This document shows positions 1 to 64,000 of a DNA stretch of 64,000 nucleotides, in pieces. A model generated the notes under the pieces. It had not been told where the DNA came from. It worked only from the letters and a program-made list of their open reading frames with translations, and did not search any database. Each line of letters starts with the position of its first letter. Position 1 is the stretch's first letter. Source of the stretch: Ptychodera flava (lineage: Eukaryota; Hemichordata; Enteropneusta; Ptychoderidae); NCBI RefSeq assembly GCF_041260155.1, contig NC_091934.1, forward strand, positions 43,602,398 to 43,666,397, in the 5' to 3' direction. The position numbers were made by a program, and so were the translations under genes.

Positions 1-160
1 ACACTTGTTATGCGTCCAATGTCTTGAGAACTGTGCTCGAGGCACAAAAAATGTCAAATTACACTATGTAGTAGAAAATTCTGATACAATGGCACCGCAG
101 ACTAGGCAAATGAAAAAGGTCAAAATTAACGTTTAAAGAGAAAGTCTTGAGGACCAAAGC
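1..160. repeat. SINE-like or LINE-tail fragment
   Basis: This stretch shares short blocks with the insertion at 12463-12594, notably an AATGAAAAAGGT-like stretch followed by GTTTAAAGAGAAAGTC. The resemblance is by eye and degenerate. No gene is seen in it. Confidence 0.3.
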
Positions 161-322
161 ACACCCGGGAAGTTTATTGCAATAAAATATTAATAGGACT
201 GACCTGTGGGTTTTGAGCCCAGATCATGACAGCATGCGTTGATTTGAACCAATGATTTCCAACCAACGAGGGTACATTATTAATCTTCACCATTAGTCTG
301 TACATACTTTTACAGCTTGTAT

Positions 323-538
323 CACTGCATGAAACCCAATATTCAGATAATTCACATTAATGAGTTGCCTGTATTATAGTATAATACACGTGAATTCACA
401 TGAATCCACATGAATACAAGCTAGCTGAATACAAAAAATGGATTCTTGACTGTATTCATCTGTATATGCACTCTTCAGCTAAAATACAGGCAATAATCCA
501 TGCTAATACAGTAAGTATTATAGGGTTTTCATGCAGTG
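323..538. mobile_element. 216-bp MITE with CACTGCATGAAA termini
   Basis: The left end reads CACTGCATGAAACCC and the right end is its near-perfect reverse complement (GGGTTTTCATGCAGTG). TA lies next to both ends, which would fit a Tc1/mariner-type non-autonomous element. The interior is AT-rich, has no coding capacity, and contains small direct repeats of CACATGAAT. Confidence 0.6.
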
Positions 539-1099
539 TATAATTTTGACACCATTTTAATTTTTTGTGTTATTATTATTATTTTATAACTTAAACCCTA
601 CTGAACATCATTATTATTCCAATCCGACTTTAAATAGTTGATGACAGAAAGTGTCTGTCTCTTCAGGTTTTCACTGCCATTTCAGACATTGATCCTCCAT
701 AAGTGTTCGATCTTCATGGAGTTTAAACCTCCCTGGTGTTCAAATTCTTTAAAAGTAATGTTGTGGGTGAGGTACTTTTTGTGAAGAGACTGCATTCTTG
801 GTCACAATTTTGTGACCAAGAACATCTTTAATTTTGCTTCCCTTCACGAAGACTGCTGTTCGCATTTTGTAAGCGTCTGTCCGTGAGTGAAAACCCAGTT
901 ATCCGTACCTGTGTAGAGTCTGATTCGTATTTTCATTCAGCTTTTGGAAACATTGTAGAAAGGTTCTTTATTAAGGTTTTGCTCTTTTTAACTTCTATGT
1001 ATTTTTTTTGCTTCTATTATTTATTTTATGGGCATTCATGGCCTGAAATAAAGATTAATAATAATAATATCATTATCGTCCCGTATATTTGAAAGCGAT
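539..1099. other. intergenic, nothing recognised
   Basis: There is an AT-rich ATT/TTA tract near 571-585 and no convincing coding exon. I looked for a P450 last exon here, because the downstream flank of a P450 unit begins at about 1100, and did not find one. Confidence 0.5.
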
Positions 1100-1720
1100 G
1101 ATTGATGTTTTCTAATATACATGGTTATTTATTTAAGATAGTATGCGAGTCGAGTGTGAAAGACTTAGACTTTTGCTCAAACTTTCCTCAAGGAATCTTT
1201 CAATCATTCTCTATCAAAACCAAGAATGAAACTCGGGGTCACCGTGCAAATTTGGGTACCAGACAAACAAAGTACCAAAGATTTTTTTTTATTTTAAATT
1301 CAAAATGGTAGCCATCCCTGTGTTAACTCTGTCGAGAAAAATAAAATGTTTGATCTTTGAAAAACTAAGACAGTGAAAAGTTTTCTTACACCAAAAGCTT
1401 CAAAATGAACCCTAACAAGTTGTAGATTAGAAAGGAATTGTAAAAGTTTGAGAGTCCAAATATCTGTTTCCCAAGACGCATTCCAACTAAAAAAACTTTT
1501 TTATAGCTTTTGGAAAATTCCTTCCTCATTCTGATAATGCGTGCAATCTTCAATAATTCTTTGAATGCTCGGGTTTCCAATCATTTTCTTTTATACCTTA
1601 CAGGTGAATCTGGTTTGGACCAAGAACCACTCCTTCTAGGGAGCTCGTAGAAGTTCGTATTATCATTGATTCATTGCAATTGTTTTTAAATGGTAATGAA
1701 TCATACAAGCAACCAACAAA
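1100..1720 (+). other. degenerate copy of the P450 3' flank
   Basis: Blocks here match the sequence downstream of P450 copies 1 and 3 in the same order. The motifs ACTTTCCTCAA and CGTGCAAATTTGGGTACCAGA, followed by the CCATCC..TGTTAACTC and GTAAAAGTTTGAGAGTCC blocks, parallel 49930-50260. The match is clearly older than matches between the other copies. It implies that the tandem P450 array once extended to the left of copy 1. Confidence 0.55.
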
Positions 1721-1879
1721 GGTCCCAATTACCATTTATCAAATAAATCAGCTCGCGTAATTCCAGCTATGAAACTTTACACAGAATTTCTTCATTGTGC
1801 TCTTTTCATAAGATCTTTTGACATCAGACATTTAAGATTATACAGGTTTATATGTTCACATGCCATGTTCTGATTTAAG

Positions 1880-3480
1880 GCCTTGTTTGCCTCTTATGTC
1901 AGTTCTGTATAATGTAGTCCAGGAGTAGATTCATTTTCATCTTAATTTAGATGGTTTATCCTTCCACCTTTTATCTAGTCAATTTTTCAATTGCTTGAGT
2001 ACTGTTGTTTTTGATATTTGGCGGACTATTCCATAAATCAACGTTTGTGGATAGATTAGTACTTCCTAATAATGTCTGGTAGATTTTTTACCAATTTTAT
2101 ACTGGTGCCCTATGGTATCATATATTGGTCTGCATTGTTTAATACAGTTTGAAACTTCGCTGACATATATTTCCCTGTTTAAATATCATACAACCTTATC
2201 ATGTTTCCTCTCACATGCATATATTTCAGTATAGTGTGATTTAGTTTCCGTAGTTTGTCTTCATAGGAGAGATCTCTGAAGCCCGGTAGTTATTATCTGT
2301 CTCTGTATTTAACATTTTCCAACTCTATTTCATTTTCCTTAAGAATAAGTGTCCATGCTTGGTTACATATTTAACGTGAGATCTTAAGGGGCTTATATAG
2401 CAATAAACAGACTCTTTATCTAAGTGTTTATATGTTTTCCCAAGTCCAATGACTGAGTTTACCTTTTGAGTTTGTTGCTAAGACGTTGTGAAAAGTAAGG
2501 TTTTCATCACATCTTTTCTACTTAATGTACTCTTCAGTATATGTTATCTTCTTCCATGGTTTAGTCTTTCCTATCTAGATCAGATTTTCAACTCTCATGC
2601 AGACACATTGCCTGGGTCACATTTTAAAAGTGAATTTTGAGTCCAGTTGCACAGCTTCTAATCTTTCTGTAAATAGTCGCAGTCTTCTTCTTTGAAAATA
2701 CATGTAAACACTTTTGTATCACCTTCAGAACAGTGGATCGCCTCCCATTAATAAATCCAAACTGTCTGCGCCCTTTTTATGGGCCAAAATTTTGGTCCCC
2801 GATAATTTCTTCTTTTTAAGGTATTCAATTTCACAATTACGAATCAAGGATTCCATGTGCGTACACACTATGATAATAAGCATGAGTAGTCTCATTTTGC
2901 CTGCAATCATTTATTCCTTTTTTATGTAGTGCAGGTTTATTGGCCTATTTCCAATCATATGGTATGGCTCGTAGTATGATTGTTTCTTTGAATAGAAGTG
3001 TTAAAAGATCATGTGCACTACCATTGGCTCTGCTAAAATTCTTAGATGCGTTTCGTCTAGACCAGGTGACTTTTAAATGTTAATCTTTTCAAGTAACTTC
3101 AGCACATCTGCTTCGTTGAAGTTGGATCCATTAATGAAGAGAGTTCAATGATTTTCGGTATAGTCCAAGTACCAACTGGTTCTTTTGTAAATACAGTTGA
3201 GACGTAATCTGCAAGTATTTCAGCTTCCTCGACATCGTTAGTGATCAAATTGTAAGAACAAGATCAATCACAGAGGGCTTGTAAGATACTCTGTTCTCAA
3301 TTGATGAAGTGATGTGTTGAAATTGGAAAGGAAAACTATCAAAGACCGTGTCCAGAAATCTGAAATTGTCATTGTTTTAACTTGATATAAATTTACTAAT
3401 TTTGTGAATCAATGCATGTGTGATTAGTCGCTTGTAATTAATAGTATTTCTCTGTAAGTTCGGTTATGAAATGATTGATG
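1880..3480 (-). mobile_element. degenerate LINE (CR1/L2-type) remnant
   Basis: Conceptual reading of the minus strand gives worn LINE ORF2 blocks. Near 3240-3400 it reads an endonuclease C-terminal end (DTVFDSFPFQFQHITSS, then KPSVIDLVLTI). Near 3100-3240 it reads ADYVSTVFTKEPVG. At 2900-3080 it reads a KSPGLDETHLRILAEP block, which is the region before reverse transcriptase. At 2200-2440 there is a post-RT SPLRSHVKYV..W-type block. The endonuclease and pre-RT pieces are closer together than in a full element, so it is internally deleted. It carries many stops. Confidence 0.6.
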
Positions 3481-3483
3481 TTA

Positions 3484-3501
3484 TGTTGTTGTTGTTGTTG
3501 T
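3484..3501. repeat. (GTT)n microsatellite
   Basis: A short GTT run at the end of the LINE remnant. It is the paralogue of the longer GTT tracts at 11621, 31078 and 52105. Confidence 0.8.
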
Positions 3502-3567
3502 TTACTGTATGTAATAGAAGTAGGACTTCAGTAAATTAGACAAAATGTATAGTATCTGTCGTCTCTC

Positions 3568-3780
3568 ATTCTCATGTGTTCACACACGTGAGCTAATGGC
3601 GCAGCAATGTATCTGTCTGTCTGTTGGCACTATATCCGAAGAACGGCTTATTGGATCAGAATCAAATCTGGTAAATAGACTTAAGAACGGCAAGAATTGA
3701 TGATCGGTTTGTAGTGGTTGTGGCTTGCACATGTTGTGCTCATTTGCATAATTAATTATTTAAGAAAAAACAGACATACG
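3568..3780 (-). mobile_element. truncated Helentron-like (HINE) element
   Basis: The terminal stem-loop (TGTGTTCACACACGTGAGC) is followed by a short GTCT microsatellite and the shared TTGGATCAGAATCAAATCTG block. These match the ends of the longer elements at 11744, 31195 and 55916. The tandem core is missing. Confidence 0.45.
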
Positions 3781-3790
3781 TTGAGAACAT

Positions 3791-4139
3791 GTGTAGTGTG
3801 GTGTTGTTTCGACTATTAGACGATGTTTCAACTTTTGCAGAGTTGATTTGTGACCGACTGATAATGCTGCCTAGCTATCAGTTACCGCTACTCAGCTGGT
3901 AGTTACGCCTGGCAGTGTTGACAACACCTTGATTCAGCTATGTTCGCTGCGTTCATTTCACGTGAAGTACGTCCATCTGTAGACTTGCTCCAAGTCTATG
4001 GGCATGTAGGCGCTGAATGTCAAAACACAATAAATTGGAGGAATGAACTACGGCAGACTGTCACGCTAGGTGGTAGGCTAGCTCTTGGCCAGCCGGTTAC
4101 TGCTGCCGAGAAAAGCCAGGCAAGTCGGGACAGTCTAGG
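3791..4139 (+). other. shared 5'-side spacer of the P450 duplication unit
   Basis: This ends the 31-bp-TIR element (TCAACTTTTGCAGAGTTGATT, up to 3846) and continues into a spacer that recurs at 12837-14238 and 56934-57830. Shared features are the CCTAGCT.TCAGTTACCG and TTACGCCTGGCAGTG blocks. The TTACGCCTGGCA site here is unoccupied; two different MITEs sit at it in the paralogous spacers. Confidence 0.6.
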
Positions 4140-4918
4140 GACCGTTCAGTTTTACGACCGGGGGCGGCAAAATCATGGGGGTCATCGTAATTTTGGAATC
4201 CGCGAAGGAGGGGGTCATCGCTTTTTCACTGGTAGAAAAAGGGGGGTCACCACATTTTCAAAACATAATACCAACAATAAAGTTCACTTTATGCCATGGC
4301 CATGATCAACCCTCTATGCCCTTTTAAAAGCAAAATAATACATGACTTGATATGTTTTTTATCATTATTGACGTGTTTCTACTTGTTCACCCATTCTTGC
4401 ATTCATAATTTCAATAAAATGCTGTGAAAAAATAACCTGATGTGGCCTGTATCTTTTCACCTTGATCTTAAAAGGCAAATATAACTTTCTGTCTTGACAA
4501 CCATACCATAGTTTCAATGTTTTACCTAAAGTACTTGCTTGGTTTGTACGCAGGAAACAAGTAGAAAACAGGCTCTATAATTTTATAATTTTCAAGTGAT
4601 CAAAATACAAAAGTCCTGATAAGATAAGATGATCACAACTTCCAGTAAAGGGATACAGTCACTCTAAATGTATACAATAAAATTAAAACTGTTCCTGGAG
4701 GATGTACTAAAAATATAGAAAGCTGCTTCCTGTCGGTAAAATCTAAAAAAATTCAAGATTTTAAAGATTTTTGAATTTTTTTTTTAACAAATTTGTATTC
4801 TTATTATTTTTTCTTTATTTTGCAAACTAGTTTGAAGATTTTTTTTCCTAACTTTCTGCTCTGAAATTTTTTTTTCTGTTTTTGACACCCCTCTCCCAAG
4901 ATCTAATGGTCCATCCCT
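4140..4918. mobile_element. possible ~780-bp DNA element
   Basis: The shared spacer (GACAGTCTA..) is interrupted here, relative to the copies at 14201 and 57780, by sequence starting GGGACCGTTCAG and ending near GGTCCATCCCT before TTA. The ends are weakly inverted and G-rich/C-rich inside, reminiscent of the Harbinger-like element in the P450 introns. The interior has homopolymer T runs near 4770-4880. I see no coding capacity and the boundary duplication is not clean. Confidence 0.3.
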
Positions 4919-5339
4919 TATCACTCACTTGCATGTTTATTGAGTATAATTTATGTACTCAAATGGCAGGAAGGTGGTGTAAAACAAAAGAAAACAAGAA
5001 GTACTCTCCCGAACTTTCGTCATTGTGTTGATTTTGATGCTCCCTCCACAGTGACACCAGGCGACCTCATGTGACCTCGGGCCCTCTCCTGTACCCTTTA
5101 AGATAGCCACTAGGCCTATATGTTAATCGATGGGTACATAGTGATTAATTGAGGGGCTCGGTGATTTTACGCAATCAATGAAATTTACTGTATTTTTTAA
5201 CTATTATATGGCCATTTTGTGATGTTTGTGATTTTAGACTGCTTTAATTAAGATTTCACTTGTGTGTTTTGACAGGCGAAGTATTGTGTGGGGGAATACT
5301 TTGCACAAATGAGTATGGCTACAAGCAGTAATTAGTTAT
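4919..5339. other. upstream region of P450 copy 1, nothing recognised
   Basis: No repeat with clear ends and no coding sequence was found. This region does not resemble the upstream regions of copies 2-4, so copy 1 probably has a partly different proximal promoter context. Confidence 0.4.
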
Positions 5340-5411
5340 TTTTGTCAGATAATCACGTTTTGTCAGATAAGAACGTTTTGTCAGAGAAGCACGATTTGTC
5401 AGATAAGCGCC
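5340..5411. repeat. 18-19-bp tandem repeat upstream of copy 1
   Basis: Four imperfect tandem copies of TTTTGTCAGATAAGCACG lie about 130 bp before the start codon of copy 1. Copies 2-4 lack the array at this position. Confidence 0.8.
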
Positions 5412-5538
5412 GTACAGACGCAGGTTCGAGGTCCAGCATGCGTTACTAATTCATCCACGACCACTCGCACTCTGTGAAAAGAATAGTAACAGTGGTAATA
5501 TCAAGGTCATATCAAGGTGAACGCGATTGGCTTCTAAC

Positions 5539-5863
5539 ATGTTCGAGTTTCTCCGTGTTGTCTTCGTTTTAATCGTCATATTAGCCACAACTCTGTGGTA
5601 TCTTCACTATCGACGCAACCTACCACCTGGTCCCTTGGGTCTGCCTTTAATTGGATGTCTGTTTCGTCTTGGAGAAAGACCTCACAAAAAATTCAAGGAG
5701 TGGGCTAAAGTGTATGGAGACGTCTTCAGTGTGCGAATTGGTACGGAGCTAGTGGTGATTCTGAACAGCAATCGAGCAATCAAAGAAGCTTTCATCAAAA
5801 AGTCTTCCATGTTCTCTTCGAGGGTACAAAAAGGACTTTATCCTCGGCTGTTTAATAACAAAG
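5539..5863 (+). CDS. P450 copy 1, exon 1
   Basis: It encodes residues 1-108 plus one base of Gly109: the membrane anchor, proline hinge and A-helix region. I chose ATG at 5539 because it aligns with the MFEFL start of the other copies and has A at -3. An in-frame TTG 12 bp upstream is not needed. The donor is AAAG/GTAAGAG. Confidence 0.85.
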
Positions 5864-7109
5864 GTAAGAGCTCGAAGAAGATCACTTTCTTAAAGGCGTT
5901 AATTATATTTTAGTTTACTTTATTTAATTATAAGGCCGAGTCCACTGACACCAGAGTGTCAGTAGCCATATTGTCAATGACGTCAAAGGTTCCGTATAAA
6001 CTAGGTCAAATGTTGTTTATTCCTTCAACAAGCTTCACCCACGGACAAATACCATATTCAGCTGTCGACCACTCGGTATATTTCTAAAAATTTATTAACT
6101 GTAACATCCGGAAAAGGGCGCATCAACTTGTCAGTAACGAAAATGGACGTCGTAACTTCGCTCGATTCTGAAATTCGAGTATTCGGTGTAGGCATGCACG
6201 GAGTTAGCTGTGATATCGCAGCGGTACTTGTGGCGTGTATCGAACACGCTCGGGTCATTGGGGTGGCGATGACCCCCAATGACCCGAGCGCGTTCAATAC
6301 ACGCCACTAGTACCGCTGCGATATCACAGCTAGCATGGAGTAGGGTCAGGGATGTCGATAGGGCCTATATCCCCAAAATAACCGTACAGCGCAGCTCCTT
6401 GCCCGGGTGAATAGAAACTCCGCAATTATTATAAATGACCTCAGACTTGTGTTTCGTTCGAAGGTCATCTAGGGCTGTTTTGACAAGAGGCATATGCCTC
6501 CTTGTATATCCTGTTCCAATATTCCCCACTTATGAGCTCGGTGTTCATGTTCAGTGCCAGTCAGCGGCCACTGTATTTAGAATGAAAATTTAGAGGGTCA
6601 GGTGCTCTATAACCGTGCCACTGATATCCGTGGCGGGGTTGACCTTTTGATGACCCGCATAGACGCACGCTTCCCCGCCAACAGATAGCTGCACAGCTAG
6701 GTGCACTCTTTGAACCATATCAGCCCTGCAAGTTTGAAATGGCTGCATGCAGTGGTCTCTAGGTCGCGGACAAAAAAGTGAAGTAGTTGGCTGTTGTTGT
6801 AGTTGCAGAAAGCTGAACTCCTGTAAAACCAGTAGACCGTGCAAAAATACGGTACCAGAGAAATAAATAACCCTAACCGATTATATTGAAATTGAAAATG
6901 GCCTCTATCCTGATCTCTACGGGAAATATTCATTTTCGATTTTTGGCAAAAGTAAGTTGAAAATTTTTATGTATTTTAACGGCTTCACAATGAGCTCACA
7001 CATTGTCAAGTGGTCGATTATTACAAAAAATGAGAAACCGAATCTTGGTTTTCAAGGTAAATTCTATTTCTACTGTTTTATCCGAACCTCTTACTATTCT
7101 TGTATGCAG
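5864..7109 (+). other. intron 1 of P450 copy 1
   Basis: At 1246 bp this intron is about 2.4 kb shorter than in copies 2 and 4, because it lacks the Harbinger-like insertion found there. The unfilled site is near 6123-6145 (ATCAACTTGTCAGTAACG). Apart from the foldback at 6205, the sequence aligns with the ends of the other first introns. Confidence 0.75.
6205..6332. mobile_element. 128-bp foldback element, TAG..CTA, 9-bp target duplication
   Basis: This is a near-perfect hairpin with arms of about 60 bp beginning TAGCTGTGATATCGCAGCGG and ending with the complement. It is flanked by GCACGGAGT (6196-6204) and GCATGGAGT (6333-6341). The paralogous introns at about 27250, 35850 and 61396 have one uninterrupted GGCATGGAGT, which confirms an insertion in copy 1 only. 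The termini and 9-bp duplication match the elements at 15660, 23928, 37886, 42012 and 57464. Confidence 0.85.
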
Positions 7110-8087
7110 GCATACTTTTTGCTCCATGGCCAATATGGAAAGACCTCCGTAAATCCTGCTTGGATGTCTTCCATGAGCTAGGAATGGCAAAAAACTCGAC
7201 CGAACTACGAATTCAAGAGGAAAGCCAACATCTCGCGAAGACTCTGCGACAATTAAACGGTGCGCCGACAGATTTGAGTCAGGTTCTTATGAGTGCCGTT
7301 TCCAACATAACCTGTAACTTGCTGTTCGGGAAGCGATTCAACTACGACGACGAAGAGTTCAAGGGACTTCTTGAGATCAGTCGTCAGATAGCAGCGAATA
7401 CTCAGCAGTCTGCAATTCTAAGTTTTATTCCATCGTTGTGTCGTTTGCCCTTGCCAATAAAAACCAGGCTGATGGCAGAGCACAACCGAATGGGTATGTT
7501 CATGGAGAAGGCAATAGCCGAACATACAGAGATGATTTCACAGTGTGAACCTGTTCAAGAGTCGTTTATCAGAGAGTACATAAGTCAAGTGCAAAACTAC
7601 AAAAGAAATCCATCAAACAGGTACAACTTAATTGCCTTCTTAGAAGATCCAGACCACCTCAAATATTCTTTAATCGTCCTTTTCACCGCTGGAACTGAAA
7701 CCTCCGCAACTACTTTGCTATGGGTCTTACTCTATCTCTGCCTAAACCAGGACATCCAAGAGAATTGTTTTAGCGAAATTAAAATGCCATTGGCCTTGAA
7801 AATACCCCATCCTATGCTGACAAAACCAACTCCCTTACGTGGAAGCAGTATTGTTGGAAGTTCAGCGAATAGCAAGCATTGTTCCAATCGGTATTGCACG
7901 GTCTATGATGGAAGATGCTGAGCTCTATGGTTACAACATTCCGAAGGGAGCCATGGTAATGCCAAACTTCTGGGCTGTGCACATGAACGAGGACCTGTGG
8001 GAGCAACCAGAGAAGTTTGATCCAGCTAGGTTTCTGGATGACTCGGGAGACTGGTGAACAGTGAACGGCTTATGCCGTTTTCAGTCG
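7110..8087 (+). CDS. P450 copy 1, exon 2 (frame-disrupted)
   Basis: The acceptor TATGCAG precedes GC ATA CTT. It encodes the C-helix WxxxR-like WKDLRK segment through the I-helix in frame. After about 7782 the reading frame is lost, and it is regained only after about 8047. The donor after TTTTCAGTCG is intact. Confidence 0.8.
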
Positions 8088-8174
8088 GTAAGTAGTGATA
8101 TTAAGCACAGAATGGCTGTGTTTCAACCTAGGGCAACGCTGCAGGAAAAAAAACAAAGTTATTTCTGTAATTAA

Positions 8175-8359
8175 AGGTATGCTGTCACCTGTTCCAATTT
8201 TGCCACAGTTACCATGGAAAGAGAAAATCTAACCAATCACAGATTTTAAGCGGGTGGCCGCTTTTTAAAAACAGCGCCCTCACATGGGCATTTTGAATAC
8301 CAAGGAACGCCCCTTTGACCATATATGGGCATATTTAGATTACAGGTGACTGTATACCT
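8175..8359. mobile_element. 185-bp TTAA MITE in intron 2 of copy 1
   Basis: The inverted ends are AGGTATGCTGTCACCTGT and ACAGGTGACTGTATACCT. TTAA lies on both sides (8171-8174 and 8360-8363). The empty site in copy 2 intron 2 has a single TTAA at the same point. TTAA duplications are typical of piggyBac and Kolobok superfamilies; I cannot choose between them. Confidence 0.85.
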
Positions 8360-8667
8360 TTAAAGCATACCCATGCCATTAAGGTTCAAAGCCGCTCTTT
8401 TTTGAGCTTTTATTTGTTTGATATGAAGAGTTGTTTGGGCTGTTTGACTATTTTAAACACAGAAATACAATTGTACTAAATAAACCTCTACTTGCTTGCA
8501 ACCAGACAAGTTTAAACTTGTCATGGACCATTCTAGGCAGGGTTTCTACCCGAATCAGCTACAGCGTACGACTCTTAGTGTGTATGACTAATACGGTTAC
8601 ATAAAATTTGACCAAATGCAAAAATTCGTTATGAAATCTTGATTGGTGGTGCGTTTCATATGGAGAA

Positions 8668-8670
<3 letters not shown>

Positions 8671-8742
<72 letters not shown>
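8671..8742. repeat. (TA)36 microsatellite in intron 2 of copy 1
   Basis: A pure TA run of 72 bp. The same place in copies 2-4 has only a few TA units (for example ATATATAGCAGCATATATAGC), so this is an expansion specific to copy 1. Confidence 0.98.
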
Positions 8743-8743
<1 letters not shown>

Positions 8744-9193
8744 CAGCCTTCACTTACATTGTGCGACATTTATTGACATAAGAAATCCGGATAAAAACAC
8801 CAAGTTAGAATTGAAGTAGTTTTGTCCAGAGGTCAAGAATAAAATCATATCACTTATTTGCATTTAGCTAAGAAATTCGTGTTTAAACTGCTGATGTTTT
8901 TTGCCATCATCATTTTGTAAAGTGTGCGACTTTATATATGCAATGAATTCTTGCATCAAGTAAAGGTTAAAAATGAGCGACGTTGTCCCTTAAATCCTGT
9001 GTTTATACTCACATCTTCTGTCAATAGAGTACTTGTTCATCTATTCCAGGTTTCCCCTTTATTTAACGTTTTTCTCATAATTGTATCACAGCTTGATTGA
9101 AAAGATATCGCAAATTGGCTTAACCTATCAGATATGCACCAAATCATATTTTAACAAACGAAAATATTGTAACTTTCTTCGACTATACTACAG

Positions 9194-9387
9194 GGTCACG
9201 TGACTGCCTCGGTTCTCAGCTGGCAAAGATGGAAATGTTCCTGCTTCTAACAAGACTCATCCAGCAATTCCAATTTAAGTTCCCGGATGATGACATCATT
9301 CCGTCTACTGAAGGTCCTTTTGGCTTCGTCCTCGTTCCTGAGAAGTTCAAAATTATTGCAGTTGATAGAACCGCAGATGACATGTAA
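9194..9387 (+). CDS. P450 copy 1, exon 3
   Basis: It follows the acceptor CTACAG. It completes the heme-binding loop (G-SRDCLG, with the thiolate Cys) and the C-terminal 60 residues, ending ..DDM and TAA. This exon is undamaged. Confidence 0.9.
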
Positions 9388-10932
9388 AGAATTTTTGAAA
9401 ATATCAGAGTACGTGTTATTCATTATAGAATAGTAAAACGTAGTAACGCGGGTAGAAAATTTAGACATTGACTATTTGCAAGATTCTCCTCAAAACACAA
9501 CAACGACAACAAAAACAACAACGACAACTTCTCACAAAAGACGAATCTCTCAACTCTATCATTATGTATACATTTCGGGTAGTACAAGTATCGCAGGTAA
9601 AACAAACTTTTTCTAAAACTTTCCTCAACGAAACTTTCAACCACTTATCGAATCACGAATAAGAATCAGGAGCCAACGTGCAAAGTTTGGTACTAGAGAA
9701 ACAAATTACCGAACATTTACTGATATTAGAAACAAAAAACTCGATATCCCTGTCCGGAAAGCAGTAGGAAGCTGCATATAAATCTTGAAGTTGAACATCA
9801 TCAGCGTATTTGGTCCACATAATGATAAGGTCAATATCATGGTCAAGGTCAGTGTCAGAGCTATAACGGTAATTCGGTACATTCATTTTATCTGAAAACT
9901 GCTTTCTATCAGGTTCACGGATGTGAGAGTCGCTGACCTTGTTTATTATTTAGTGTCTGTATTTTAATGGTATCACTTGATAAGCACTTTGAATATTTAC
10001 CGAAAAATCTTTACATATCTTCACGTCTTTAATTTAGTTCGCAGACAAAACTAAATGAAAGAAAGCAACTGCATGATTTCTGTCTATCTAAAGTGTACAC
10101 TTTTGAGTAACAGCTTCAGCTAACGAAATTGTTGGCACAGGATTGATGAGATCACCTATGCTGTGTTGACTCCACTCACTAATAATATTACGATATGGGC
10201 GTGTCGTGTCATCAGATGAACGTCATTCAGGCATAATAATAATATATCGTTGTTTATTTAACGAGATTCATTTTCTGTTGTATTCATTATTATTCATGAT
10301 ATACTTTCAAAATTTCGATTTTTGAGTGAATAAAGACATTGACTTTACAGAGTTGAAGCAATCACACATCGAAAAAATCTTCACGTCATTTAGCTCTTAC
10401 TAGCCAAATAAATTTTTTGTTGTTAGAACCAATAGAGAGTTGTATCTTTGTCCATGCTCGTCAATAAAAAACGGTGTTTATTTGTTTCTGTTTGTTTACA
10501 AGTATCGTCAATAGATGATATTTTCACAAGTTTCTACTACAATTCCACATATATGAAATAAAACACATCCCTCCATTGCCGTGAGGAGTGAGCATTCATG
10601 TGTGTCCACCACTCTCTCCGAATACTGACACTTTGTAATAACTCATTGGAAAGGTGAGTATTCAGAGGTAGCGACACGAATCCTCTTGACAGGTGTTAGG
10701 TCAATGTCAGCATAACTGATGAATTTTCGTGTGGGCAAGTCCACTTAAATTTTGAGTTAACGATGAAAATAGCGCCCTCAGTGGTGTTTTTACCAAAATC
10801 CATGCTCATTGCTATGATTTCCATGGGTTCTTTAACTCCTTGTATTTCCGCAGAATGCTACAGCCATCTTTCACAACACTCTGCATTTTGATTTAAGCAG
10901 GCAATTATCTTTACAAAAATCCTTCAAATTAA
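9388..10932 (+). other. 3' flank of P450 copy 1
   Basis: This spacer closely matches 49708-51573 downstream of copy 3. At the place where copies 2 and 3 have AATAAA in the 3' flank (30419 and 49981), this copy has AATAAG near 9658. A CAACAAC-rich stretch follows the stop codon. No gene is seen. Confidence 0.7.
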
Positions 10933-11258
10933 AAGGACAAAGTCGGCCATTTTTTCATGAATTTTGTTTGATACGAGATACTACTTATATTGTTTGATAT
11001 GTTGAAAGATACTGAATGAATTGGTGATCATGCATATATTCGACCCCGGTTTTAGACAAATTAAATGAAACCATCGCGAAAATGAATCAATGGCCATGAG
11101 CATTAATTCATTTTCGCAATGGTTTCATGTATCGTGTCTAAACCGGGGTCAAAACTATGCATAGTCACCCATTCATTCATTATCTTTCAACATGTCAAAC
11201 AATATAAGTAGTATCTCGTATCAAACAAAATTCATGAAAAATGGCCGACTTTGTCCCT
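10933..11258. mobile_element. 326-bp foldback MITE flanked by TTAA
   Basis: Two arms of about 150 bp start AGGACAAAGTCGGCCATTTT and end with the complement. They also contain the palindromic pair GAAACCATCGCGAAAATGAA and TTCATTTTCGCAATGGTTTC. The left TTAA is intact; the right one is GTAA here but TTAA in the paralogue at 51742. The termini resemble TTAA-class (piggyBac/Kolobok) MITEs. Confidence 0.75.
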
Positions 11259-11262
11259 GTAA

Positions 11263-11619
11263 TGAAGAGGGTTCAATAATTTTTGGTATAGTCAAAGTAC
11301 CCAACTGGTTCTCTAGTAAATACAGTTGAGAAATAATCTGCAAGTATTTCAGATTCCTCGACGTCGTCAGTGGTCAAATTGTAAGAACAAGATCAATCAC
11401 AGAGGGCTTGTCAGATACTCTGCTCCCAATTGATGAAGTGATGTGTCAAAATTGGAATGAAAAACTATCAAAGACTGTCTCCAGAAATTTGAAATTGTCA
11501 TTGTTTTCACTTAATATACATTTACCAGTTTTGCGAATCAATGTATCTGTGATTAAAGTCTCATGTAATTAATAGAGGAGAATGGTATTTCTCTGCCAGT
11601 TCGGTTATGAGATGATTGA

Positions 11620-11620
<1 letters not shown>
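11263..11620 (-). mobile_element. LINE fragment (endonuclease/pre-RT)
   Basis: This is the paralogue of the 3120-3480 LINE segment, joined directly to the foldback. The minus strand reads ADYFSTVFTREPVG-type and ITSSIGSRVSDKPSVIDLVL-type blocks, which belong to a CR1/L2 LINE endonuclease end and the region after it. It is a short, internally deleted remnant. Confidence 0.6.

Positions 11621-11663
<43 letters not shown>
11621..11663. repeat. (GTT)n microsatellite
   Basis: About 14 GTT units immediately after the LINE fragment. The tract is conserved in position in all spacers. Confidence 0.95.
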
Positions 11664-11664
<1 letters not shown>

Positions 11665-11743
11665 CGTTGTATGCTGTGTGTAATAGAAGTAGGACTTCAA
11701 TAAATTAGACAAAAACGTATAGTATCTGTCTGGTATCTCTCTC

Positions 11744-12300
11744 GTTAGCTCGTGTGTTCACATACGTGAGCTAACATCGCAGCAATGTCTGTCTGTCTGT
11801 CTGTTGGCGCGATATCTGGAGAACGGCTTATTGGATCAGAATCAAATCTGGTAAATAGATTAAATTATGTTTAAGAATGGCAAGAATTGATCAGTTTTTA
11901 GTGGGTGTGGCTTGCATATGTTTTGCATGTATATGTATATCCCCCATGTTTTGCATGTTTTTTATTTGCATAATTAATTATTTAAGAAAAAACAGACATA
12001 CATTGAGAACGGCTGAATAGATTTGGATGAGATTTGCTACAAAAGTTGGCCACACATAGATTTACCCTCTATGGAAGGCATAAAAGGGTGACATCAAAAC
12101 TAATTACTAATTTGCATATTTGATGAACTTTCCTCATTTGGAATATGTATCTAAATTTATCAAAATTGACGAAACTTGATATTTATGGGGGATATACATC
12201 TGAATTGACTCGACCAAAGTTAACAAAATTTGCTATGTACATTAAAGATAGCATGATATAAAATTATTGAAATCATTATTTTTACAGTTGTCTGCGTTGA
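11744..12300 (-). mobile_element. Helentron-like (HINE) element
   Basis: It has a terminal stem-loop (GTTAGCTCGTGTGTTCACAT then ACGTGAGCTAAC), a GTCT microsatellite and a subterminal block (GGATCAGAATCAAATCTGG). The core contains the reverse complement of the 147-bp tandem repeat seen in full at 47330-48240. This layout of stem-loop, microsatellite and tandem core is that described for Helentron-associated (DINE/HINE or pearl-type) elements. The right boundary is approximate. Confidence 0.55.
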
Positions 12301-12405
12301 CCAATTGGCATTAGACGAACTAGAACATATTGTCTAAATCGGGGAGTTTTCAACACTGTCAGGGGCAATTATCACCTAGGCGGTAATATGATTTTATCAT
12401 AAAGG

Positions 12406-12836
12406 AATCAACTCTGCAAAAGTTGAAACATTGTCTAGCAGAGTTGTATTTTTTACATAATTAATAATAATAATAAAGTACATTTGTAATGCACCTAATC
12501 TCTGAACAGAGCTCTAGGCATAACAGAGGAAATGTTGAACCACCGGGACTGGAGACTTCGTAAACGAAAAAGGTTAAACTACTGTTTAAAGAAAGTCACA
12601 TGAAAGTTTGGTGTGTTGAGAAAACACTTGCTTATTTATTAATGATGCATGTGTGTATTTTGTCAGTTTAAAAATTTGTAAATGCGAAAATCTGTACATT
12701 TGATAATACTAAACCTGACAGTAAGTGATACGACCTGGACAGTTAGCGGGCTCTGCATGGATATGTGTAGTGTGGCGTTGTTTTGACTATATCCGATCTC
12801 CTTTTAGACGATGTTTCAACTTTTGCAGAGTTGATT
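12406..12836. mobile_element. 431-bp element with 31-bp terminal inverted repeats
   Basis: The ends are AATCAACTCTGCAAAAGTTG and its complement, extended by GAAACAT.GTCTA. The left end is itself a small hairpin (CAACTCTGC with GCAGAGTTG). A SINE-like piece is inserted at 12463-12594. The superfamily is not clear and no target duplication was recognised. Copies of the same insertion lie at 31845 and 56573, with only the right end at 3846. Confidence 0.6.
12463..12594. mobile_element. SINE-like insertion
   Basis: The paralogues at about 31905 and 56686 read ACATAATTCCGTCACATG without interruption. Here 132 bp beginning with AATAATAATAAAGTAC are inserted. The segment resembles the common LINE/SINE 3' tail type with AATAAT repeats. 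No promoter boxes were identified. Confidence 0.5.
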
Positions 12837-13370
12837 TGTGACCGACTGATAATGCTGCCTAGCTGACAGTTACCGTTACTAGCGTCGCGCTCGTATTTAG
12901 GGGAATTACGAGTTGAGGTACCAGTCTGGATCGTAATGCTTTCAGTAACTGAAGCTGACATACCAAGATGTATAGATTGTAACACAACCTTGTACTTTAT
13001 TACAAGATGGCGACCCGTGTCGTTCACCGTCAAAGGTCTGATCTCAAGTGTCTAGTCTAAGCTCTCTACAAAGTTAAATACATCTCAAGACTTACATAAT
13101 TACAAAAGTTATCACGTGGTAATTTTCCAGTCAGTCTTTGATTGTTTCTTAAGATTAAATAAGATATGATCACACCATGGAATATCCCGTTCTCGATTGT
13201 TCTCATTGAAATCTTAACCAATAATTAATTAAACTATCACACTATCTCTTATCAGCTTCTCGTACGATCTGAGTCAATGACCTTCACACGCCTTGGCCAC
13301 GTGAGGGACGCTTCGAGATAAAATCTCTACAGGGAGGGGCGTTACACTAGGGCTGGCTGGTAGTTACGCC

Positions 13371-13960
13371 ATGGGGCCTCGCACAAAAATCCGTCCCCAG
13401 GGATAGGGATGGGGGTAGAGGTGTCTGAGCACAAAGATCTTATTGATATGTTTTTTTCTTTATTTTAATACGTTTGACTATGATATATATGGCAATAAAG
13501 ATTTATACTACCAACCATTCTTTGCAGCTGTGGTGTCTTTGTCTTATTTTAGCACTGGTTTTGTAACGATTTCTTTTCCTCGTTCGCCGTGCAACGTATT
13601 TGTCCTTTGACAAAGTCAACAACGGGTGCGCTCGTTGTTGACTTTGTTAAAGTTTATCCGGTGATAATCTGGTGACAGCGTCCACAGATTAGTAATTTAC
13701 CCTTGCTTACCCTTGCTTACTTTGGCAAATTAGGCACTCAAACTCATCAGATAACAGACTAGATTACCACCTTGCTTTCTTTGGCGAATTAGACAATCAA
13801 ACTGGTCAGATAGATGCAGCATGCTGATAAAACGTTAACACAAGATTGTCAAGGGCAGTGCAAGACCAAAACACCGAAGTTTGGTAGAATAAACCTTTAT
13901 TAGCAATACAACAAAACACCTACCCACCCCTGGGGACGGACACATAGGCTACCCCATATG
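13371..13960. mobile_element. 590-bp MITE with 8-bp target duplication
   Basis: GTTACGCC occurs on both sides (13363-13370 and 13961-13968) and once in the empty sites at 3902 and 57451. The ends are inverted and GC-rich: ATGGGG..CCGTCCCCAGGG on the left and CCCTGGGGACGG..CCCCATATG on the right. An 8-bp duplication suggests a hAT-type non-autonomous element. No ORF is present. Confidence 0.7.
13604..13650. repeat. 20-bp-arm hairpin
   Basis: CTTTGACAAAGTCAACAACG and its near-complement CGTTGTTGACTTTGTTAAAG are separated by 8 bp inside the 590-bp MITE. Confidence 0.8.
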
Positions 13961-15659
13961 GTTACGCCTGGCAGTGTTGATAATACCTTGATTCAGCTAT
14001 GTTCGCTGCGTTCATTTCACGCGAAGTACGTCCATCCCTAGACTTGCTCCAAGTCTATGGGCATGTAGGCGCTTAATGTCAAAACACAATAAATTGGAGG
14101 AATGAACTACGGCAGACCGTCACGCTAGGTGGTAGGCTAGCGCTTGGCCAGCCGATAACTGCTGCCGAGAACTTCAAAGCCAGGCAAATCGGGACAGTCT
14201 AGTGTACTATGCACACATCACGTGAAAGATGCTATAAGATTATTGTACTTGGGCCTCAGCCCAAGTACATTTGTTTTCATTCCGTGGGAAAAAACTCTGT
14301 AAGGTATAACCATTTCTGGCTGAGACCAGGGAGGGCAAAATGTCTTGGCTTCATCTTTCTTGGCATAATAAATGGCGTAATGATGTTAACTGAATGGAAG
14401 TGCTGCTCTCAGCCAGTCTTGAATAAGTGAGATGTGAATATTAGTGCTTCTCTATCTGAGTTTTTGCCACAAAATCTTCTGAATATAATCAAAATGTGCA
14501 TCGAAATGCAACAATTAATGCACCCTCCGTTTCCTAGGCGATGGCACGACCCTTGCTACACCCACTGGACGAGCCAAAGTGGGAGGGGTAATTTCAGTTT
14601 GGTCGAACAGGAGGGCTCGAGACCAGAATTAAACATGTTTTAATGTTTAAAAGATGTGGACTGGTGTTAATCAAAGTGAAAGTTTGAAAAGGAAAGGTTT
14701 TATATCCTGGACACAATGAAAAACATTACGACTGGAAACTGTACCCCTAGTTGAGAATAGTAATGCCCACAGCGATGGAGAACACTTATCCTTGAGCTGA
14801 GAAAACCAGACCATCATTTCGAAATAGAGCTGCAGATTCGAGAAGCTCGTTAAAAATAGCTAGGTACACCCCATAAAGGGGTGGTTTCGAGTCTTGAGGG
14901 CAAATTTCGCCTCCTTCATTTAGAAATCGTACGTTTGTTTTTCCAGGAGAACACACCATTTGACACAAAATTTGCATGTAAAGGGGTCGCCAGTAAGCAC
15001 GTGGTCAAATCTGGCATAAGAAACAATATGAAATGTTGGGTAAAGTCAGTCCAAAATAAACTGATTTGAACTTTTGTGTTTTGTAATTTATACCACTGCA
15101 GTAACATTACCTTTTTTGACAAATCACACAATGTAATACGTTTTGAAACTGAATACTCCGACGTAATCTGTGTCTCCTTTGCTAAAAAATACGGTATGCC
15201 GATTACCATGTAAGGAGATGATGACGTCAAGACAGATTTGTAGTGCGTTTGGTCCTGGATGGTGCACGAAGTTTTGTCAAGGTAGCTTGTGTATTTATTT
15301 CCTAAATGGGAGAGATTAGGGTCGATCTAAACGAAGGCCGAAGAATGTTATGATACTCTAAGCGAGCTGAACTCTAACGCGAATGGTTGGATAATTTGGA
15401 GGATGTCTAGAATGATCTCGTCTCATTAAGATTATTTGGCAGTCAGTATTGAATTTCAACTGCGTCACAAGTTTGCGAAATGAGTATTCCGTCGAACGGT
15501 CAACGAACGATATTTTAGAAATCTGGAGACATGGCACATCGCATTTTTATTTTAGTATTTTATATTTTACAAAAGATTTAAGAAGCAATGATTTTGTCGA
15601 AAATTCTGAAAAAAATATAGGAAGATTTGATCGCGAACACATTTTCACTTGGGGTCAAC

Positions 15660-15969
15660 TAGCCCTGCGTACGATGTTGTGTGTTCCGCTACATCGCCCC
15701 GCTCACCACAGCCCTGCAAAGACCCGTACGTTGGGTCGGTGACTTCAAATCCATTTTGAGACTTGACGTAAAAAGCCAAATTACTGCCGAAATTCAGCGT
15801 TCTTGGGCCCAAGTCGTATCCCAGCCTACCTCAGCTACTCGATCGCTTCCAAAAATGACAGTCTTTTATTCACTTCTCGTAAATAACCGTCGATGTCGGC
15901 AACTCTCTCGCTAGCCCTGCGTACGATGCTGTGTGTTAGCTGTAGCACATAGCATCGTACGCAGGGCTA
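15660..15969. mobile_element. 310-bp TAG..CTA element with 9-bp target duplication
   Basis: The left end reads TAGCCCTGCGTACGATG and the right end is its complement. GGGGTCAAC flanks both sides (15651-15659 and 15970-15978). The last 58 bp (15912-15969) form a complete hairpin of their own with the same termini, as if a second short copy were fused to the right end. Confidence 0.8.
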
Positions 15970-16704
15970 GGGGTCAACATGGGGTCGCAGCCATGTTGCC
16001 TCAAAACTTATTTCTGTCTGCACTCAAAACTCAAAAATGTCGGATATGAACCTGAAAAATCGATGCAATTTGTCAAACTTCGGCGAAATTTCAGCCTATA
16101 GACAAAATTTCATCTAGGTAAGGTAAATTTACTGAAATTTGATCGACAAATAATCCTGAGCTTGAACGCTTGGCCAGGTTTATGAGATTGTTTTCAAGCG
16201 ACGGCGGCAGACCGTACCGGGCTCTGGATATGAACCTACCGCCGGTGTAGCTGTAATAACTGTTGCGTTGTTTTAGTGCCCACGGACGAACGTCCTGGGG
16301 GAGTTATAGGTTTGGTCATGTCAGTCCGTCCGTCCGTCCGTTCACGCAGATATCTCAGACATGCCCTGGTCAATTTCTTTCAAACTTTGCACAAGAATAG
16401 TACCCAACCCATACAGATGCACGTCGATTCGTTTCACAATGCAATCGAATTTGGCCGTGTTAGAGGACTTTTTAGTTTACACCTCCATAGGCTCCCATGT
16501 ATAAGGCAGTTCTCCATAGGACTCCATGTATAAGGCCAAGAAAAATAAAAAATTAGTTTCTCATCGTATTCATATTGCCTAAAGAGGATGCAGTGACACA
16601 GTTTTTTTGTCCCACGGATAAAGTCCAGGGGGCTTATAGATTGGGTCATATCCGTCCGTGAGTCCATCAGTGAGCCCATCGGTTCACGCAGATATCTCAG
16701 ACAT

Positions 16705-17370
16705 TTTGACAAAATATCATGTGACCTTGGTGACCTTTGACCTCAAATATACATTATTGTCCATAACTCAGTAACCACAAGTGCTAAACCTTTCATATTT
16801 GGTATGATGGGACACCTTATGACGCCACATATTGTACGCCATTAATTATGCGCATATCTAATTTTGAGCGAGCCAATAGAGCTAGAGGTCTGATTTTTGG
16901 TATATAGGGATAAGTTAATAATATAATTGTTTGACAAAACGTCACGTGACCTCAATGACCTTTGACCTCAAATATACATATTTGTCCACAACTCAGTAAA
17001 CACAAGTGCTACACCCTTCATATTTGGTATGATAGGACACCTTATGACACCATATATTGTACCTCATTAATTATGCACATATCTAATTTTGAGCGAGCCA
17101 ATAGAGCTAGAGGTCTGATTTTTGGTATATAGGAATAACTTAGCAATACAATTATTTTGACACAATGTCACGTGACCTCAATGACCTTTGACCTCAAATA
17201 TATGTATATTTGTCCACAACTCAGTAACCACAGGTGCTACACCCTTCATATTTGGTATGATGGGACACCTTATGACACCACATATTGTACCTCATTAATT
17301 ATGCGCATATCTAATTCTGAGCAAGCCAATAGAGCTGGATGTCCGATTTTTGGTATATAGGGATAACTAT
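16705..17370. repeat. 225-bp tandem repeat, three copies
   Basis: The period is 225-226 bp, judged from TGACCTTTGACCTCAA at 16731, 16956 and 17182. Each copy holds the sequence TGACCTTTGACCT, which on the other strand is AGGTCAAAGGTCA, the consensus DR1 nuclear-receptor element. The repeats also share CTCATTAATTATGCGCATAT and TTTTTGGTATATAGG. Confidence 0.9.
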
Positions 17371-19106
17371 AGGGTAGAAATCTAAATATGCCCATCTAAA
17401 TATTAGACATCTACCATCGAGAACAAAAGAAATTTGCTGTAATTTGAATATTTAAGGAGTTTAAGCAATTCCACTATAAATAAAGAACCCCTGCCTCAAA
17501 CTCCACAAAAGTTGCTAGACATATTTTGCCGTTGTCATGCCATTGCTTCGTTTAATAACCAGTTAATCAAATGCCTAATTGACGGGAGGAAATTCAAGAC
17601 CATATTTGAATAGTAGTATATATTGTCCTCAAAATTACTCTATCACGGCCCAAGTACTCATTGCCTTCAGCAATACTGCCTTGTTATTATTATTATTGTA
17701 CTTGGGCCTCAGCCCAAGTACATTTGTTTTCATTCCGTGGGAAAAAACTGTAAGGTATAACCATTTCTGGCTGAGACCAGGGAGGGCAAAATGTATTGGC
17801 TTCATCTTTCTTGGCATAATAAATGGCGTAATGATGTTAACTGAATGGAAGTGCTGCTCTCAGCCAGTCTTGAATAAGTGAGATGTGAATATAAATGCTT
17901 CTCTATCTGAGTTTTGGCCACAAAATCTTCTGAATATAATCAAAATGTGCACCGAAATGCAACAATTAATGCACCCTCCGTTTCTAGGCGATGGCACGAC
18001 CCTTGCTACACCCACTGGACGAGCCAAAGTGGGAGGGGTAATTTCGGTTTGGTCGAACAGGAGGGCTCGAGACCAGAATTTAACATTTAAACTTGAAACA
18101 TGTTAATCACTGACAAGATGTGGATTAGTGTTAATCAAAGAGAAAGTTTGAAAAGGAAAGGTTTTATATCCCGGACACAATGAAAAACATTACGACTGGA
18201 AACTGTACCCCCGGTTGAGAATAGTAATGCCCACAGCGATGGAGAACACTTATCCTTGAGCTGAGAAAACCAGACCATCATTTCGAAATAGAGCTGCAGA
18301 TTCGAGAAGCTCGTTAAAAATAGCTAGGTACACCCCAAAGGGGTGGTTTCGAGTCTTGAGGGCAAATTTGCCTCCTTCATTTAGAAATCGTACGTTTGTT
18401 TTTCCAGGGGAACACATCATTTGACACAAAATTTGCATGAAAAGGGGTCGCCAGTAAGCACGTGGTCAAATCTGGCATAAGAAACAATATGAAATGTTGG
18501 GTAAAGCCAGTCCAAAATAAACTGATTTGAACTTTTGTGTTTTGTAATTTATACCACTGCAGTAACATGACTTTTTTTTGACAACATCACACAATGTAAT
18601 ACGTTTTGAAACTGAATACTCCGACGTATTCTGTGTCCCCTTTGCTAAAAAATACGGTATGCCGATTACCATGTAAGGAGATGATGACGTCAAGACAGAT
18701 TTGTAGTGCGTTTGGTCTTGGATGGTGCACGAAGTTTTGTCGAGGTAGCTTGTGTATTTATTTCCGAAATGGGAGATATTAGGGTCGATCTAAAAGAAGG
18801 CCGAAAAATGTTATGATACTCTAAGCGAGCTGAACTCCAATGCGAATGGTTGGATAATTTGGAGGATGTCTAGACTGATCTCGTCTCATTAAGATTATTT
18901 GGCAGTCAGTATTGAATTTCAACTGCGTCACAAGTTTGCGTCGAACGGTCAACGAACGATATTTTAGAAATCTGGAGACATGGCACATCGCAGTTTTATT
19001 TTAGTATTTTATATTTTACAAAAGATGTAAGAAGCAATGATTTGTTGAAATTCTGAAAAAATATAGGAAGATTTGATCGCGAACACATTTTCACTTGGGG
19101 GTCAAC

Positions 19107-19418
19107 TAGCCCTGCGTACGATGCTGTGTGTTCCACTACAGCTAACCGCCCGCACACCACAGCCCTGCAAAGACCGTACGTTGGGTCGGTGACTTCAAAT
19201 CCATTTTGGGACTTGACGTAAAAAGCCAAATTACTGCCGAAATTCAGCGTTCTTGGGCCCAAGTCGTATCCCAGCCTACCTCAGCTACTCGATCGCTTCC
19301 AAAATGACAGTCTTTTATTCACTTCTCGTAAATAACCGTCGATGTCGGCAACTCTCTCGCTGGCCCTGCGTACGATGCTGTGTGTTAGCTGTAGCACATA
19401 GCATCGTACGCAGGGCTA
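19107..19418. mobile_element. 312-bp TAG..CTA element (copy in second unit)
   Basis: This is the paralogue of 15660-15969, carried along by the tandem duplication. It has the same GGGGTCAAC 9-bp flanks (19098-19106 and 19419-19427) and the same self-contained hairpin at its right end. Confidence 0.8.
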
Positions 19419-20114
19419 GGGGTCAACATGGGTCGCAGCCATGTTGCCTCAAAACTTATTTCTGTCTGCATTCAAAACTCAAAAATGTCGCATATGAACC
19501 TGAAAAATCTATGTAATTTTGTCAAACTTCGGCGAAATTTCAGCCTATAGACAAAATTTCATCTAGGTAAGGTAAATTTACTGAAATTTGATCGACAAAT
19601 AATCCTGAGCTGAACGTGACAGCTCGCCTTCTCTGGGAAGTCATGCATCCGGCCAGCTGCCCATATGGCCGGGTGCATGAGATTGTTTTCAAGCGACGGC
19701 GGCAGACCGTACGGGGCTCTGGATATGAACCTACCGCCGGTGTAGCTGTAATAACTGTTGCGTTGTTTTTAATCACCACGGACGAAGTCCGAGGTCCGTG
19801 CGTCCGTTCACGCCTAGTACCCAACCCATACAGATGCACGTCGATTTGTTTCACAATGCTTTCAAATTTGGCCGTGTTAGAGGACTTTTTAGTTTACAAC
19901 TCCATAGACTCCCTGTTAAGGCAGTTCTCCATAGATTCGCATGTATGATGCCAGAAAAATAAAAATTTAGTTTCTCATCGTATTCATATTGCCAAAGGAT
20001 GCAGTGACACATTTTTTTTGTCCCCACGGATAAAGTCCAGGGGGCTTATAGATATGCTCATATCCGTCCGTGAGTCCATCAGTGAGTCCATCGGTTCACG
20101 CAGATATCTCAGAC

Positions 20115-20996
20115 ATTTGACAAAATATCATGTGACCTTGGTGACCTTTGACCTCAAATATACATTATTGTCCATAACTCAGTAACCAGAAGTGCTAAAC
20201 CTTTCATATTTGGTATGATGGGACACCTTATGACGCCACATATTGTACCCATTAATTATGTGCATATCTAATTATGAGCGAGCCAATGGAGCAAGAGGTC
20301 TGATTTCTGGTATATAGGGATAAGTTAACAATATAATTTGTTGACAAAACTTCACGGGACCTCAATGACCTTTGACCTCAAATATACATATTTGTCCACA
20401 ACTCAGTAACCACAAGTGCTACACCCTTCATATTTGGTATGAAAGGACACCTTATGACACCATATATTGTACCTCATTAATTATGTGCATATCTTATTTG
20501 AGCGAGCCAATAGAGCTAGAGGTCTGATTTTTGGTATATAGGAATAACTTAGCAATACAATTATTATGACAAAATGTGACGTGACCTCAATGACCTTTGA
20601 CCTCAAATATATATATTTGTCCACAACTCAGTAACCACAAGTGCTACATCCTTCATATTTGGTATGATAAGACACCTTATGACACCACATATTGTACCTC
20701 ATTAATTATGCGCATATATAATTTTGAGCGCGCCAATAGAGCTAGAGGTCTGATTTTTGGTATATAGGAATAACTTAGCAATACAATTATTTTGACAAAA
20801 TGTCACGTGACCTTGATGACCTTTGACCTCAAATATATATATTTGTCCACAACTCAGTAACCACAAGTGCTACACCCTTCATAAATGGTATGATGGGACA
20901 CCTTATGACACCACATATTGTACCTCATTAATTATGCGCATATCTAATTCTGAGCAAGCCAATAGAGCTGGATGTCCGATTTTTGGTATATAGGGA
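20115..20996. repeat. 225-bp tandem repeat, four copies
   Basis: The DR1 sequence TGACCTTTGACCT recurs at about 20142, 20366, 20591 and 20817, giving 224-226-bp spacing. The repeats are otherwise the same as at 16705-17370, with one extra unit. Confidence 0.9.
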
Positions 20997-21314
20997 TAAC
21001 TATAGGGTAGAAATCTAAATATGCCCATCTAAATATTAGACATCTACCATCGAGAACAAAAGAAATTTGCTGTAATTTGAATATTTAAGGAGTTTAAGCA
21101 ATCCCCGCTATAAATAAAGAACCCCTGCCTCAAACTCCACAAAAGTTGCTAGACATTTTTTGCCGTTGTCATGCCATTGCTTCGTTTAATAACCAGTTAA
21201 TCAAATGCCTCATTGACAGGAGGAAATTCAAGACCATATTTGAATAGTAGTATATATTGTCCTCAAAATTACTCTATCACGGCCCAAGTACTCATTGCCT
21301 TCAGCAATACTGCC

Positions 21315-21317
<3 letters not shown>

Positions 21318-21363
<46 letters not shown>
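21318..21363. repeat. (TTA)n tract
   Basis: About 15 TTA units join the right edge of the second 3.6-kb unit to the 3' end of the minus-strand LINE. The tract may be the LINE's AAT-repeat tail, or the LINE may have entered a pre-existing TTA run; the first unit also ends in a short TTA run. Confidence 0.9.
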
Positions 21364-21364
<1 letters not shown>

Positions 21365-23686
21365 CTTTATTTAACGAGGGTTGTCTGATTTACAAAATGA
21401 ATTGTAATTTCCATCAGAGCCCTCTAAAATAAGTCCATTGTCATACAAAGAGAAAGCATACATGGAAAAAGTATTGAATTGGGGACATTTCGATAAATAA
21501 ACAGATTATAAATAAATATGCGAAACTAAAATGTAACAAAGGTCCAACAAGACACAATCAATCCAAATCAGAGCCCTCGTCCATGAACTTAGCATACAGA
21601 TAATTACGTAATGTGGATTTAAAGGATAACAAAGTTTCACAGCTACGAACGGACGAGGGAATAGCGTTCCAAATTTTAACTGCTCGATAAGCGAATGATC
21701 TTTGACCCATAGCCGTTCTAAATGACGGCGTGTATAAATTACCATGACTAGTGTTGCGCGTATTTAAATGATGCATTTCTGTGAGAGGACGGAATAAATT
21801 ACATAAATAGGAAGGTGCAAGATTGTGTAGAGCTTTAAAAGTCATTACAGCAGTAAAATAAGTAATACGAAAGTCTATGGGCAACCAATGAAGACTGGTG
21901 AAAACAATTCGAGAGGAAACAGATGTATCGACACCTAAAATAACCCTGCCAGCTCTTTTCTGGAGTTTATACAATTTCTGGAGATTTGTTTTGGAAGTGC
22001 TACCCCAGACAGTGCAACAATAATCGACTACAGAAAGAAATAACGCATTGTAAACTAAGAGTAGTACATTTCTCTGAGTGAAAGGGCGCACTTTACGCAA
22101 AATTCCAATTCTCATAGACAAATTCTTACATAGCTTATTAATGTGATCATCCCAACTTAAGATGTTATCAATTTGCACACCTAGAAGTGTGTGAGTAAAA
22201 ACATTTACAATTGGAGTGTTGTTGATTTGAATAGTGAAAGGGGCATCAGAATCAGTAAAAAGCTTGATTTTAGGACGTGATGCAACAACCATAAATTTTG
22301 TTATAGTGGTATTAATTGGAAACCCTGTTTGAAACCGGTATAAGATCCTCATTCAAACTGAAGTGACATTTTCTATGGTAGCCCCGGAAACACACATGGT
22401 CTGGTCATCTTCAAACATTTCCAAATTGCTCCCATTAAGACACAGTGGAAGATCATTTATGAAAATTAAAAACAGAAGCTAAGTGGTCCCAGTATGGAGC
22501 CCTGTGGGACTCCACAAGTAACTTGTAACACGTCAGAGTTTTCAGACATATAACCGACAAGCTGGTTTCTACCGGTCATGTAGGAGCGGAACCAATTTAA
22601 AGATGACCCAGTTACACCATAAGTAAAAAGTTTCTTTTGCAACATGTCATGATCAACAAGATCGAAAGCTTTACACAAGTCTAAAAACATTAAGCCACTG
22701 TACAAACTCTGATCCATATTGCTGAGAAGTTGATCGGTTAACTTAAGCAGAGCAGTATGACATGAGTGTAACTTTCTAAAACCAGATTGAGAGTCAACAA
22801 TTAAGTTATGACAGTGCAAAAAATTGTACAAACTGTTGTAAACATGTTTCTCTAAAGTTTTTGATAGAATAGGTAAAAGAGAAATAGGCCTATAGTTGTT
22901 AATGTCACTTTTTGAACCACACTTACGTATAGGAACAATCTTGGCACTTTTGAAGCAATCAGGAAAGATGCCATTGAAAATAGACATAACACGATTGGAA
23001 CTAATTTGGGATAATTGGATGGTGAAGTAATGTCGATATAATCTGCAAATGTAACCTCACTGCTTTTCTTCGTAAGTTAGACACTTGTTTTTATGAGTAA
23101 TTTGTAATATTGCAACATTCAGCTATAGGGCACCTAACACTTTTGAAAAATGTGAAATATATAAAGCTCCAATTATCCCAAATTAGTTCCAACAGTGTTA
23201 CATGTTGAAAATACTGGTGACAGAATCTGCTATACAATTTGCACCAAGTTTCAAAAGTCTGGGAGATATATTGTCCCTTCCAGCAGATTTACTATCATCC
23301 AATAGAGAAAGCTGCTCTTTTACAAAATTAACTGAGACAGGGGGAATTTGAAAAGTAACAGGGGTTGAGCCAACTTTTGAATTAAACCATGCTGCAGTAA
23401 TACTCAAATCATTTGAAACATTGATACAGTTACGATACTTATCAGTAATTCCAGTAAAATGAACATTAAATGCCTGGGCAATGTCCTTATGGTTTCTTAG
23501 TAATCTACCATCACTATGAATGCAAGGGTTTTGTGTACGAACATCACCCTGAGACAAAATTTCATTCACAGAGCGCCAAATAACGGACGGGTAGCTGGAA
23601 TTGCTACTGAAAATATCTTTATAGTACATGCGCTTTGCGAAAGTAATTGTGTGAACAACCCTGTTTCTCAGGGATCTATACAATGA
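21363..23686 (-). mobile_element. 5'-truncated LINE (CR1/L2-type), non-functional
   Basis: Minus-strand reading frames give a pre-RT segment (23198-23683, LYRSLRNRVVHTITFAKRMY), then reverse transcriptase. RT blocks are YRPISLLPILSK, the motif with FLDLCKAFDLVDHDML, CGVPQGSILGP and a changed catalytic box reading FEDD instead of YADD. The C-terminal part (21558-22352) reads SWDDHINKLCKNLSMRIGIL, then WGSTSKTNLQKLYKLQKRA. The frames are interrupted after CGVPQGSILGPLSF and by a 214-bp MITE. The endonuclease domain is missing, so the insertion was truncated on arrival or later. Confidence 0.85.
22987..23200. mobile_element. 214-bp MITE nested in the LINE
   Basis: Long inverted ends read TTGGAACTAATTTGGGATAA then TTGGA (22996 on) and the perfect complement up to 23193. 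They extend outward imperfectly to TAACAC/GTGTTA. It interrupts the LINE frame exactly between SIFNM and MSIFNG. TA occurs at both outer edges, which would fit a Tc1/mariner-type insertion; the exact duplication is uncertain. Confidence 0.75.
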
Positions 23687-24161
23687 AGGTCAGCTAGGTG
23701 AAATCAAATGTGTCATCCTCTCCGACCTTTGTAATTACCAAGATTCCCCACTGGATCAAGGCAAAGCGTAAAGTTGTTTTTCCTGCATAATCTATTGATA
23801 ATTTGTACAATAATTTTTTGATCACTTATAAATATTTTTCAGTATTTTATAGGTCTGAAATACTGTACACAGATGACCTTTCAATCAGTTCACTGTGAAG
23901 TCATATATGACAAAGCATATTCATCCATAGTCTCGCATGCCAGACCTCGAGCCGCGAAGTGCGAAGCCGCCAGCTGCGAGAAACAGGTAACCTGCGGCTA
24001 CTCGCGGCTCCGCCGCTGGTGGCGCACTTCGTACGCCTATCAAACACAGACGCAGGTTCGAGGTCTGGCACCTGGCATGCGAGACTAATTCATCCACAAC
24101 CAGTAGAGTAACAGTGGTTAATCTTACCTCATATCACGGTGAACGCGATTGACTTCTAACT
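23687..24161 (+). other. upstream region of P450 copy 2
   Basis: It is shared with 32270-32790 and 57831-58309. It contains the 160-bp foldback at 23928, then about 74 bp of unique sequence before the start codon. No TATA box is evident at a useful distance. The shared GTGGTTAATCTTAC block before the start codon is the best-conserved short stretch. Confidence 0.6.
23928..24087. mobile_element. foldback element, TAG..CTA, 9-bp target duplication, before P450 copy 2
   Basis: The outer arms TAGTCTCGCATGCCAGACCT and the complement near 24060-24087 enclose a GC-rich inner stem. ATTCATCCA flanks both ends (23919-23927 and 24088-24096). The same insertion is present before copies 3 and 4, and its right end is before copy 1, so it predates the array. 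It lies 74 bp from the ATG and would place a strong stem-loop in or near the promoter or 5' UTR. Confidence 0.85.
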
Positions 24162-24486
24162 ATGTTCGAGTTTCTCCGTGTTGTCTTCGTTCTAATCGTC
24201 ATATTAGCCACAACTCTGTGGTATCGTCACTATCGACGCAACCTACCACCTGGTCCCTTGGGTCTGCCTTTAATTGGATGTCTGTTACGTCTTGGAGGAA
24301 GACCTCACAAAAAATTTACGGAATGGGCTAAAGTGTATGGAGACGTCTTCAGTGTGCGACTTGGTACGGAGCTAGTGGTGATTCTGAACAGCAATCGAGC
24401 GATCAAAGAAGCTTTCATCAAAAAGTCTTCCATGTTCTCTTCGAGGGTACAAGAGGGACTTTTTAATCAGCTGTTTAATAACAAAG
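24162..24486 (+). CDS. P450 copy 2, exon 1
   Basis: It encodes residues 1-108 and the first base of Gly109, including the ER anchor and the VYGDVFSVRLG and VVILNSNRAIKEAF strands. The donor is AAAG/GTAAGAG. Confidence 0.93.
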
Positions 24487-27400
24487 GTAAGAGAACAGAA
24501 AATTAGCTTCCTATGGCGATGACCCTTGAACCTAGCGCGTTCGATAAGTACCGCTGCGATATATCACAGCTAGAAGAAGATCAATTAAGCGTTAATCATA
24601 AATCCGATTCCACTGACACCCGAGTGCCAATAGCCATATAGTCAATGAGGTCAAAGGTCCCGTAACTGGGTCCAATGTCGCGATGTTGCGTTCCTTCGAC
24701 AAGCTTCATCTGAGGATAAAAATCTGGTTTTTAATATTGACCCCGAGCTGTCGACCGCTCGGTATATTTCTATATCAACTTCTTAGGGGTGAACCATTTG
24801 ATTTTTGGGGGGTATGGAGGATTTTGAGAAAAAAAATTGTCACCAGGTGAGATAGAAGGAAAAAAATTGATCCTGTCATGGCCTGAGAAAAAAAAATTGT
24901 CATAACAGACAGAAGTGAAAAAAAAATTGTCACAATGCACCAGAAATTAGCAAAATTTGGAAACCTTATTCTCATGTATTCTTTGCCGGCGCGCCGCCAT
25001 AGGTGGCGCAAATGTTTTTACCACAAGCAATTCTTATGGTTTTTTTCCCAGCACTTATGATATAAACATGCACTACATAGGTCTACTTTACACCTCAGTA
25101 CACTCAATGTTTTCCTTCCCTTTTCTGACCCAAGAAATCATATTTCAGGATTTCTGTTGCAATATCTCAATGGCATAGGCACTATCTAGAGGAGACTATT
25201 TGACTTCTGTAAATTGTGAAAATTTAAAACACAAAACAGGAGTCAATAAACTAGTGTTAAAACCAATATATTATTCTCTTAATATAAATATGTTAGAAAG
25301 ATGTACAAGATGACAATGAAAAATCGAGGAACAACAAATATAATGAAATAAAATGTGTGAGCCTTGTTTCTCTGACCACAAAAGATAACATCTTTCCTGA
25401 GAACTTACATCGATGCTTGGTCATGTTAATTATAATATGACACCACACACCGGATCGCTCATTATAGAGTCCGTCAACAGTGGCGAACTCTCTCAATAAC
25501 TAATCTTCTGCTTCTCCTCTTTGAGGACGCTGATGACTTAATAATCACACAACCAAGCGGAGGAGATACAAAACAAGAGAGCGACTGATGAAGGAACCCC
25601 ATTTTTGGTTCTTAAACACCATTAAGACGAATCACTCAATCAACAAACCGGTTTACTGGGGACTAAGATCACATGACCAGGGTCAAAGCACTATCAATTC
25701 ACCGGTGTCTCGCCATGTATTCGGAGGAATGTGAGGAGGGAGGGGGTCACTAAAAAAATTGAAAACTTCAGGGGGCGTTACTGAAAATGTGTAGAGGAAG
25801 GGGGGCGGGGCTACTCAATTTTTTTGTGCGAAATAAATTGAGACACATCTCAGATTGCACCATTGCACACATCCATTTCTCAAAATTTTCATTGCGAGAG
25901 GGGGGGCACCCCCCTCTCGTGCTCTACCCCGTGGGTCTTCTAACAGTTTTACTGGTAAAAGACAAATTGAAAATACCTCTCGGATTGCACTACACTGCAC
26001 CGTGGCGCACATCAATTTCTCAAAATTTTCACAGGATCTAGGACAAAACTGAACTGTTGTGAATTCATCCTTTATTATCACAGAAACATGTTTTAATTTA
26101 CCTCAGTTCAATGACCATTTTCACAGTTAAACATACCATATTCAAGCTTTTAAGCTGGCAGCTGGAGAAAATATGACACACGAAGGTCACAGATTTTCCG
26201 TTCCTGTATATTCGTTTGTCTTCAGTCTCTGGCAAACAGAACTGTTTTTCACAAATTGTATTGTCATTGTTTGGTTGTTGAATATTGTGACCCAAACACT
26301 GATCATGCAAAAATGTAAAACTATCAGTCATTTCAAGCAGTTTTACTGAGTGCAAAATAAACTGAAACTCCTCTCAGATTGCACCATTAAACACATCAAT
26401 ATTTCAAAGTTTCCAATACGAGAGGGGGAACCCCCTCTCGTGCTCTCACCCTTGGGGTATTCTAACAGTTTCACTTAGTAAAAAAATTAAAAAACACCTC
26501 TCAGATTGCACCAGACTGCACCATTGCACACATCAATATCTTAAAATTTCCTTGCTAGTAAGGGGAAAGCCTCTGTGACACTTTCCCCTTGTTCTCCCCC
26601 TGTACTTTCAAATTCTGCCCGGTCAGATATCCTAGTGAAAACCCTGTCATAATATCCATCCAAATTAAACAATACACTATATGGCTAGATACTGCGTGAG
26701 CTTTTATATCTTTATTTTATTGTGACTTTGAATTTCATTTGATGGGTTCACCTTTTTGAACCATCATGAGATAACTGATGATAGTCTAGCAGGGTACATC
26801 AGGATTTGAAAGGTCTTTACTGTTGCTGTATTTTGTAAATATTACAATTATATGTATTGGTATTTAACTTTTTAAGTGGGGGATCAGTCAAAATTTCAGA
26901 GATAGAGAGGGAGGTTATTAAATTCATCACGGTTGGCGAGGGGGGCGGGAGGATCACTCGAAATTTCAGAGTTTCAGGCTGTAAATAATGACGACTCCCT
27001 TATATACAACGCATTACAAACTTGATACCAATAAAAAAAATTTGCACTGCTACTCCATTTGAAAAAAAATTGATGCAGGTCTGACTGTAGGAAAAAAAAT
27101 TGCTGTCACTCTAAAAGGGAAAAAAATTGCTCCCATACCCACTTCCTCCATACCCCCCCCCCTCTCACAGAAATCAGATGGTTCTCCCCTTAGAAAATAG
27201 AAATGGACGACATAACTTCGGTCGATTCTGAAATTCGAGTATTCGGAATTGGCATGGAGTAGGGTCGGGGATGTCGATATAGCCCCAAATAGCCCTACAG
27301 CGCAGCTTCTTGCCCGGGTGTCGATAGAAACTCCGTAATTATAAATGACCGCGGACCTGTGTTCCGTTCGAAGGTCATCTGGGAACGGCTGAGGCGGCCA

Positions 27401-30145
27401 TGCTCTAGGGCTGTTCGACCAGAGGCATATGGCCCCTTGTATATTCTGTTTCAATATTCCTCACTCATGAGCTTGGTGTTCGTGTTCAGTGTCTCTAGTC
27501 ATATCGTAACCAATGTAGGCGGCCTTACCCTCACTGTATTTAGAATTATTTATGGTAAGCCAAGCGAGCGGTCAAACTTTAAATCCGGGAGTCAAATATG
27601 ATGCAAATTAGGCAGAATAAGAAAATTTAAATCCAAGATAGCGACCAATTCTGTGGACCAATGAAAATTTAAGGAACAGGGGCACTAGTACTCTTTGAGT
27701 CATATCACCCCTGCAAGTTTGAAATGGCTGCGTGCAGCGGTCTCTGATCTAGGTCGACAAAAAGTGACGGAAGAAGTTGGCTGTAGTTGTAGTTGCAGAA
27801 AGCTGAACTCCTGTAAAACCAGTAGACCGTGCAAAAATACGATACCAGAGAATAAATAACCACAAGTTAACAGATTATTGAAAATCGCCTCTATCCTGAT
27901 GTTATTTGTACGGGAAAAATTCATTTTCGATTTTTAACAAAAGTAAGTTGGTGAAAATTTTATTAATTATTTTAAGGGCTTCACATGAGCTTACACAGTG
28001 TCACGTGGTCGATCAGAAAAGTATTACAAAAATTGAGAACCCGAGACTTGGTCTTCGAGGCGCAATCTGACTTTACTGTTTTATACTGAGAACCTTTTTT
28101 TTCTATTCTTGTTTGCAGGCATACTCTTTGCGCCATGGCCAATATGGAAAGACCTCCGTAAATCCTGCTTGGGAATCTTCCATGAGCTAGGAATGGCAAA
28201 AAACTCGACCGAAATACGAATTCAAGAGGAAAGCCAACATCTCGCGAAGACTCTGCGACAATTAAACGGTGCGCCGACAGATTTGAGTCAGGTTCTTATG
28301 AGTGCTGTTTCTAACATAACCTGTAACTTGCTGTTCGGGAAGCGATTCGATTATGACGACGAAGAGTTCAAGGGACTTCTAGAGATCAGTCGTCAGTTAG
28401 CAGTGAATACTCAGCAGTCTTCAATTCTCAGTTTTATTCCATCGTTGTGTCTTTTGCCCTTGCCCATTAAACACAGGCTGATGGCAGAGCACAACCGAAT
28501 GGGTATGTTCATGGAGAAGGCAATAGCCGAACATACAGAGACGATTTCACAGTGTGAACCTGTTCAAGAGTCGTTTATCAGAGGGTACGTAAGTCAAGTG
28601 CAAAACTACAAAAGAAATCCATCAAACAATTACAACTCCAGCACCTTCTCAGAAGATCGAGACCAGCTCAAATATTCTTTAATGGTCCTTTTCACCGCTG
28701 GAACTGAAACCTCTGCAACTACTTTGCTATGGGTCTTACTCTATCTCTGCCTAAACCAGGACATCCAAGAGAATTGTTTTAGCGAAATTAAAAACGCCAT
28801 TGGCCTTGAAAATACCCCATCCTATGCCGACAAGACCAAACTCCCTTACGTGGAAGCAGTATTGTTGGAAGTTCAGAGAATAGCAAGCATTGTTCCAATC
28901 GGTATTGCACGGTCTATGATGGAAGATGCTGAGCTCTATGGTTACAACATTCCGAAGGGAGCTATGGTAATGCCAAACTTCTGGGCTGTGCACATGAATG
29001 AGGACCTGTGGGAGCAACCAGAGAAGTTTGATCCTGCTAGGTTTCTGGATGACTCGGGAAGACTTGTGAACAGTGAACGGCTTATGCCGTTTTCAGTCGG
29101 TAAGTCGTGATATTAAGCACAGAATGGCTGTGTTTCAACCCAAGGCAACGCTTCAGAGAAAAGAACAAAGTTATTTCTGTAAATTAAAACATGCCCACCA
29201 TTAAGGGACAAAGCCGCTCTTTTTGAGCTTTTGTTTGATATGAAGAGTTGTTTGGGTTGTTTGACTATTGGAAACACAGAAATACAATTGTACAAAATAA
29301 ACCTCTACTTGCTTGCAACCAGACAAGTTTAAACTTGTCATGCACCATTCCAGGCAGGGTTTCTACCCAAATCAGCTACAGCGTACGACTCTTAGTGTGC
29401 ATTACTAATACGGTTACATAAAATTTCGACATGATGCAAGTTTTCGTTATGAGATCTTGATTGGTGGTGCGTTTCATATGGAGAAGGATACATATAACAG
29501 CATATATATCAGCTTTCACTTACATTGTGGCGACATTTATTGATACAATAAATCCGGATAAAACACCAAGTTGGAATAGAAGTAGTTCGTTTCGTCTTGA
29601 GGTCAAGAACAAAATAATCTATTTGCATTCAGCAAAGAAATACGTGTTTACATTGCTGAAGTTGTGCGCCCTCATTTTGTAAAGTGTGCGACTTTATATA
29701 TGCAATGAATTCTTGCATCAAGTAAAGGTTAAAAATGAGCGACGTTCTCCCTTAAATCCTGTGTTTATACTCACATCTTCTGTCAATAAAATACTTGTTC
29801 ATCTATTCCAGTTTTCCCTCTTATTTAACGTTTTTCTCATAATTGTATCACAGCTTGATTGAAAAGATATCACAAAGTGGCTGAACCTATCAAATGTGCA
29901 CCAAATCATATTTTAACAAAGGAAAATATTGTAACTTTTCTTCGACTACAGGATCCCGTGACTGCCTCGGTTCTCAGCTGGCAAAGATGGAAATGTTCCT
30001 GTTTCTAACAAGACTCATCCAGCAATTCAAATTTAAGTTCCCGGATGATGACATCATTCCGTCTACTGAAGGTCCTTTTGGCTTTGTCCTCGTTCCTGAG
30101 AAGTTCAAAATTATTGCAGTTGAGAGAACCGCAGACGACATGTAA
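24162..30145 (+). CDS. cytochrome P450, CYP2 clan, copy 2 (intact, 499 aa)
   Basis: This is the only apparently functional copy: exons 24162-24486, 28119-29099 and 29952-30145, joined through two phase-1 GT-AG introns to give 1500 bp including TAA. The protein has a hydrophobic anchor (residues 5-21), basic stop (RHYRR), hinge LPPGPLGLPLIG (28-39), WKDLRK C-helix, I-helix AGTETSATT (from 302), K-helix ExxR (Glu359-Arg362), FDPARF (412-417) and heme loop FSVGSRDCLG with thiolate Cys440. Length and motifs are normal for a microsomal P450 of the CYP2 clan, which takes electrons from NADPH-P450 reductase and inserts one oxygen atom into lipophilic substrates. Substrate cannot be read from sequence. 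ATG has A at -3 and aligns in all copies. Confidence 0.93.
24649..24661 (+). promoter_or_regulatory. DR1-like nuclear receptor site in intron 1
   Basis: AGGTCAAAGGTCC differs from the DR1 consensus AGGTCAAAGGTCA at the last base only. The site is identical in copies 3 (33294) and 4 (58813) and altered in copy 1 (ACGTCAAAGGTTC). HNF4, RXR-partner and COUP-TF receptors bind this type of sequence and commonly act on P450 genes; function here is inference. Confidence 0.35.
24786..27189. mobile_element. 2.4-kb Harbinger-like non-autonomous element
   Basis: The ends are GGGGTGAACCATTTGATTTT and GGTTCTCCCC with the matching complement, each next to TTA (24783-24785 and 27190-27192). A 3-bp TTA/TAA duplication and G-rich ends are typical of PIF/Harbinger. 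GAAAAAAAATTG repeats are subterminal. Inside are degenerate repeats of CTCAGATTGCACCATTGCAC with GGGGG/CCCCC palindromes (25810-26560). No transposase ORF is seen. Copies 3 and 4 share it; copy 1 has the empty site. Confidence 0.75.
28119..29099 (+). CDS. P450 copy 2, exon 2
   Basis: A 981-bp exon covering residues 109-436, from the B-C loop through the I, J and K helices to the first half of the heme loop. It is unusually long for a CYP2-clan gene, whose ancestral structure has about nine exons, so several introns appear to have been lost. The acceptor is TTTGCAG and the donor GTCG/GTAAGT. Confidence 0.93.
29100..29951 (+). other. intron 2 of P450 copy 2
   Basis: 852 bp, GT-AG. It interrupts the heme-binding motif between the V and the second base of the following Gly codon. 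It holds no insertions and serves as the empty-site reference for the elements in copies 1 and 3. Confidence 0.85.
29952..30145 (+). CDS. P450 copy 2, exon 3
   Basis: 194 bp encoding the Cys-ligand half of the heme loop, the L-helix (QLAKMEMFLFLTRLIQ) and the C terminus ending ADDM and TAA. Confidence 0.93.
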
Positions 30146-30510
30146 AGAATTTTGGAAAATATCAGAATACGCGTTATTCAGTATAGAAAAGTGAAACGTA
30201 GTAAATTTAGGAATTAACTATTTGCAACATTCTCCTTCTCAAAAACAACAACACCAACAACAACGACAACGACAACTTCTCGCAAAAGACGAATCTCACA
30301 ACTCTACAATTCGACATTTTATTATGTTTACATTTAAGGTAGTACAAGCATCGCAGGTAAACACAAACATTTTCTTAAAGTTTCCTCAACGAAACTTTCA
30401 ACCACTTACCAAGTCACGAATAAAAATCAGGAGCCAACGTGCAAAGTTTGGAACTAGAAAAACAAATTACCGAACATTTACTGATATTAGAATTTCAAAA
30501 TACCCGCCAT
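30146..30510 (+). other. 3' flank of P450 copy 2, shortened
   Basis: It aligns with 49708-50070 after copy 3 and then jumps at CCCGCCAT directly into the right half of the foldback. About 1.6 kb present after copies 1 and 3 are missing here. Confidence 0.7.
30419..30424 (+). promoter_or_regulatory. candidate polyadenylation signal, copy 2
   Basis: AATAAA 274 bp after the stop codon. It is conserved after copy 3 (49981) but reads AATAAG after copy 1. Confidence 0.4.
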
Positions 30511-30714
30511 TAAATGAAACCATCGCGAAAATGAATCAATGGTCATGACCATTATTCATTTTCGCAATGGTTTCATGTATCCTGTCTAAAACCGGGGTCA
30601 AAAATATGCATGGTCACCCATTCATTCATTATCTTTCAACATGTCAAACAATATAAGTAGTATCTCGTATCTCGTATCAAACAAAATCCATGAAAAATGG
30701 CCGACTGTGTCCCT
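30511..30714. mobile_element. right part of the TTAA foldback
   Basis: It contains the central palindrome and the right arm ending GGCCGACTGTGTCCCT. The left arm was removed by the deletion that shortened this spacer. CTCGTAT is duplicated inside. Confidence 0.7.
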
Positions 30715-30718
30715 GTTA

Positions 30719-31076
30719 TGAAGAAGGTTCAATGATTTTCGGTACAGTCAAAGTACCCAACTGGTTCTCTTGTATATACAGTTGAGAAATAATCTGCAAG
30801 TATTTCAGATTCCTCGACATCGTCAGTGGTCAAATTGTAAGAAGAAGATCAATCACAGAGGGCTTGTCAGATACTCTGCTCCCAATTGATGAAGTGATGT
30901 GTCGAAATTGGAAAGGAAAACTATCAAAGACTGTCTCCAGAAATTTGAAATTGTCATTGTTTTCATTTAATATACATTTACCAGTTTTGCGAATCAATGT
31001 ATTCTCTGATTAAAGTCTCTTGTAATTAATAGAGGAGAATTGTATTTCTCAGCCAGTTCGGTTATGAGATGATTGA

Positions 31077-31077
<1 letters not shown>
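30719..31077 (-). mobile_element. LINE fragment (paralogue of 11263)
   Basis: Same endonuclease/pre-RT remnant in the same place and orientation within the spacer; inherited by duplication rather than inserted anew. Confidence 0.6.

Positions 31078-31119
<42 letters not shown>
31078..31119. repeat. (GTT)n microsatellite
   Basis: About 14 GTT units following the LINE fragment. Confidence 0.95.
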
Positions 31120-31194
31120 CTTTGCTGTGTGTAATAGAAGTAGGACTTCAATAAATTAGACAAAAACGTATAGTATCTGTCTGGTATCTCTCTC

Positions 31195-31735
31195 ATTAGC
31201 TCGTGTGTTCACATACGTGAGCTAACATCGCAGCAATGTCTGTCTGTTTGTCTGTTGGCGCGATATCTGAAGAATGGCTTATTGGATCAGAATCAAATCT
31301 GGTAAATAGATTATGTTTAAGAATGGCAAGAATTGATCAGTTTTAGTGGGTGTGGCTTGCATATGTTTTGCATGTATATGTATATCCTCATGTTTTGCAT
31401 ATGTTTTCATTTGCATAATTAATTCTTCAAGAAAAAAACAGACATACATTGAGAACGGCTGAATATATTTGGATCAGATTTGCTACAAAAGTTGGCCAAA
31501 CATAGATTTAACCACTTTGGAAGGCATAAAAGGATGACATCAAAACTAATTACTAATTTGCATATTTGATGAACTTTTTTTATTTGGAATATGTATCTAA
31601 ATTTATCAAAATTGACGAAACTTGATATTTATGGGGGACATACATCTGAATTGAATTGACCAAAGTTAAAGAAATTTGCTATGTACATTAACGATAGCAT
31701 GATATAACATTATTGAAATCATTACAGTGGTCTGC
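31195..31735 (-). mobile_element. Helentron-like (HINE) element (paralogue of 11744)
   Basis: It has the stem-loop, GTCT/GTTT microsatellite and roughly one reverse-oriented core repeat, as in the element at 11744. Boundaries on the right are approximate. Confidence 0.55.
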
Positions 31736-31844
31736 GTTGACCAATTGGCATTAGACGAAGTAGAACATTTTGTCTAAATCGGGGAGTTTTCAACACTTTA
31801 AGGGAAATTATCAGCTAGGCGGTAATATGATTCTATCATAAAGG

Positions 31845-32143
31845 AATCAACTCTGCAAAAGTTGAAACATTGTCTAGCAGAGTTGTATTGTTTTACATAA
31901 TTCCGTCACATGAAAGTTTGGTGTGTTGAGAAAACACTTGCTTATTTATTAATGATTCATGTGTGTATTTTGTCAGTTTAAAAATTTGTAAATGCGAAAA
32001 TCTGTACATTTGATAATACTAAACCTGATAGTAAGTGATACGACCTGGACAGTTAGCGGGCTCTGCATGGATATGTGTAGTGTGGCGTTGTTTTGACAAT
32101 ATCCGATCTCCTTTTAGACGATGTTTCAACTTTTGCAGAGTTG
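31845..32143. mobile_element. 31-bp-TIR element (paralogue of 12406)
   Basis: Same inverted ends, without the SINE-like insertion. The right end is followed at once by a deletion that removes most of the spacer seen at 12837-14160. Confidence 0.6.
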
Positions 32144-32790
32144 GCTGGCTTTCACGCCAGGTGGTAGGCTAGTGCTTGGCCAGCCGATAACTGCTGCCGA
32201 AAAAAGCCAGGCAAATCGGGACAGTCCAGTGTACTATGCAAACATCACGTGAAAGATGCTATAAGATGTCGGGTAAAGGTCAACTAGGTGAAATCAAATG
32301 TATAACCCTCTCCCACCTTTGTAATTACCAAGATTCCCCGCTGGATCAAGGCAAAGCGTATAGTTGTTTTTCCTGCTATTGATAACTTGGTCAATAACTT
32401 TTTGATCACATAAACATTTTTTCAGTATTTTATAGGTCTGAAATATTTTACACAGATGGCCTTTAAACCAGTTCATTGTGAAGTCATATACGACAAAGCA
32501 TATTCATCCATAGTCTCGCATGCCAGACCTCGAATCTGCGTCTGCGCTTGATTGTGCGCCGCGAAGTGCGAAGCCGCGCCGCCAGCTGCGAGAAACAGGT
32601 AACCTGCGGCTATTCGCGGCTCCGCCGCTGGTGGCGCACTTCGTACGCCTATCAAACACAGACGCAGGTTCGAGGTCTGGCACCTGGCACGCGAGACTAA
32701 TTCATCCACGACCAATCGCACTCCATGAAAAGTAGAGTAACAGTGGTTAATCTTACCTCATATCACGGTGAACGCGATTGGCTTCTAGCT
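32144..32790 (+). other. spacer remnant and upstream region of P450 copy 3
   Basis: The short piece CACGCCAGGTGGTAGGCTAG..GATGCTATAAGATGTCGGG is an uninterrupted version of the site where 9.4 kb sits at 14241-23686. The shared upstream region follows. Confidence 0.7.
32511..32699. mobile_element. TAG..CTA foldback before P450 copy 3
   Basis: This is the best-preserved version of the promoter-proximal foldback: outer arms with CATGCCAGACCTCGAA, then TCTGCGTCTG opposite CAGACGCAGG, and inner GC-rich arms (GCGAAGTGCG opposite CGCACTTCG). ATTCATCCA lies on both sides. Confidence 0.85.
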
Positions 32791-33115
32791 ATGTTCGAGT
32801 TTCTCCGTGTTGTCTTCGTACTAATCGTCATATTAGCCACAACTCTGTGGTATCGTCACTATCGACGCAACCTACCACCTGGTCCCTTGGGTCTGCCTTT
32901 AATTGGATGTCTGTTACGTCTTGGAGGAAGACCTCACAAAAAATTTACGGAATGGGCTAAAGTGTATGGAGACGTCTTCAGTGTGCGAATTGGTACGGAG
33001 CTAGTGGTAATTCTGAACAGCAATCGAGCGATCAAAGAAGCTTTCATCAAAAAGTCTTCCATGTTCTCTTCGAGGGTACAAGAGGGACTTTTTAATCAGC
33101 TGTTTAATAACAAAG
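32791..33115 (+). CDS. P450 copy 3, exon 1
   Basis: Open and nearly identical to copy 2 exon 1 (VRIGTE instead of VRLGTE). G at -3 of the ATG. Confidence 0.88.
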
Positions 33116-33293
33116 GTAAGAGAACAGAAGATTAGCTTCCTATGGCGACGACCCTTGAACCTAGCGCGTTCGATATACGCCACAAGTACCGCTGCAATGT
33201 ATCACAGCTCGAAGAAGATCAATTTCTTAAGGAGGCGTTAATCATAAATCCGATTCCACTGACACCCGAGTGCCAATAGCCATATTGTCAATG

Positions 33294-33306
33294 AGGTCAA
33301 AGGTCC
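33294..33306 (+). promoter_or_regulatory. DR1-like site, copy 3 intron 1
   Basis: AGGTCAAAGGTCC, identical to the sites in copies 2 and 4. Confidence 0.3.
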
Positions 33307-33431
33307 CGTAACTGGGTCAAATGTCGCGATGTTGCGTTCCTTCGACAACCTTCACCTGAGGATAAAAATCTGGTTTTTAATATTGACCCCGAGCTGTCGA
33401 CCGCTCGGTATATTTCTATATCAACTTCTTA

Positions 33432-35787
33432 GGGGAGAACCATTTGATTGTTTGGGGGGTATGGAGGATTTTGAGAAAAAAAAATTGTCACCAGGTGAGA
33501 TAGAAGAAAAAAAATTGATTTTGTAATGGCCTGAGAAAAAAAATTGTCATAACAGACAGAAGTGAAAAAAAAATTTTCACAATGCACCAAAAATTAGCAA
33601 AATTTGGAAACCTTATTATCATGTATTCTTTGCCGGCGCAAATGTTTTTACTCAAGCAATTCTTATGGTTTTTTCCCAGCACTTTTGATAAGAATGCACT
33701 ACATAGGTCTACTTTACACCTCAGTACACTCAATGTTTTCCTTCCCTTTTCTGACCCAAGAAAACATATTTCAGGATTTCTGTCGCAATATCTCAATGGC
33801 ATAGGCACTATCTAAAGGGGACTATTTGACTTCTGTAAATTGTGAAAATTTAAAACACAAGACAGGAGTCAATAAACTAGTGTTAAAACCAATATATCAT
33901 TCTCTTAATATATGTTAGAAAGATGTTCAAGTTGACAATGAAAAATCGAGGAACAACAAATATAATGAAATACAATGTGGGAGCCTTGTTTCTCTGACAA
34001 CAAAAGATAATATCTTCCCTGAGAACTTACATCGATGCTCGGTCATGTTAATTATAATATGACACCACACACCGGATCGCTCATTATAGAGTCCGTCAAT
34101 AGTGGCGAACTCTCTCAATAACTAATCTGGCTTCTCCTCTTTGAGGACGAAGATGACTTAATAATCACACAACCAAGCGGAGGGGATACAAAACAAGAGA
34201 GCGACTGATGAAGGAACCCCATTTTTGGTTCTTAAAGACCGTTAAGACGAATCTCTCAATCAACAAACCGGTTTACTGGGGACTGAGATCACATGACCAA
34301 GGTCAAAGCACTATCGATTCACCGGTGTCTCGCCATGTATTCGGAGGAATGTGAGTGGGGAGGGGGTCACTAAAAAAATTGAAAACTTCAGGGGGCGTTA
34401 CTGAAAATGTGGAGAGGTAGGGGGCGGGGTTACTCAATTTTTTTGTGCGAAATAAACTGAAACACATCTCAGATTGCACCATTGCACACATCCATTTCTC
34501 AAAATTTTCGATGCGAAAGGGGGCACCCCCCTCTCGTGCTCTCCCCCTTGGGTCTTCTAACAGTTTTACTGGTAAAAGACAAATTGAAAATACCTCTCAG
34601 ATTGCACTACACTGCACCGTGGCGCACATCAATTTCTCAAAATTTTCACAGGATCTAGGACAAAACTGAACTGTTGTGAATTCATCCTTTATTATCACAG
34701 AAACATGTTTTAATTTACCTCAGTTCAATGACCATTTTGACAGTTAAACATACCATATTCCGCCTTTTCATTAGAAGCTGGCAGCTGGAGAAATGACACA
34801 AGAAGGTCACAGACTTTCCGTTCCTGTATATTCATTTGTCTTCAGTCTCTGGCAAACAGAACTGTTTTTCACAAATTGTATTGTCGTTGTTTGGTTGTTG
34901 AATATTGTTACTCAAACACTGATCACATAAAAATGTAAAAATATCAGTGTTCAATGTCATTTTCAAGCAGTTTTACTGAGTGCAAAATAAACTGAAACTC
35001 CTCTCAGATTGCACCATTAAACACATCAATTTCTCAAAATTTCCAATACGACAGGGGGAACCCCCTCTCGTGCTCTCCCCTTGGGGTATTCTAACAGTTT
35101 CACTCAGTACAAAAATTAAAAAACACCTTTCAGATTGCACCAGACTGCACCATTGCACACAACAATATCTTAAAAATTTCCATGCTAGATAGGGGAAAGC
35201 CCCTGTCACACTTTCCCAGTGTTCACCCCCTGTACTTTCAAATTCTGCCCGGCCAGATATCCTAGTGAAAACCCTGTCATAATATCCATCCAAATTGAAC
35301 AATACACTATATGGTTAGATACTGTGTGAGCTTTTATATCTTTATTTTATTGTGACTGTGAATATCATTTTGATGTGTTCACCTTTATAGTCTAGCAGGG
35401 TACATCAGGATTTGAAAGGTCTTTACTGTTGCTGTATTTTGTAAATTTTACAATTACATGTATTGGTATTAAATAAGTGGGGGATCAGTCAAAATTTCAG
35501 AGATAGAGAGGGAGGTTACTAAATTTATCATGGTTGGTGAGGGGGGGAGGATCACTCGAAATTTCGGAGTTTCAGGCCGTAAATAATGACGACTCCCTTA
35601 TATACAACGCATTACAAACTTGATGACTAATAAAAACAAATTTGCACTGCTACTCAATTTGAAAAAATAAATTGATGCAGGTCTGACTGTACAAAAAAAA
35701 AATTGCTGTCACTCTGACAGGAAAAAAAAATTGCTCCCATACCCACTTCTCCATACCCCCCCCCCAAGAAATCAAATGGTTCTCCCC
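33432..35787. mobile_element. Harbinger-like element (copy 3 paralogue)
   Basis: 2356 bp with the same ends and TTA flanks (33429-33431 and 35788-35790) as the element at 24786. It was inherited by gene duplication. Confidence 0.75.
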
Positions 35788-36179
35788 TTAGAAACGAGAA
35801 ATGGACGACATAACTTCGCTCGATTCTGAAATTTGAGTATTGGGAATGGGCATGGAGTAGGGTCGGGATGTCGATATAGCCCCTAAATAGTCGTACAGCG
35901 CAGTTTCTTGCCCGGGTGTCAATAGAAACTCCGTAATTATAAATGACCTCGGACCTGTGTTCCGTTCGAAGGTCATCTGGGAACGGCTTAGGCGGCCAAG
36001 CTCTAGGGCTGTGTGACCAGAGGCATTTGGCCTCTTGTGTATATCCTGTTTCAATATTCCTCACTCATGAGCTCGGTGTTCGTGTTCAGTGTCTGTAGAC
36101 ATATCGTAACCAATGTAGGTGGCCTTGCCCTTATGGGGTGAGAACACCGCCAAAATTATCTTGAAATCTTTATTTAAAC

Positions 36180-37560
36180 TTATCTCATCATTATTATTCC
36201 ATTTATTTTGGTGATTTGGTGATAATTATGTAAATATTTTGCCATTATTATGCAATTATTTAATCATTATTTGGATATTATTTTGACATAATAACGAACC
36301 TATTTGGTAATTTGGTTGTTGTGACATTATTTGGCATTGATGTCTTAATTTGGAACTTATTTCTCAATTATTATGCCATTATTTGGTGATTTGGTCATTT
36401 TTATGTCATTATTTTGTCTTTATTTTTCGATGATTAGGTCATGATTATGACATTATCTTGACATTATTATGAATTTATTATGTTAATTCGGTTCTTTTGC
36501 CATTATTCGGCATTGATGTCTTGATTTGGAACTTATTTCATCACTATTTTGCCATTATTCGGTGATTTGGTCATTTTTACGTCATTATTTGGTCTTTATT
36601 ATGCAATTATTTGGTGATTATTACGACATTACCTTGACATTATTATGAATTTATTATGTTAATTCGGTTCTTTTGCCATTATTCGGCATTGATGTCTTGA
36701 TTTGGAACTTATTTCATCACTATTTTGCCATTATTCGGTGATTTGGTCATTTTTACGTCATTATTTGGTCTTTATTATGCAATTATTTGGTGATTATTAC
36801 GACATTACCTTGACATTATTACGAATTTATTATGTTAATTCGGTTCTTTTTCAATTATTCGGCATTGATGTCTTGATTTGGAACTTATTTCATCATTATT
36901 TTGCCATTATTCGGTGATTTGGTCATTTTTACGTCATTATTTGGTCTTTATTATGCAATTATTTGGTGATTATTACGACATTACCTTGACATTATTACGA
37001 ATTTATTATGTTAATTCGGTTCTTTTTCAATTATTCGGCATTGATGTCTTGATTTGGAACTTATTTCATCATTATTTTGCCATTATTCGGTGATTTGGTC
37101 ATTTTTACGTCATTATTTGGTCTTTATTATGCAATTATTTGGTGATTACGACATTATCTTGACATTATTATGAATTTATTATGTTAATTCGGTTCTTTTT
37201 CAATTATTCGGCATTGATGTCTTGATTTGGAACTTATTTCATCATTATTTTGCCATTATTTGGTGATTTGGTCATTTTTATGTCATTATTTGGTCTTTAT
37301 TACGCGATTATTTGGTCATGATTACGACATTATCTTGATATTATCTTGACATTATTATGAATTTATTATGTTAATTCGGTTGTTTTGCTATTATTTAGTA
37401 TTTATGTCTTGATTTGGAACTTATCTCATCATTATTATTTCATTATTTGGTGATTGGGTCATTTTTGTGTCATTACTAGCCATTATTATGCGATTATTTG
37501 GTCATGATTACGACATTATTATGACATTAGCTTGGCTTTCAATTATTTGACCTACTTTAT
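36180..37560. repeat. 176-bp tandem repeats, left arm
   Basis: About seven copies, counted from the GATGTCTTGATTTGGAAC motif at about 36339, 36514, 36691, 36867, 37043, 37216 and 37402. Neighbouring units are almost identical. They are full of ATTATTTGG-like words and almost free of GC-rich sequence. Confidence 0.92.
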
Positions 37561-37885
37561 TATCTGAACTCATTATTTGACCTGCATTTGAACCCTACCC
37601 AGAAATCATTGCACATCACAATGGCGGCTGTGATTTGGTCGGTCTCCTCGGACAGAGAGAAGAAAACCGGGCTTTGCTTAAGTTTTAAAGCGCAGCTCAG
37701 CATATCGCGTATCTAGAATAGTTTATCGTGCTCGAAAACATAGGTCGACCACGATTTCGGATTAAAAATCGATTGTTTTCGGCGGCGGAACTGGGCTGTG
37801 GTGGGGGTAGCCGACGGTGTCATGTCTCCATAGCTATGGTAGGCAGTTACAGTCCCTCCATCCCCAGAGGGACTGTGGTTACACC

Positions 37886-37990
37886 TAGCTCTCTGCGTAG
37901 CAGGGCGGTGTTACCGGCGTTATACGGCCTCCCACCACATTGAGCAGGCCGTATAACGCCGGTAACACACAGCCCTGCCATGCAGAGCGA
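37886..37990. mobile_element. 105-bp TAG-start foldback, 9-bp target duplication
   Basis: It begins TAGCTCTCTGCGTAGCAGGG. The central arms GTTACCGGCGTTATACGGCC and the complement are close together. GGTTACACC flanks it (37877-37885 and 37991-37999). The ends and the central stem resemble the foldback at 57464. Confidence 0.8.
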
Positions 37991-38454
37991 GGTTACACCC
38001 AACCTGCCACGCACAGCCAGCGTGCGAAATTCACGCTAACCCGTGGCCTAAGACCAACTGTTTTCATGCCGGACCAGTAACACTTGACAGATGTCCTGCT
38101 GTCCCTAAAGACGAGGGACAGTAACGTTAAACTTTTCCTGTATGTACAGATGTTTACCAAAATGTTTTGCTAAGCTAAATACCCGACAAAATTATTCAAA
38201 GATACGAAATTTATTCTTTCAAGAGATTTGCAAAACGCGAAATTCGCAAATAGGCCTAAAGGTTAACAGACTGATCGGCACGACGTCAAAGCCAAAGACC
38301 TTATAGGCCCACCTCACGTTTTATCGCCAAAGTAATGAGTGGCGCTATGCAATATCCTCTCCATTTGTAAAGCATTTCATTTGTTAGGTTCAAGATCTCC
38401 TTGTGGTCATAATAGCGTAATTAAATTGTTTTATAGCGCATTGGACTTTTGGAC

Positions 38455-39220
38455 AACACAGTATCGAAATTAGAATTGTTTGGTCAGATCGTGGACCCTC
38501 GAGAAAAACTACGTTTTATGGTCACATATGTGAGATGGTGAAATCTCCGATGTTGGATATTTACCCACTGTTTTAGACAAGTATCGTATAATTTAAGTCA
38601 GATTCGGACTACGGAAGTCGGGCTTGGCTAGACCACTGGACCAGTTTTTACACATGGTGATCTCCCAGATAAACATCAATTATTTGCCCACGATTTGACA
38701 AGTATAGTATCGTAAAGTATCGAAGTTAGAGCCATATTGAGGAAATCGGGTTTGCCGGGCGGGTTTTGCAAGATCTGTGAGGTGGCAAATCTCTGACATA
38801 TATATCGGACATTTGTCACGGAATCGCCGATAAACATCGGAGATTTTACATAGATCAGACGTGCCTAAGACACAAGGCAAGTCATTCTAGTGACCATATG
38901 CATATGGTCCCAATCGCCGATAAATATCGAGTAAATATATGTGATTTCACAGATCCGCCGTGTTGAGACGCAAGGCAAGTCATTCTAGAATTGCCCAGTG
39001 TCGATTACTATAATTTAGAGTCCCAAAATCGCCGATATGTATCAGCTTGAAGTAAAATATCGGCAATTTCTCAAACCCGGCGTGCGCGACAGACGGCAAG
39101 CCATTTTTGTGTCGTCTAGTACCGATATTAGACCCGATATATAGATTGTGTATGACGGAAATATGTTGGACGTCAAACTTCAATACCAGAAAGTAAATGT
39201 CCGACATATACATTGTGGCA
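38455..39220. repeat. degenerate ~120-bp repeats
   Basis: Five or six diverged units share ACAAGTAT.GTA, ATCGCCGATAAATATCG-like and GGCAAGTCATTCTAG motifs. The period is irregular (roughly 90-130 bp). Confidence 0.55.
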
Positions 39221-42011
39221 AGTAGTTCTGACTTTGATGGCTATTTGCCTTAGTCACAGTTAAGGTTAAGCCACAGTCCCTTTATGTGGTTAAGATTACA
39301 TTTTAAATTTGTGATTCGTCTTTTGACGTGGATTTCGACACTTCAGTATTATTTCTCTTCATCAGTTGCCCTTATTTTTGTATTCCCTTCCTTGAATTGA
39401 CGATGAGTCCCTCAAAGAGGAGAAGCCAGAATTTTTTTTGAAGAGTCAAATGTTGTATTGACTCCATTTGTGTTTGATCCGGTGTTTGTGCTGCCAAAAC
39501 TTAATTACCCATCCCTGATCGGTGTTCTGGACGCCTAGCTTTTCCATATTGGGACATATTTCAAGCCCGCGCTTAATGCTCGTTTTCTCATTGTTAGAAA
39601 TATTTTTGTGAAAGGTTATTTTTTATGAAATAAAAAAGTCTTATGAGTTTGTGCTTAACCTTTCACTGATTCCATATTTTTTTTGGCACTGAGATCAGTT
39701 ACCCCAACTTTTGGTTTTGATAGTCATCTTCATATTTTGCTTCAAAAGAATTAAAGACACAAAAACAGTTTGATATTAGGTTTTTGAAGTGGTGTCTTTT
39801 TATTTTTTCAATCACATGTTACCTTCTTGGCCCTATACTGAGCGCGGGTAAATAATCCTCTATATTTCAACGGATTTGACCTGATAATGGGACCAGTTGA
39901 TTTCCTTCAGGGCCATTGATTTTCTAAAGTTGCTGGCCCGCTTGACCAGTAAAGATTTTTGCGCGGTGAGTTTCGCACACTGCGCACAGCTCAGTAAAGG
40001 TATAAGGATTATGTTACCCCAGTTCCATGGAGCGAAGTGCGACCAAGATTATGTGTTATGTTATTTAGACGTTTATGTTATTAGACACGAAAGTTTCTCG
40101 TATTTTGCCAATGCGGTGGCAGTTGATGGTGACCGCCCTGAAGCTCCAACACCCCATGTTGCGACATCCCTGTGTTCCGACACCCCCATATATTTTTAAA
40201 TAAATACTTCTGCAGGAACTAGTTTTCAGGTTGTCAAGTCTTATTTACAATGTAATGAATATAAAACATTTCTACATGTGACTGTAAAGGCAAGATTTCA
40301 ATAGAAGTTCACACCGAAATCATTCTTTGATTTATTCCTAATGATCTATAGTTTATTATATACTCTTTCGTAAATATGTTTGACCTTGACAAAGCGATTA
40401 TATTGTCGTATTTATTTGCCAAATATAGACCACACTGCATTTGATTGTATTATTAGAATCCAAATCATCTCAGCATATTCGTGCCATTAATTGAAGCCTT
40501 CTCATCCAGATGAGTCCAGATGAGATTTATGAAAAAAAAAATGAGAAAGCAATAGGGCCTACTTTTCTTTTATCTTATTTTAAGGCCAGTTAGAGTTGCA
40601 TCTGTATGCTACAGTCTGAAAAGCCGGTGATAAGTATCAAGGAAATATTCGTTCAGTGAAGATGTCTTATCATACGTATGCCACATTACATTTTTGTTTG
40701 TCAGGAACTATTCTCGAACATATGTTATTTTTATCGTAAACTCATAGGGGCACGGTCGCTTACCTAACGACTTTTTATTGCGTTGTTTGTCATGAAACTT
40801 TATGATTTTTCCCCGTAAAGAAGTATGTTGATTCGTTGTGAGGACTCCAACCTTTAAAACTGTATTGTCTCCCCATGCACGATTTTGATTCTTTCTTTTG
40901 TTTTCCCTTTCGATTATGCGATGTTGTTTTTCTTCCGCAGAGCGCGATATTAATAGCGAAAACAATCGTTTTTATCAAGTCCACACGGCCGAACATGCAG
41001 TCGCTGTTTTCTCAAGCTGCAAGTTTTACGTATTTTTTGCTGTGTTGATTAGGCAAATAAAACATACTGCATACACCGAAGCATCGCCATACACACAGCT
41101 GTTGTGCCGTGTCTTGTACAGTATCATGACATTGGCAATTATTAAAACAAATTTAAACATTTACTGCAAGGAGTATTTTTGAAAATAACATGTCGGGAAT
41201 TAAGGACGGTATGCGAGGACTTGAAACACACTCAATTTTTATACCACGGGCATATAGGAAGAAATTAAATATTACCTGTAACCGTAACTTCAAAGATGCA
41301 TCAGTTATGGAAAATTCTTGGAAATGTACGAATATATTTTACCTTTTGGAAGTTTTATATTGAAATACTCACGGGAATTAAAATTTCCTCCCTGCTTATT
41401 GTTGACATTTTTGCAACCGACTCTGTCCATATAAATTGTTTGTCAAATATTGTACGATTCCTGTTTGTTAAAATTATTTAATTTTACATATAATATCGTC
41501 TAGAAAAATGATTTCAAAACCTTACATCTCAATATCTCGGCTATAGCATGTATAGAGACGCGTTGTACTCAAGTACAAATGAAAGATCACCGGCCCAACT
41601 CAAATCATATTGAAAAACCGCAATAATTTCTACATTTGGTGAAGCCCTGCAGTTATGAGAAACGGATTTCTTTTACGTTCAGAACTATACCAAGAAAATT
41701 AAAAGTAAGTTCTGATAATCGGGTACACTGGAAATCGGAAAGTTCCGCCCTGTTTAGGCCTACATCATGCCATTCTAATCACCTATAAATAATTTCGGAT
41801 TTAGGCCTATTGTAATTTAGAATAATATATATCACATTGATAAATCATGGTTTATATATTTCAATTACAAAGGTTCGACGTTTTCTTCAAAAAAGGAATC
41901 GTTCGGAATCACATTGAAGTTTTCTAAACACAATGTTTAGGACACAATTTTAAAAAGACGGCTCTATTAAAATTGAGTAAGCTTAAAAATGCTGCCTCGA
42001 TGCGTATAGCC

Positions 42012-42182
42012 TAGCTGTGGGTCCATAGCTGTGGTGTTTTCAGACGAGATTCCTGCCTTTTACGGGCTGGTTTTGACTTTTACTATTTTAACCCCGCCAC
42101 CACAAAATCGTAATCAAAACCAGCCATTAAAAGGCAGGAATCCGGTCAGAAAACACCATAGCTATGGATCGACCCACAGCTA
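42012..42182. mobile_element. 171-bp TAG..CTA foldback, 9-bp target duplication
   Basis: The ends TAGCTGTGGGTC and GACCCACAGCTA are flanked by CGTATAGCC on both sides (42003-42011 and 42183-42191). The arms of about 65 bp include GATTCCTGCCTTTTA opposite TAAAAGGCAGGAATC. Confidence 0.85.
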
Positions 42183-42360
42183 CGTATAGCCATGGGTTTC
42201 ATAGACTCAGGCAGATAGGCGTTGAGGTCGAGGCCGGACCCCACCATTGCTGTGCCCTACGTCCTTATACCCAAGTTCATGATGTAAACCGTGTCGGGCC
42301 GATTTATATGATAGAGTTCGGGTATTAATAACACCTTTTAGCTCTACGCACAGGCACCAC

Positions 42361-42418
42361 CGTAGTTGATAGCGTTTTAGTGCCCTTTTCTACAACACTA
42401 CAAGCGCTATCAACTACG
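42361..42418. repeat. 58-bp hairpin
   Basis: CGTAGTTGATAGCG and CGCTATCAACTACG are perfect complements separated by 30 bp. No flanking duplication was found, so I do not count it as an insertion. Confidence 0.8.
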
Positions 42419-42699
42419 ATAGTGCTATAGTGGCTCTACGAGAGTCTACATGGCAGTGCTGGGGCTGTCGACAGCCCGCTGACTTCCAGTATGGAGCGCC
42501 CAGTTCCGCCGCCGAAAACAATCGATTTTTAATCCGAAATCGTGGTCGACCTATGTTTTCGAGCACGATAAACTATTCTAGATACGCGATATGCTGAGCT
42601 GCGCTTTAAAACTTAAGCAAAGCCCGCTTTTCTCTCTCTATCCGAGGAGACCGACCAAATTACAGCCGCCATTGTGATGTGCAATGATTTCTGGGTAGG

Positions 42700-44130
42700 G
42701 TTCAAATGCAGGTCAAATAATGAGTTCAGATAATAAAGTAGGTCAAATAATTGAAAGCCAGCTAATGTCATAATAATGTCGTAATCATGACCAAATAATC
42801 GCATAATAATGGCTAGTAATGACACAAAAATGACCCAATCACCAAATAATGAAATAATAATGATGAGATAAGTTCCAAATCAAGACATAAATACTAAATA
42901 ATAGCAAAACAACCGAATTAACATAATAAATTCATAATAATGTCAAGATAATATCAAGATAATGTCGTAATCATGACCAAATAATCGCGTAATAAAGACC
43001 AAATAATGACATAAAAATGACCAAATCACCTAATAATGGCAAAATAATGATGAAATAAGTTCCAAATCAAGACATCAAAGCCGAATAATTGAAAAAGAAC
43101 CGAATTAACATAATAAATTCATAATAATGTCAAGGTAATGTCGTAATAATCACCAAATAATCGCATAATAAAGACCAAATAATGACATAAAAATGACCAA
43201 ATCACCAAATAGTGGAATAATAATGATGAAATAAGTTCCAAATCAAGACATCAATGCCGAATAATGGTAAAAGAACCGAATTAACATAATAAATTCATAA
43301 TAATGTCAAGATAATATCAAGATAATGTCATAATCATGACCAAATAATCGCGTAATAAAGACCAAATAATGACATAAAAATGACCTAATCACAAAATAAT
43401 GGCATAATAATGATGAAATAAGTTCCAAATCAAGACATCAATGCCGAATAATTGAAAAAGAACCGAATTAACATAATAAATTCGTAATAATGTCAAGGTA
43501 ATGTCGTAATAATCACCAAATAATCGCATAATAAAGACCAAATAATGACGTAAAAATGACCAAATCACCAAATAATGGAATAATAATGATGAAATAAGTT
43601 CCAAATCAAGACATCAATGCCGAATAATGCAAAAGAACCGAATTAACATAATAAATTCATAATAATGTCAAGTAATATCATAATAATCACCAAATAATCG
43701 CATAATAAAGACCAAATAGTGAAGTAAAAATGACCAAATCACCAAATAATGGAATAATAATGATGAAATAAGTTCCAAATCAAGACATCAATGCCGAATA
43801 ATGGCAAAAGAACCGAATTAACATAATAAATTCATAATAATGTCAAGATAATATCATAATCATGACCAAATAATCGCGTAATAAAGACCAAATAATGACA
43901 TAAAAATGACCAAATCACAAAATAATGGCAAAATAATGATGAAATAAGTTCCAAATCAAGACATCAATGCCGAATAATTGAAAAAGAACCGAATTAACAT
44001 AATAAATTCATAATAATGTCAAGGTAATGTCGTAATAAGCACCAAATAATCGCATAATAAAGACTAAATAAGGACATAAAAATGACCAAATCACCAAATA
44101 ATGGAATAATAATGATGAGATAAGTTTAAA
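42700..44130. repeat. 176-bp tandem repeats, right arm
   Basis: The reverse-complement counterpart of 36180-37560, with seven or eight units (CCAAATCAAGACATCAATGC motif). The order and small variants differ slightly from the left arm. Confidence 0.9.
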
Positions 44131-44271
44131 TAAAGATTTCAAGATAATTTTGGCGGTGTTCTCACCCCATATGCCCTCACTGTATTTAGAATTATTTATC
44201 CACTGCGCACATCGTAATAATCCGTGGTGTGCGCTGATTGCTCTGGACGTTACTGCCACGGTCCGTCAGCC

Positions 44272-44416
44272 CACAGGTTATCGTAACATTGCTTGGATAG
44301 TCGTTCCGAGGCGGGCGGCCGCAGGTCGCCGTTTACTTCTTTGTTTTCCAAGTAAACGGCGACCTGCGGCCGCCCGCCTCGGAACGACTATCCAAGCAAT
44401 GTTACGATAACCTGTG
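44272..44416. mobile_element. 145-bp hAT-like foldback MITE
   Basis: A near-perfect hairpin with arms of about 66 bp beginning CACAGGTTATCGTAACATTG. It is flanked by the 8-bp duplication CGTCAGCC (44264-44271 and 44417-44424). Eight-base duplications are typical of hAT elements. The GC-rich inner arm contains CGGGCGGCCGCAGGTCGCCG. Confidence 0.85.
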
Positions 44417-44611
44417 CGTCAGCCAAGCGAGCGGTCAAACTTTAAATCCGGGGGTCAAATATGATGCAAATTAGACAGAATAAGAAAATTTAAATCCAAG
44501 ATAGCGGCCAGGTCCTGTGACCAATGAAAATTTAAAGGAACAGGTGCATTAGTACTCTTTGAGCCTGCTTTGAGCCCATCAGCCCTGCAAGTTTGAAATG
44601 GCTGCGTGCAG

Positions 44612-44700
44612 CACAGGTTATCTTTTTTTTCCCAAGTAAACGGTGACCTGCGGCCGCCCGCCTCGGAACGACTATCCAAGCAATGTTACGATAACCTGTG
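44612..44700. mobile_element. 89-bp deletion derivative of the hAT-like MITE
   Basis: The right arm is complete but only CACAGGTTATC of the left end remains. GCGTGCAG flanks both sides (44604-44611 and 44701-44708). The paralogous introns read GGCTGCGTGCAGCGGTC without it. It is a second, independent insertion only 195 bp from the first. Confidence 0.85.
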
Positions 44701-45090
44701 GCGTGCAGCGGTCTCTGAGATCTAGGTCGACAAAAAATTGACGGAAGAAGAAGTTGGCTGTTGTTGTAGTTGCAGAAAGCTGAACTCCTGTAAAAGCAGT
44801 AGACCGTGCAAAAATACGATACCAGAGAAATAAATAACCCCAAGTTAACCGATTATTGAAATTGAAAATAGCCTCTATCCTGATGTTATTTGTACGCGAA
44901 AAAATCATTTCCGATTTTTAACAAAAGTAAGTTGGTGGAAATTGTATTTATTTTAAGGGCTTCACAATGAACTCACAAATTGTCAAGTGGTCGATCAGAA
45001 AAGTATTACAAAAATTGAGAACCCGAGTCTTGGTCTTCAAGGCGTATTTACCTTTATACTGAGAATCTTTTTTTCTATTCCTGTATGCAG

Positions 45091-46071
45091 GCATACTCTT
45101 TGCTCCATGGCCAATATGGAAAGAACTCCGCAAATCCTGCTTGGGAATCTTCCATGAGCTAGGAATGGCAAAAAACTCGACTGAACTACGAATTCAAGAG
45201 GAAAGCCAACATCTCGCGAAGACTCTGTGACAATTAAACGGTGCGCCGACAGATTTGAGTCAGGTTTTAATGAGTGCCGTTTCCAACATAACCTGTAACT
45301 TGCTGTTCGGGAAGCGATTCGATTATGACGACGAAGAGTTCAAGGGACTTCTAGAGATCAGTCGTCAGTTAGCAGTGAATACTCAACAGTCTTCAATTCT
45401 CAGTTTTATTCCATCGTTGTGCCGTTTGCCCTTGCCAATAAAAACCAGGCTGATGGCAGAGCACAACCGAATGGGTATGTTCATGGAGAAGGCAATAGCC
45501 GAACATACAGAGACGATTTCACAGTGTGAACCTGTTCAAGAGTCGTTTATCAGAGGGTACATAAGTCAAGTCAAAAACTACAAAAGTAATCCATCAAACA
45601 GGCACAACTCAAGCACCTTCTCAGAAGATCCAGACCACCTCAAATATTCTTTAATCGTCCTTTTCACCGCTGGAACTGAAACCTCCGCAACTACTTTGCT
45701 ATGGGTCTTACTCTATCTCTGCCTAAACCAGGACATCCAAGAGAATTGTTTTAGCGAAATTAAAAACGCCATTGGCCTTGAAAATACCCCATCCTATGCC
45801 GACAAAACCAAACTCCCGTACGTAGAAGCGGTATTGTTGGAAGTTCAGCGAATAGCAAGCATTGTTCCAATCGGTATTGCACGGTCTATGATGGAAGATG
45901 CAGAGCTCTATGGTTACAACATTCCGAAGGGAGCCATGGTTATGCCAAACTTCTGGGCTGTGCACATGAACGAGGAGCTATGGGAGCATCCAGAGAAGTT
46001 TGATCCTGCTAGGTTTCTGGATGATTCGGGGAGACTGGTGAACAGTGAACGGCTTATGCCGTTTTCAGTCG
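45091..46071 (+). CDS. P450 copy 3, exon 2 (contains a stop)
   Basis: 981 bp, in frame with copy 2 except for TGA at 45228 replacing Arg155. The rest of the exon reads open to the donor. Confidence 0.85.
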
Positions 46072-46088
46072 GTAAGTAGTGATAGTAA

Positions 46089-46259
46089 CCCTTTGAGCAC
46101 CAAAGTCATTTTTGTCGCCCTTATGAAATATGCCAAAGTCAATTTTTTTCAAAGTTTGACAAAATTTTGATAAAAATCTGTAGCTAATGAAATGTGATAT
46201 CCTTTTGGTCCACAATTAACCAAAAAATTACAGAAAAATTCATAAAAATTGGTAAGGGG
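46089..46259. mobile_element. 171-bp piggyBac-like MITE in intron 2 of copy 3
   Basis: The ends are CCCTTTGAGCACC and GGTAAGGGG. TTAA is on the right (46260-46263) and GTAA on the left; copies 1 and 2 have a single ATTAAGCACAG here. CCC-starting ends with TTAA targets are typical of piggyBac. Confidence 0.7.
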
Positions 46260-47152
46260 TTAAGCACAGAATGGCTGTTTCAACCTAAGGCAACGCTGCA
46301 GCGAAAAGAACAAAGTTATTTCTGTAAATTAAAACATGCCCACCATTAAGGGACAAAGCCGCTATTTTTGGAGCTTTTGTTTGTTTGATGTGAAGAGTTG
46401 TTTGGGCTGTTTGACTACTTGAAACACAGAAATACAATTGTACTGAACCTCTACTTGCAGCCAGACAAGTTTAAACTTGTCGTGGAGATTTCTAGGTTTT
46501 TTACCGTAAAATTAGCTACAGCGTACAACTCTGACTGTGCATGACTAAATGCTTATATACTGTTACATAAAATTTGGACCTGATGCAAGTTTTCGTTATG
46601 ATATCTTGGTGTTGCGTTTCATATGGAGAAGGATACATATAGCAGCATATACAGCAGCTTTCACTTACATTGTGGCGACATTTATTGACATAATAAATCC
46701 GGATAAACACCAGGTTGGGATATAGAAGTAGTTCGTTTCGTCTTGAGGTCAAGAACAAAATCATCTATTTGCATTCAGCAAAGAAATACGTGTTTACATT
46801 GCTTAAGTTGTAGGCCCATATTTTGTAAAGTGTGCGACTTCATATATGCAATGAATTCTTGTATCAAGTAAAGGTTACCAGATATGAACTGTAAATGCTC
46901 ACGTGTTTCATTATATATTGCAGTTATGTGTAAATTTGAACATTTGCCACATGTTTGCAACTTCATTGAAAGTATTATGATCAACATAATAAACAATATT
47001 CACCACAGATTAACTCTATAGGGCATTAAGTATTCAAATATGTAATTAGCTGAAATAAAAATAATTAATTTCTTTGACTTCTATCATTGTATCACCACTT
47101 AATATAGCAAGTGTATTGCCTTTGGTCAAGTCCTTCAAACTACCGGTATATA

Positions 47153-47298
47153 CAGTGTTTTTGCTAAGGGCGGTAAGTAGGTAAATGTTACCAGGGTTCC
47201 CCTTGGTATATCAATATAATCAAATAGAGGGACAGCAGCAATGTTACCGGGGTTCCCAAATCATTTACCAATATTCCCCAACCTTAGCAAAAACACTG
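47153..47298. mobile_element. 146-bp hAT-like MITE nested in the Helentron-like element
   Basis: Perfect 17-bp ends CAGTGTTTTTGCTAAGG and complement. Inside, CCAGGGTTCCCCTTGG and CCGGGGTTCCC form further inverted pairs. The flanks are TATATA-rich, so the 8-bp duplication cannot be defined. Confidence 0.7.
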
Positions 47299-47329
47299 AT
47301 ATATTCCAAACTTTGAAAGCTCATTAGAT

Positions 47330-48240
47330 GTGCAAACTATAAATTAGCTGACATGAAAACTTAAGTGCGAAATGACTTCCAATATTGGTATAACCTGGTA
47401 TAATCATCAATGTACATAGCATGTTATGCCAACTTTGATCAAATAAATCCAAGTATATATCCCTAATTAGGAAAGTTCATTAAATACACACATTAGGAAT
47501 TGGCTGAAGCAAAAATGCTTAATGCCTTTCAATAATGTTAGCCTACATAATAGTATCTTTAATGTACATAGCAAGTTTCATCAATTTTGGTCATGTAAAT
47601 TCAAATATATATCGCTAATTTCAAAAATTCATTAAATATGCAAATTAGGAGATGGATTAAGTAAGAATGCTTTATGACTTTCAATAATGTCGTATCGTAG
47701 CATCTTTAATGTACATAGCAAGTTTTGTCAACTTTGGTTTAGTCAATACAGATAAATATCCCTGATTATGAAAGTTCATTAGATATGCAAATAAGGAATT
47801 GGCTAAAGTTCAAATGCATAATGACTTTCAATAATGTCCTATCATAGTATCTTTAATGTACATAGCCCATTTCATCAACTTTGGTCTCGTCAATTCAGAT
47901 AAATACCCCTAATCAGGAAAGTTCATAAAATATGCAAATTAGGAATTGGCTGAAGCAAAAATGCTGAATGACATTTAATAAAGTTCTATGATAGTATCTT
48001 TAATGTACATAGCAAGTTTCATTAATTTTGGTCATGTAACTTCAAATATATATCCTTAATTTCAAAAATTCATTGAATATGCAAATTAGGATTTGGATGA
48101 AGTAAAAATGCTTAATGACTTTCAATAAGGTTAAATCATAGTATCTTCAATATGCATACCAAGTTTCGTCAATTTTGATTGAGTGAATTCAGATATATAC
48201 TCCAAATTAGGAAATTTCATTAAACATGCAAATTAGTAAT
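47330..48240. repeat. ~147-bp tandem core repeat of the Helentron-like element
   Basis: About six units, judged from CATTAAATATGCAAATTAGG-like motifs at about 47479, 47631, 47781, 47931, 48071 and 48218. Each includes TATCTTTAATGTACATAGCA. Confidence 0.85.
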
Positions 48241-48680
48241 TGTCTTTCACGTCACCCCTTAATATCTTTCAAGATGATATATCTTGATGTGATCAACATT
48301 TGTAGCGAATCTCATCAAATTGTGTGCAGTCATTGTCAATATATATCAGTTTTTTGTAAAATCATTAATTATGCAAATGAACAAAAAGTAAGCAAGCCAC
48401 ACCCACCAAAAACTAATCAGTTCTTGCCATTTGCAAACTGAATCTATGTACCGGATTTGATTCTGATCTGATGAGCCGTTTTTGAGATATTGAGTACAGA
48501 GACAGACAGACACACACACAGACACACAGACACACAGACATTGCTGCGACATATGCTCAGGTGTGTCAACACGTGAGCAAAAAATGAGCGACGTTGTCCC
48601 TTAAATCCTGTGTTTATAATCACATCTTCTGTTAATAAAATACTTGTTCATCTATTCCAGGTTTTTAACGTTTTTCTTAT

Positions 48681-49398
48681 TGTGACATAGCCACTAGATA
48701 GTTAATATTTTATCACTCGAATTTAGCTTCGACCAATGACAATGACTGTGACCTATTGTAACCCCTTCTGCACGTGGGGCATCGTGAGAACGATTCCCTT
48801 GTTTCTCTTCGAGACTCTCTGATGTAACCGTTCATCCGCTTTTTGCGAACGTATTGTTTTGGCAACAGCTTGAGTCATTAACACCAACCGGACACTTAAG
48901 GAAAACTTCCTACGTTATGTTGACAGATGTACTGATGGGAGCGACCTTCCTGTCTTTCACTACTGCCGACTCTCTTTTAGTTAATTATAGATGCTTACCA
49001 AAGGCATGACAATATGCAGATTTAGAGACGATTTAAGTTGTACACTTTCTGGACAGAGAGACACTTCACTTCTTGACGCATTCCTGTACAGAGACGTAGA
49101 CGCTCTGAGACTTTGACACACTGACCTCAGTGAGAAGCCCAGTCTATTTGACTGTGGTGGACCATGTCTTTGTAGAATCTATTGAGACGCCCCGGACGAC
49201 ACTGACCGTGACCGACGCCTATTATTAGACTAGTGTGAGACATAGAAGTTTTACCGTGTAACTCATGTTACTCAGCTGAATAAAGTGCAACGACTTAGAG
49301 TATATTTGTGTACCAGTTGCCGTCTCTACTGCCTGACGTTCCACGCCACAGAGTGTACGTATCCGACAATAGCTATATCACAACCACGCTACGTGACA
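48681..49398. mobile_element. lone LTR of an LTR retrotransposon (fossil)
   Basis: 718 bp starting TGTGACATAG and ending GTGACA, flanked by TTAT. It contains an AATAAA signal in its right third. It is absent from intron 2 of copies 1 and 2, so it post-dates the split of the array copies. The internal region is gone, leaving one LTR. Gypsy-type is the likeliest family from the 4-5-bp duplication. Confidence 0.6.
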
Positions 49399-49513
49399 TT
49401 ATAATTGTATCACAGCTTGATTGAAAAGATATCGTAAATTGGCTTAACTTCTGAAATGTGCACCAAATCATATTTTAACAAAGGAAAATATTGTAACTTT
49501 TCTTCGACTACAG

Positions 49514-49707
49514 GTTCACGTGACTGCCTCGGTTCTCAGCTGGCAAAGATGGAAATGTTCCTCTTTCTGACACGACTCATCCAGCAATTCCAATTTAAGT
49601 TCCCGGATGATGATATCATTCCGTCTACTGAAGGTCCTTTTGGCTTTGTCCTCGTTCCTGAGAAGTTCAAAATTATTGCAGTTGATAGAACCGTAGACGA
49701 CATATAA
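49514..49707 (+). CDS. P450 copy 3, exon 3
   Basis: 194 bp; heme-loop half G-SRDCLG and C terminus ending VDDI and TAA. Undamaged. Confidence 0.88.
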
Positions 49708-51573
49708 TGAATTTTAAAAAATATCAGAGTACGTGTTATTCAGTATAGAATAGTAAAACTTACTAACGCCGGGTACAAAATTTAGGAATTGACTATTTGC
49801 AAGATTATCCTCAAATACACAACAACAACAACAACAACAACAACAGCTTACTTCTCGCAAAAGACGAATCTCTCAACTCTATCATTATGTTTACATTTAA
49901 GGTAGTACAAGTATCGCAGGTAAAACAAACTTTTTCTAAAACTTTCCTCAACGAAACTTTCAACCACTTACCAAATCACGAATAAAAATCAGGAGCCAAC
50001 GTGCAAAGTTTGGTACTAGAGAAACAAATTACCGAACATTTACTGATATTAGAATTTCAAAATACCCGCCATCCTTATGTTAACTCGACGGGGAAAATAT
50101 ATTTTTTTGATTTTCGAGGAACTATGCCTGTGAACATTATTCTTACTCAAGGATTTTAAAACAAGCCCTCACAAGCGGTAGACGGGATAATCTTGTAAAA
50201 CTTTGAGAGTCCTGATACGTGTCCGCGGGGTGCATTCTAACATAATCAACAAACTTACATTCCAATTTACCGATCAAGCGACATAAATTTCCTGCAAGGG
50301 TTAACGGCTTATCTTCGATAGGGCGAAATACTAACGATACTTTGTGTACTTTCGTCATACCTGATACTTAAAACAAAGAAACCTGTCGGGAAAGCATTAG
50401 GAAGCTAACATAAAACTTGAAGTTGAACGTCATCAGCTTATTTGGTCCATATAACGATAAGGTCAATATCAGGGCCAAGATCAGTGTCAGAGCTATACCG
50501 GTCTTTCGGTACATTCATTTTATCTGAAAACTGCTTTCTATCAGGTTCACGGATGTCAGAGTCGCTGACCTTATTTATTATTTAGTGTCTGTATTTTAAT
50601 GGTATCAATTGATATATAAGCACTTTGAATTTTACCAAAAAATCTTTACATATCTTCACGTCTTTAATGTAGTTCACAGACAATACTAAAGGAATGAAAG
50701 CAACTGCATGATTTCTGTCTACCTAAAGTGTACACTTTTGAGTAACAGCTTCAGCTAACGAACTTGTTGGCACGGGATTGATGAGATCACCTATTCAGTG
50801 TTGACTCCACTCACTAATAATATTACGGTATGGACGTGTCATCAGATGAACGTCATTCAGGCATAATAATTATATATCGTTGTTTATTTAACCGGATTCA
50901 TTTTCTGTTGTATTCGTTATTATTCCTGATATACTTTCAAAATTTCGATTTTTGAGTAAATAAAGACATTGACATTACAGAGTGGAATCAATTACAAATC
51001 GAAATAATCTTCACGTCTTCCTTCAGCTTTTAGAAGCCAAACCAAATATTTTTTGTTGGAACCAATGGAGAGTTGTATCTTTGTTCATGTTTGTCAATAA
51101 AAAAACGGTGTTTATTTGTTTTGGTTTTTTTTGTTTACAAGTATCGTCAATAAATGATACGTTCACAAGTTTCTACTACAATTCCACACATATGAAATAA
51201 AACACACCCCTCCTTTGCCATGAGGAGTGAGCATTCATGTGTGTCCACCACTCTCTCCGAATACTCACACTTTGTAATAAGTCATTGGAAAGGTGAGTAT
51301 TCAGAGATAGCGATATGAATCCCCTAGACAGGTGTTAGGTCAATGTCAGCATAACTGATGAATTTTTCGTGTGGGCAAGTCCACTGAAATTTTGGGTTAA
51401 CGATGAAATTAGCGCCCTCAGTGGTGTTTTTGCCAAAATCCATGCTCATTGTTATGATTTCCATGGGTTCTTTAACTCCTTGTATTTCCACGGAATGCTA
51501 CAGTCATCTTTCACAACACTCTGCCTTTTTGATTCAAGCAGGCAATTATCTTTACAAAAATACTTCAAATTAA
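49708..51573 (+). other. 3' flank of P450 copy 3
   Basis: The longest preserved version of the shared downstream flank: a CAA microsatellite (49820-49845), AATAAA at 49981, then the blocks also found at 1300-1600 and 9700-10930. No coding exon is seen. Confidence 0.7.
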
Positions 51574-51741
51574 AGGGACAAAGCCGGCCATTTTTTCATG
51601 AATTTTGTTTGATACGAGATACTACTTATATTTTTTGATATGTTGAAAGATACTGAATGAATAAGTGATCATGCATATATTCGACTCCGGTTTTAGACAA
51701 ATTAAATGAAAAAATGAATAAATGGTCATGAATTTGTCCAT
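51574..51741. mobile_element. TTAA foldback, internally deleted copy
   Basis: The left arm AGGGACAAAGCCGGCCATTT is present and most of the right arm is gone. TTAA is intact on both sides (51570-51573 and 51742-51745), which shows what the original target was. Confidence 0.75.
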
Positions 51742-51745
51742 TTAA

Positions 51746-52104
51746 TGAAGAGGGTTCAATGACTTTCGGTATAGTCAAAGTACCCAACTGGTTCTCTTGT
51801 AAATACAGTTGAGAAATAATCTGCAAGTATTTCAGATTCCTCGACATCGTCAGTGGTCAAATTGTAAGAACAAGATCAACCACGGAGGGCTTGTCAGATA
51901 CTCTGCTCCCAATTGATGAAGTGATGTGTCGAAATTGGAATGAAAAACTATCAAAGACTGTCTTCAGAAATTTGAAATTGTCATTGTTTTCACTTAATAT
52001 ACATTTACCAGTTTTGCGAATCAATGTATCTGTGATTAAAGTCTCTTGTAATTAATAGAGGAGAATGGTATTTCTCTGTCAGTTCGGTTATGAGATGATT
52101 GATG
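51746..52104 (-). mobile_element. LINE fragment (paralogue of 11263)
   Basis: The minus strand reads LYLQENQLGTLTIPKVIEPS and the preceding endonuclease end, as in the other spacers. Confidence 0.6.
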
Positions 52105-52146
52105 TTGTTGTTGTTGTTGTTGTTGTTGTCGTTGTTGTTGTTGTTT
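52105..52146. repeat. (GTT)n microsatellite
   Basis: About 14 GTT units with one GTC interruption. Confidence 0.95.
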
Positions 52147-53086
52147 GCTGTGCGTAATGAATGAATGCTTTATTTCACCAGATGCTTCATAGTATGTACA
52201 ATAATGAAAATTATCAGAAAACTCTGTATTACTGAAATTGTACAAAGTCAAAGAAAAGAAAAGAACATTGCAATATTGTAAAATCTGGTGGGGGCCATGA
52301 AAATAGTCTAAAAGGACTAGTCGAGTTCATGGCCCGTGAGTATACTAATAACTATTCGGTACAAGCTTAAGTGTGATGGAGGATAGAAACAAACACAGAT
52401 TTAATGTAAATTCAGTAAGTGATGTTTCAATGCAGACTTGAAAACTTGTCTACTTGACAATTGTTTGAGATAGTCAGGAAGCGAATTCCAGTGTTTCACA
52501 GCTGCATACCTAATGTTATGTTGTGAAATTGTCAAATTTGAGCCTGGAATACGAAATTTTCAACTTGTGTTAATCGTGTTGGATACGAGTGCTTTGGAAT
52601 CTCAAAATAGTGTTCAACTGTATGAGGAAGATTGTTATGTTTCAAATCATAAACAAACATACAAGTACAATATTTACTCAGTTTGTAGATATCTAAAATA
52701 TTCAGTTTGTAAAACAGAGGTTCGGAATGAGCAATGAAATGAGAAAGGTAATTGAGCGAACAATCCGTTTCTGAAGGCGAAAAATTGGCTCTAAATAGCT
52801 GGAAAAAGTGTTTCCCCCCCAGATTTCCAAACAGTACATTATATGAGGTAAGATAAAAGCATTATATAGTTGAATGAGAATGGATTTTGGAACATAGTGT
52901 CTTAGTCGTGTAATGATACCAATTTTGGGTGTAATTACTTCAATGACCTTTCGTATATGATATTTCCATGACAAAGATGAATCTATTGTAACTCCTAAAT
53001 AGCTTGCACAGAAACTTGTTCTATTGTATCATTCCCAATTGACAGATTTCCTTCAAATGTGGTGTTTCGCTGTGGTGTCTTTATGA

Positions 53087-55057
53087 TCATATAATTGGTT
53101 TTGTCAACGTTGACTGTGAGTTTGTTGGCCATACACCAACTGATAATTTCGTTAATTTGGCGTTAATTTGAGTAAGATTTACATTCTGGGTACGTAGAGA
53201 TTTAAAAATATTTGTATCATCTGCAAAAAGTCTACAATTAAAATAGTCTGTTGAATTACAAATATCGTTAATATATACCAAGAATAAAGTCGGACCCAGA
53301 ATGGAACCCTGCGGTACACCACATTTGATTTGCCTGTAACAAGAAGATTTACCATTGACAATTACAAATTGATTACGATTTGTTAAATAACTATGAAATA
53401 ACTTTAGTGATGGACCTCGCACTCCATAATGATGTAGTTTGTGAAGAAGGATATCATGATCTATAGTGTCAAAGGCTTTTTTCAAATCAACAAAAATACC
53501 TAATGTTACATAGCCAAGGTCCATCTTCTCTATAAGATCAGCAACAATGTCAGCGAGGGCAACTTTAGGACTGTATTTTTTTCGAAATCCATACTGCGTA
53601 TCAATTAAAATATCGTACTTATCAAGAAAAGAAACCAGTTGTTTGTTGATAACTGCTTCAAAAATTTTACTAAAGACGGGCAGAATTGAAATTGGCCTGT
53701 AATTACCAACATCAAATGGACAACCTTTTTTATAAAGAGGGGTAATTTTTGCAACTTTTAGACTATCAGGAAAAACACCATTTGAAATCGAAAGATTGAT
53801 AATATGCGAAAGAGGGCCAGCGATATACTCAGCAGCATGGATAGTCAAAAGAGGATGAGTAAAATCATAACCAGGTGTTTTTGAGGAATCCAGGGAGAGT
53901 ATTTCTTTCATAATGTCTCCTGGAACAACTGGTTGAAAAAAGAAAGAATTGCTACGACTCTGCTTCAAATAATTCTGGAAATTGATATCAGTGGAAATTT
54001 TGGACGCCAAATTGGGCCCAATATCAGAGAAATACTCACAAAATTCATTTGCAATATCTGTACTCTCTGTTATCACCTTGCCGCCAATTTCACTGAGTTC
54101 TAATTTGTTTGGGGCCATACTACTCCCATTATTTCTATTGAGAATTTCATTTATAACATTCCATGTTTTCCCTGAATTCCCACTTACAGAGTTTAATTTA
54201 TTACAATAATACATTTTCTTTGCGTGTTTTAAAACCTTTGTTAAAACATTACGGTAATTCTTATATATCATTATATTATCATCGTTCATGGGACGCTTCT
54301 TACTCTTTGAGAAAAGCAAATGTTTTTTCTTGATAGAAATAAGCAAGCCTTTTGTTATCCATGGTTTCCGAATTGACTTACTACGGTGTTTTTTTGTCGT
54401 CAAGGGTACATGTTTCATAGCAATAGCGTGAAATTTTTCATGAAATATATTGTAGGCATCATTCGCATCACTGCAATCATACACTTCCTGCCATGAAGTA
54501 CTACTCAAGTCAGTCAAAAAGGACTCACGATTGTAACTAGAAAAATCGAAACATGTGTGTTGCGTATGCTGTTTGAATACATGCTTCAACCCTTTTACAA
54601 TTGCAAAAATGGACAGGTGATCTGAAATGTCAGTTTCGATGGAACCGCATTCCAGAAAGTGATCTGTTATATTGGTAATCAAGTGGTCGATTGTTGTACA
54701 TGTATTATCAGTTATCCTGGTTGGGGTGTTAATTACTTGATGGAAGTTATACGAATTCAAAAGTGTTGAATAAGAAGTATTTGAAAGAGACGATGAAGAC
54801 GTATCGATATTGAAGTCTCCAACAATTATGCAATTTTTGTCTTTCGATGAAAGGCATTCAATGACTATCTCAAAGCTTTCAAGAAAGTCAGATGTCGGAG
54901 TATTCGGCTTTCTATAAACTACACCAAAGACAACATTTTTCTTTGCAATTGTAACTTCAAAGAAAAGTGACTCACAGCTTGCAATATGCAAATTAACCAT
55001 TTGTGAGTGGGCAAGTGAGGAATGGATTGTACATTGCGACACCTCCACCCTGGCCAC
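53087..55057 (-). CDS. LINE ORF2 main frame: endonuclease C-part and reverse transcriptase
   Basis: A 656-codon open frame. Endonuclease blocks are GDFNID and SDHLSIFA. Reverse-transcriptase blocks are YRPISILPVFSK, GFRKKYSPKVAL, FVDLKKAFDTIDHDIL, CGVPQGSILGP and FADD (catalytic aspartates present). The N-terminal endonuclease part, with HLNIRSL and LSETWLN, is in the overlapping frame 54993-55343, and the post-RT part (SWKYHIRKVIEVITPKIGI) is at 52702-52974. It is the polyprotein of a retrotransposon, not a host gene. Confidence 0.9.
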   Translation of the reverse strand: MARVEVSQCTIHSSLAHSQMVNLHIASCESLFFEVTIAKKNVVFGVVYRKPNTPTSDFLESFEIVIECLSSKDKNCIIVGDFNIDTSSSSLSNTSYSTLLNSYNFHQVINTPTRITDNTCTTIDHLITNITDHFLECGSIETDISDHLSIFAIVKGLKHVFKQHTQHTCFDFSSYNRESFLTDLSSTSWQEVYDCSDANDAYNIFHEKFHAIAMKHVPLTTKKHRSKSIRKPWITKGLLISIKKKHLLFSKSKKRPMNDDNIMIYKNYRNVLTKVLKHAKKMYYCNKLNSVSGNSGKTWNVINEILNRNNGSSMAPNKLELSEIGGKVITESTDIANEFCEYFSDIGPNLASKISTDINFQNYLKQSRSNSFFFQPVVPGDIMKEILSLDSSKTPGYDFTHPLLTIHAAEYIAGPLSHIINLSISNGVFPDSLKVAKITPLYKKGCPFDVGNYRPISILPVFSKIFEAVINKQLVSFLDKYDILIDTQYGFRKKYSPKVALADIVADLIEKMDLGYVTLGIFVDLKKAFDTIDHDILLHKLHHYGVRGPSLKLFHSYLTNRNQFVIVNGKSSCYRQIKCGVPQGSILGPTLFLVYINDICNSTDYFNCRLFADDTNIFKSLRTQNVNLTQINAKLTKLSVGVWPTNSQSTLTKPII

Positions 55058-55389
55058 ATTCCCGATTACATGTGTACAGCTGATATGATGGCAGTTGAAA
55101 AAGTGACTGATTTACATTTCTGTTCAACCATGTTTCTGACAATGCAATTACGGGAAAATTGTGGTGTAACACATTCAACAAATGAAGACAGTCATCAAAA
55201 TGCTTACTAAGAGATCTAATATTTAAATGGAATACTGAGATCGTTGAAAGTTTGTCATTTTGATTTTTACCTTGATTAAACTCGTCGACAGTGTATGAAG
55301 AACAATCGTACTTGATAATGTGATCTTGTGAGTTGGAGTCCATAAAACAAAAACAAAAAAGTTACTCTTGGTGTTCGATTTATACGGTT

Positions 55390-55853
55390 AATGTTCTTCA
55401 GTGATGGTATCATGATGACTTCAGAGCTGCTATCTTTACGCGTAAAAATCTTGCCGTTGCTGGTCCAGATGTATTTCCAATTCAGTTGTTTTTCTTCTTT
55501 CATTTACTTGCTGAAAAAGGCGCTTCGCTGTCGTGGTCAAGTTCTCGTTTACGTAAATATTGTTGGTACTGTTTCCCAGATGGAGTTGATGTGGCGTCTT
55601 GCCTCTAAGGTGTTTCCGAGCATAGTAGAGTTGATTTCTTGTAGATCTTCTGACAAATCTGACAATGATAGGTGGTGGTGGCGGCGAAGACTCTTCCCGG
55701 TTGTGACTTTGGCGTCTTGGCAGACGATGGCTAATGTCTATGTCGTTTTTAGTGACATCAACACCTACAGCCGCTGAAATTTTGATGACAATATCATCTG
55801 TGTTTTCATCATTTTGCTGTGGAATACCGTGAATTTCGATATTTTTTCGATAT
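55390..55853 (-). CDS. LINE ORF1 fragment
   Basis: Reading the minus strand from 55853 gives YRKNIEIHGIPQ, then ENTDDIVIKISAAVGVDV and a DISHRLP-like block. This is the RRM-containing nucleic-acid-binding ORF1 protein common in L1-, CR1- and L2-type elements. It lacks its start. Confidence 0.65.
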
Positions 55854-55915
55854 AATAGAAGTAGGACTTCAATAAATTAGACAAAAACGTATAGTATCTG
55901 TCTGATGTCTCTCTC

Positions 55916-56455
55916 GTTAGCTCGTGTGTTCACATACGTGAGCAAACATCGAAGCAATGTCTGTCTGTCTGTCTGTTGGTGCGATATCTGTAGAACGGCT
56001 AATTGGATCAGAATCAAATCTGGTAAAAAGATTATGTTTAAGAATGGCAAGAATTGATCAGTTTTTAGTGGGTGTGGCTTGCATATGTTTTGCATGTATA
56101 TGTATATCCCCCATGTTTTGCATATGTTTTTCATTTGCATAATTAATTATTTAAGAAAAAACATTGAGACATACATTGAGAACGGCTGAATAGATTTGGA
56201 TGAAATTTGCTACGAAAGTTGGCCACACATAGATTTACCCACTGTGGAAGGCATAAAAGGGTGACATCAAAACTAATTGCTATATTGCATATTTGATGAA
56301 CTTTCCTTATTTGGAATATGTATCTAAATTTATCAAAATTGACGAAACTTGATATTTATGGGGGATATACATCTGAATTGACTCGACCAAAGTTAAAGAA
56401 ATTTGCTATGTACATTAAAGATAGCATGATGTAACATTATTGAAATCATTACAGT
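55916..56455 (-). mobile_element. Helentron-like (HINE) element (paralogue of 11744)
   Basis: Stem-loop, GTCT microsatellite and reverse core repeat as in the other spacers. Confidence 0.55.
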
Positions 56456-56572
56456 GGTCTGCGTTGACCAATTGGCATTAGACGAACTAGAACATATTGT
56501 CTAAATCGGGGAGTTTTCAACATTGTCAGGGGCAATTATCACCTAGGCGGTAATATGATTCTATCATATAAG

Positions 56573-56933
56573 AATCACCTCTGCAAAAGTTGAAACATTG
56601 TCTAGCAGAGTTGTATTTTTTACATAATTCCGTCACATGAAAGTTTGGTGTTTAACATTGTCTAGCAGAGTTGTATTTTTTACATAATTCCGTCACATGA
56701 AAGTTTGGTGTGTTGTAAAAACACTTGCTTATTTATTAATGATGCATGTGTGTATTTTGTCAGTTTAAAAATTTGTAAATGCGAAAATCTGTACATTTGA
56801 TAATACTAAACCTGACAGTAAGTGATACGACCTGGACAGTTAGCGGGCTGTGCATGGATATGTGTAGTGTGGCGTTGTTTTGACTATATCCGATTTCCTT
56901 TTAGACGATGTTTCAACTTTTGCAGAGTTGATT
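56573..56933. mobile_element. 31-bp-TIR element (paralogue of 12406)
   Basis: Same ends as at 12406, without the SINE-like insertion. It carries an extra 60-bp tandem duplication (56592-56711). Confidence 0.6.
56592..56711. repeat. 60-bp tandem duplication
   Basis: Two adjacent, virtually identical 60-bp copies starting at ACATTGTCTAGCAGAG (56595 and 56655). Only this spacer has it. Confidence 0.9.
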
Positions 56934-57463
56934 TGTGACCGACTGATAATGCTGCCTAGCTGACAGTTACCGTTACTAGCGTCGCACTCGTATATAGGGG
57001 GAATTACGAGTTGAGGTACCAGTCTGGATCGTAATGCTTTTGGATGCGTAATGCTTTCAAGATGTAGATTATAACACAACCTTGTACTTTATGACAAGAT
57101 GGCGACCGTGTCGTTCACCGTCAAAGGTCTGATCTCAAGTCCTTCTAGTCTAAGCTCTCTACAAAGTTAAATACATATCAAGACTTACATAATTACAAAA
57201 GTTATCATGTGGTAATTTTCCTGCCAGTCTTTGATAGTTTCTTAAGATTAAATATGATCACACCATGGAATATCCCGTTCTCGATTGTTCTTATTGAAAT
57301 CTTAACCAATAATTAATTAAACTATCACACTATCTCTTATCTGCTTCTCGTACGATCTGAATCAATAACCTTCACACGCCTTGGCCACGTGAGGGACTCT
57401 TCGAGATAAAATCTCTACAGGGAGGGGCGTTACACTAGGGCTGGCTGGTAGTTACGCCTGGCA

Positions 57464-57558
57464 TAGCCCTGCCTACAGGTCTGTGTGTTCCCGGCGTGAT
57501 ACGGCCTCAACCACAGGCCGTATCACGCCGGGAACACACAGATCTGTACGCAGGGCTA
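57464..57558. mobile_element. 95-bp TAG..CTA foldback, 9-bp target duplication
   Basis: TAGCCCTGCCTACAGGTCTG and the complement form a hairpin with an 8-bp loop region. CGCCTGGCA flanks it (57455-57463 and 57559-57567). The empty sites are at 3906 and 13965. The termini match the 310-bp element at 15660. Confidence 0.88.
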
Positions 57559-58074
57559 CGCCTGGCAGTGTTGACAATAACTTGATTCAGCTATGTTCGC
57601 TGCGTTCATTTCACGTGAAGTACATCCCTAGACTTGCTCCAAGTCTATGGGCATGTAGGCGCTGAATGTCAAAACACAATAAATTGGAGGAATGAACTAC
57701 GGCAGACCGTCACGCTAGGTGGTAGGCTAGCGCTTGGCCAGCCGATAACTGCTGCCGAGAAAAGCCAGGCAAATTGGGACAGTCTAGTGTACTATGCAAA
57801 CATCACGTGAAAGATGCTATAAGATGTCGGGTAAAGGTCAACTAGGTGAAATCAAATGTGTAATCCTCTCCTACCTTTGTAATTACCAAGATTCCCCGCT
57901 GGATCAAGGCAAATGTAAAGTTATTTTTCCTGCATAAACTATTGATAACTTGGTCAATAACTTTTTGATCACTTATATTTTTTCAGTATTTTATAGGTCT
58001 GAAATATTTTACACAGATGACCTTTAAACCAGTTCATTGTGAAGTCATGATATACGACAAAGCATATTCATCCA

Positions 58075-58218
58075 TAGTCTTGCATGCCAGACCCCGAATC
58101 ACAGCTGCAAGAAACAGGTAACCTGCGGCTACTCGCGGCTCCGCCGCTGGTGGCGCACTTCGTACGCCTATCAAACACAGACGCAGGTTCGATGTCTGGC
58201 ACCTGGCATGCGAGACTA
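58075..58218. mobile_element. TAG..CTA foldback before P450 copy 4, partly eroded
   Basis: Same insertion as at 23928 and 32511, with much of the left inner arm lost. ATTCATC flanks remain. Confidence 0.75.
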
Positions 58219-58309
58219 ATTCATCGACGACCAATCACACTCACTGAAAAGTAGAGTAACAGTGATTAATCTTACATCATATCACGGTGAACGCGATTTG
58301 CTTCTAACT

Positions 58310-58634
58310 ATGTTCGAGTTTCTCCGTGTTGTCTTCGTTCTAATCGTCATATTAGCCACAACTCTGTGGTATCGTCACTATCGACGCAACCTACCACCTG
58401 GTCCCTTGGGTCTGCCTTTAATTGGATGTCTGTTACGTCTTGGAGGAAGACCTCACAAAAAATTTACGGAATGGGCTAAAGTGTATGGAGACGTCTTCAG
58501 TGTGCGACTTGGTACGGAGCTAGTGGTGATTCTGAACAGCAATCGAGCGATCAAAGAAGCTTTCATCAAAAAGTCTTCCATGTTCTCTTCGAGGGTACAA
58601 GAGGGACTTTTTAATCAGCTGTTTAATAACAAAG
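58310..58634 (+). CDS. P450 copy 4, exon 1
   Basis: Open; the translation matches copy 2 exon 1 up to the splice donor. Confidence 0.9.
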
Positions 58635-58812
58635 GTAAGAGAACAGAAGATTAGCTTCCTATGGCGACGACCCTTGAACCTAGCGCGTTCGATATACGCC
58701 ACAAGTACCGCTGCAATATATCACAGCTCGAAGAAGATCAATTTCTTAAGGAGGCGTTAATCATAAATCCGATTCCACTGACACCCGAGTGCCAATAGCC
58801 ATATTGTCAATG

Positions 58813-58825
58813 AGGTCAAAGGTCC
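58813..58825 (+). promoter_or_regulatory. DR1-like site, copy 4 intron 1
   Basis: AGGTCAAAGGTCC, as in copies 2 and 3. Confidence 0.3.
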
Positions 58826-58950
58826 CGTAACTGGGTCAAATGTCGCGATGTTGCGTTCCTTCGACAACCTTCACCTTAAGGTAAAAATCTGGTTTTTAAT
58901 ATTGACCCCGAGCTGTCGACCGCTCGGTATATTTCTATATCAACTTCTTA

Positions 58951-61333
58951 GGGGAGAACCATTTGATTTTTTTGGGGGGTATGGAGGATTGTGAGAAAAA
59001 AAAATTGTCACCAGGTGAGATAGAAGAAAAAAAATTGATTCTGTCATGGCCTGAGAACAAAAATTGTCATAACAGACAGAAGTGAAAAAAATATTTTCAC
59101 AATGCACCAAAAATTAGCAAAATTTGGAAACCTTATTATCATGTATTCTTTGCCGGCGCAAATGTTTTTACTCCAGCAATTCTTATGGTTTTTTCCCATC
59201 ACTTATCATAAGAATACACTACATAGGTCTACTTTACACCTCAGTACACTCAATGTTTTCCTTCCCTTTTCTGACCCAAGAAAACATTTCAGGATTTCTG
59301 TTGCAATATCTCAATGGCATAGGCACTATCTAAAGGGGACTATTTGACTTCTGTAAATTGTGAAAATTTAGAACACAAGACAGGAGTCAATAAACTAGTG
59401 TTCAAACCAATATATCATTCTCTTAATATATGTTAGAAAGATGTTCAATTTGACAATGAAAAATCGAGGAACAACAAATATAATGAAATACAATGTGGGA
59501 GCCTTGTTTCTCTGACAACAAAAGATAATATCTTCCCTGAGAACTTACATCGATGCTTGGTAATGTTAATTATAATATGACACCACACACGGATCGCTCA
59601 TTATAGAGTCCGTCAACAGTGGCGAACTCTCTCAATAACTAATCTGGCTTCTCCTCTTTGATTGAGAACGAAGATGACTTAATAATCACACAACCAAGCG
59701 GAGGGGATACAAAACAAGAGAGTGACTGATGAAGGAACCCCATTTTTGGTTCTTAAAGACCGTTAAGACGAATCTCTCAATCAACAAACCGGTTTACTGG
59801 GGACTGAGATCACATGACCAAGGTCAAAGCACTATCGATTCACCGGTGTCTCGCCATGTATTCGGAGGAATGTGAGTGGGGAGGGGGTCACTAAAAAATT
59901 GGAAACTTCAGGGGGCGTTACTGAAAATGTGGAGAAGAAGGGGGCGGGGTTACTCAATTTTTTTGTGCGAAATAAACTGAAACACATCTCAGATTGCACC
60001 ATTGCACACATCCATTTCTCAAAATTTTCGATGCGAGAGGGGAGTACCCCCTCTCGTGCTCTCCCCCTTGGGTCTTCTAACAGTTTTACTGGTAAAAGAC
60101 AAATTGAAAATACCTCTCAGATTGCACTACACTGCACCGTGGCGCACATCAATTTCTCAAAATTTTCACAGGATCTAGGACAAAACGGAACTGTTGTGGA
60201 TTTATCCTTTATTATCACAGAAACATGTTTTAATTTACCTCAGTTCAATGACCATTTTGACAGTTAAACATACTATAATCCGCCTTTTCATTAGAAGCTG
60301 GCAGCTGGAGAAATGACACAAGAAGGTCACAGACTTTCCGTTCCTGTATATTCATTTGTCTTCAGTCTCTGGCAAACAGAACTGTTTTTCACAAATTGTA
60401 TTGTCGTTGTTTGGTTGTTGAATATTGTGACTCAAACACTGATCATATAAAAATGTAAAAATATCAGTGTTCAATGTCATTTTCAAGCAGTTTTACTGAG
60501 TGCAAAATAAACTGAAACTCCTCTCAGATTGCACCATTGAACACATCAATTTCTCAAAATTTCCAATACGACAGGGGGAACCCCCTCTCGTGCTCTCCCC
60601 TTGGGGTAATTTAACAGTTTCACTTAGTAACAAAATAAAAAAATACCTTTCAGATTGCACCAGACTGCACCATTGCACACATCAATATCTTAAAAATTTC
60701 CATGCTAGATAGGGGAAAGCCCCTGTGACACTTTCCCAGTGTTCACCCCCTGTACTTTCAAATTCTGCCCGGCCAGATATCCTAGTGAAAACCCTGTCAT
60801 AATATCCATCCAAATTGAACAATACACTATATGGTTAGATACTGCGTGAGCTGTTATATCTTTATTTTATTGTGACTTTGAATTTCATTTTGATAGGTTC
60901 ACCTTCTTTGAACCATCATGAGATAACTGATGATAGTCTAGCAGGGCACATCAGGATTTGAAAGGTCTTTACTGTTGCTGTATTTTGTAAATTTTACAAT
61001 TACATGTATTGGTATTTAACTAAGTGGGGGATCAGTCAAAATTTCAGAGATAGAGAGGGAGGTTACTACATTTATCATGGTTGGCGAGGGTGGGGAGGAT
61101 CACTCGAAATTTCGGAGTTTCAGGCCGTAAATAATGACGACTCCCTTATATACAACGCATTACAAACTTGATGACTAATAAAAACAAATTTGCACTGCTA
61201 CTCAATTTGAAAAAATAAATTGATGCAGGTCTGACTGTAGGAAAAAAAATTGCTGTCACTCTGATAGGAAAAAAAATTGCTCCCATACCCACTTCTCCAT
61301 TACCCCCCCCCCAGAAATCAAATGGTTCTCCCC
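58951..61333. mobile_element. Harbinger-like element (copy 4 paralogue)
   Basis: 2383 bp, with ends GGGGAGAACCATTTGATTTT and the complement and TTA flanks (58948-58950 and 61334-61336). The interior is the same as at 24786. Confidence 0.75.
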
Positions 61334-62271
61334 TTAGAAACGAGAAATGGACGACATAACTTCGCTCGATTCTGAAATTTGAGTATTGGGAATGGGCATG
61401 GAGTAGGGTCGGGGATGTCGATATAGCCCCTAAATAGTCGTACAGCGCAGCTTCTTGCCCGGGTGTCGATAGAAACTCCGTAATTATAAATGACCTCGGA
61501 TCTGTGTTCCGTTCGAAGGTCATCTGGGAACGGCTTAGGCGGCCATGCTCTAGGGCTGTGTGACCAGAGGCATATGGCCTCTTGTGTATATCCTGTTTCA
61601 ATATTCCTTACTCATGAGCTCGGTGTTCGTGTTCAGTGTCTGTAGACATATCGTAACCAATGTAGGTGGCCTTGCCCTCACTGTATTTAGAATTATTTAT
61701 CCGGTAAGCCAAGCGAGCGGTCAAACTTTAAATCCGGGGGTCAAATGTGATGCAAATTAGACAGAATAAGAAAATTTCAGTCCAAGATAGCGGCCAGGTC
61801 CTGTGACCAATGAAAATTTAAAGGAACAGGTGCATTAGTACTCTTTGGGCCTGCTTTGAGCCCATCAGCCCTGCAAGTTTGAAATGGCTGCGTGCAGCGG
61901 TCTCTGAGATCTAGGTCGACAAAAAATTGACGGAAGAAGAAGTTGGCTGTTGTTGTAGTTGAAGAAAGCTGTTCTCCAGTAAAACCAGTAGACCGTGCAA
62001 AAATACGATACCAGAGAAATAAATAACCCCAAGTTAACCGATTATTGAAAATGGCCTCTATCCTAATGTTATCTCTACGGGAAAAATTCATTTTCGATTT
62101 TTGGCAAAAGTAAGTTGGTGAAAATTGTATTTATTTAAGGGCTTCACAATGAACTCATAAATTGTCAAGTGGTCGATCAGAAAAGTATTACAAAAATTGA
62201 GAACCCGAGTCTTGGTCTTCAAGGCGTATTTACCTTTATACTGAGAACCTTTTCTTCATTCTTGTATGCAG

Positions 62272-63250
62272 GCATACTCTCTGCGCCATGGCCAATATGG
62301 AAAGACCTCCGTAAATCCTGCTTGGAAATCTTCCATGAGCTAGGAATGGCAAAAAACTCGACCGAACTACGAATTCAAGAGGAAAGCCAACATCTCGCGA
62401 AGACTCTGCGACAATTAAACGGTGCGCCGACAGATTTGAGTCAGGTGCTTATGAGTGCCGTTTCCAACATAACCTGTAACTTGCTGTTCGGGAAGCGATT
62501 CGATTATGACGACGAAGAGTTCAAGGGACTTCTTGAGATCAGTCGTCAGTTAGCAGTGAATACTCAGCAGTCTTCAATTCTCAGTTTTATTCCATCGTTG
62601 TGCCGTTTGCCCTTGCCAATAAAAACCAGGCTGATGGCAGAGCACAACCGAATGGGTATGTTCATGGAGAAGGCAATAGCCGAACATACAGAGACGATTT
62701 CACAGTGTGAAACTGTTCAAGAGTCGTTTATCAGAGGGTACGTAAGTCAAGTGAAAAACTACAAAAGAAATCCATCAAACAGGTACAACTCAAGCACTTT
62801 CTCAGAAGATCCAGACCACCTCAAATATTCTTTAATGGTCCTTTTCACCGCTGGAACGGAAACCTCTGCAACTACTTTGCTATGGGTCTTACTCTATCTC
62901 TGCCTAAACCAGGACATCCAAGAGAATTGTTTTAGCGAAATTAAAAACGCCATTGGCCTTGAAAATACCCCATCCTATGCCGACAAGACCAAACTCCCGT
63001 ACGTGGAAGCAGTATTGTTGGAAGTTCAGAGAATAGCAAGCATTGTTCCAATCGGTATTGCACGGTCTATGATGGAAGATGCTGAGCTCTATGGTTACAA
63101 CATTCCGAAGGGAGCTATGGTAATGCCAAACTTCTGGGCTGTGCACATGAATGAGGACCTGTGGGAGCAACCAGAGAAGTTTGATCCTGCTAGGTTTCTG
63201 GATGATCGGGAGACTTGTGAACAGTGAACGGCTTATGCCGTTTTCAGTCG
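62272..63250 (+). CDS. P450 copy 4, exon 2 (2-bp deletion near its end)
   Basis: In frame through AGTETSATT, the ExxR and FDPARF, then shifted at about 63206. The splice sites are intact. Confidence 0.87.
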
Positions 63251-64000
63251 GTAAGTCGTGATATTAAGCACAGAATGGCTGCGTTTCAACCAAGGCAACG
63301 CTTTAGCAAAGAACAAAGTTATTTCTGTAAATTAAAACATGCCCACCATTAAGGGACAAAACCGCTCTTTTTGGAGTGTTTGTTTGTTAATATGAAGATT
63401 TCTTTGCGTTGTTTGAATACTTTAAAACACAGAAATACAGTTGCACCCAACCTCTACTTGCTTGCAGCCAGAACAATTTTAACTTGTCGTGGATCATTCT
63501 AGGATTTCTACCGTAAAATCAGCTACAGCGTACGACTCTGACTGTGCATGACTAAATGATTATATACTGTTACATAAAATTTGGACCTGATTCAAGTTTT
63601 CGTTATGAAATCTTGATTGGTGGTGCGTTTCATGTGGAGAAGGATATATATAGCAGCATATATAGCAGCTTTCACTTCATTGTGGCGACATTTATTGACA
63701 TAAGAAATCTGGATAAAACACCAGGTTGGGATATAGTAGTTCGTTTCGTCTTTAGGTCAAGAACAAAATCATCTATTTGCATTCAGCAAAGAAATACGTG
63801 TTTACATTGCTGAAGTTATGCGCCCTCATTTTGTAAAGTGTGTGACTTTATATATGCAATGGATTCTTGCATCAAGTAAAGGTTAAAAATGAGCGACATT
63901 GTCCCTTAAATCCTGTGTTTATACTCACATCTTCTGTCAATAAAATACTTGTTCATCTATTCCAGGTTTTTAACGTTTTTCTTATAATTGTATCACAGCC
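63251..64000 (+). other. intron 2 of P450 copy 4, partial
   Basis: It aligns with the first 750 bp of intron 2 in copy 2 and lacks the insertions of copies 1 and 3. The last bases (ATAATTGTATCACAGC) lie about 100-110 bp before the exon 3 acceptor in the other copies. Confidence 0.8.

Follow-up and report, generated by a model that had tools for sequence, protein, structure and literature searches.

TAG-ended foldback elements with 9-bp target duplications in Ptychodera flava, probable MITEs of a Mutator-type transposon

Transposons of the Mutator superfamily (MULEs) generate target duplications (TSDs) of 8–11 bp, and those of Rehavkus elements are 9 bp long (PMC6446971). Foldback families linked to this superfamily have been described with duplications of 8–10 bp, variable ends and noncoding members, as in Tm1 (PMC3169594), the derivatives of Muta1 (PMC5225508) and Tetris (PMC4079207), and there is precedent for placing elements that lack a transposase in MuDR by their ends and a 9-bp TSD (PMC3627910). 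At the ends of arthropod MULEs the first three bases are reported to be mostly G or C, a tendency and no defining rule (PMC13359780).

A preliminary description of a 64,000-nt window of Ptychodera flava (contig NC_091934.1) had proposed a class of foldbacks that begin with TAG, end with CTA and are flanked by 9-bp target duplications. This proposal was borne out by an inverted-repeat scan that was blind to TAG (TIRs matching at 11 or more of 14 bases within 700 bp, flanking repeats of 6–14 bp). The scan returned 25 candidates. Eight of these had 9-bp flanks with no more than one mismatch, and all eight were TAG..CTA; the remaining 17 included no TAG..CTA element and none starting with TAG. Shuffled sequence is expected to yield 0.15 such 9-bp candidates per window (order-1, 20 windows), and for exact 9-bp flanks we observed six versus 0.01 per shuffled window (order-2, 100 windows).

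The nine copies that we recognize represent six independent insertions, since the elements at 15660 and 19107 are segmental duplicates of each other, as are those at 23928, 32511 and 58075 (each named here by its first base). The 6205 element (6205–6332, 128 bp) is a hairpin whose arms are identical in 56 of 59 columns, and its duplication, GCACGGAGT on the left (6196–6204) and GCATGGAGT on the right (6333–6341), carries one mismatch. A second insertion, at 15660–15969 (310 bp), has GGGGTCAAC on both sides; its duplicate at 19107–19418 is 95.9% identical, with TSD and flanks unchanged. The third lies 5' of a P450 first exon at 23928–24087 (TSD ATTCATCCA, left arm shortened) and recurs at the next P450 duplicate at 32511–32699, where the longest copy is found (189 bp, TSD ATTCATCCA), and at 58075–58218 (144 bp, TSD ATTCATCCA/ATTCATCGA), where most of the left arm is lost. 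Two hairpins sit within an 8-kb transposon at 36132–44171: a TAG..CGA element at 37886–37990 (105 bp, TSD GGTTACACC), and a TAG..CTA element at 42012–42182 (171 bp, TSD CGTATAGCC) whose terminal 8-mer, TAGCTGTG, is repeated at base 15. The last is a near-perfect hairpin at 57464–57558 (95 bp, arms matching at 42/44), with CGCCTGGCA on both sides. The 37886 copy was absent from the automated scans because its right end is imperfect, and was identified by reading the sequence directly. Thus all six insertions have a 9-bp duplication, with one mismatch at 6205. With sizes of 95–312 bp and TIRs, these six independent insertions have the features of MITEs, or non-autonomous TIR transposons. Most of them form near-complete hairpins, as had been claimed for the whole set; the 15660 element, which has a TIR of ~24–26 bp and a middle of ~226 bp that forms no single continuous hairpin, folds at its ends only. 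Its 3' end alone (15912–15969) is a 58-nt TAG..CTA hairpin.

For two of the six insertions, 57464 and 6205, the window also holds an unfilled paralogous site with a single copy of the target. The empty counterpart of 57464 lies at 3895–4018, has one CGCCTGGCA and aligns at 94.4% identity over 124 columns with an ungapped junction, in a comparison that covers just 20 bases of the left flank. The empty counterparts of 6205, at 27201, 35790 and 61336, are 81–82% identical and have one GCATGGAGT each; the filled left flank is 4 bases longer than the empty sites. No unfilled homologous copy of the other four insertions was detected within the window. These elements inserted with a 9-bp target duplication, and the three P450 paralogues record that the hairpins shed pieces of one arm after insertion. 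That the hairpins are not transposons at all, and are palindromes of replication or repair with chance flanking repeats, we regard as very improbable. The window does contain a palindrome whose ends are not TAG (10928–11263), a point in favor of such an origin; 6–8 elements are observed, however, where 0.01–0.15 are expected per window, two of six insertions have empty sites, and the 57464 site speaks against this origin for that insertion.

A separate scan of TAG..CTA elements over duplication lengths of 5–13 bp (up to 700 bp, one terminal mismatch allowed, TIR of at least 9/14) found exact flanks six times at 9 bp, once each at 5 and 7 bp, and never at 6, 8 or 10–13 bp. TSDs of other lengths were rejected, as these scans favor 9 bp; a 7-bp TSD for 15660 and 19107 is a product of complementary boundary bases and fails for the other insertions. 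With the same TIR threshold and 9-bp flanks (at most one mismatch), TAG gave eight matches and the other 63 trinucleotides 14 together. The best of these, ATC, gave five matches, four of which fall inside 176-bp minisatellites that are present in the window.

Duplication length also bears on the possibility, which we hold to be real though clearly the lesser one, that a DDE transposase outside Mutator moves these elements: an unrecognized or aberrant hAT-, P-, Merlin- or other type that cuts with a 9-bp stagger, with TAG as the signature of the enzyme. For Merlin, TSDs of 8–9 bp are also given. The statement in PMC10045372 is 8 bp, and hAT duplications are usually 8 bp; hAT does tolerate other staggers, since lineages with 5-, 6- and 7-bp TSDs have been described, but no 9-bp lineage appears in the sections of PMC12730594 drawn on here. 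Exact flanks of TAG..CTA elements, at zero for 8 bp and six for 9 bp, depart from the hAT pattern (8 bp; 5–7 in variants). What speaks for such an enzyme is that TAG..CTA is unlike the usual ends of arthropod MULEs, as far as PMC13359780 describes them.

The TSDs have a G+C content of 31/54, compared to 45% in the flanks (P 0.04; against the whole window, P 0.003), a preference too weak to serve as evidence. In maize Mu, S followed by W is the target pattern described for the edge of the TSD (PMC2774946); here TSD position 2 is S in five of six insertions, unlike that pattern, in a sample too small to weigh.

TAG is the terminal trinucleotide at 17 of 18 ends, the other being TCG (the right end of 37886, which reads CGA), and the tip TAGCYSTG is found at both ends in four of six insertions. 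It had been proposed that different interiors share common termini, and the comparison between groups agrees: identity is 72/72 at bases 1–3 and 60/120 at bases 4–8, and from base 15 inward it is at background (61/240 and 121/504, versus 0.26 expected from composition). The tips are common to all groups. The accompanying claim that the arms otherwise differ needs qualification, since 37886, 57464 and 15660 have arm sequence in common; this leaves four sequence groups, which do differ beyond their tips. A subterminal motif was sought with one arm per group, and the best 8-mer occurred in two of four groups, a level of at least two being reached in 276 of 300 shuffles. With both arms, an 8-mer is found in three of four groups and four of six insertions, a figure that has no null. 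GTGTGTT-like words ~20–30 bases inside appear common by eye and were set aside, as the one-arm 8-mer does no better than shuffles.

The composition-level identity from base 15 is what would be expected if the four groups were separate MITE families, whose different transposases coincidentally favor TAG and a 9-bp stagger. We rate this at about one chance in four; it overlaps the other readings, and the likelihoods do not sum to one. Against it, TAG and 9 bp recur in all six insertions (the one TCG end of 37886 aside), and bases 4–8 of the left arms are alike beyond expectation, the observed value being reached in 206 of 20,000 random draws. A middle course would be several related enzymes from one superfamily. 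A single enzyme common to all groups is plausible.

Of the 135 stop-free frames with a length of 72 aa or more, 118 were scanned against Pfam, as were ten of the larger frames; no transposase domain was detected, as expected of non-autonomous copies. The domains found were P450, reverse transcriptase, endonuclease and Baculo_FP-type, with all else at E of at least 0.0089. The form of the P450 genes and the type of LINE point to an animal host. A scan of the window for TAG-ended elements of up to 20 kb gave no convincing autonomous partner among 15 rows: eight are known copies, two combine one end each from two copies, and five others (TIR 9/14, one flank mismatch) were judged unconvincing. The 8-kb element at 36132–44171 was rejected as the partner, its ends (TATGGGG) and 6-bp duplication (TGCCCT) being different; the 17-bp end of this element matched four viral contigs, with no clear terminus likeness beyond those bases. 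Relatives were sought in GTDB contigs and IMG/VR, which cover prokaryotes and viruses. In viral contigs neither of two hairpin patterns had a confirmed match, nor did the P450 or the LINE, and one hairpin pattern and the LINE had none in GTDB genome contigs. The 42012 element resembles two microRNA families at a level far below their gathering scores, and a tandem-repeat search of the window reported no tandem array inside the TAG elements.

We consider it probable that these elements are MITEs of the foldback type, belonging to a cut-and-paste TIR transposon and mobilized in trans, with a transposase of the Mutator superfamily as the likeliest enzyme. We infer the trans-acting transposase, cut-and-paste movement and Mutator membership. 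Neither a transposase nor an autonomous partner turned up in the window, so duplication length and foldback form are the basis of the superfamily call. The earlier assignment to MULE/MuDR or a relative stands in part: the duplication fits the Mutator range (8–11 bp, often 9), whereas TAG at 17 of 18 ends departs from the G/C tendency of arthropod MULEs, and the scanned frames hold no transposase domain. A transposase supplied in trans, most likely MULE, Phantom or Rehavkus-like, would read the outermost bases (TAG in every group, TAGCYSTG in four of six insertions), excise the element and reinsert it with 9-bp staggered cuts, whose repair would produce the duplication. The arms beyond the recognized tip would be free to differ, so that several hairpin families could use one or a few related enzymes. 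The arm loss seen in the P450 paralogues fits this account. We think it unlikely that one transposase reads hardly more than the terminal TAG (often TAGCYSTG) together with a hairpin or cruciform shape and so moves hairpins of unrelated sequence. Any good foldback with TAG tips could then become mobile, new families would arise repeatedly, and the 15660 element, with its hairpin-forming 3' end, would be an intermediate.

The set adds cleanly bounded foldback MITEs, with two insertions that have empty sites and paralogues that record later arm loss. If it is true that unrelated arms use one enzyme, the minimum end for a 9-bp-stagger transposase becomes directly testable, and likewise the origin of new MITE families.

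Our elements resemble several described systems, as far as the cited accounts extend. Rehavkus has 9-bp duplications, inverted ends and invertebrate hosts. It is also reported to have a minisatellite ahead of its 3' TIR and a transposase with a PHD finger (PMC6446971); these two features were not seen in the elements here, and non-autonomous copies could lack both. Muta1 and its derivatives, MULEs of Aedes aegypti, include many non-autonomous, foldback-type derivatives with variable interiors and 8–9 bp duplications; most derivatives keep the TIR of Muta1, frequently in shortened form, and have subterminal repeats of 12 bp, whereas the arms here differ between groups (PMC5225508). In Tm1, a Mutator/Foldback family of root-knot nematodes, most duplications are 9 bp long, the composite inverted ends vary in length, some members are MITE-like and there is no clear target consensus; its members share tandem TIR motifs of 13–15 bp and one copy has a Phantom-like transposase, while the P. 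flava groups have their tips alone in common (PMC3169594). Tetris, a foldback element of Drosophila virilis, is a noncoding inverted repeat with 8–10 bp duplications; its TIRs reach 1.7 kb with 220-bp tandem repeats, compared to 95–312 bp for entire elements here, and it too was placed in Mutator by duplication length and foldback form (PMC4079207).

A scan of the window, in which TAG was not required, sought inverted ends agreeing at 11 or more of 14 bases within 700 bp, with direct-repeat flanks of 6-14 bp. It listed 25 candidates, eight of which have 9-bp flanks with no more than one mismatch. All eight start with TAG and end with CTA, while TAG starts none of the 17 others. Across twenty order-1 shuffles the average was 0.15 nine-base candidates per window, and exact 9-bp flanks numbered 6 against 0.01 per window under an order-2 null (100 windows). 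When the scan was limited to TAG..CTA at a looser setting for terminal inverted repeats (TIRs), exact flanks of 9 bp occurred six times in the window, those of 5 and 7 bp once each, and those of 6, 8 or 10-13 bp not at all. With up to one mismatch in 9-bp flanks, this setting gave 8 matches for TAG and 14 in total for the remaining 63 trinucleotides; the largest non-TAG class is ATC, with four of its five matches within minisatellite arrays. A ninth copy (37886-37990), whose right end reads CGA, was missed by every scan; its 9-bp flanks (GGTTACACC) are exactly alike. Our data thus bear out the class proposed in the preliminary description, TAG..CTA foldbacks with 9-bp target site duplications (TSDs): it is real, well-bounded and largely ordinary.

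The 64-kb window (G+C 38%) also holds remnants of non-LTR retrotransposons and a cytochrome P450 gene tandemly duplicated into an array of four copies (5521-7921, 24153-29110, 32701-46079 and 58220-63227; exon pairs at 5.5/7.1, 24.2/28.0, 32.7/45.2 and 58.2/62.1 kb), which are ~91-97% alike in DNA over aligned stretches. Genes and retrotransposons of this kind suggest animal DNA. Self-comparison places the elements starting at 15660 and 19107 within one 1.9-kb duplicated segment (95% identity), and those at 23928, 32511 and 58075 at the same position in three P450 duplicates, as the preliminary description had paired them. Because these are segmental duplicates, the nine copies trace back to six independent insertions. 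Only the 3' end of the P450-linked insertion remains in a fourth P450 duplicate (near 5414).

We searched for empty sites by joining the flanks of each insertion minus one target copy and matching them against the window, a test informative for two of the six insertions, the other four having no unfilled homologous copy there. For 57464, the match is the segment at 3895-4018, 94.4% identical over 124 columns; it has an ungapped junction and a single CGCCTGGCA, and it spans 100 of 100 right-flank bases but only the last 20 of the left flank. Three paralogous segments (27201, 35790 and 61336) match the 6205 site at 81-82% with a single GCATGGAGT, a less exact case because the filled copy carries four extra left-flank bases.

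Identical aligned arm columns number 56/59 in 6205, 42/44 in 57464, 38/42 in 37886, 68/82 in 42012, 38/54 in 15660, 34/40 in 19107, 62/87 in 32511, 28/37 in 23928 and 15/16 in 58075. The earlier statement that the elements fold into hairpins holds for 6205, 57464, 37886, 42012 and 32511, with near-complete predicted folds, and less completely for 23928 and 58075, but no near-complete hairpin is predicted for 15660 or 19107. The 310-bp element at 15660 has TIRs of ~24-26 bp and a middle of ~226 bp, and its final 58 bases form a separate TAG..CTA hairpin. In 42012, the terminal 8-mer TAGCTGTG is repeated at base 15. Within this hairpin, 42028-42162 is weakly like Rfam MIR7504 (39.2 bits, gathering 83) and MIR1219 (28.7 bits, gathering 79), a microRNA-family likeness that MITE hairpins may show.

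An interesting aspect of these elements is how little end sequence is common to the groups. We counted 37886, 57464 and 15660 as one group, and 6205, 42012 and 23928 (with its duplicates) as the others. Arms differ between the four groups, as first described, but not throughout: 37886 and 57464 share 77.5-90.6% identity in stretches of 32-89 bp, and the ends of 15660 match 57464 at 85-93% over 25-29 bases; direct comparison of 15660 with 37886 gave no significant match. When each group was represented by a single member (57464 and 32511 for theirs), between-group end identity was 72/72 at bases 1-3, 60/120 at 4-8, 43/144 at 9-14, 61/240 at 15-24 and 121/504 at 25-45, against an expectation of 0.26. 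In 20000 random draws, the likeness seen among left arms at bases 4-8 was attained 206 times. TAGCYSTG stands at both ends in four of the six insertions; the deviating two are 37886 and 23928. A common subterminal motif, suspected by eye, showed no excess over shuffles (one arm per group).

Alignment of the three P450-linked copies shows that 32511 is the longest, and that 23928 and 58075 are missing different left-arm stretches, with the right arm and target copies intact except for point changes. Loss from these two is likelier than gain in 32511, because the 32511-only stretch pairs with the right arm kept in the others; post-insertion deletion inside a hairpin arm fits the three paralogues.

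One P450 copy is interrupted by an 8.04-kb transposon (36132-44171), within which insertions 37886 and 42012 are located. It has ends TATGGGG..CCCCATA (TATGGGGTGAGAACACC..), 1.7-kb TIRs with 176-bp minisatellites and a 6-bp TSD (TGCCCT), and two paralogous sites, 99.2% and 94.8% identical, are empty; the frames scanned yielded no transposase. Its ends and duplication fit the IS3EU signature as published in PMC12730594, TAYGG..CCRTA with 6-bp TSDs. A second hairpin class, CACAGG..CCTGTG, has 8-bp TSDs (CGTCAGCC and GCGTGCAG) at 44272-44416, with perfect 67-bp arms, and at 44612-44700, which looks like a one-armed derivative of the former and has three empty sites in the window. Three duplication lengths therefore occur here, and a distinct terminal signature goes with each, a pattern that adds weight to the pairing of TAG with 9 bp. 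Elsewhere, 10928-11263 is a 336-bp near-palindrome (88%) whose ends are not TAG, part of which is absent from a paralogue near 51.7 kb. Near-identical in target position to 57464, but in another paralogue, is ~0.6 kb of additional sequence (13374-13967); its ends are weakly inverted, and GTTACGCC borders it on each side.

What the window demonstrates is insertion accompanied by 9-bp duplication, and tips in common; we infer the remaining mechanism from what is known of cut-and-paste transposons in general. In this scheme a transposase acting in trans would bind the tips, excise the element and join it to a target cut with a 9-bp stagger. Merlin duplications may be 8-9 bp long. PMC10045372 states 8 bp for Merlin, and a hAT enzyme as the mover does not fit the 9-bp duplications, the hAT TSD usually being 8 bp with variants of 5-7 bp (PMC12730594). 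Stop-free frames reaching 72 aa, the lower limit of the scan, number 135; the 118 that were scanned showed no transposase domain, nor did ten of the larger frames in a separate scan, and the 17 omitted overlap P450 exons, a LINE, minisatellites, the 32511 element or an already included frame. Prokaryote and virus sequence collections gave no confirmed relatives, as expected of such collections. We did not find the elements described in open-licence full-text literature, and a Repbase or Dfam entry may well exist.

The elements are foldback MITEs, and their mover is probably an enzyme of the Mutator superfamily. The MULE/MuDR assignment first suggested is favoured by the length of the duplications and the foldback form; the scanned frames, with no transposase domain, and the TAG ends count against it, the first three bases of arthropod MULE ends being mostly G/C according to PMC13359780. 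Duplications are given as 8-11 bp for the Mutator superfamily and 9 bp for Rehavkus (PMC6446971), and PMC3627910 describes some transposase-less elements assigned to MuDR from their termini and duplications of 9 bp. Foldback families that are linked to Mutator and include non-coding members are reported from nematodes (PMC3169594), a mosquito (PMC5225508) and Drosophila (PMC4079207), where Tetris was assigned to Mutator, like the TAG..CTA elements here, by duplication length and foldback form.
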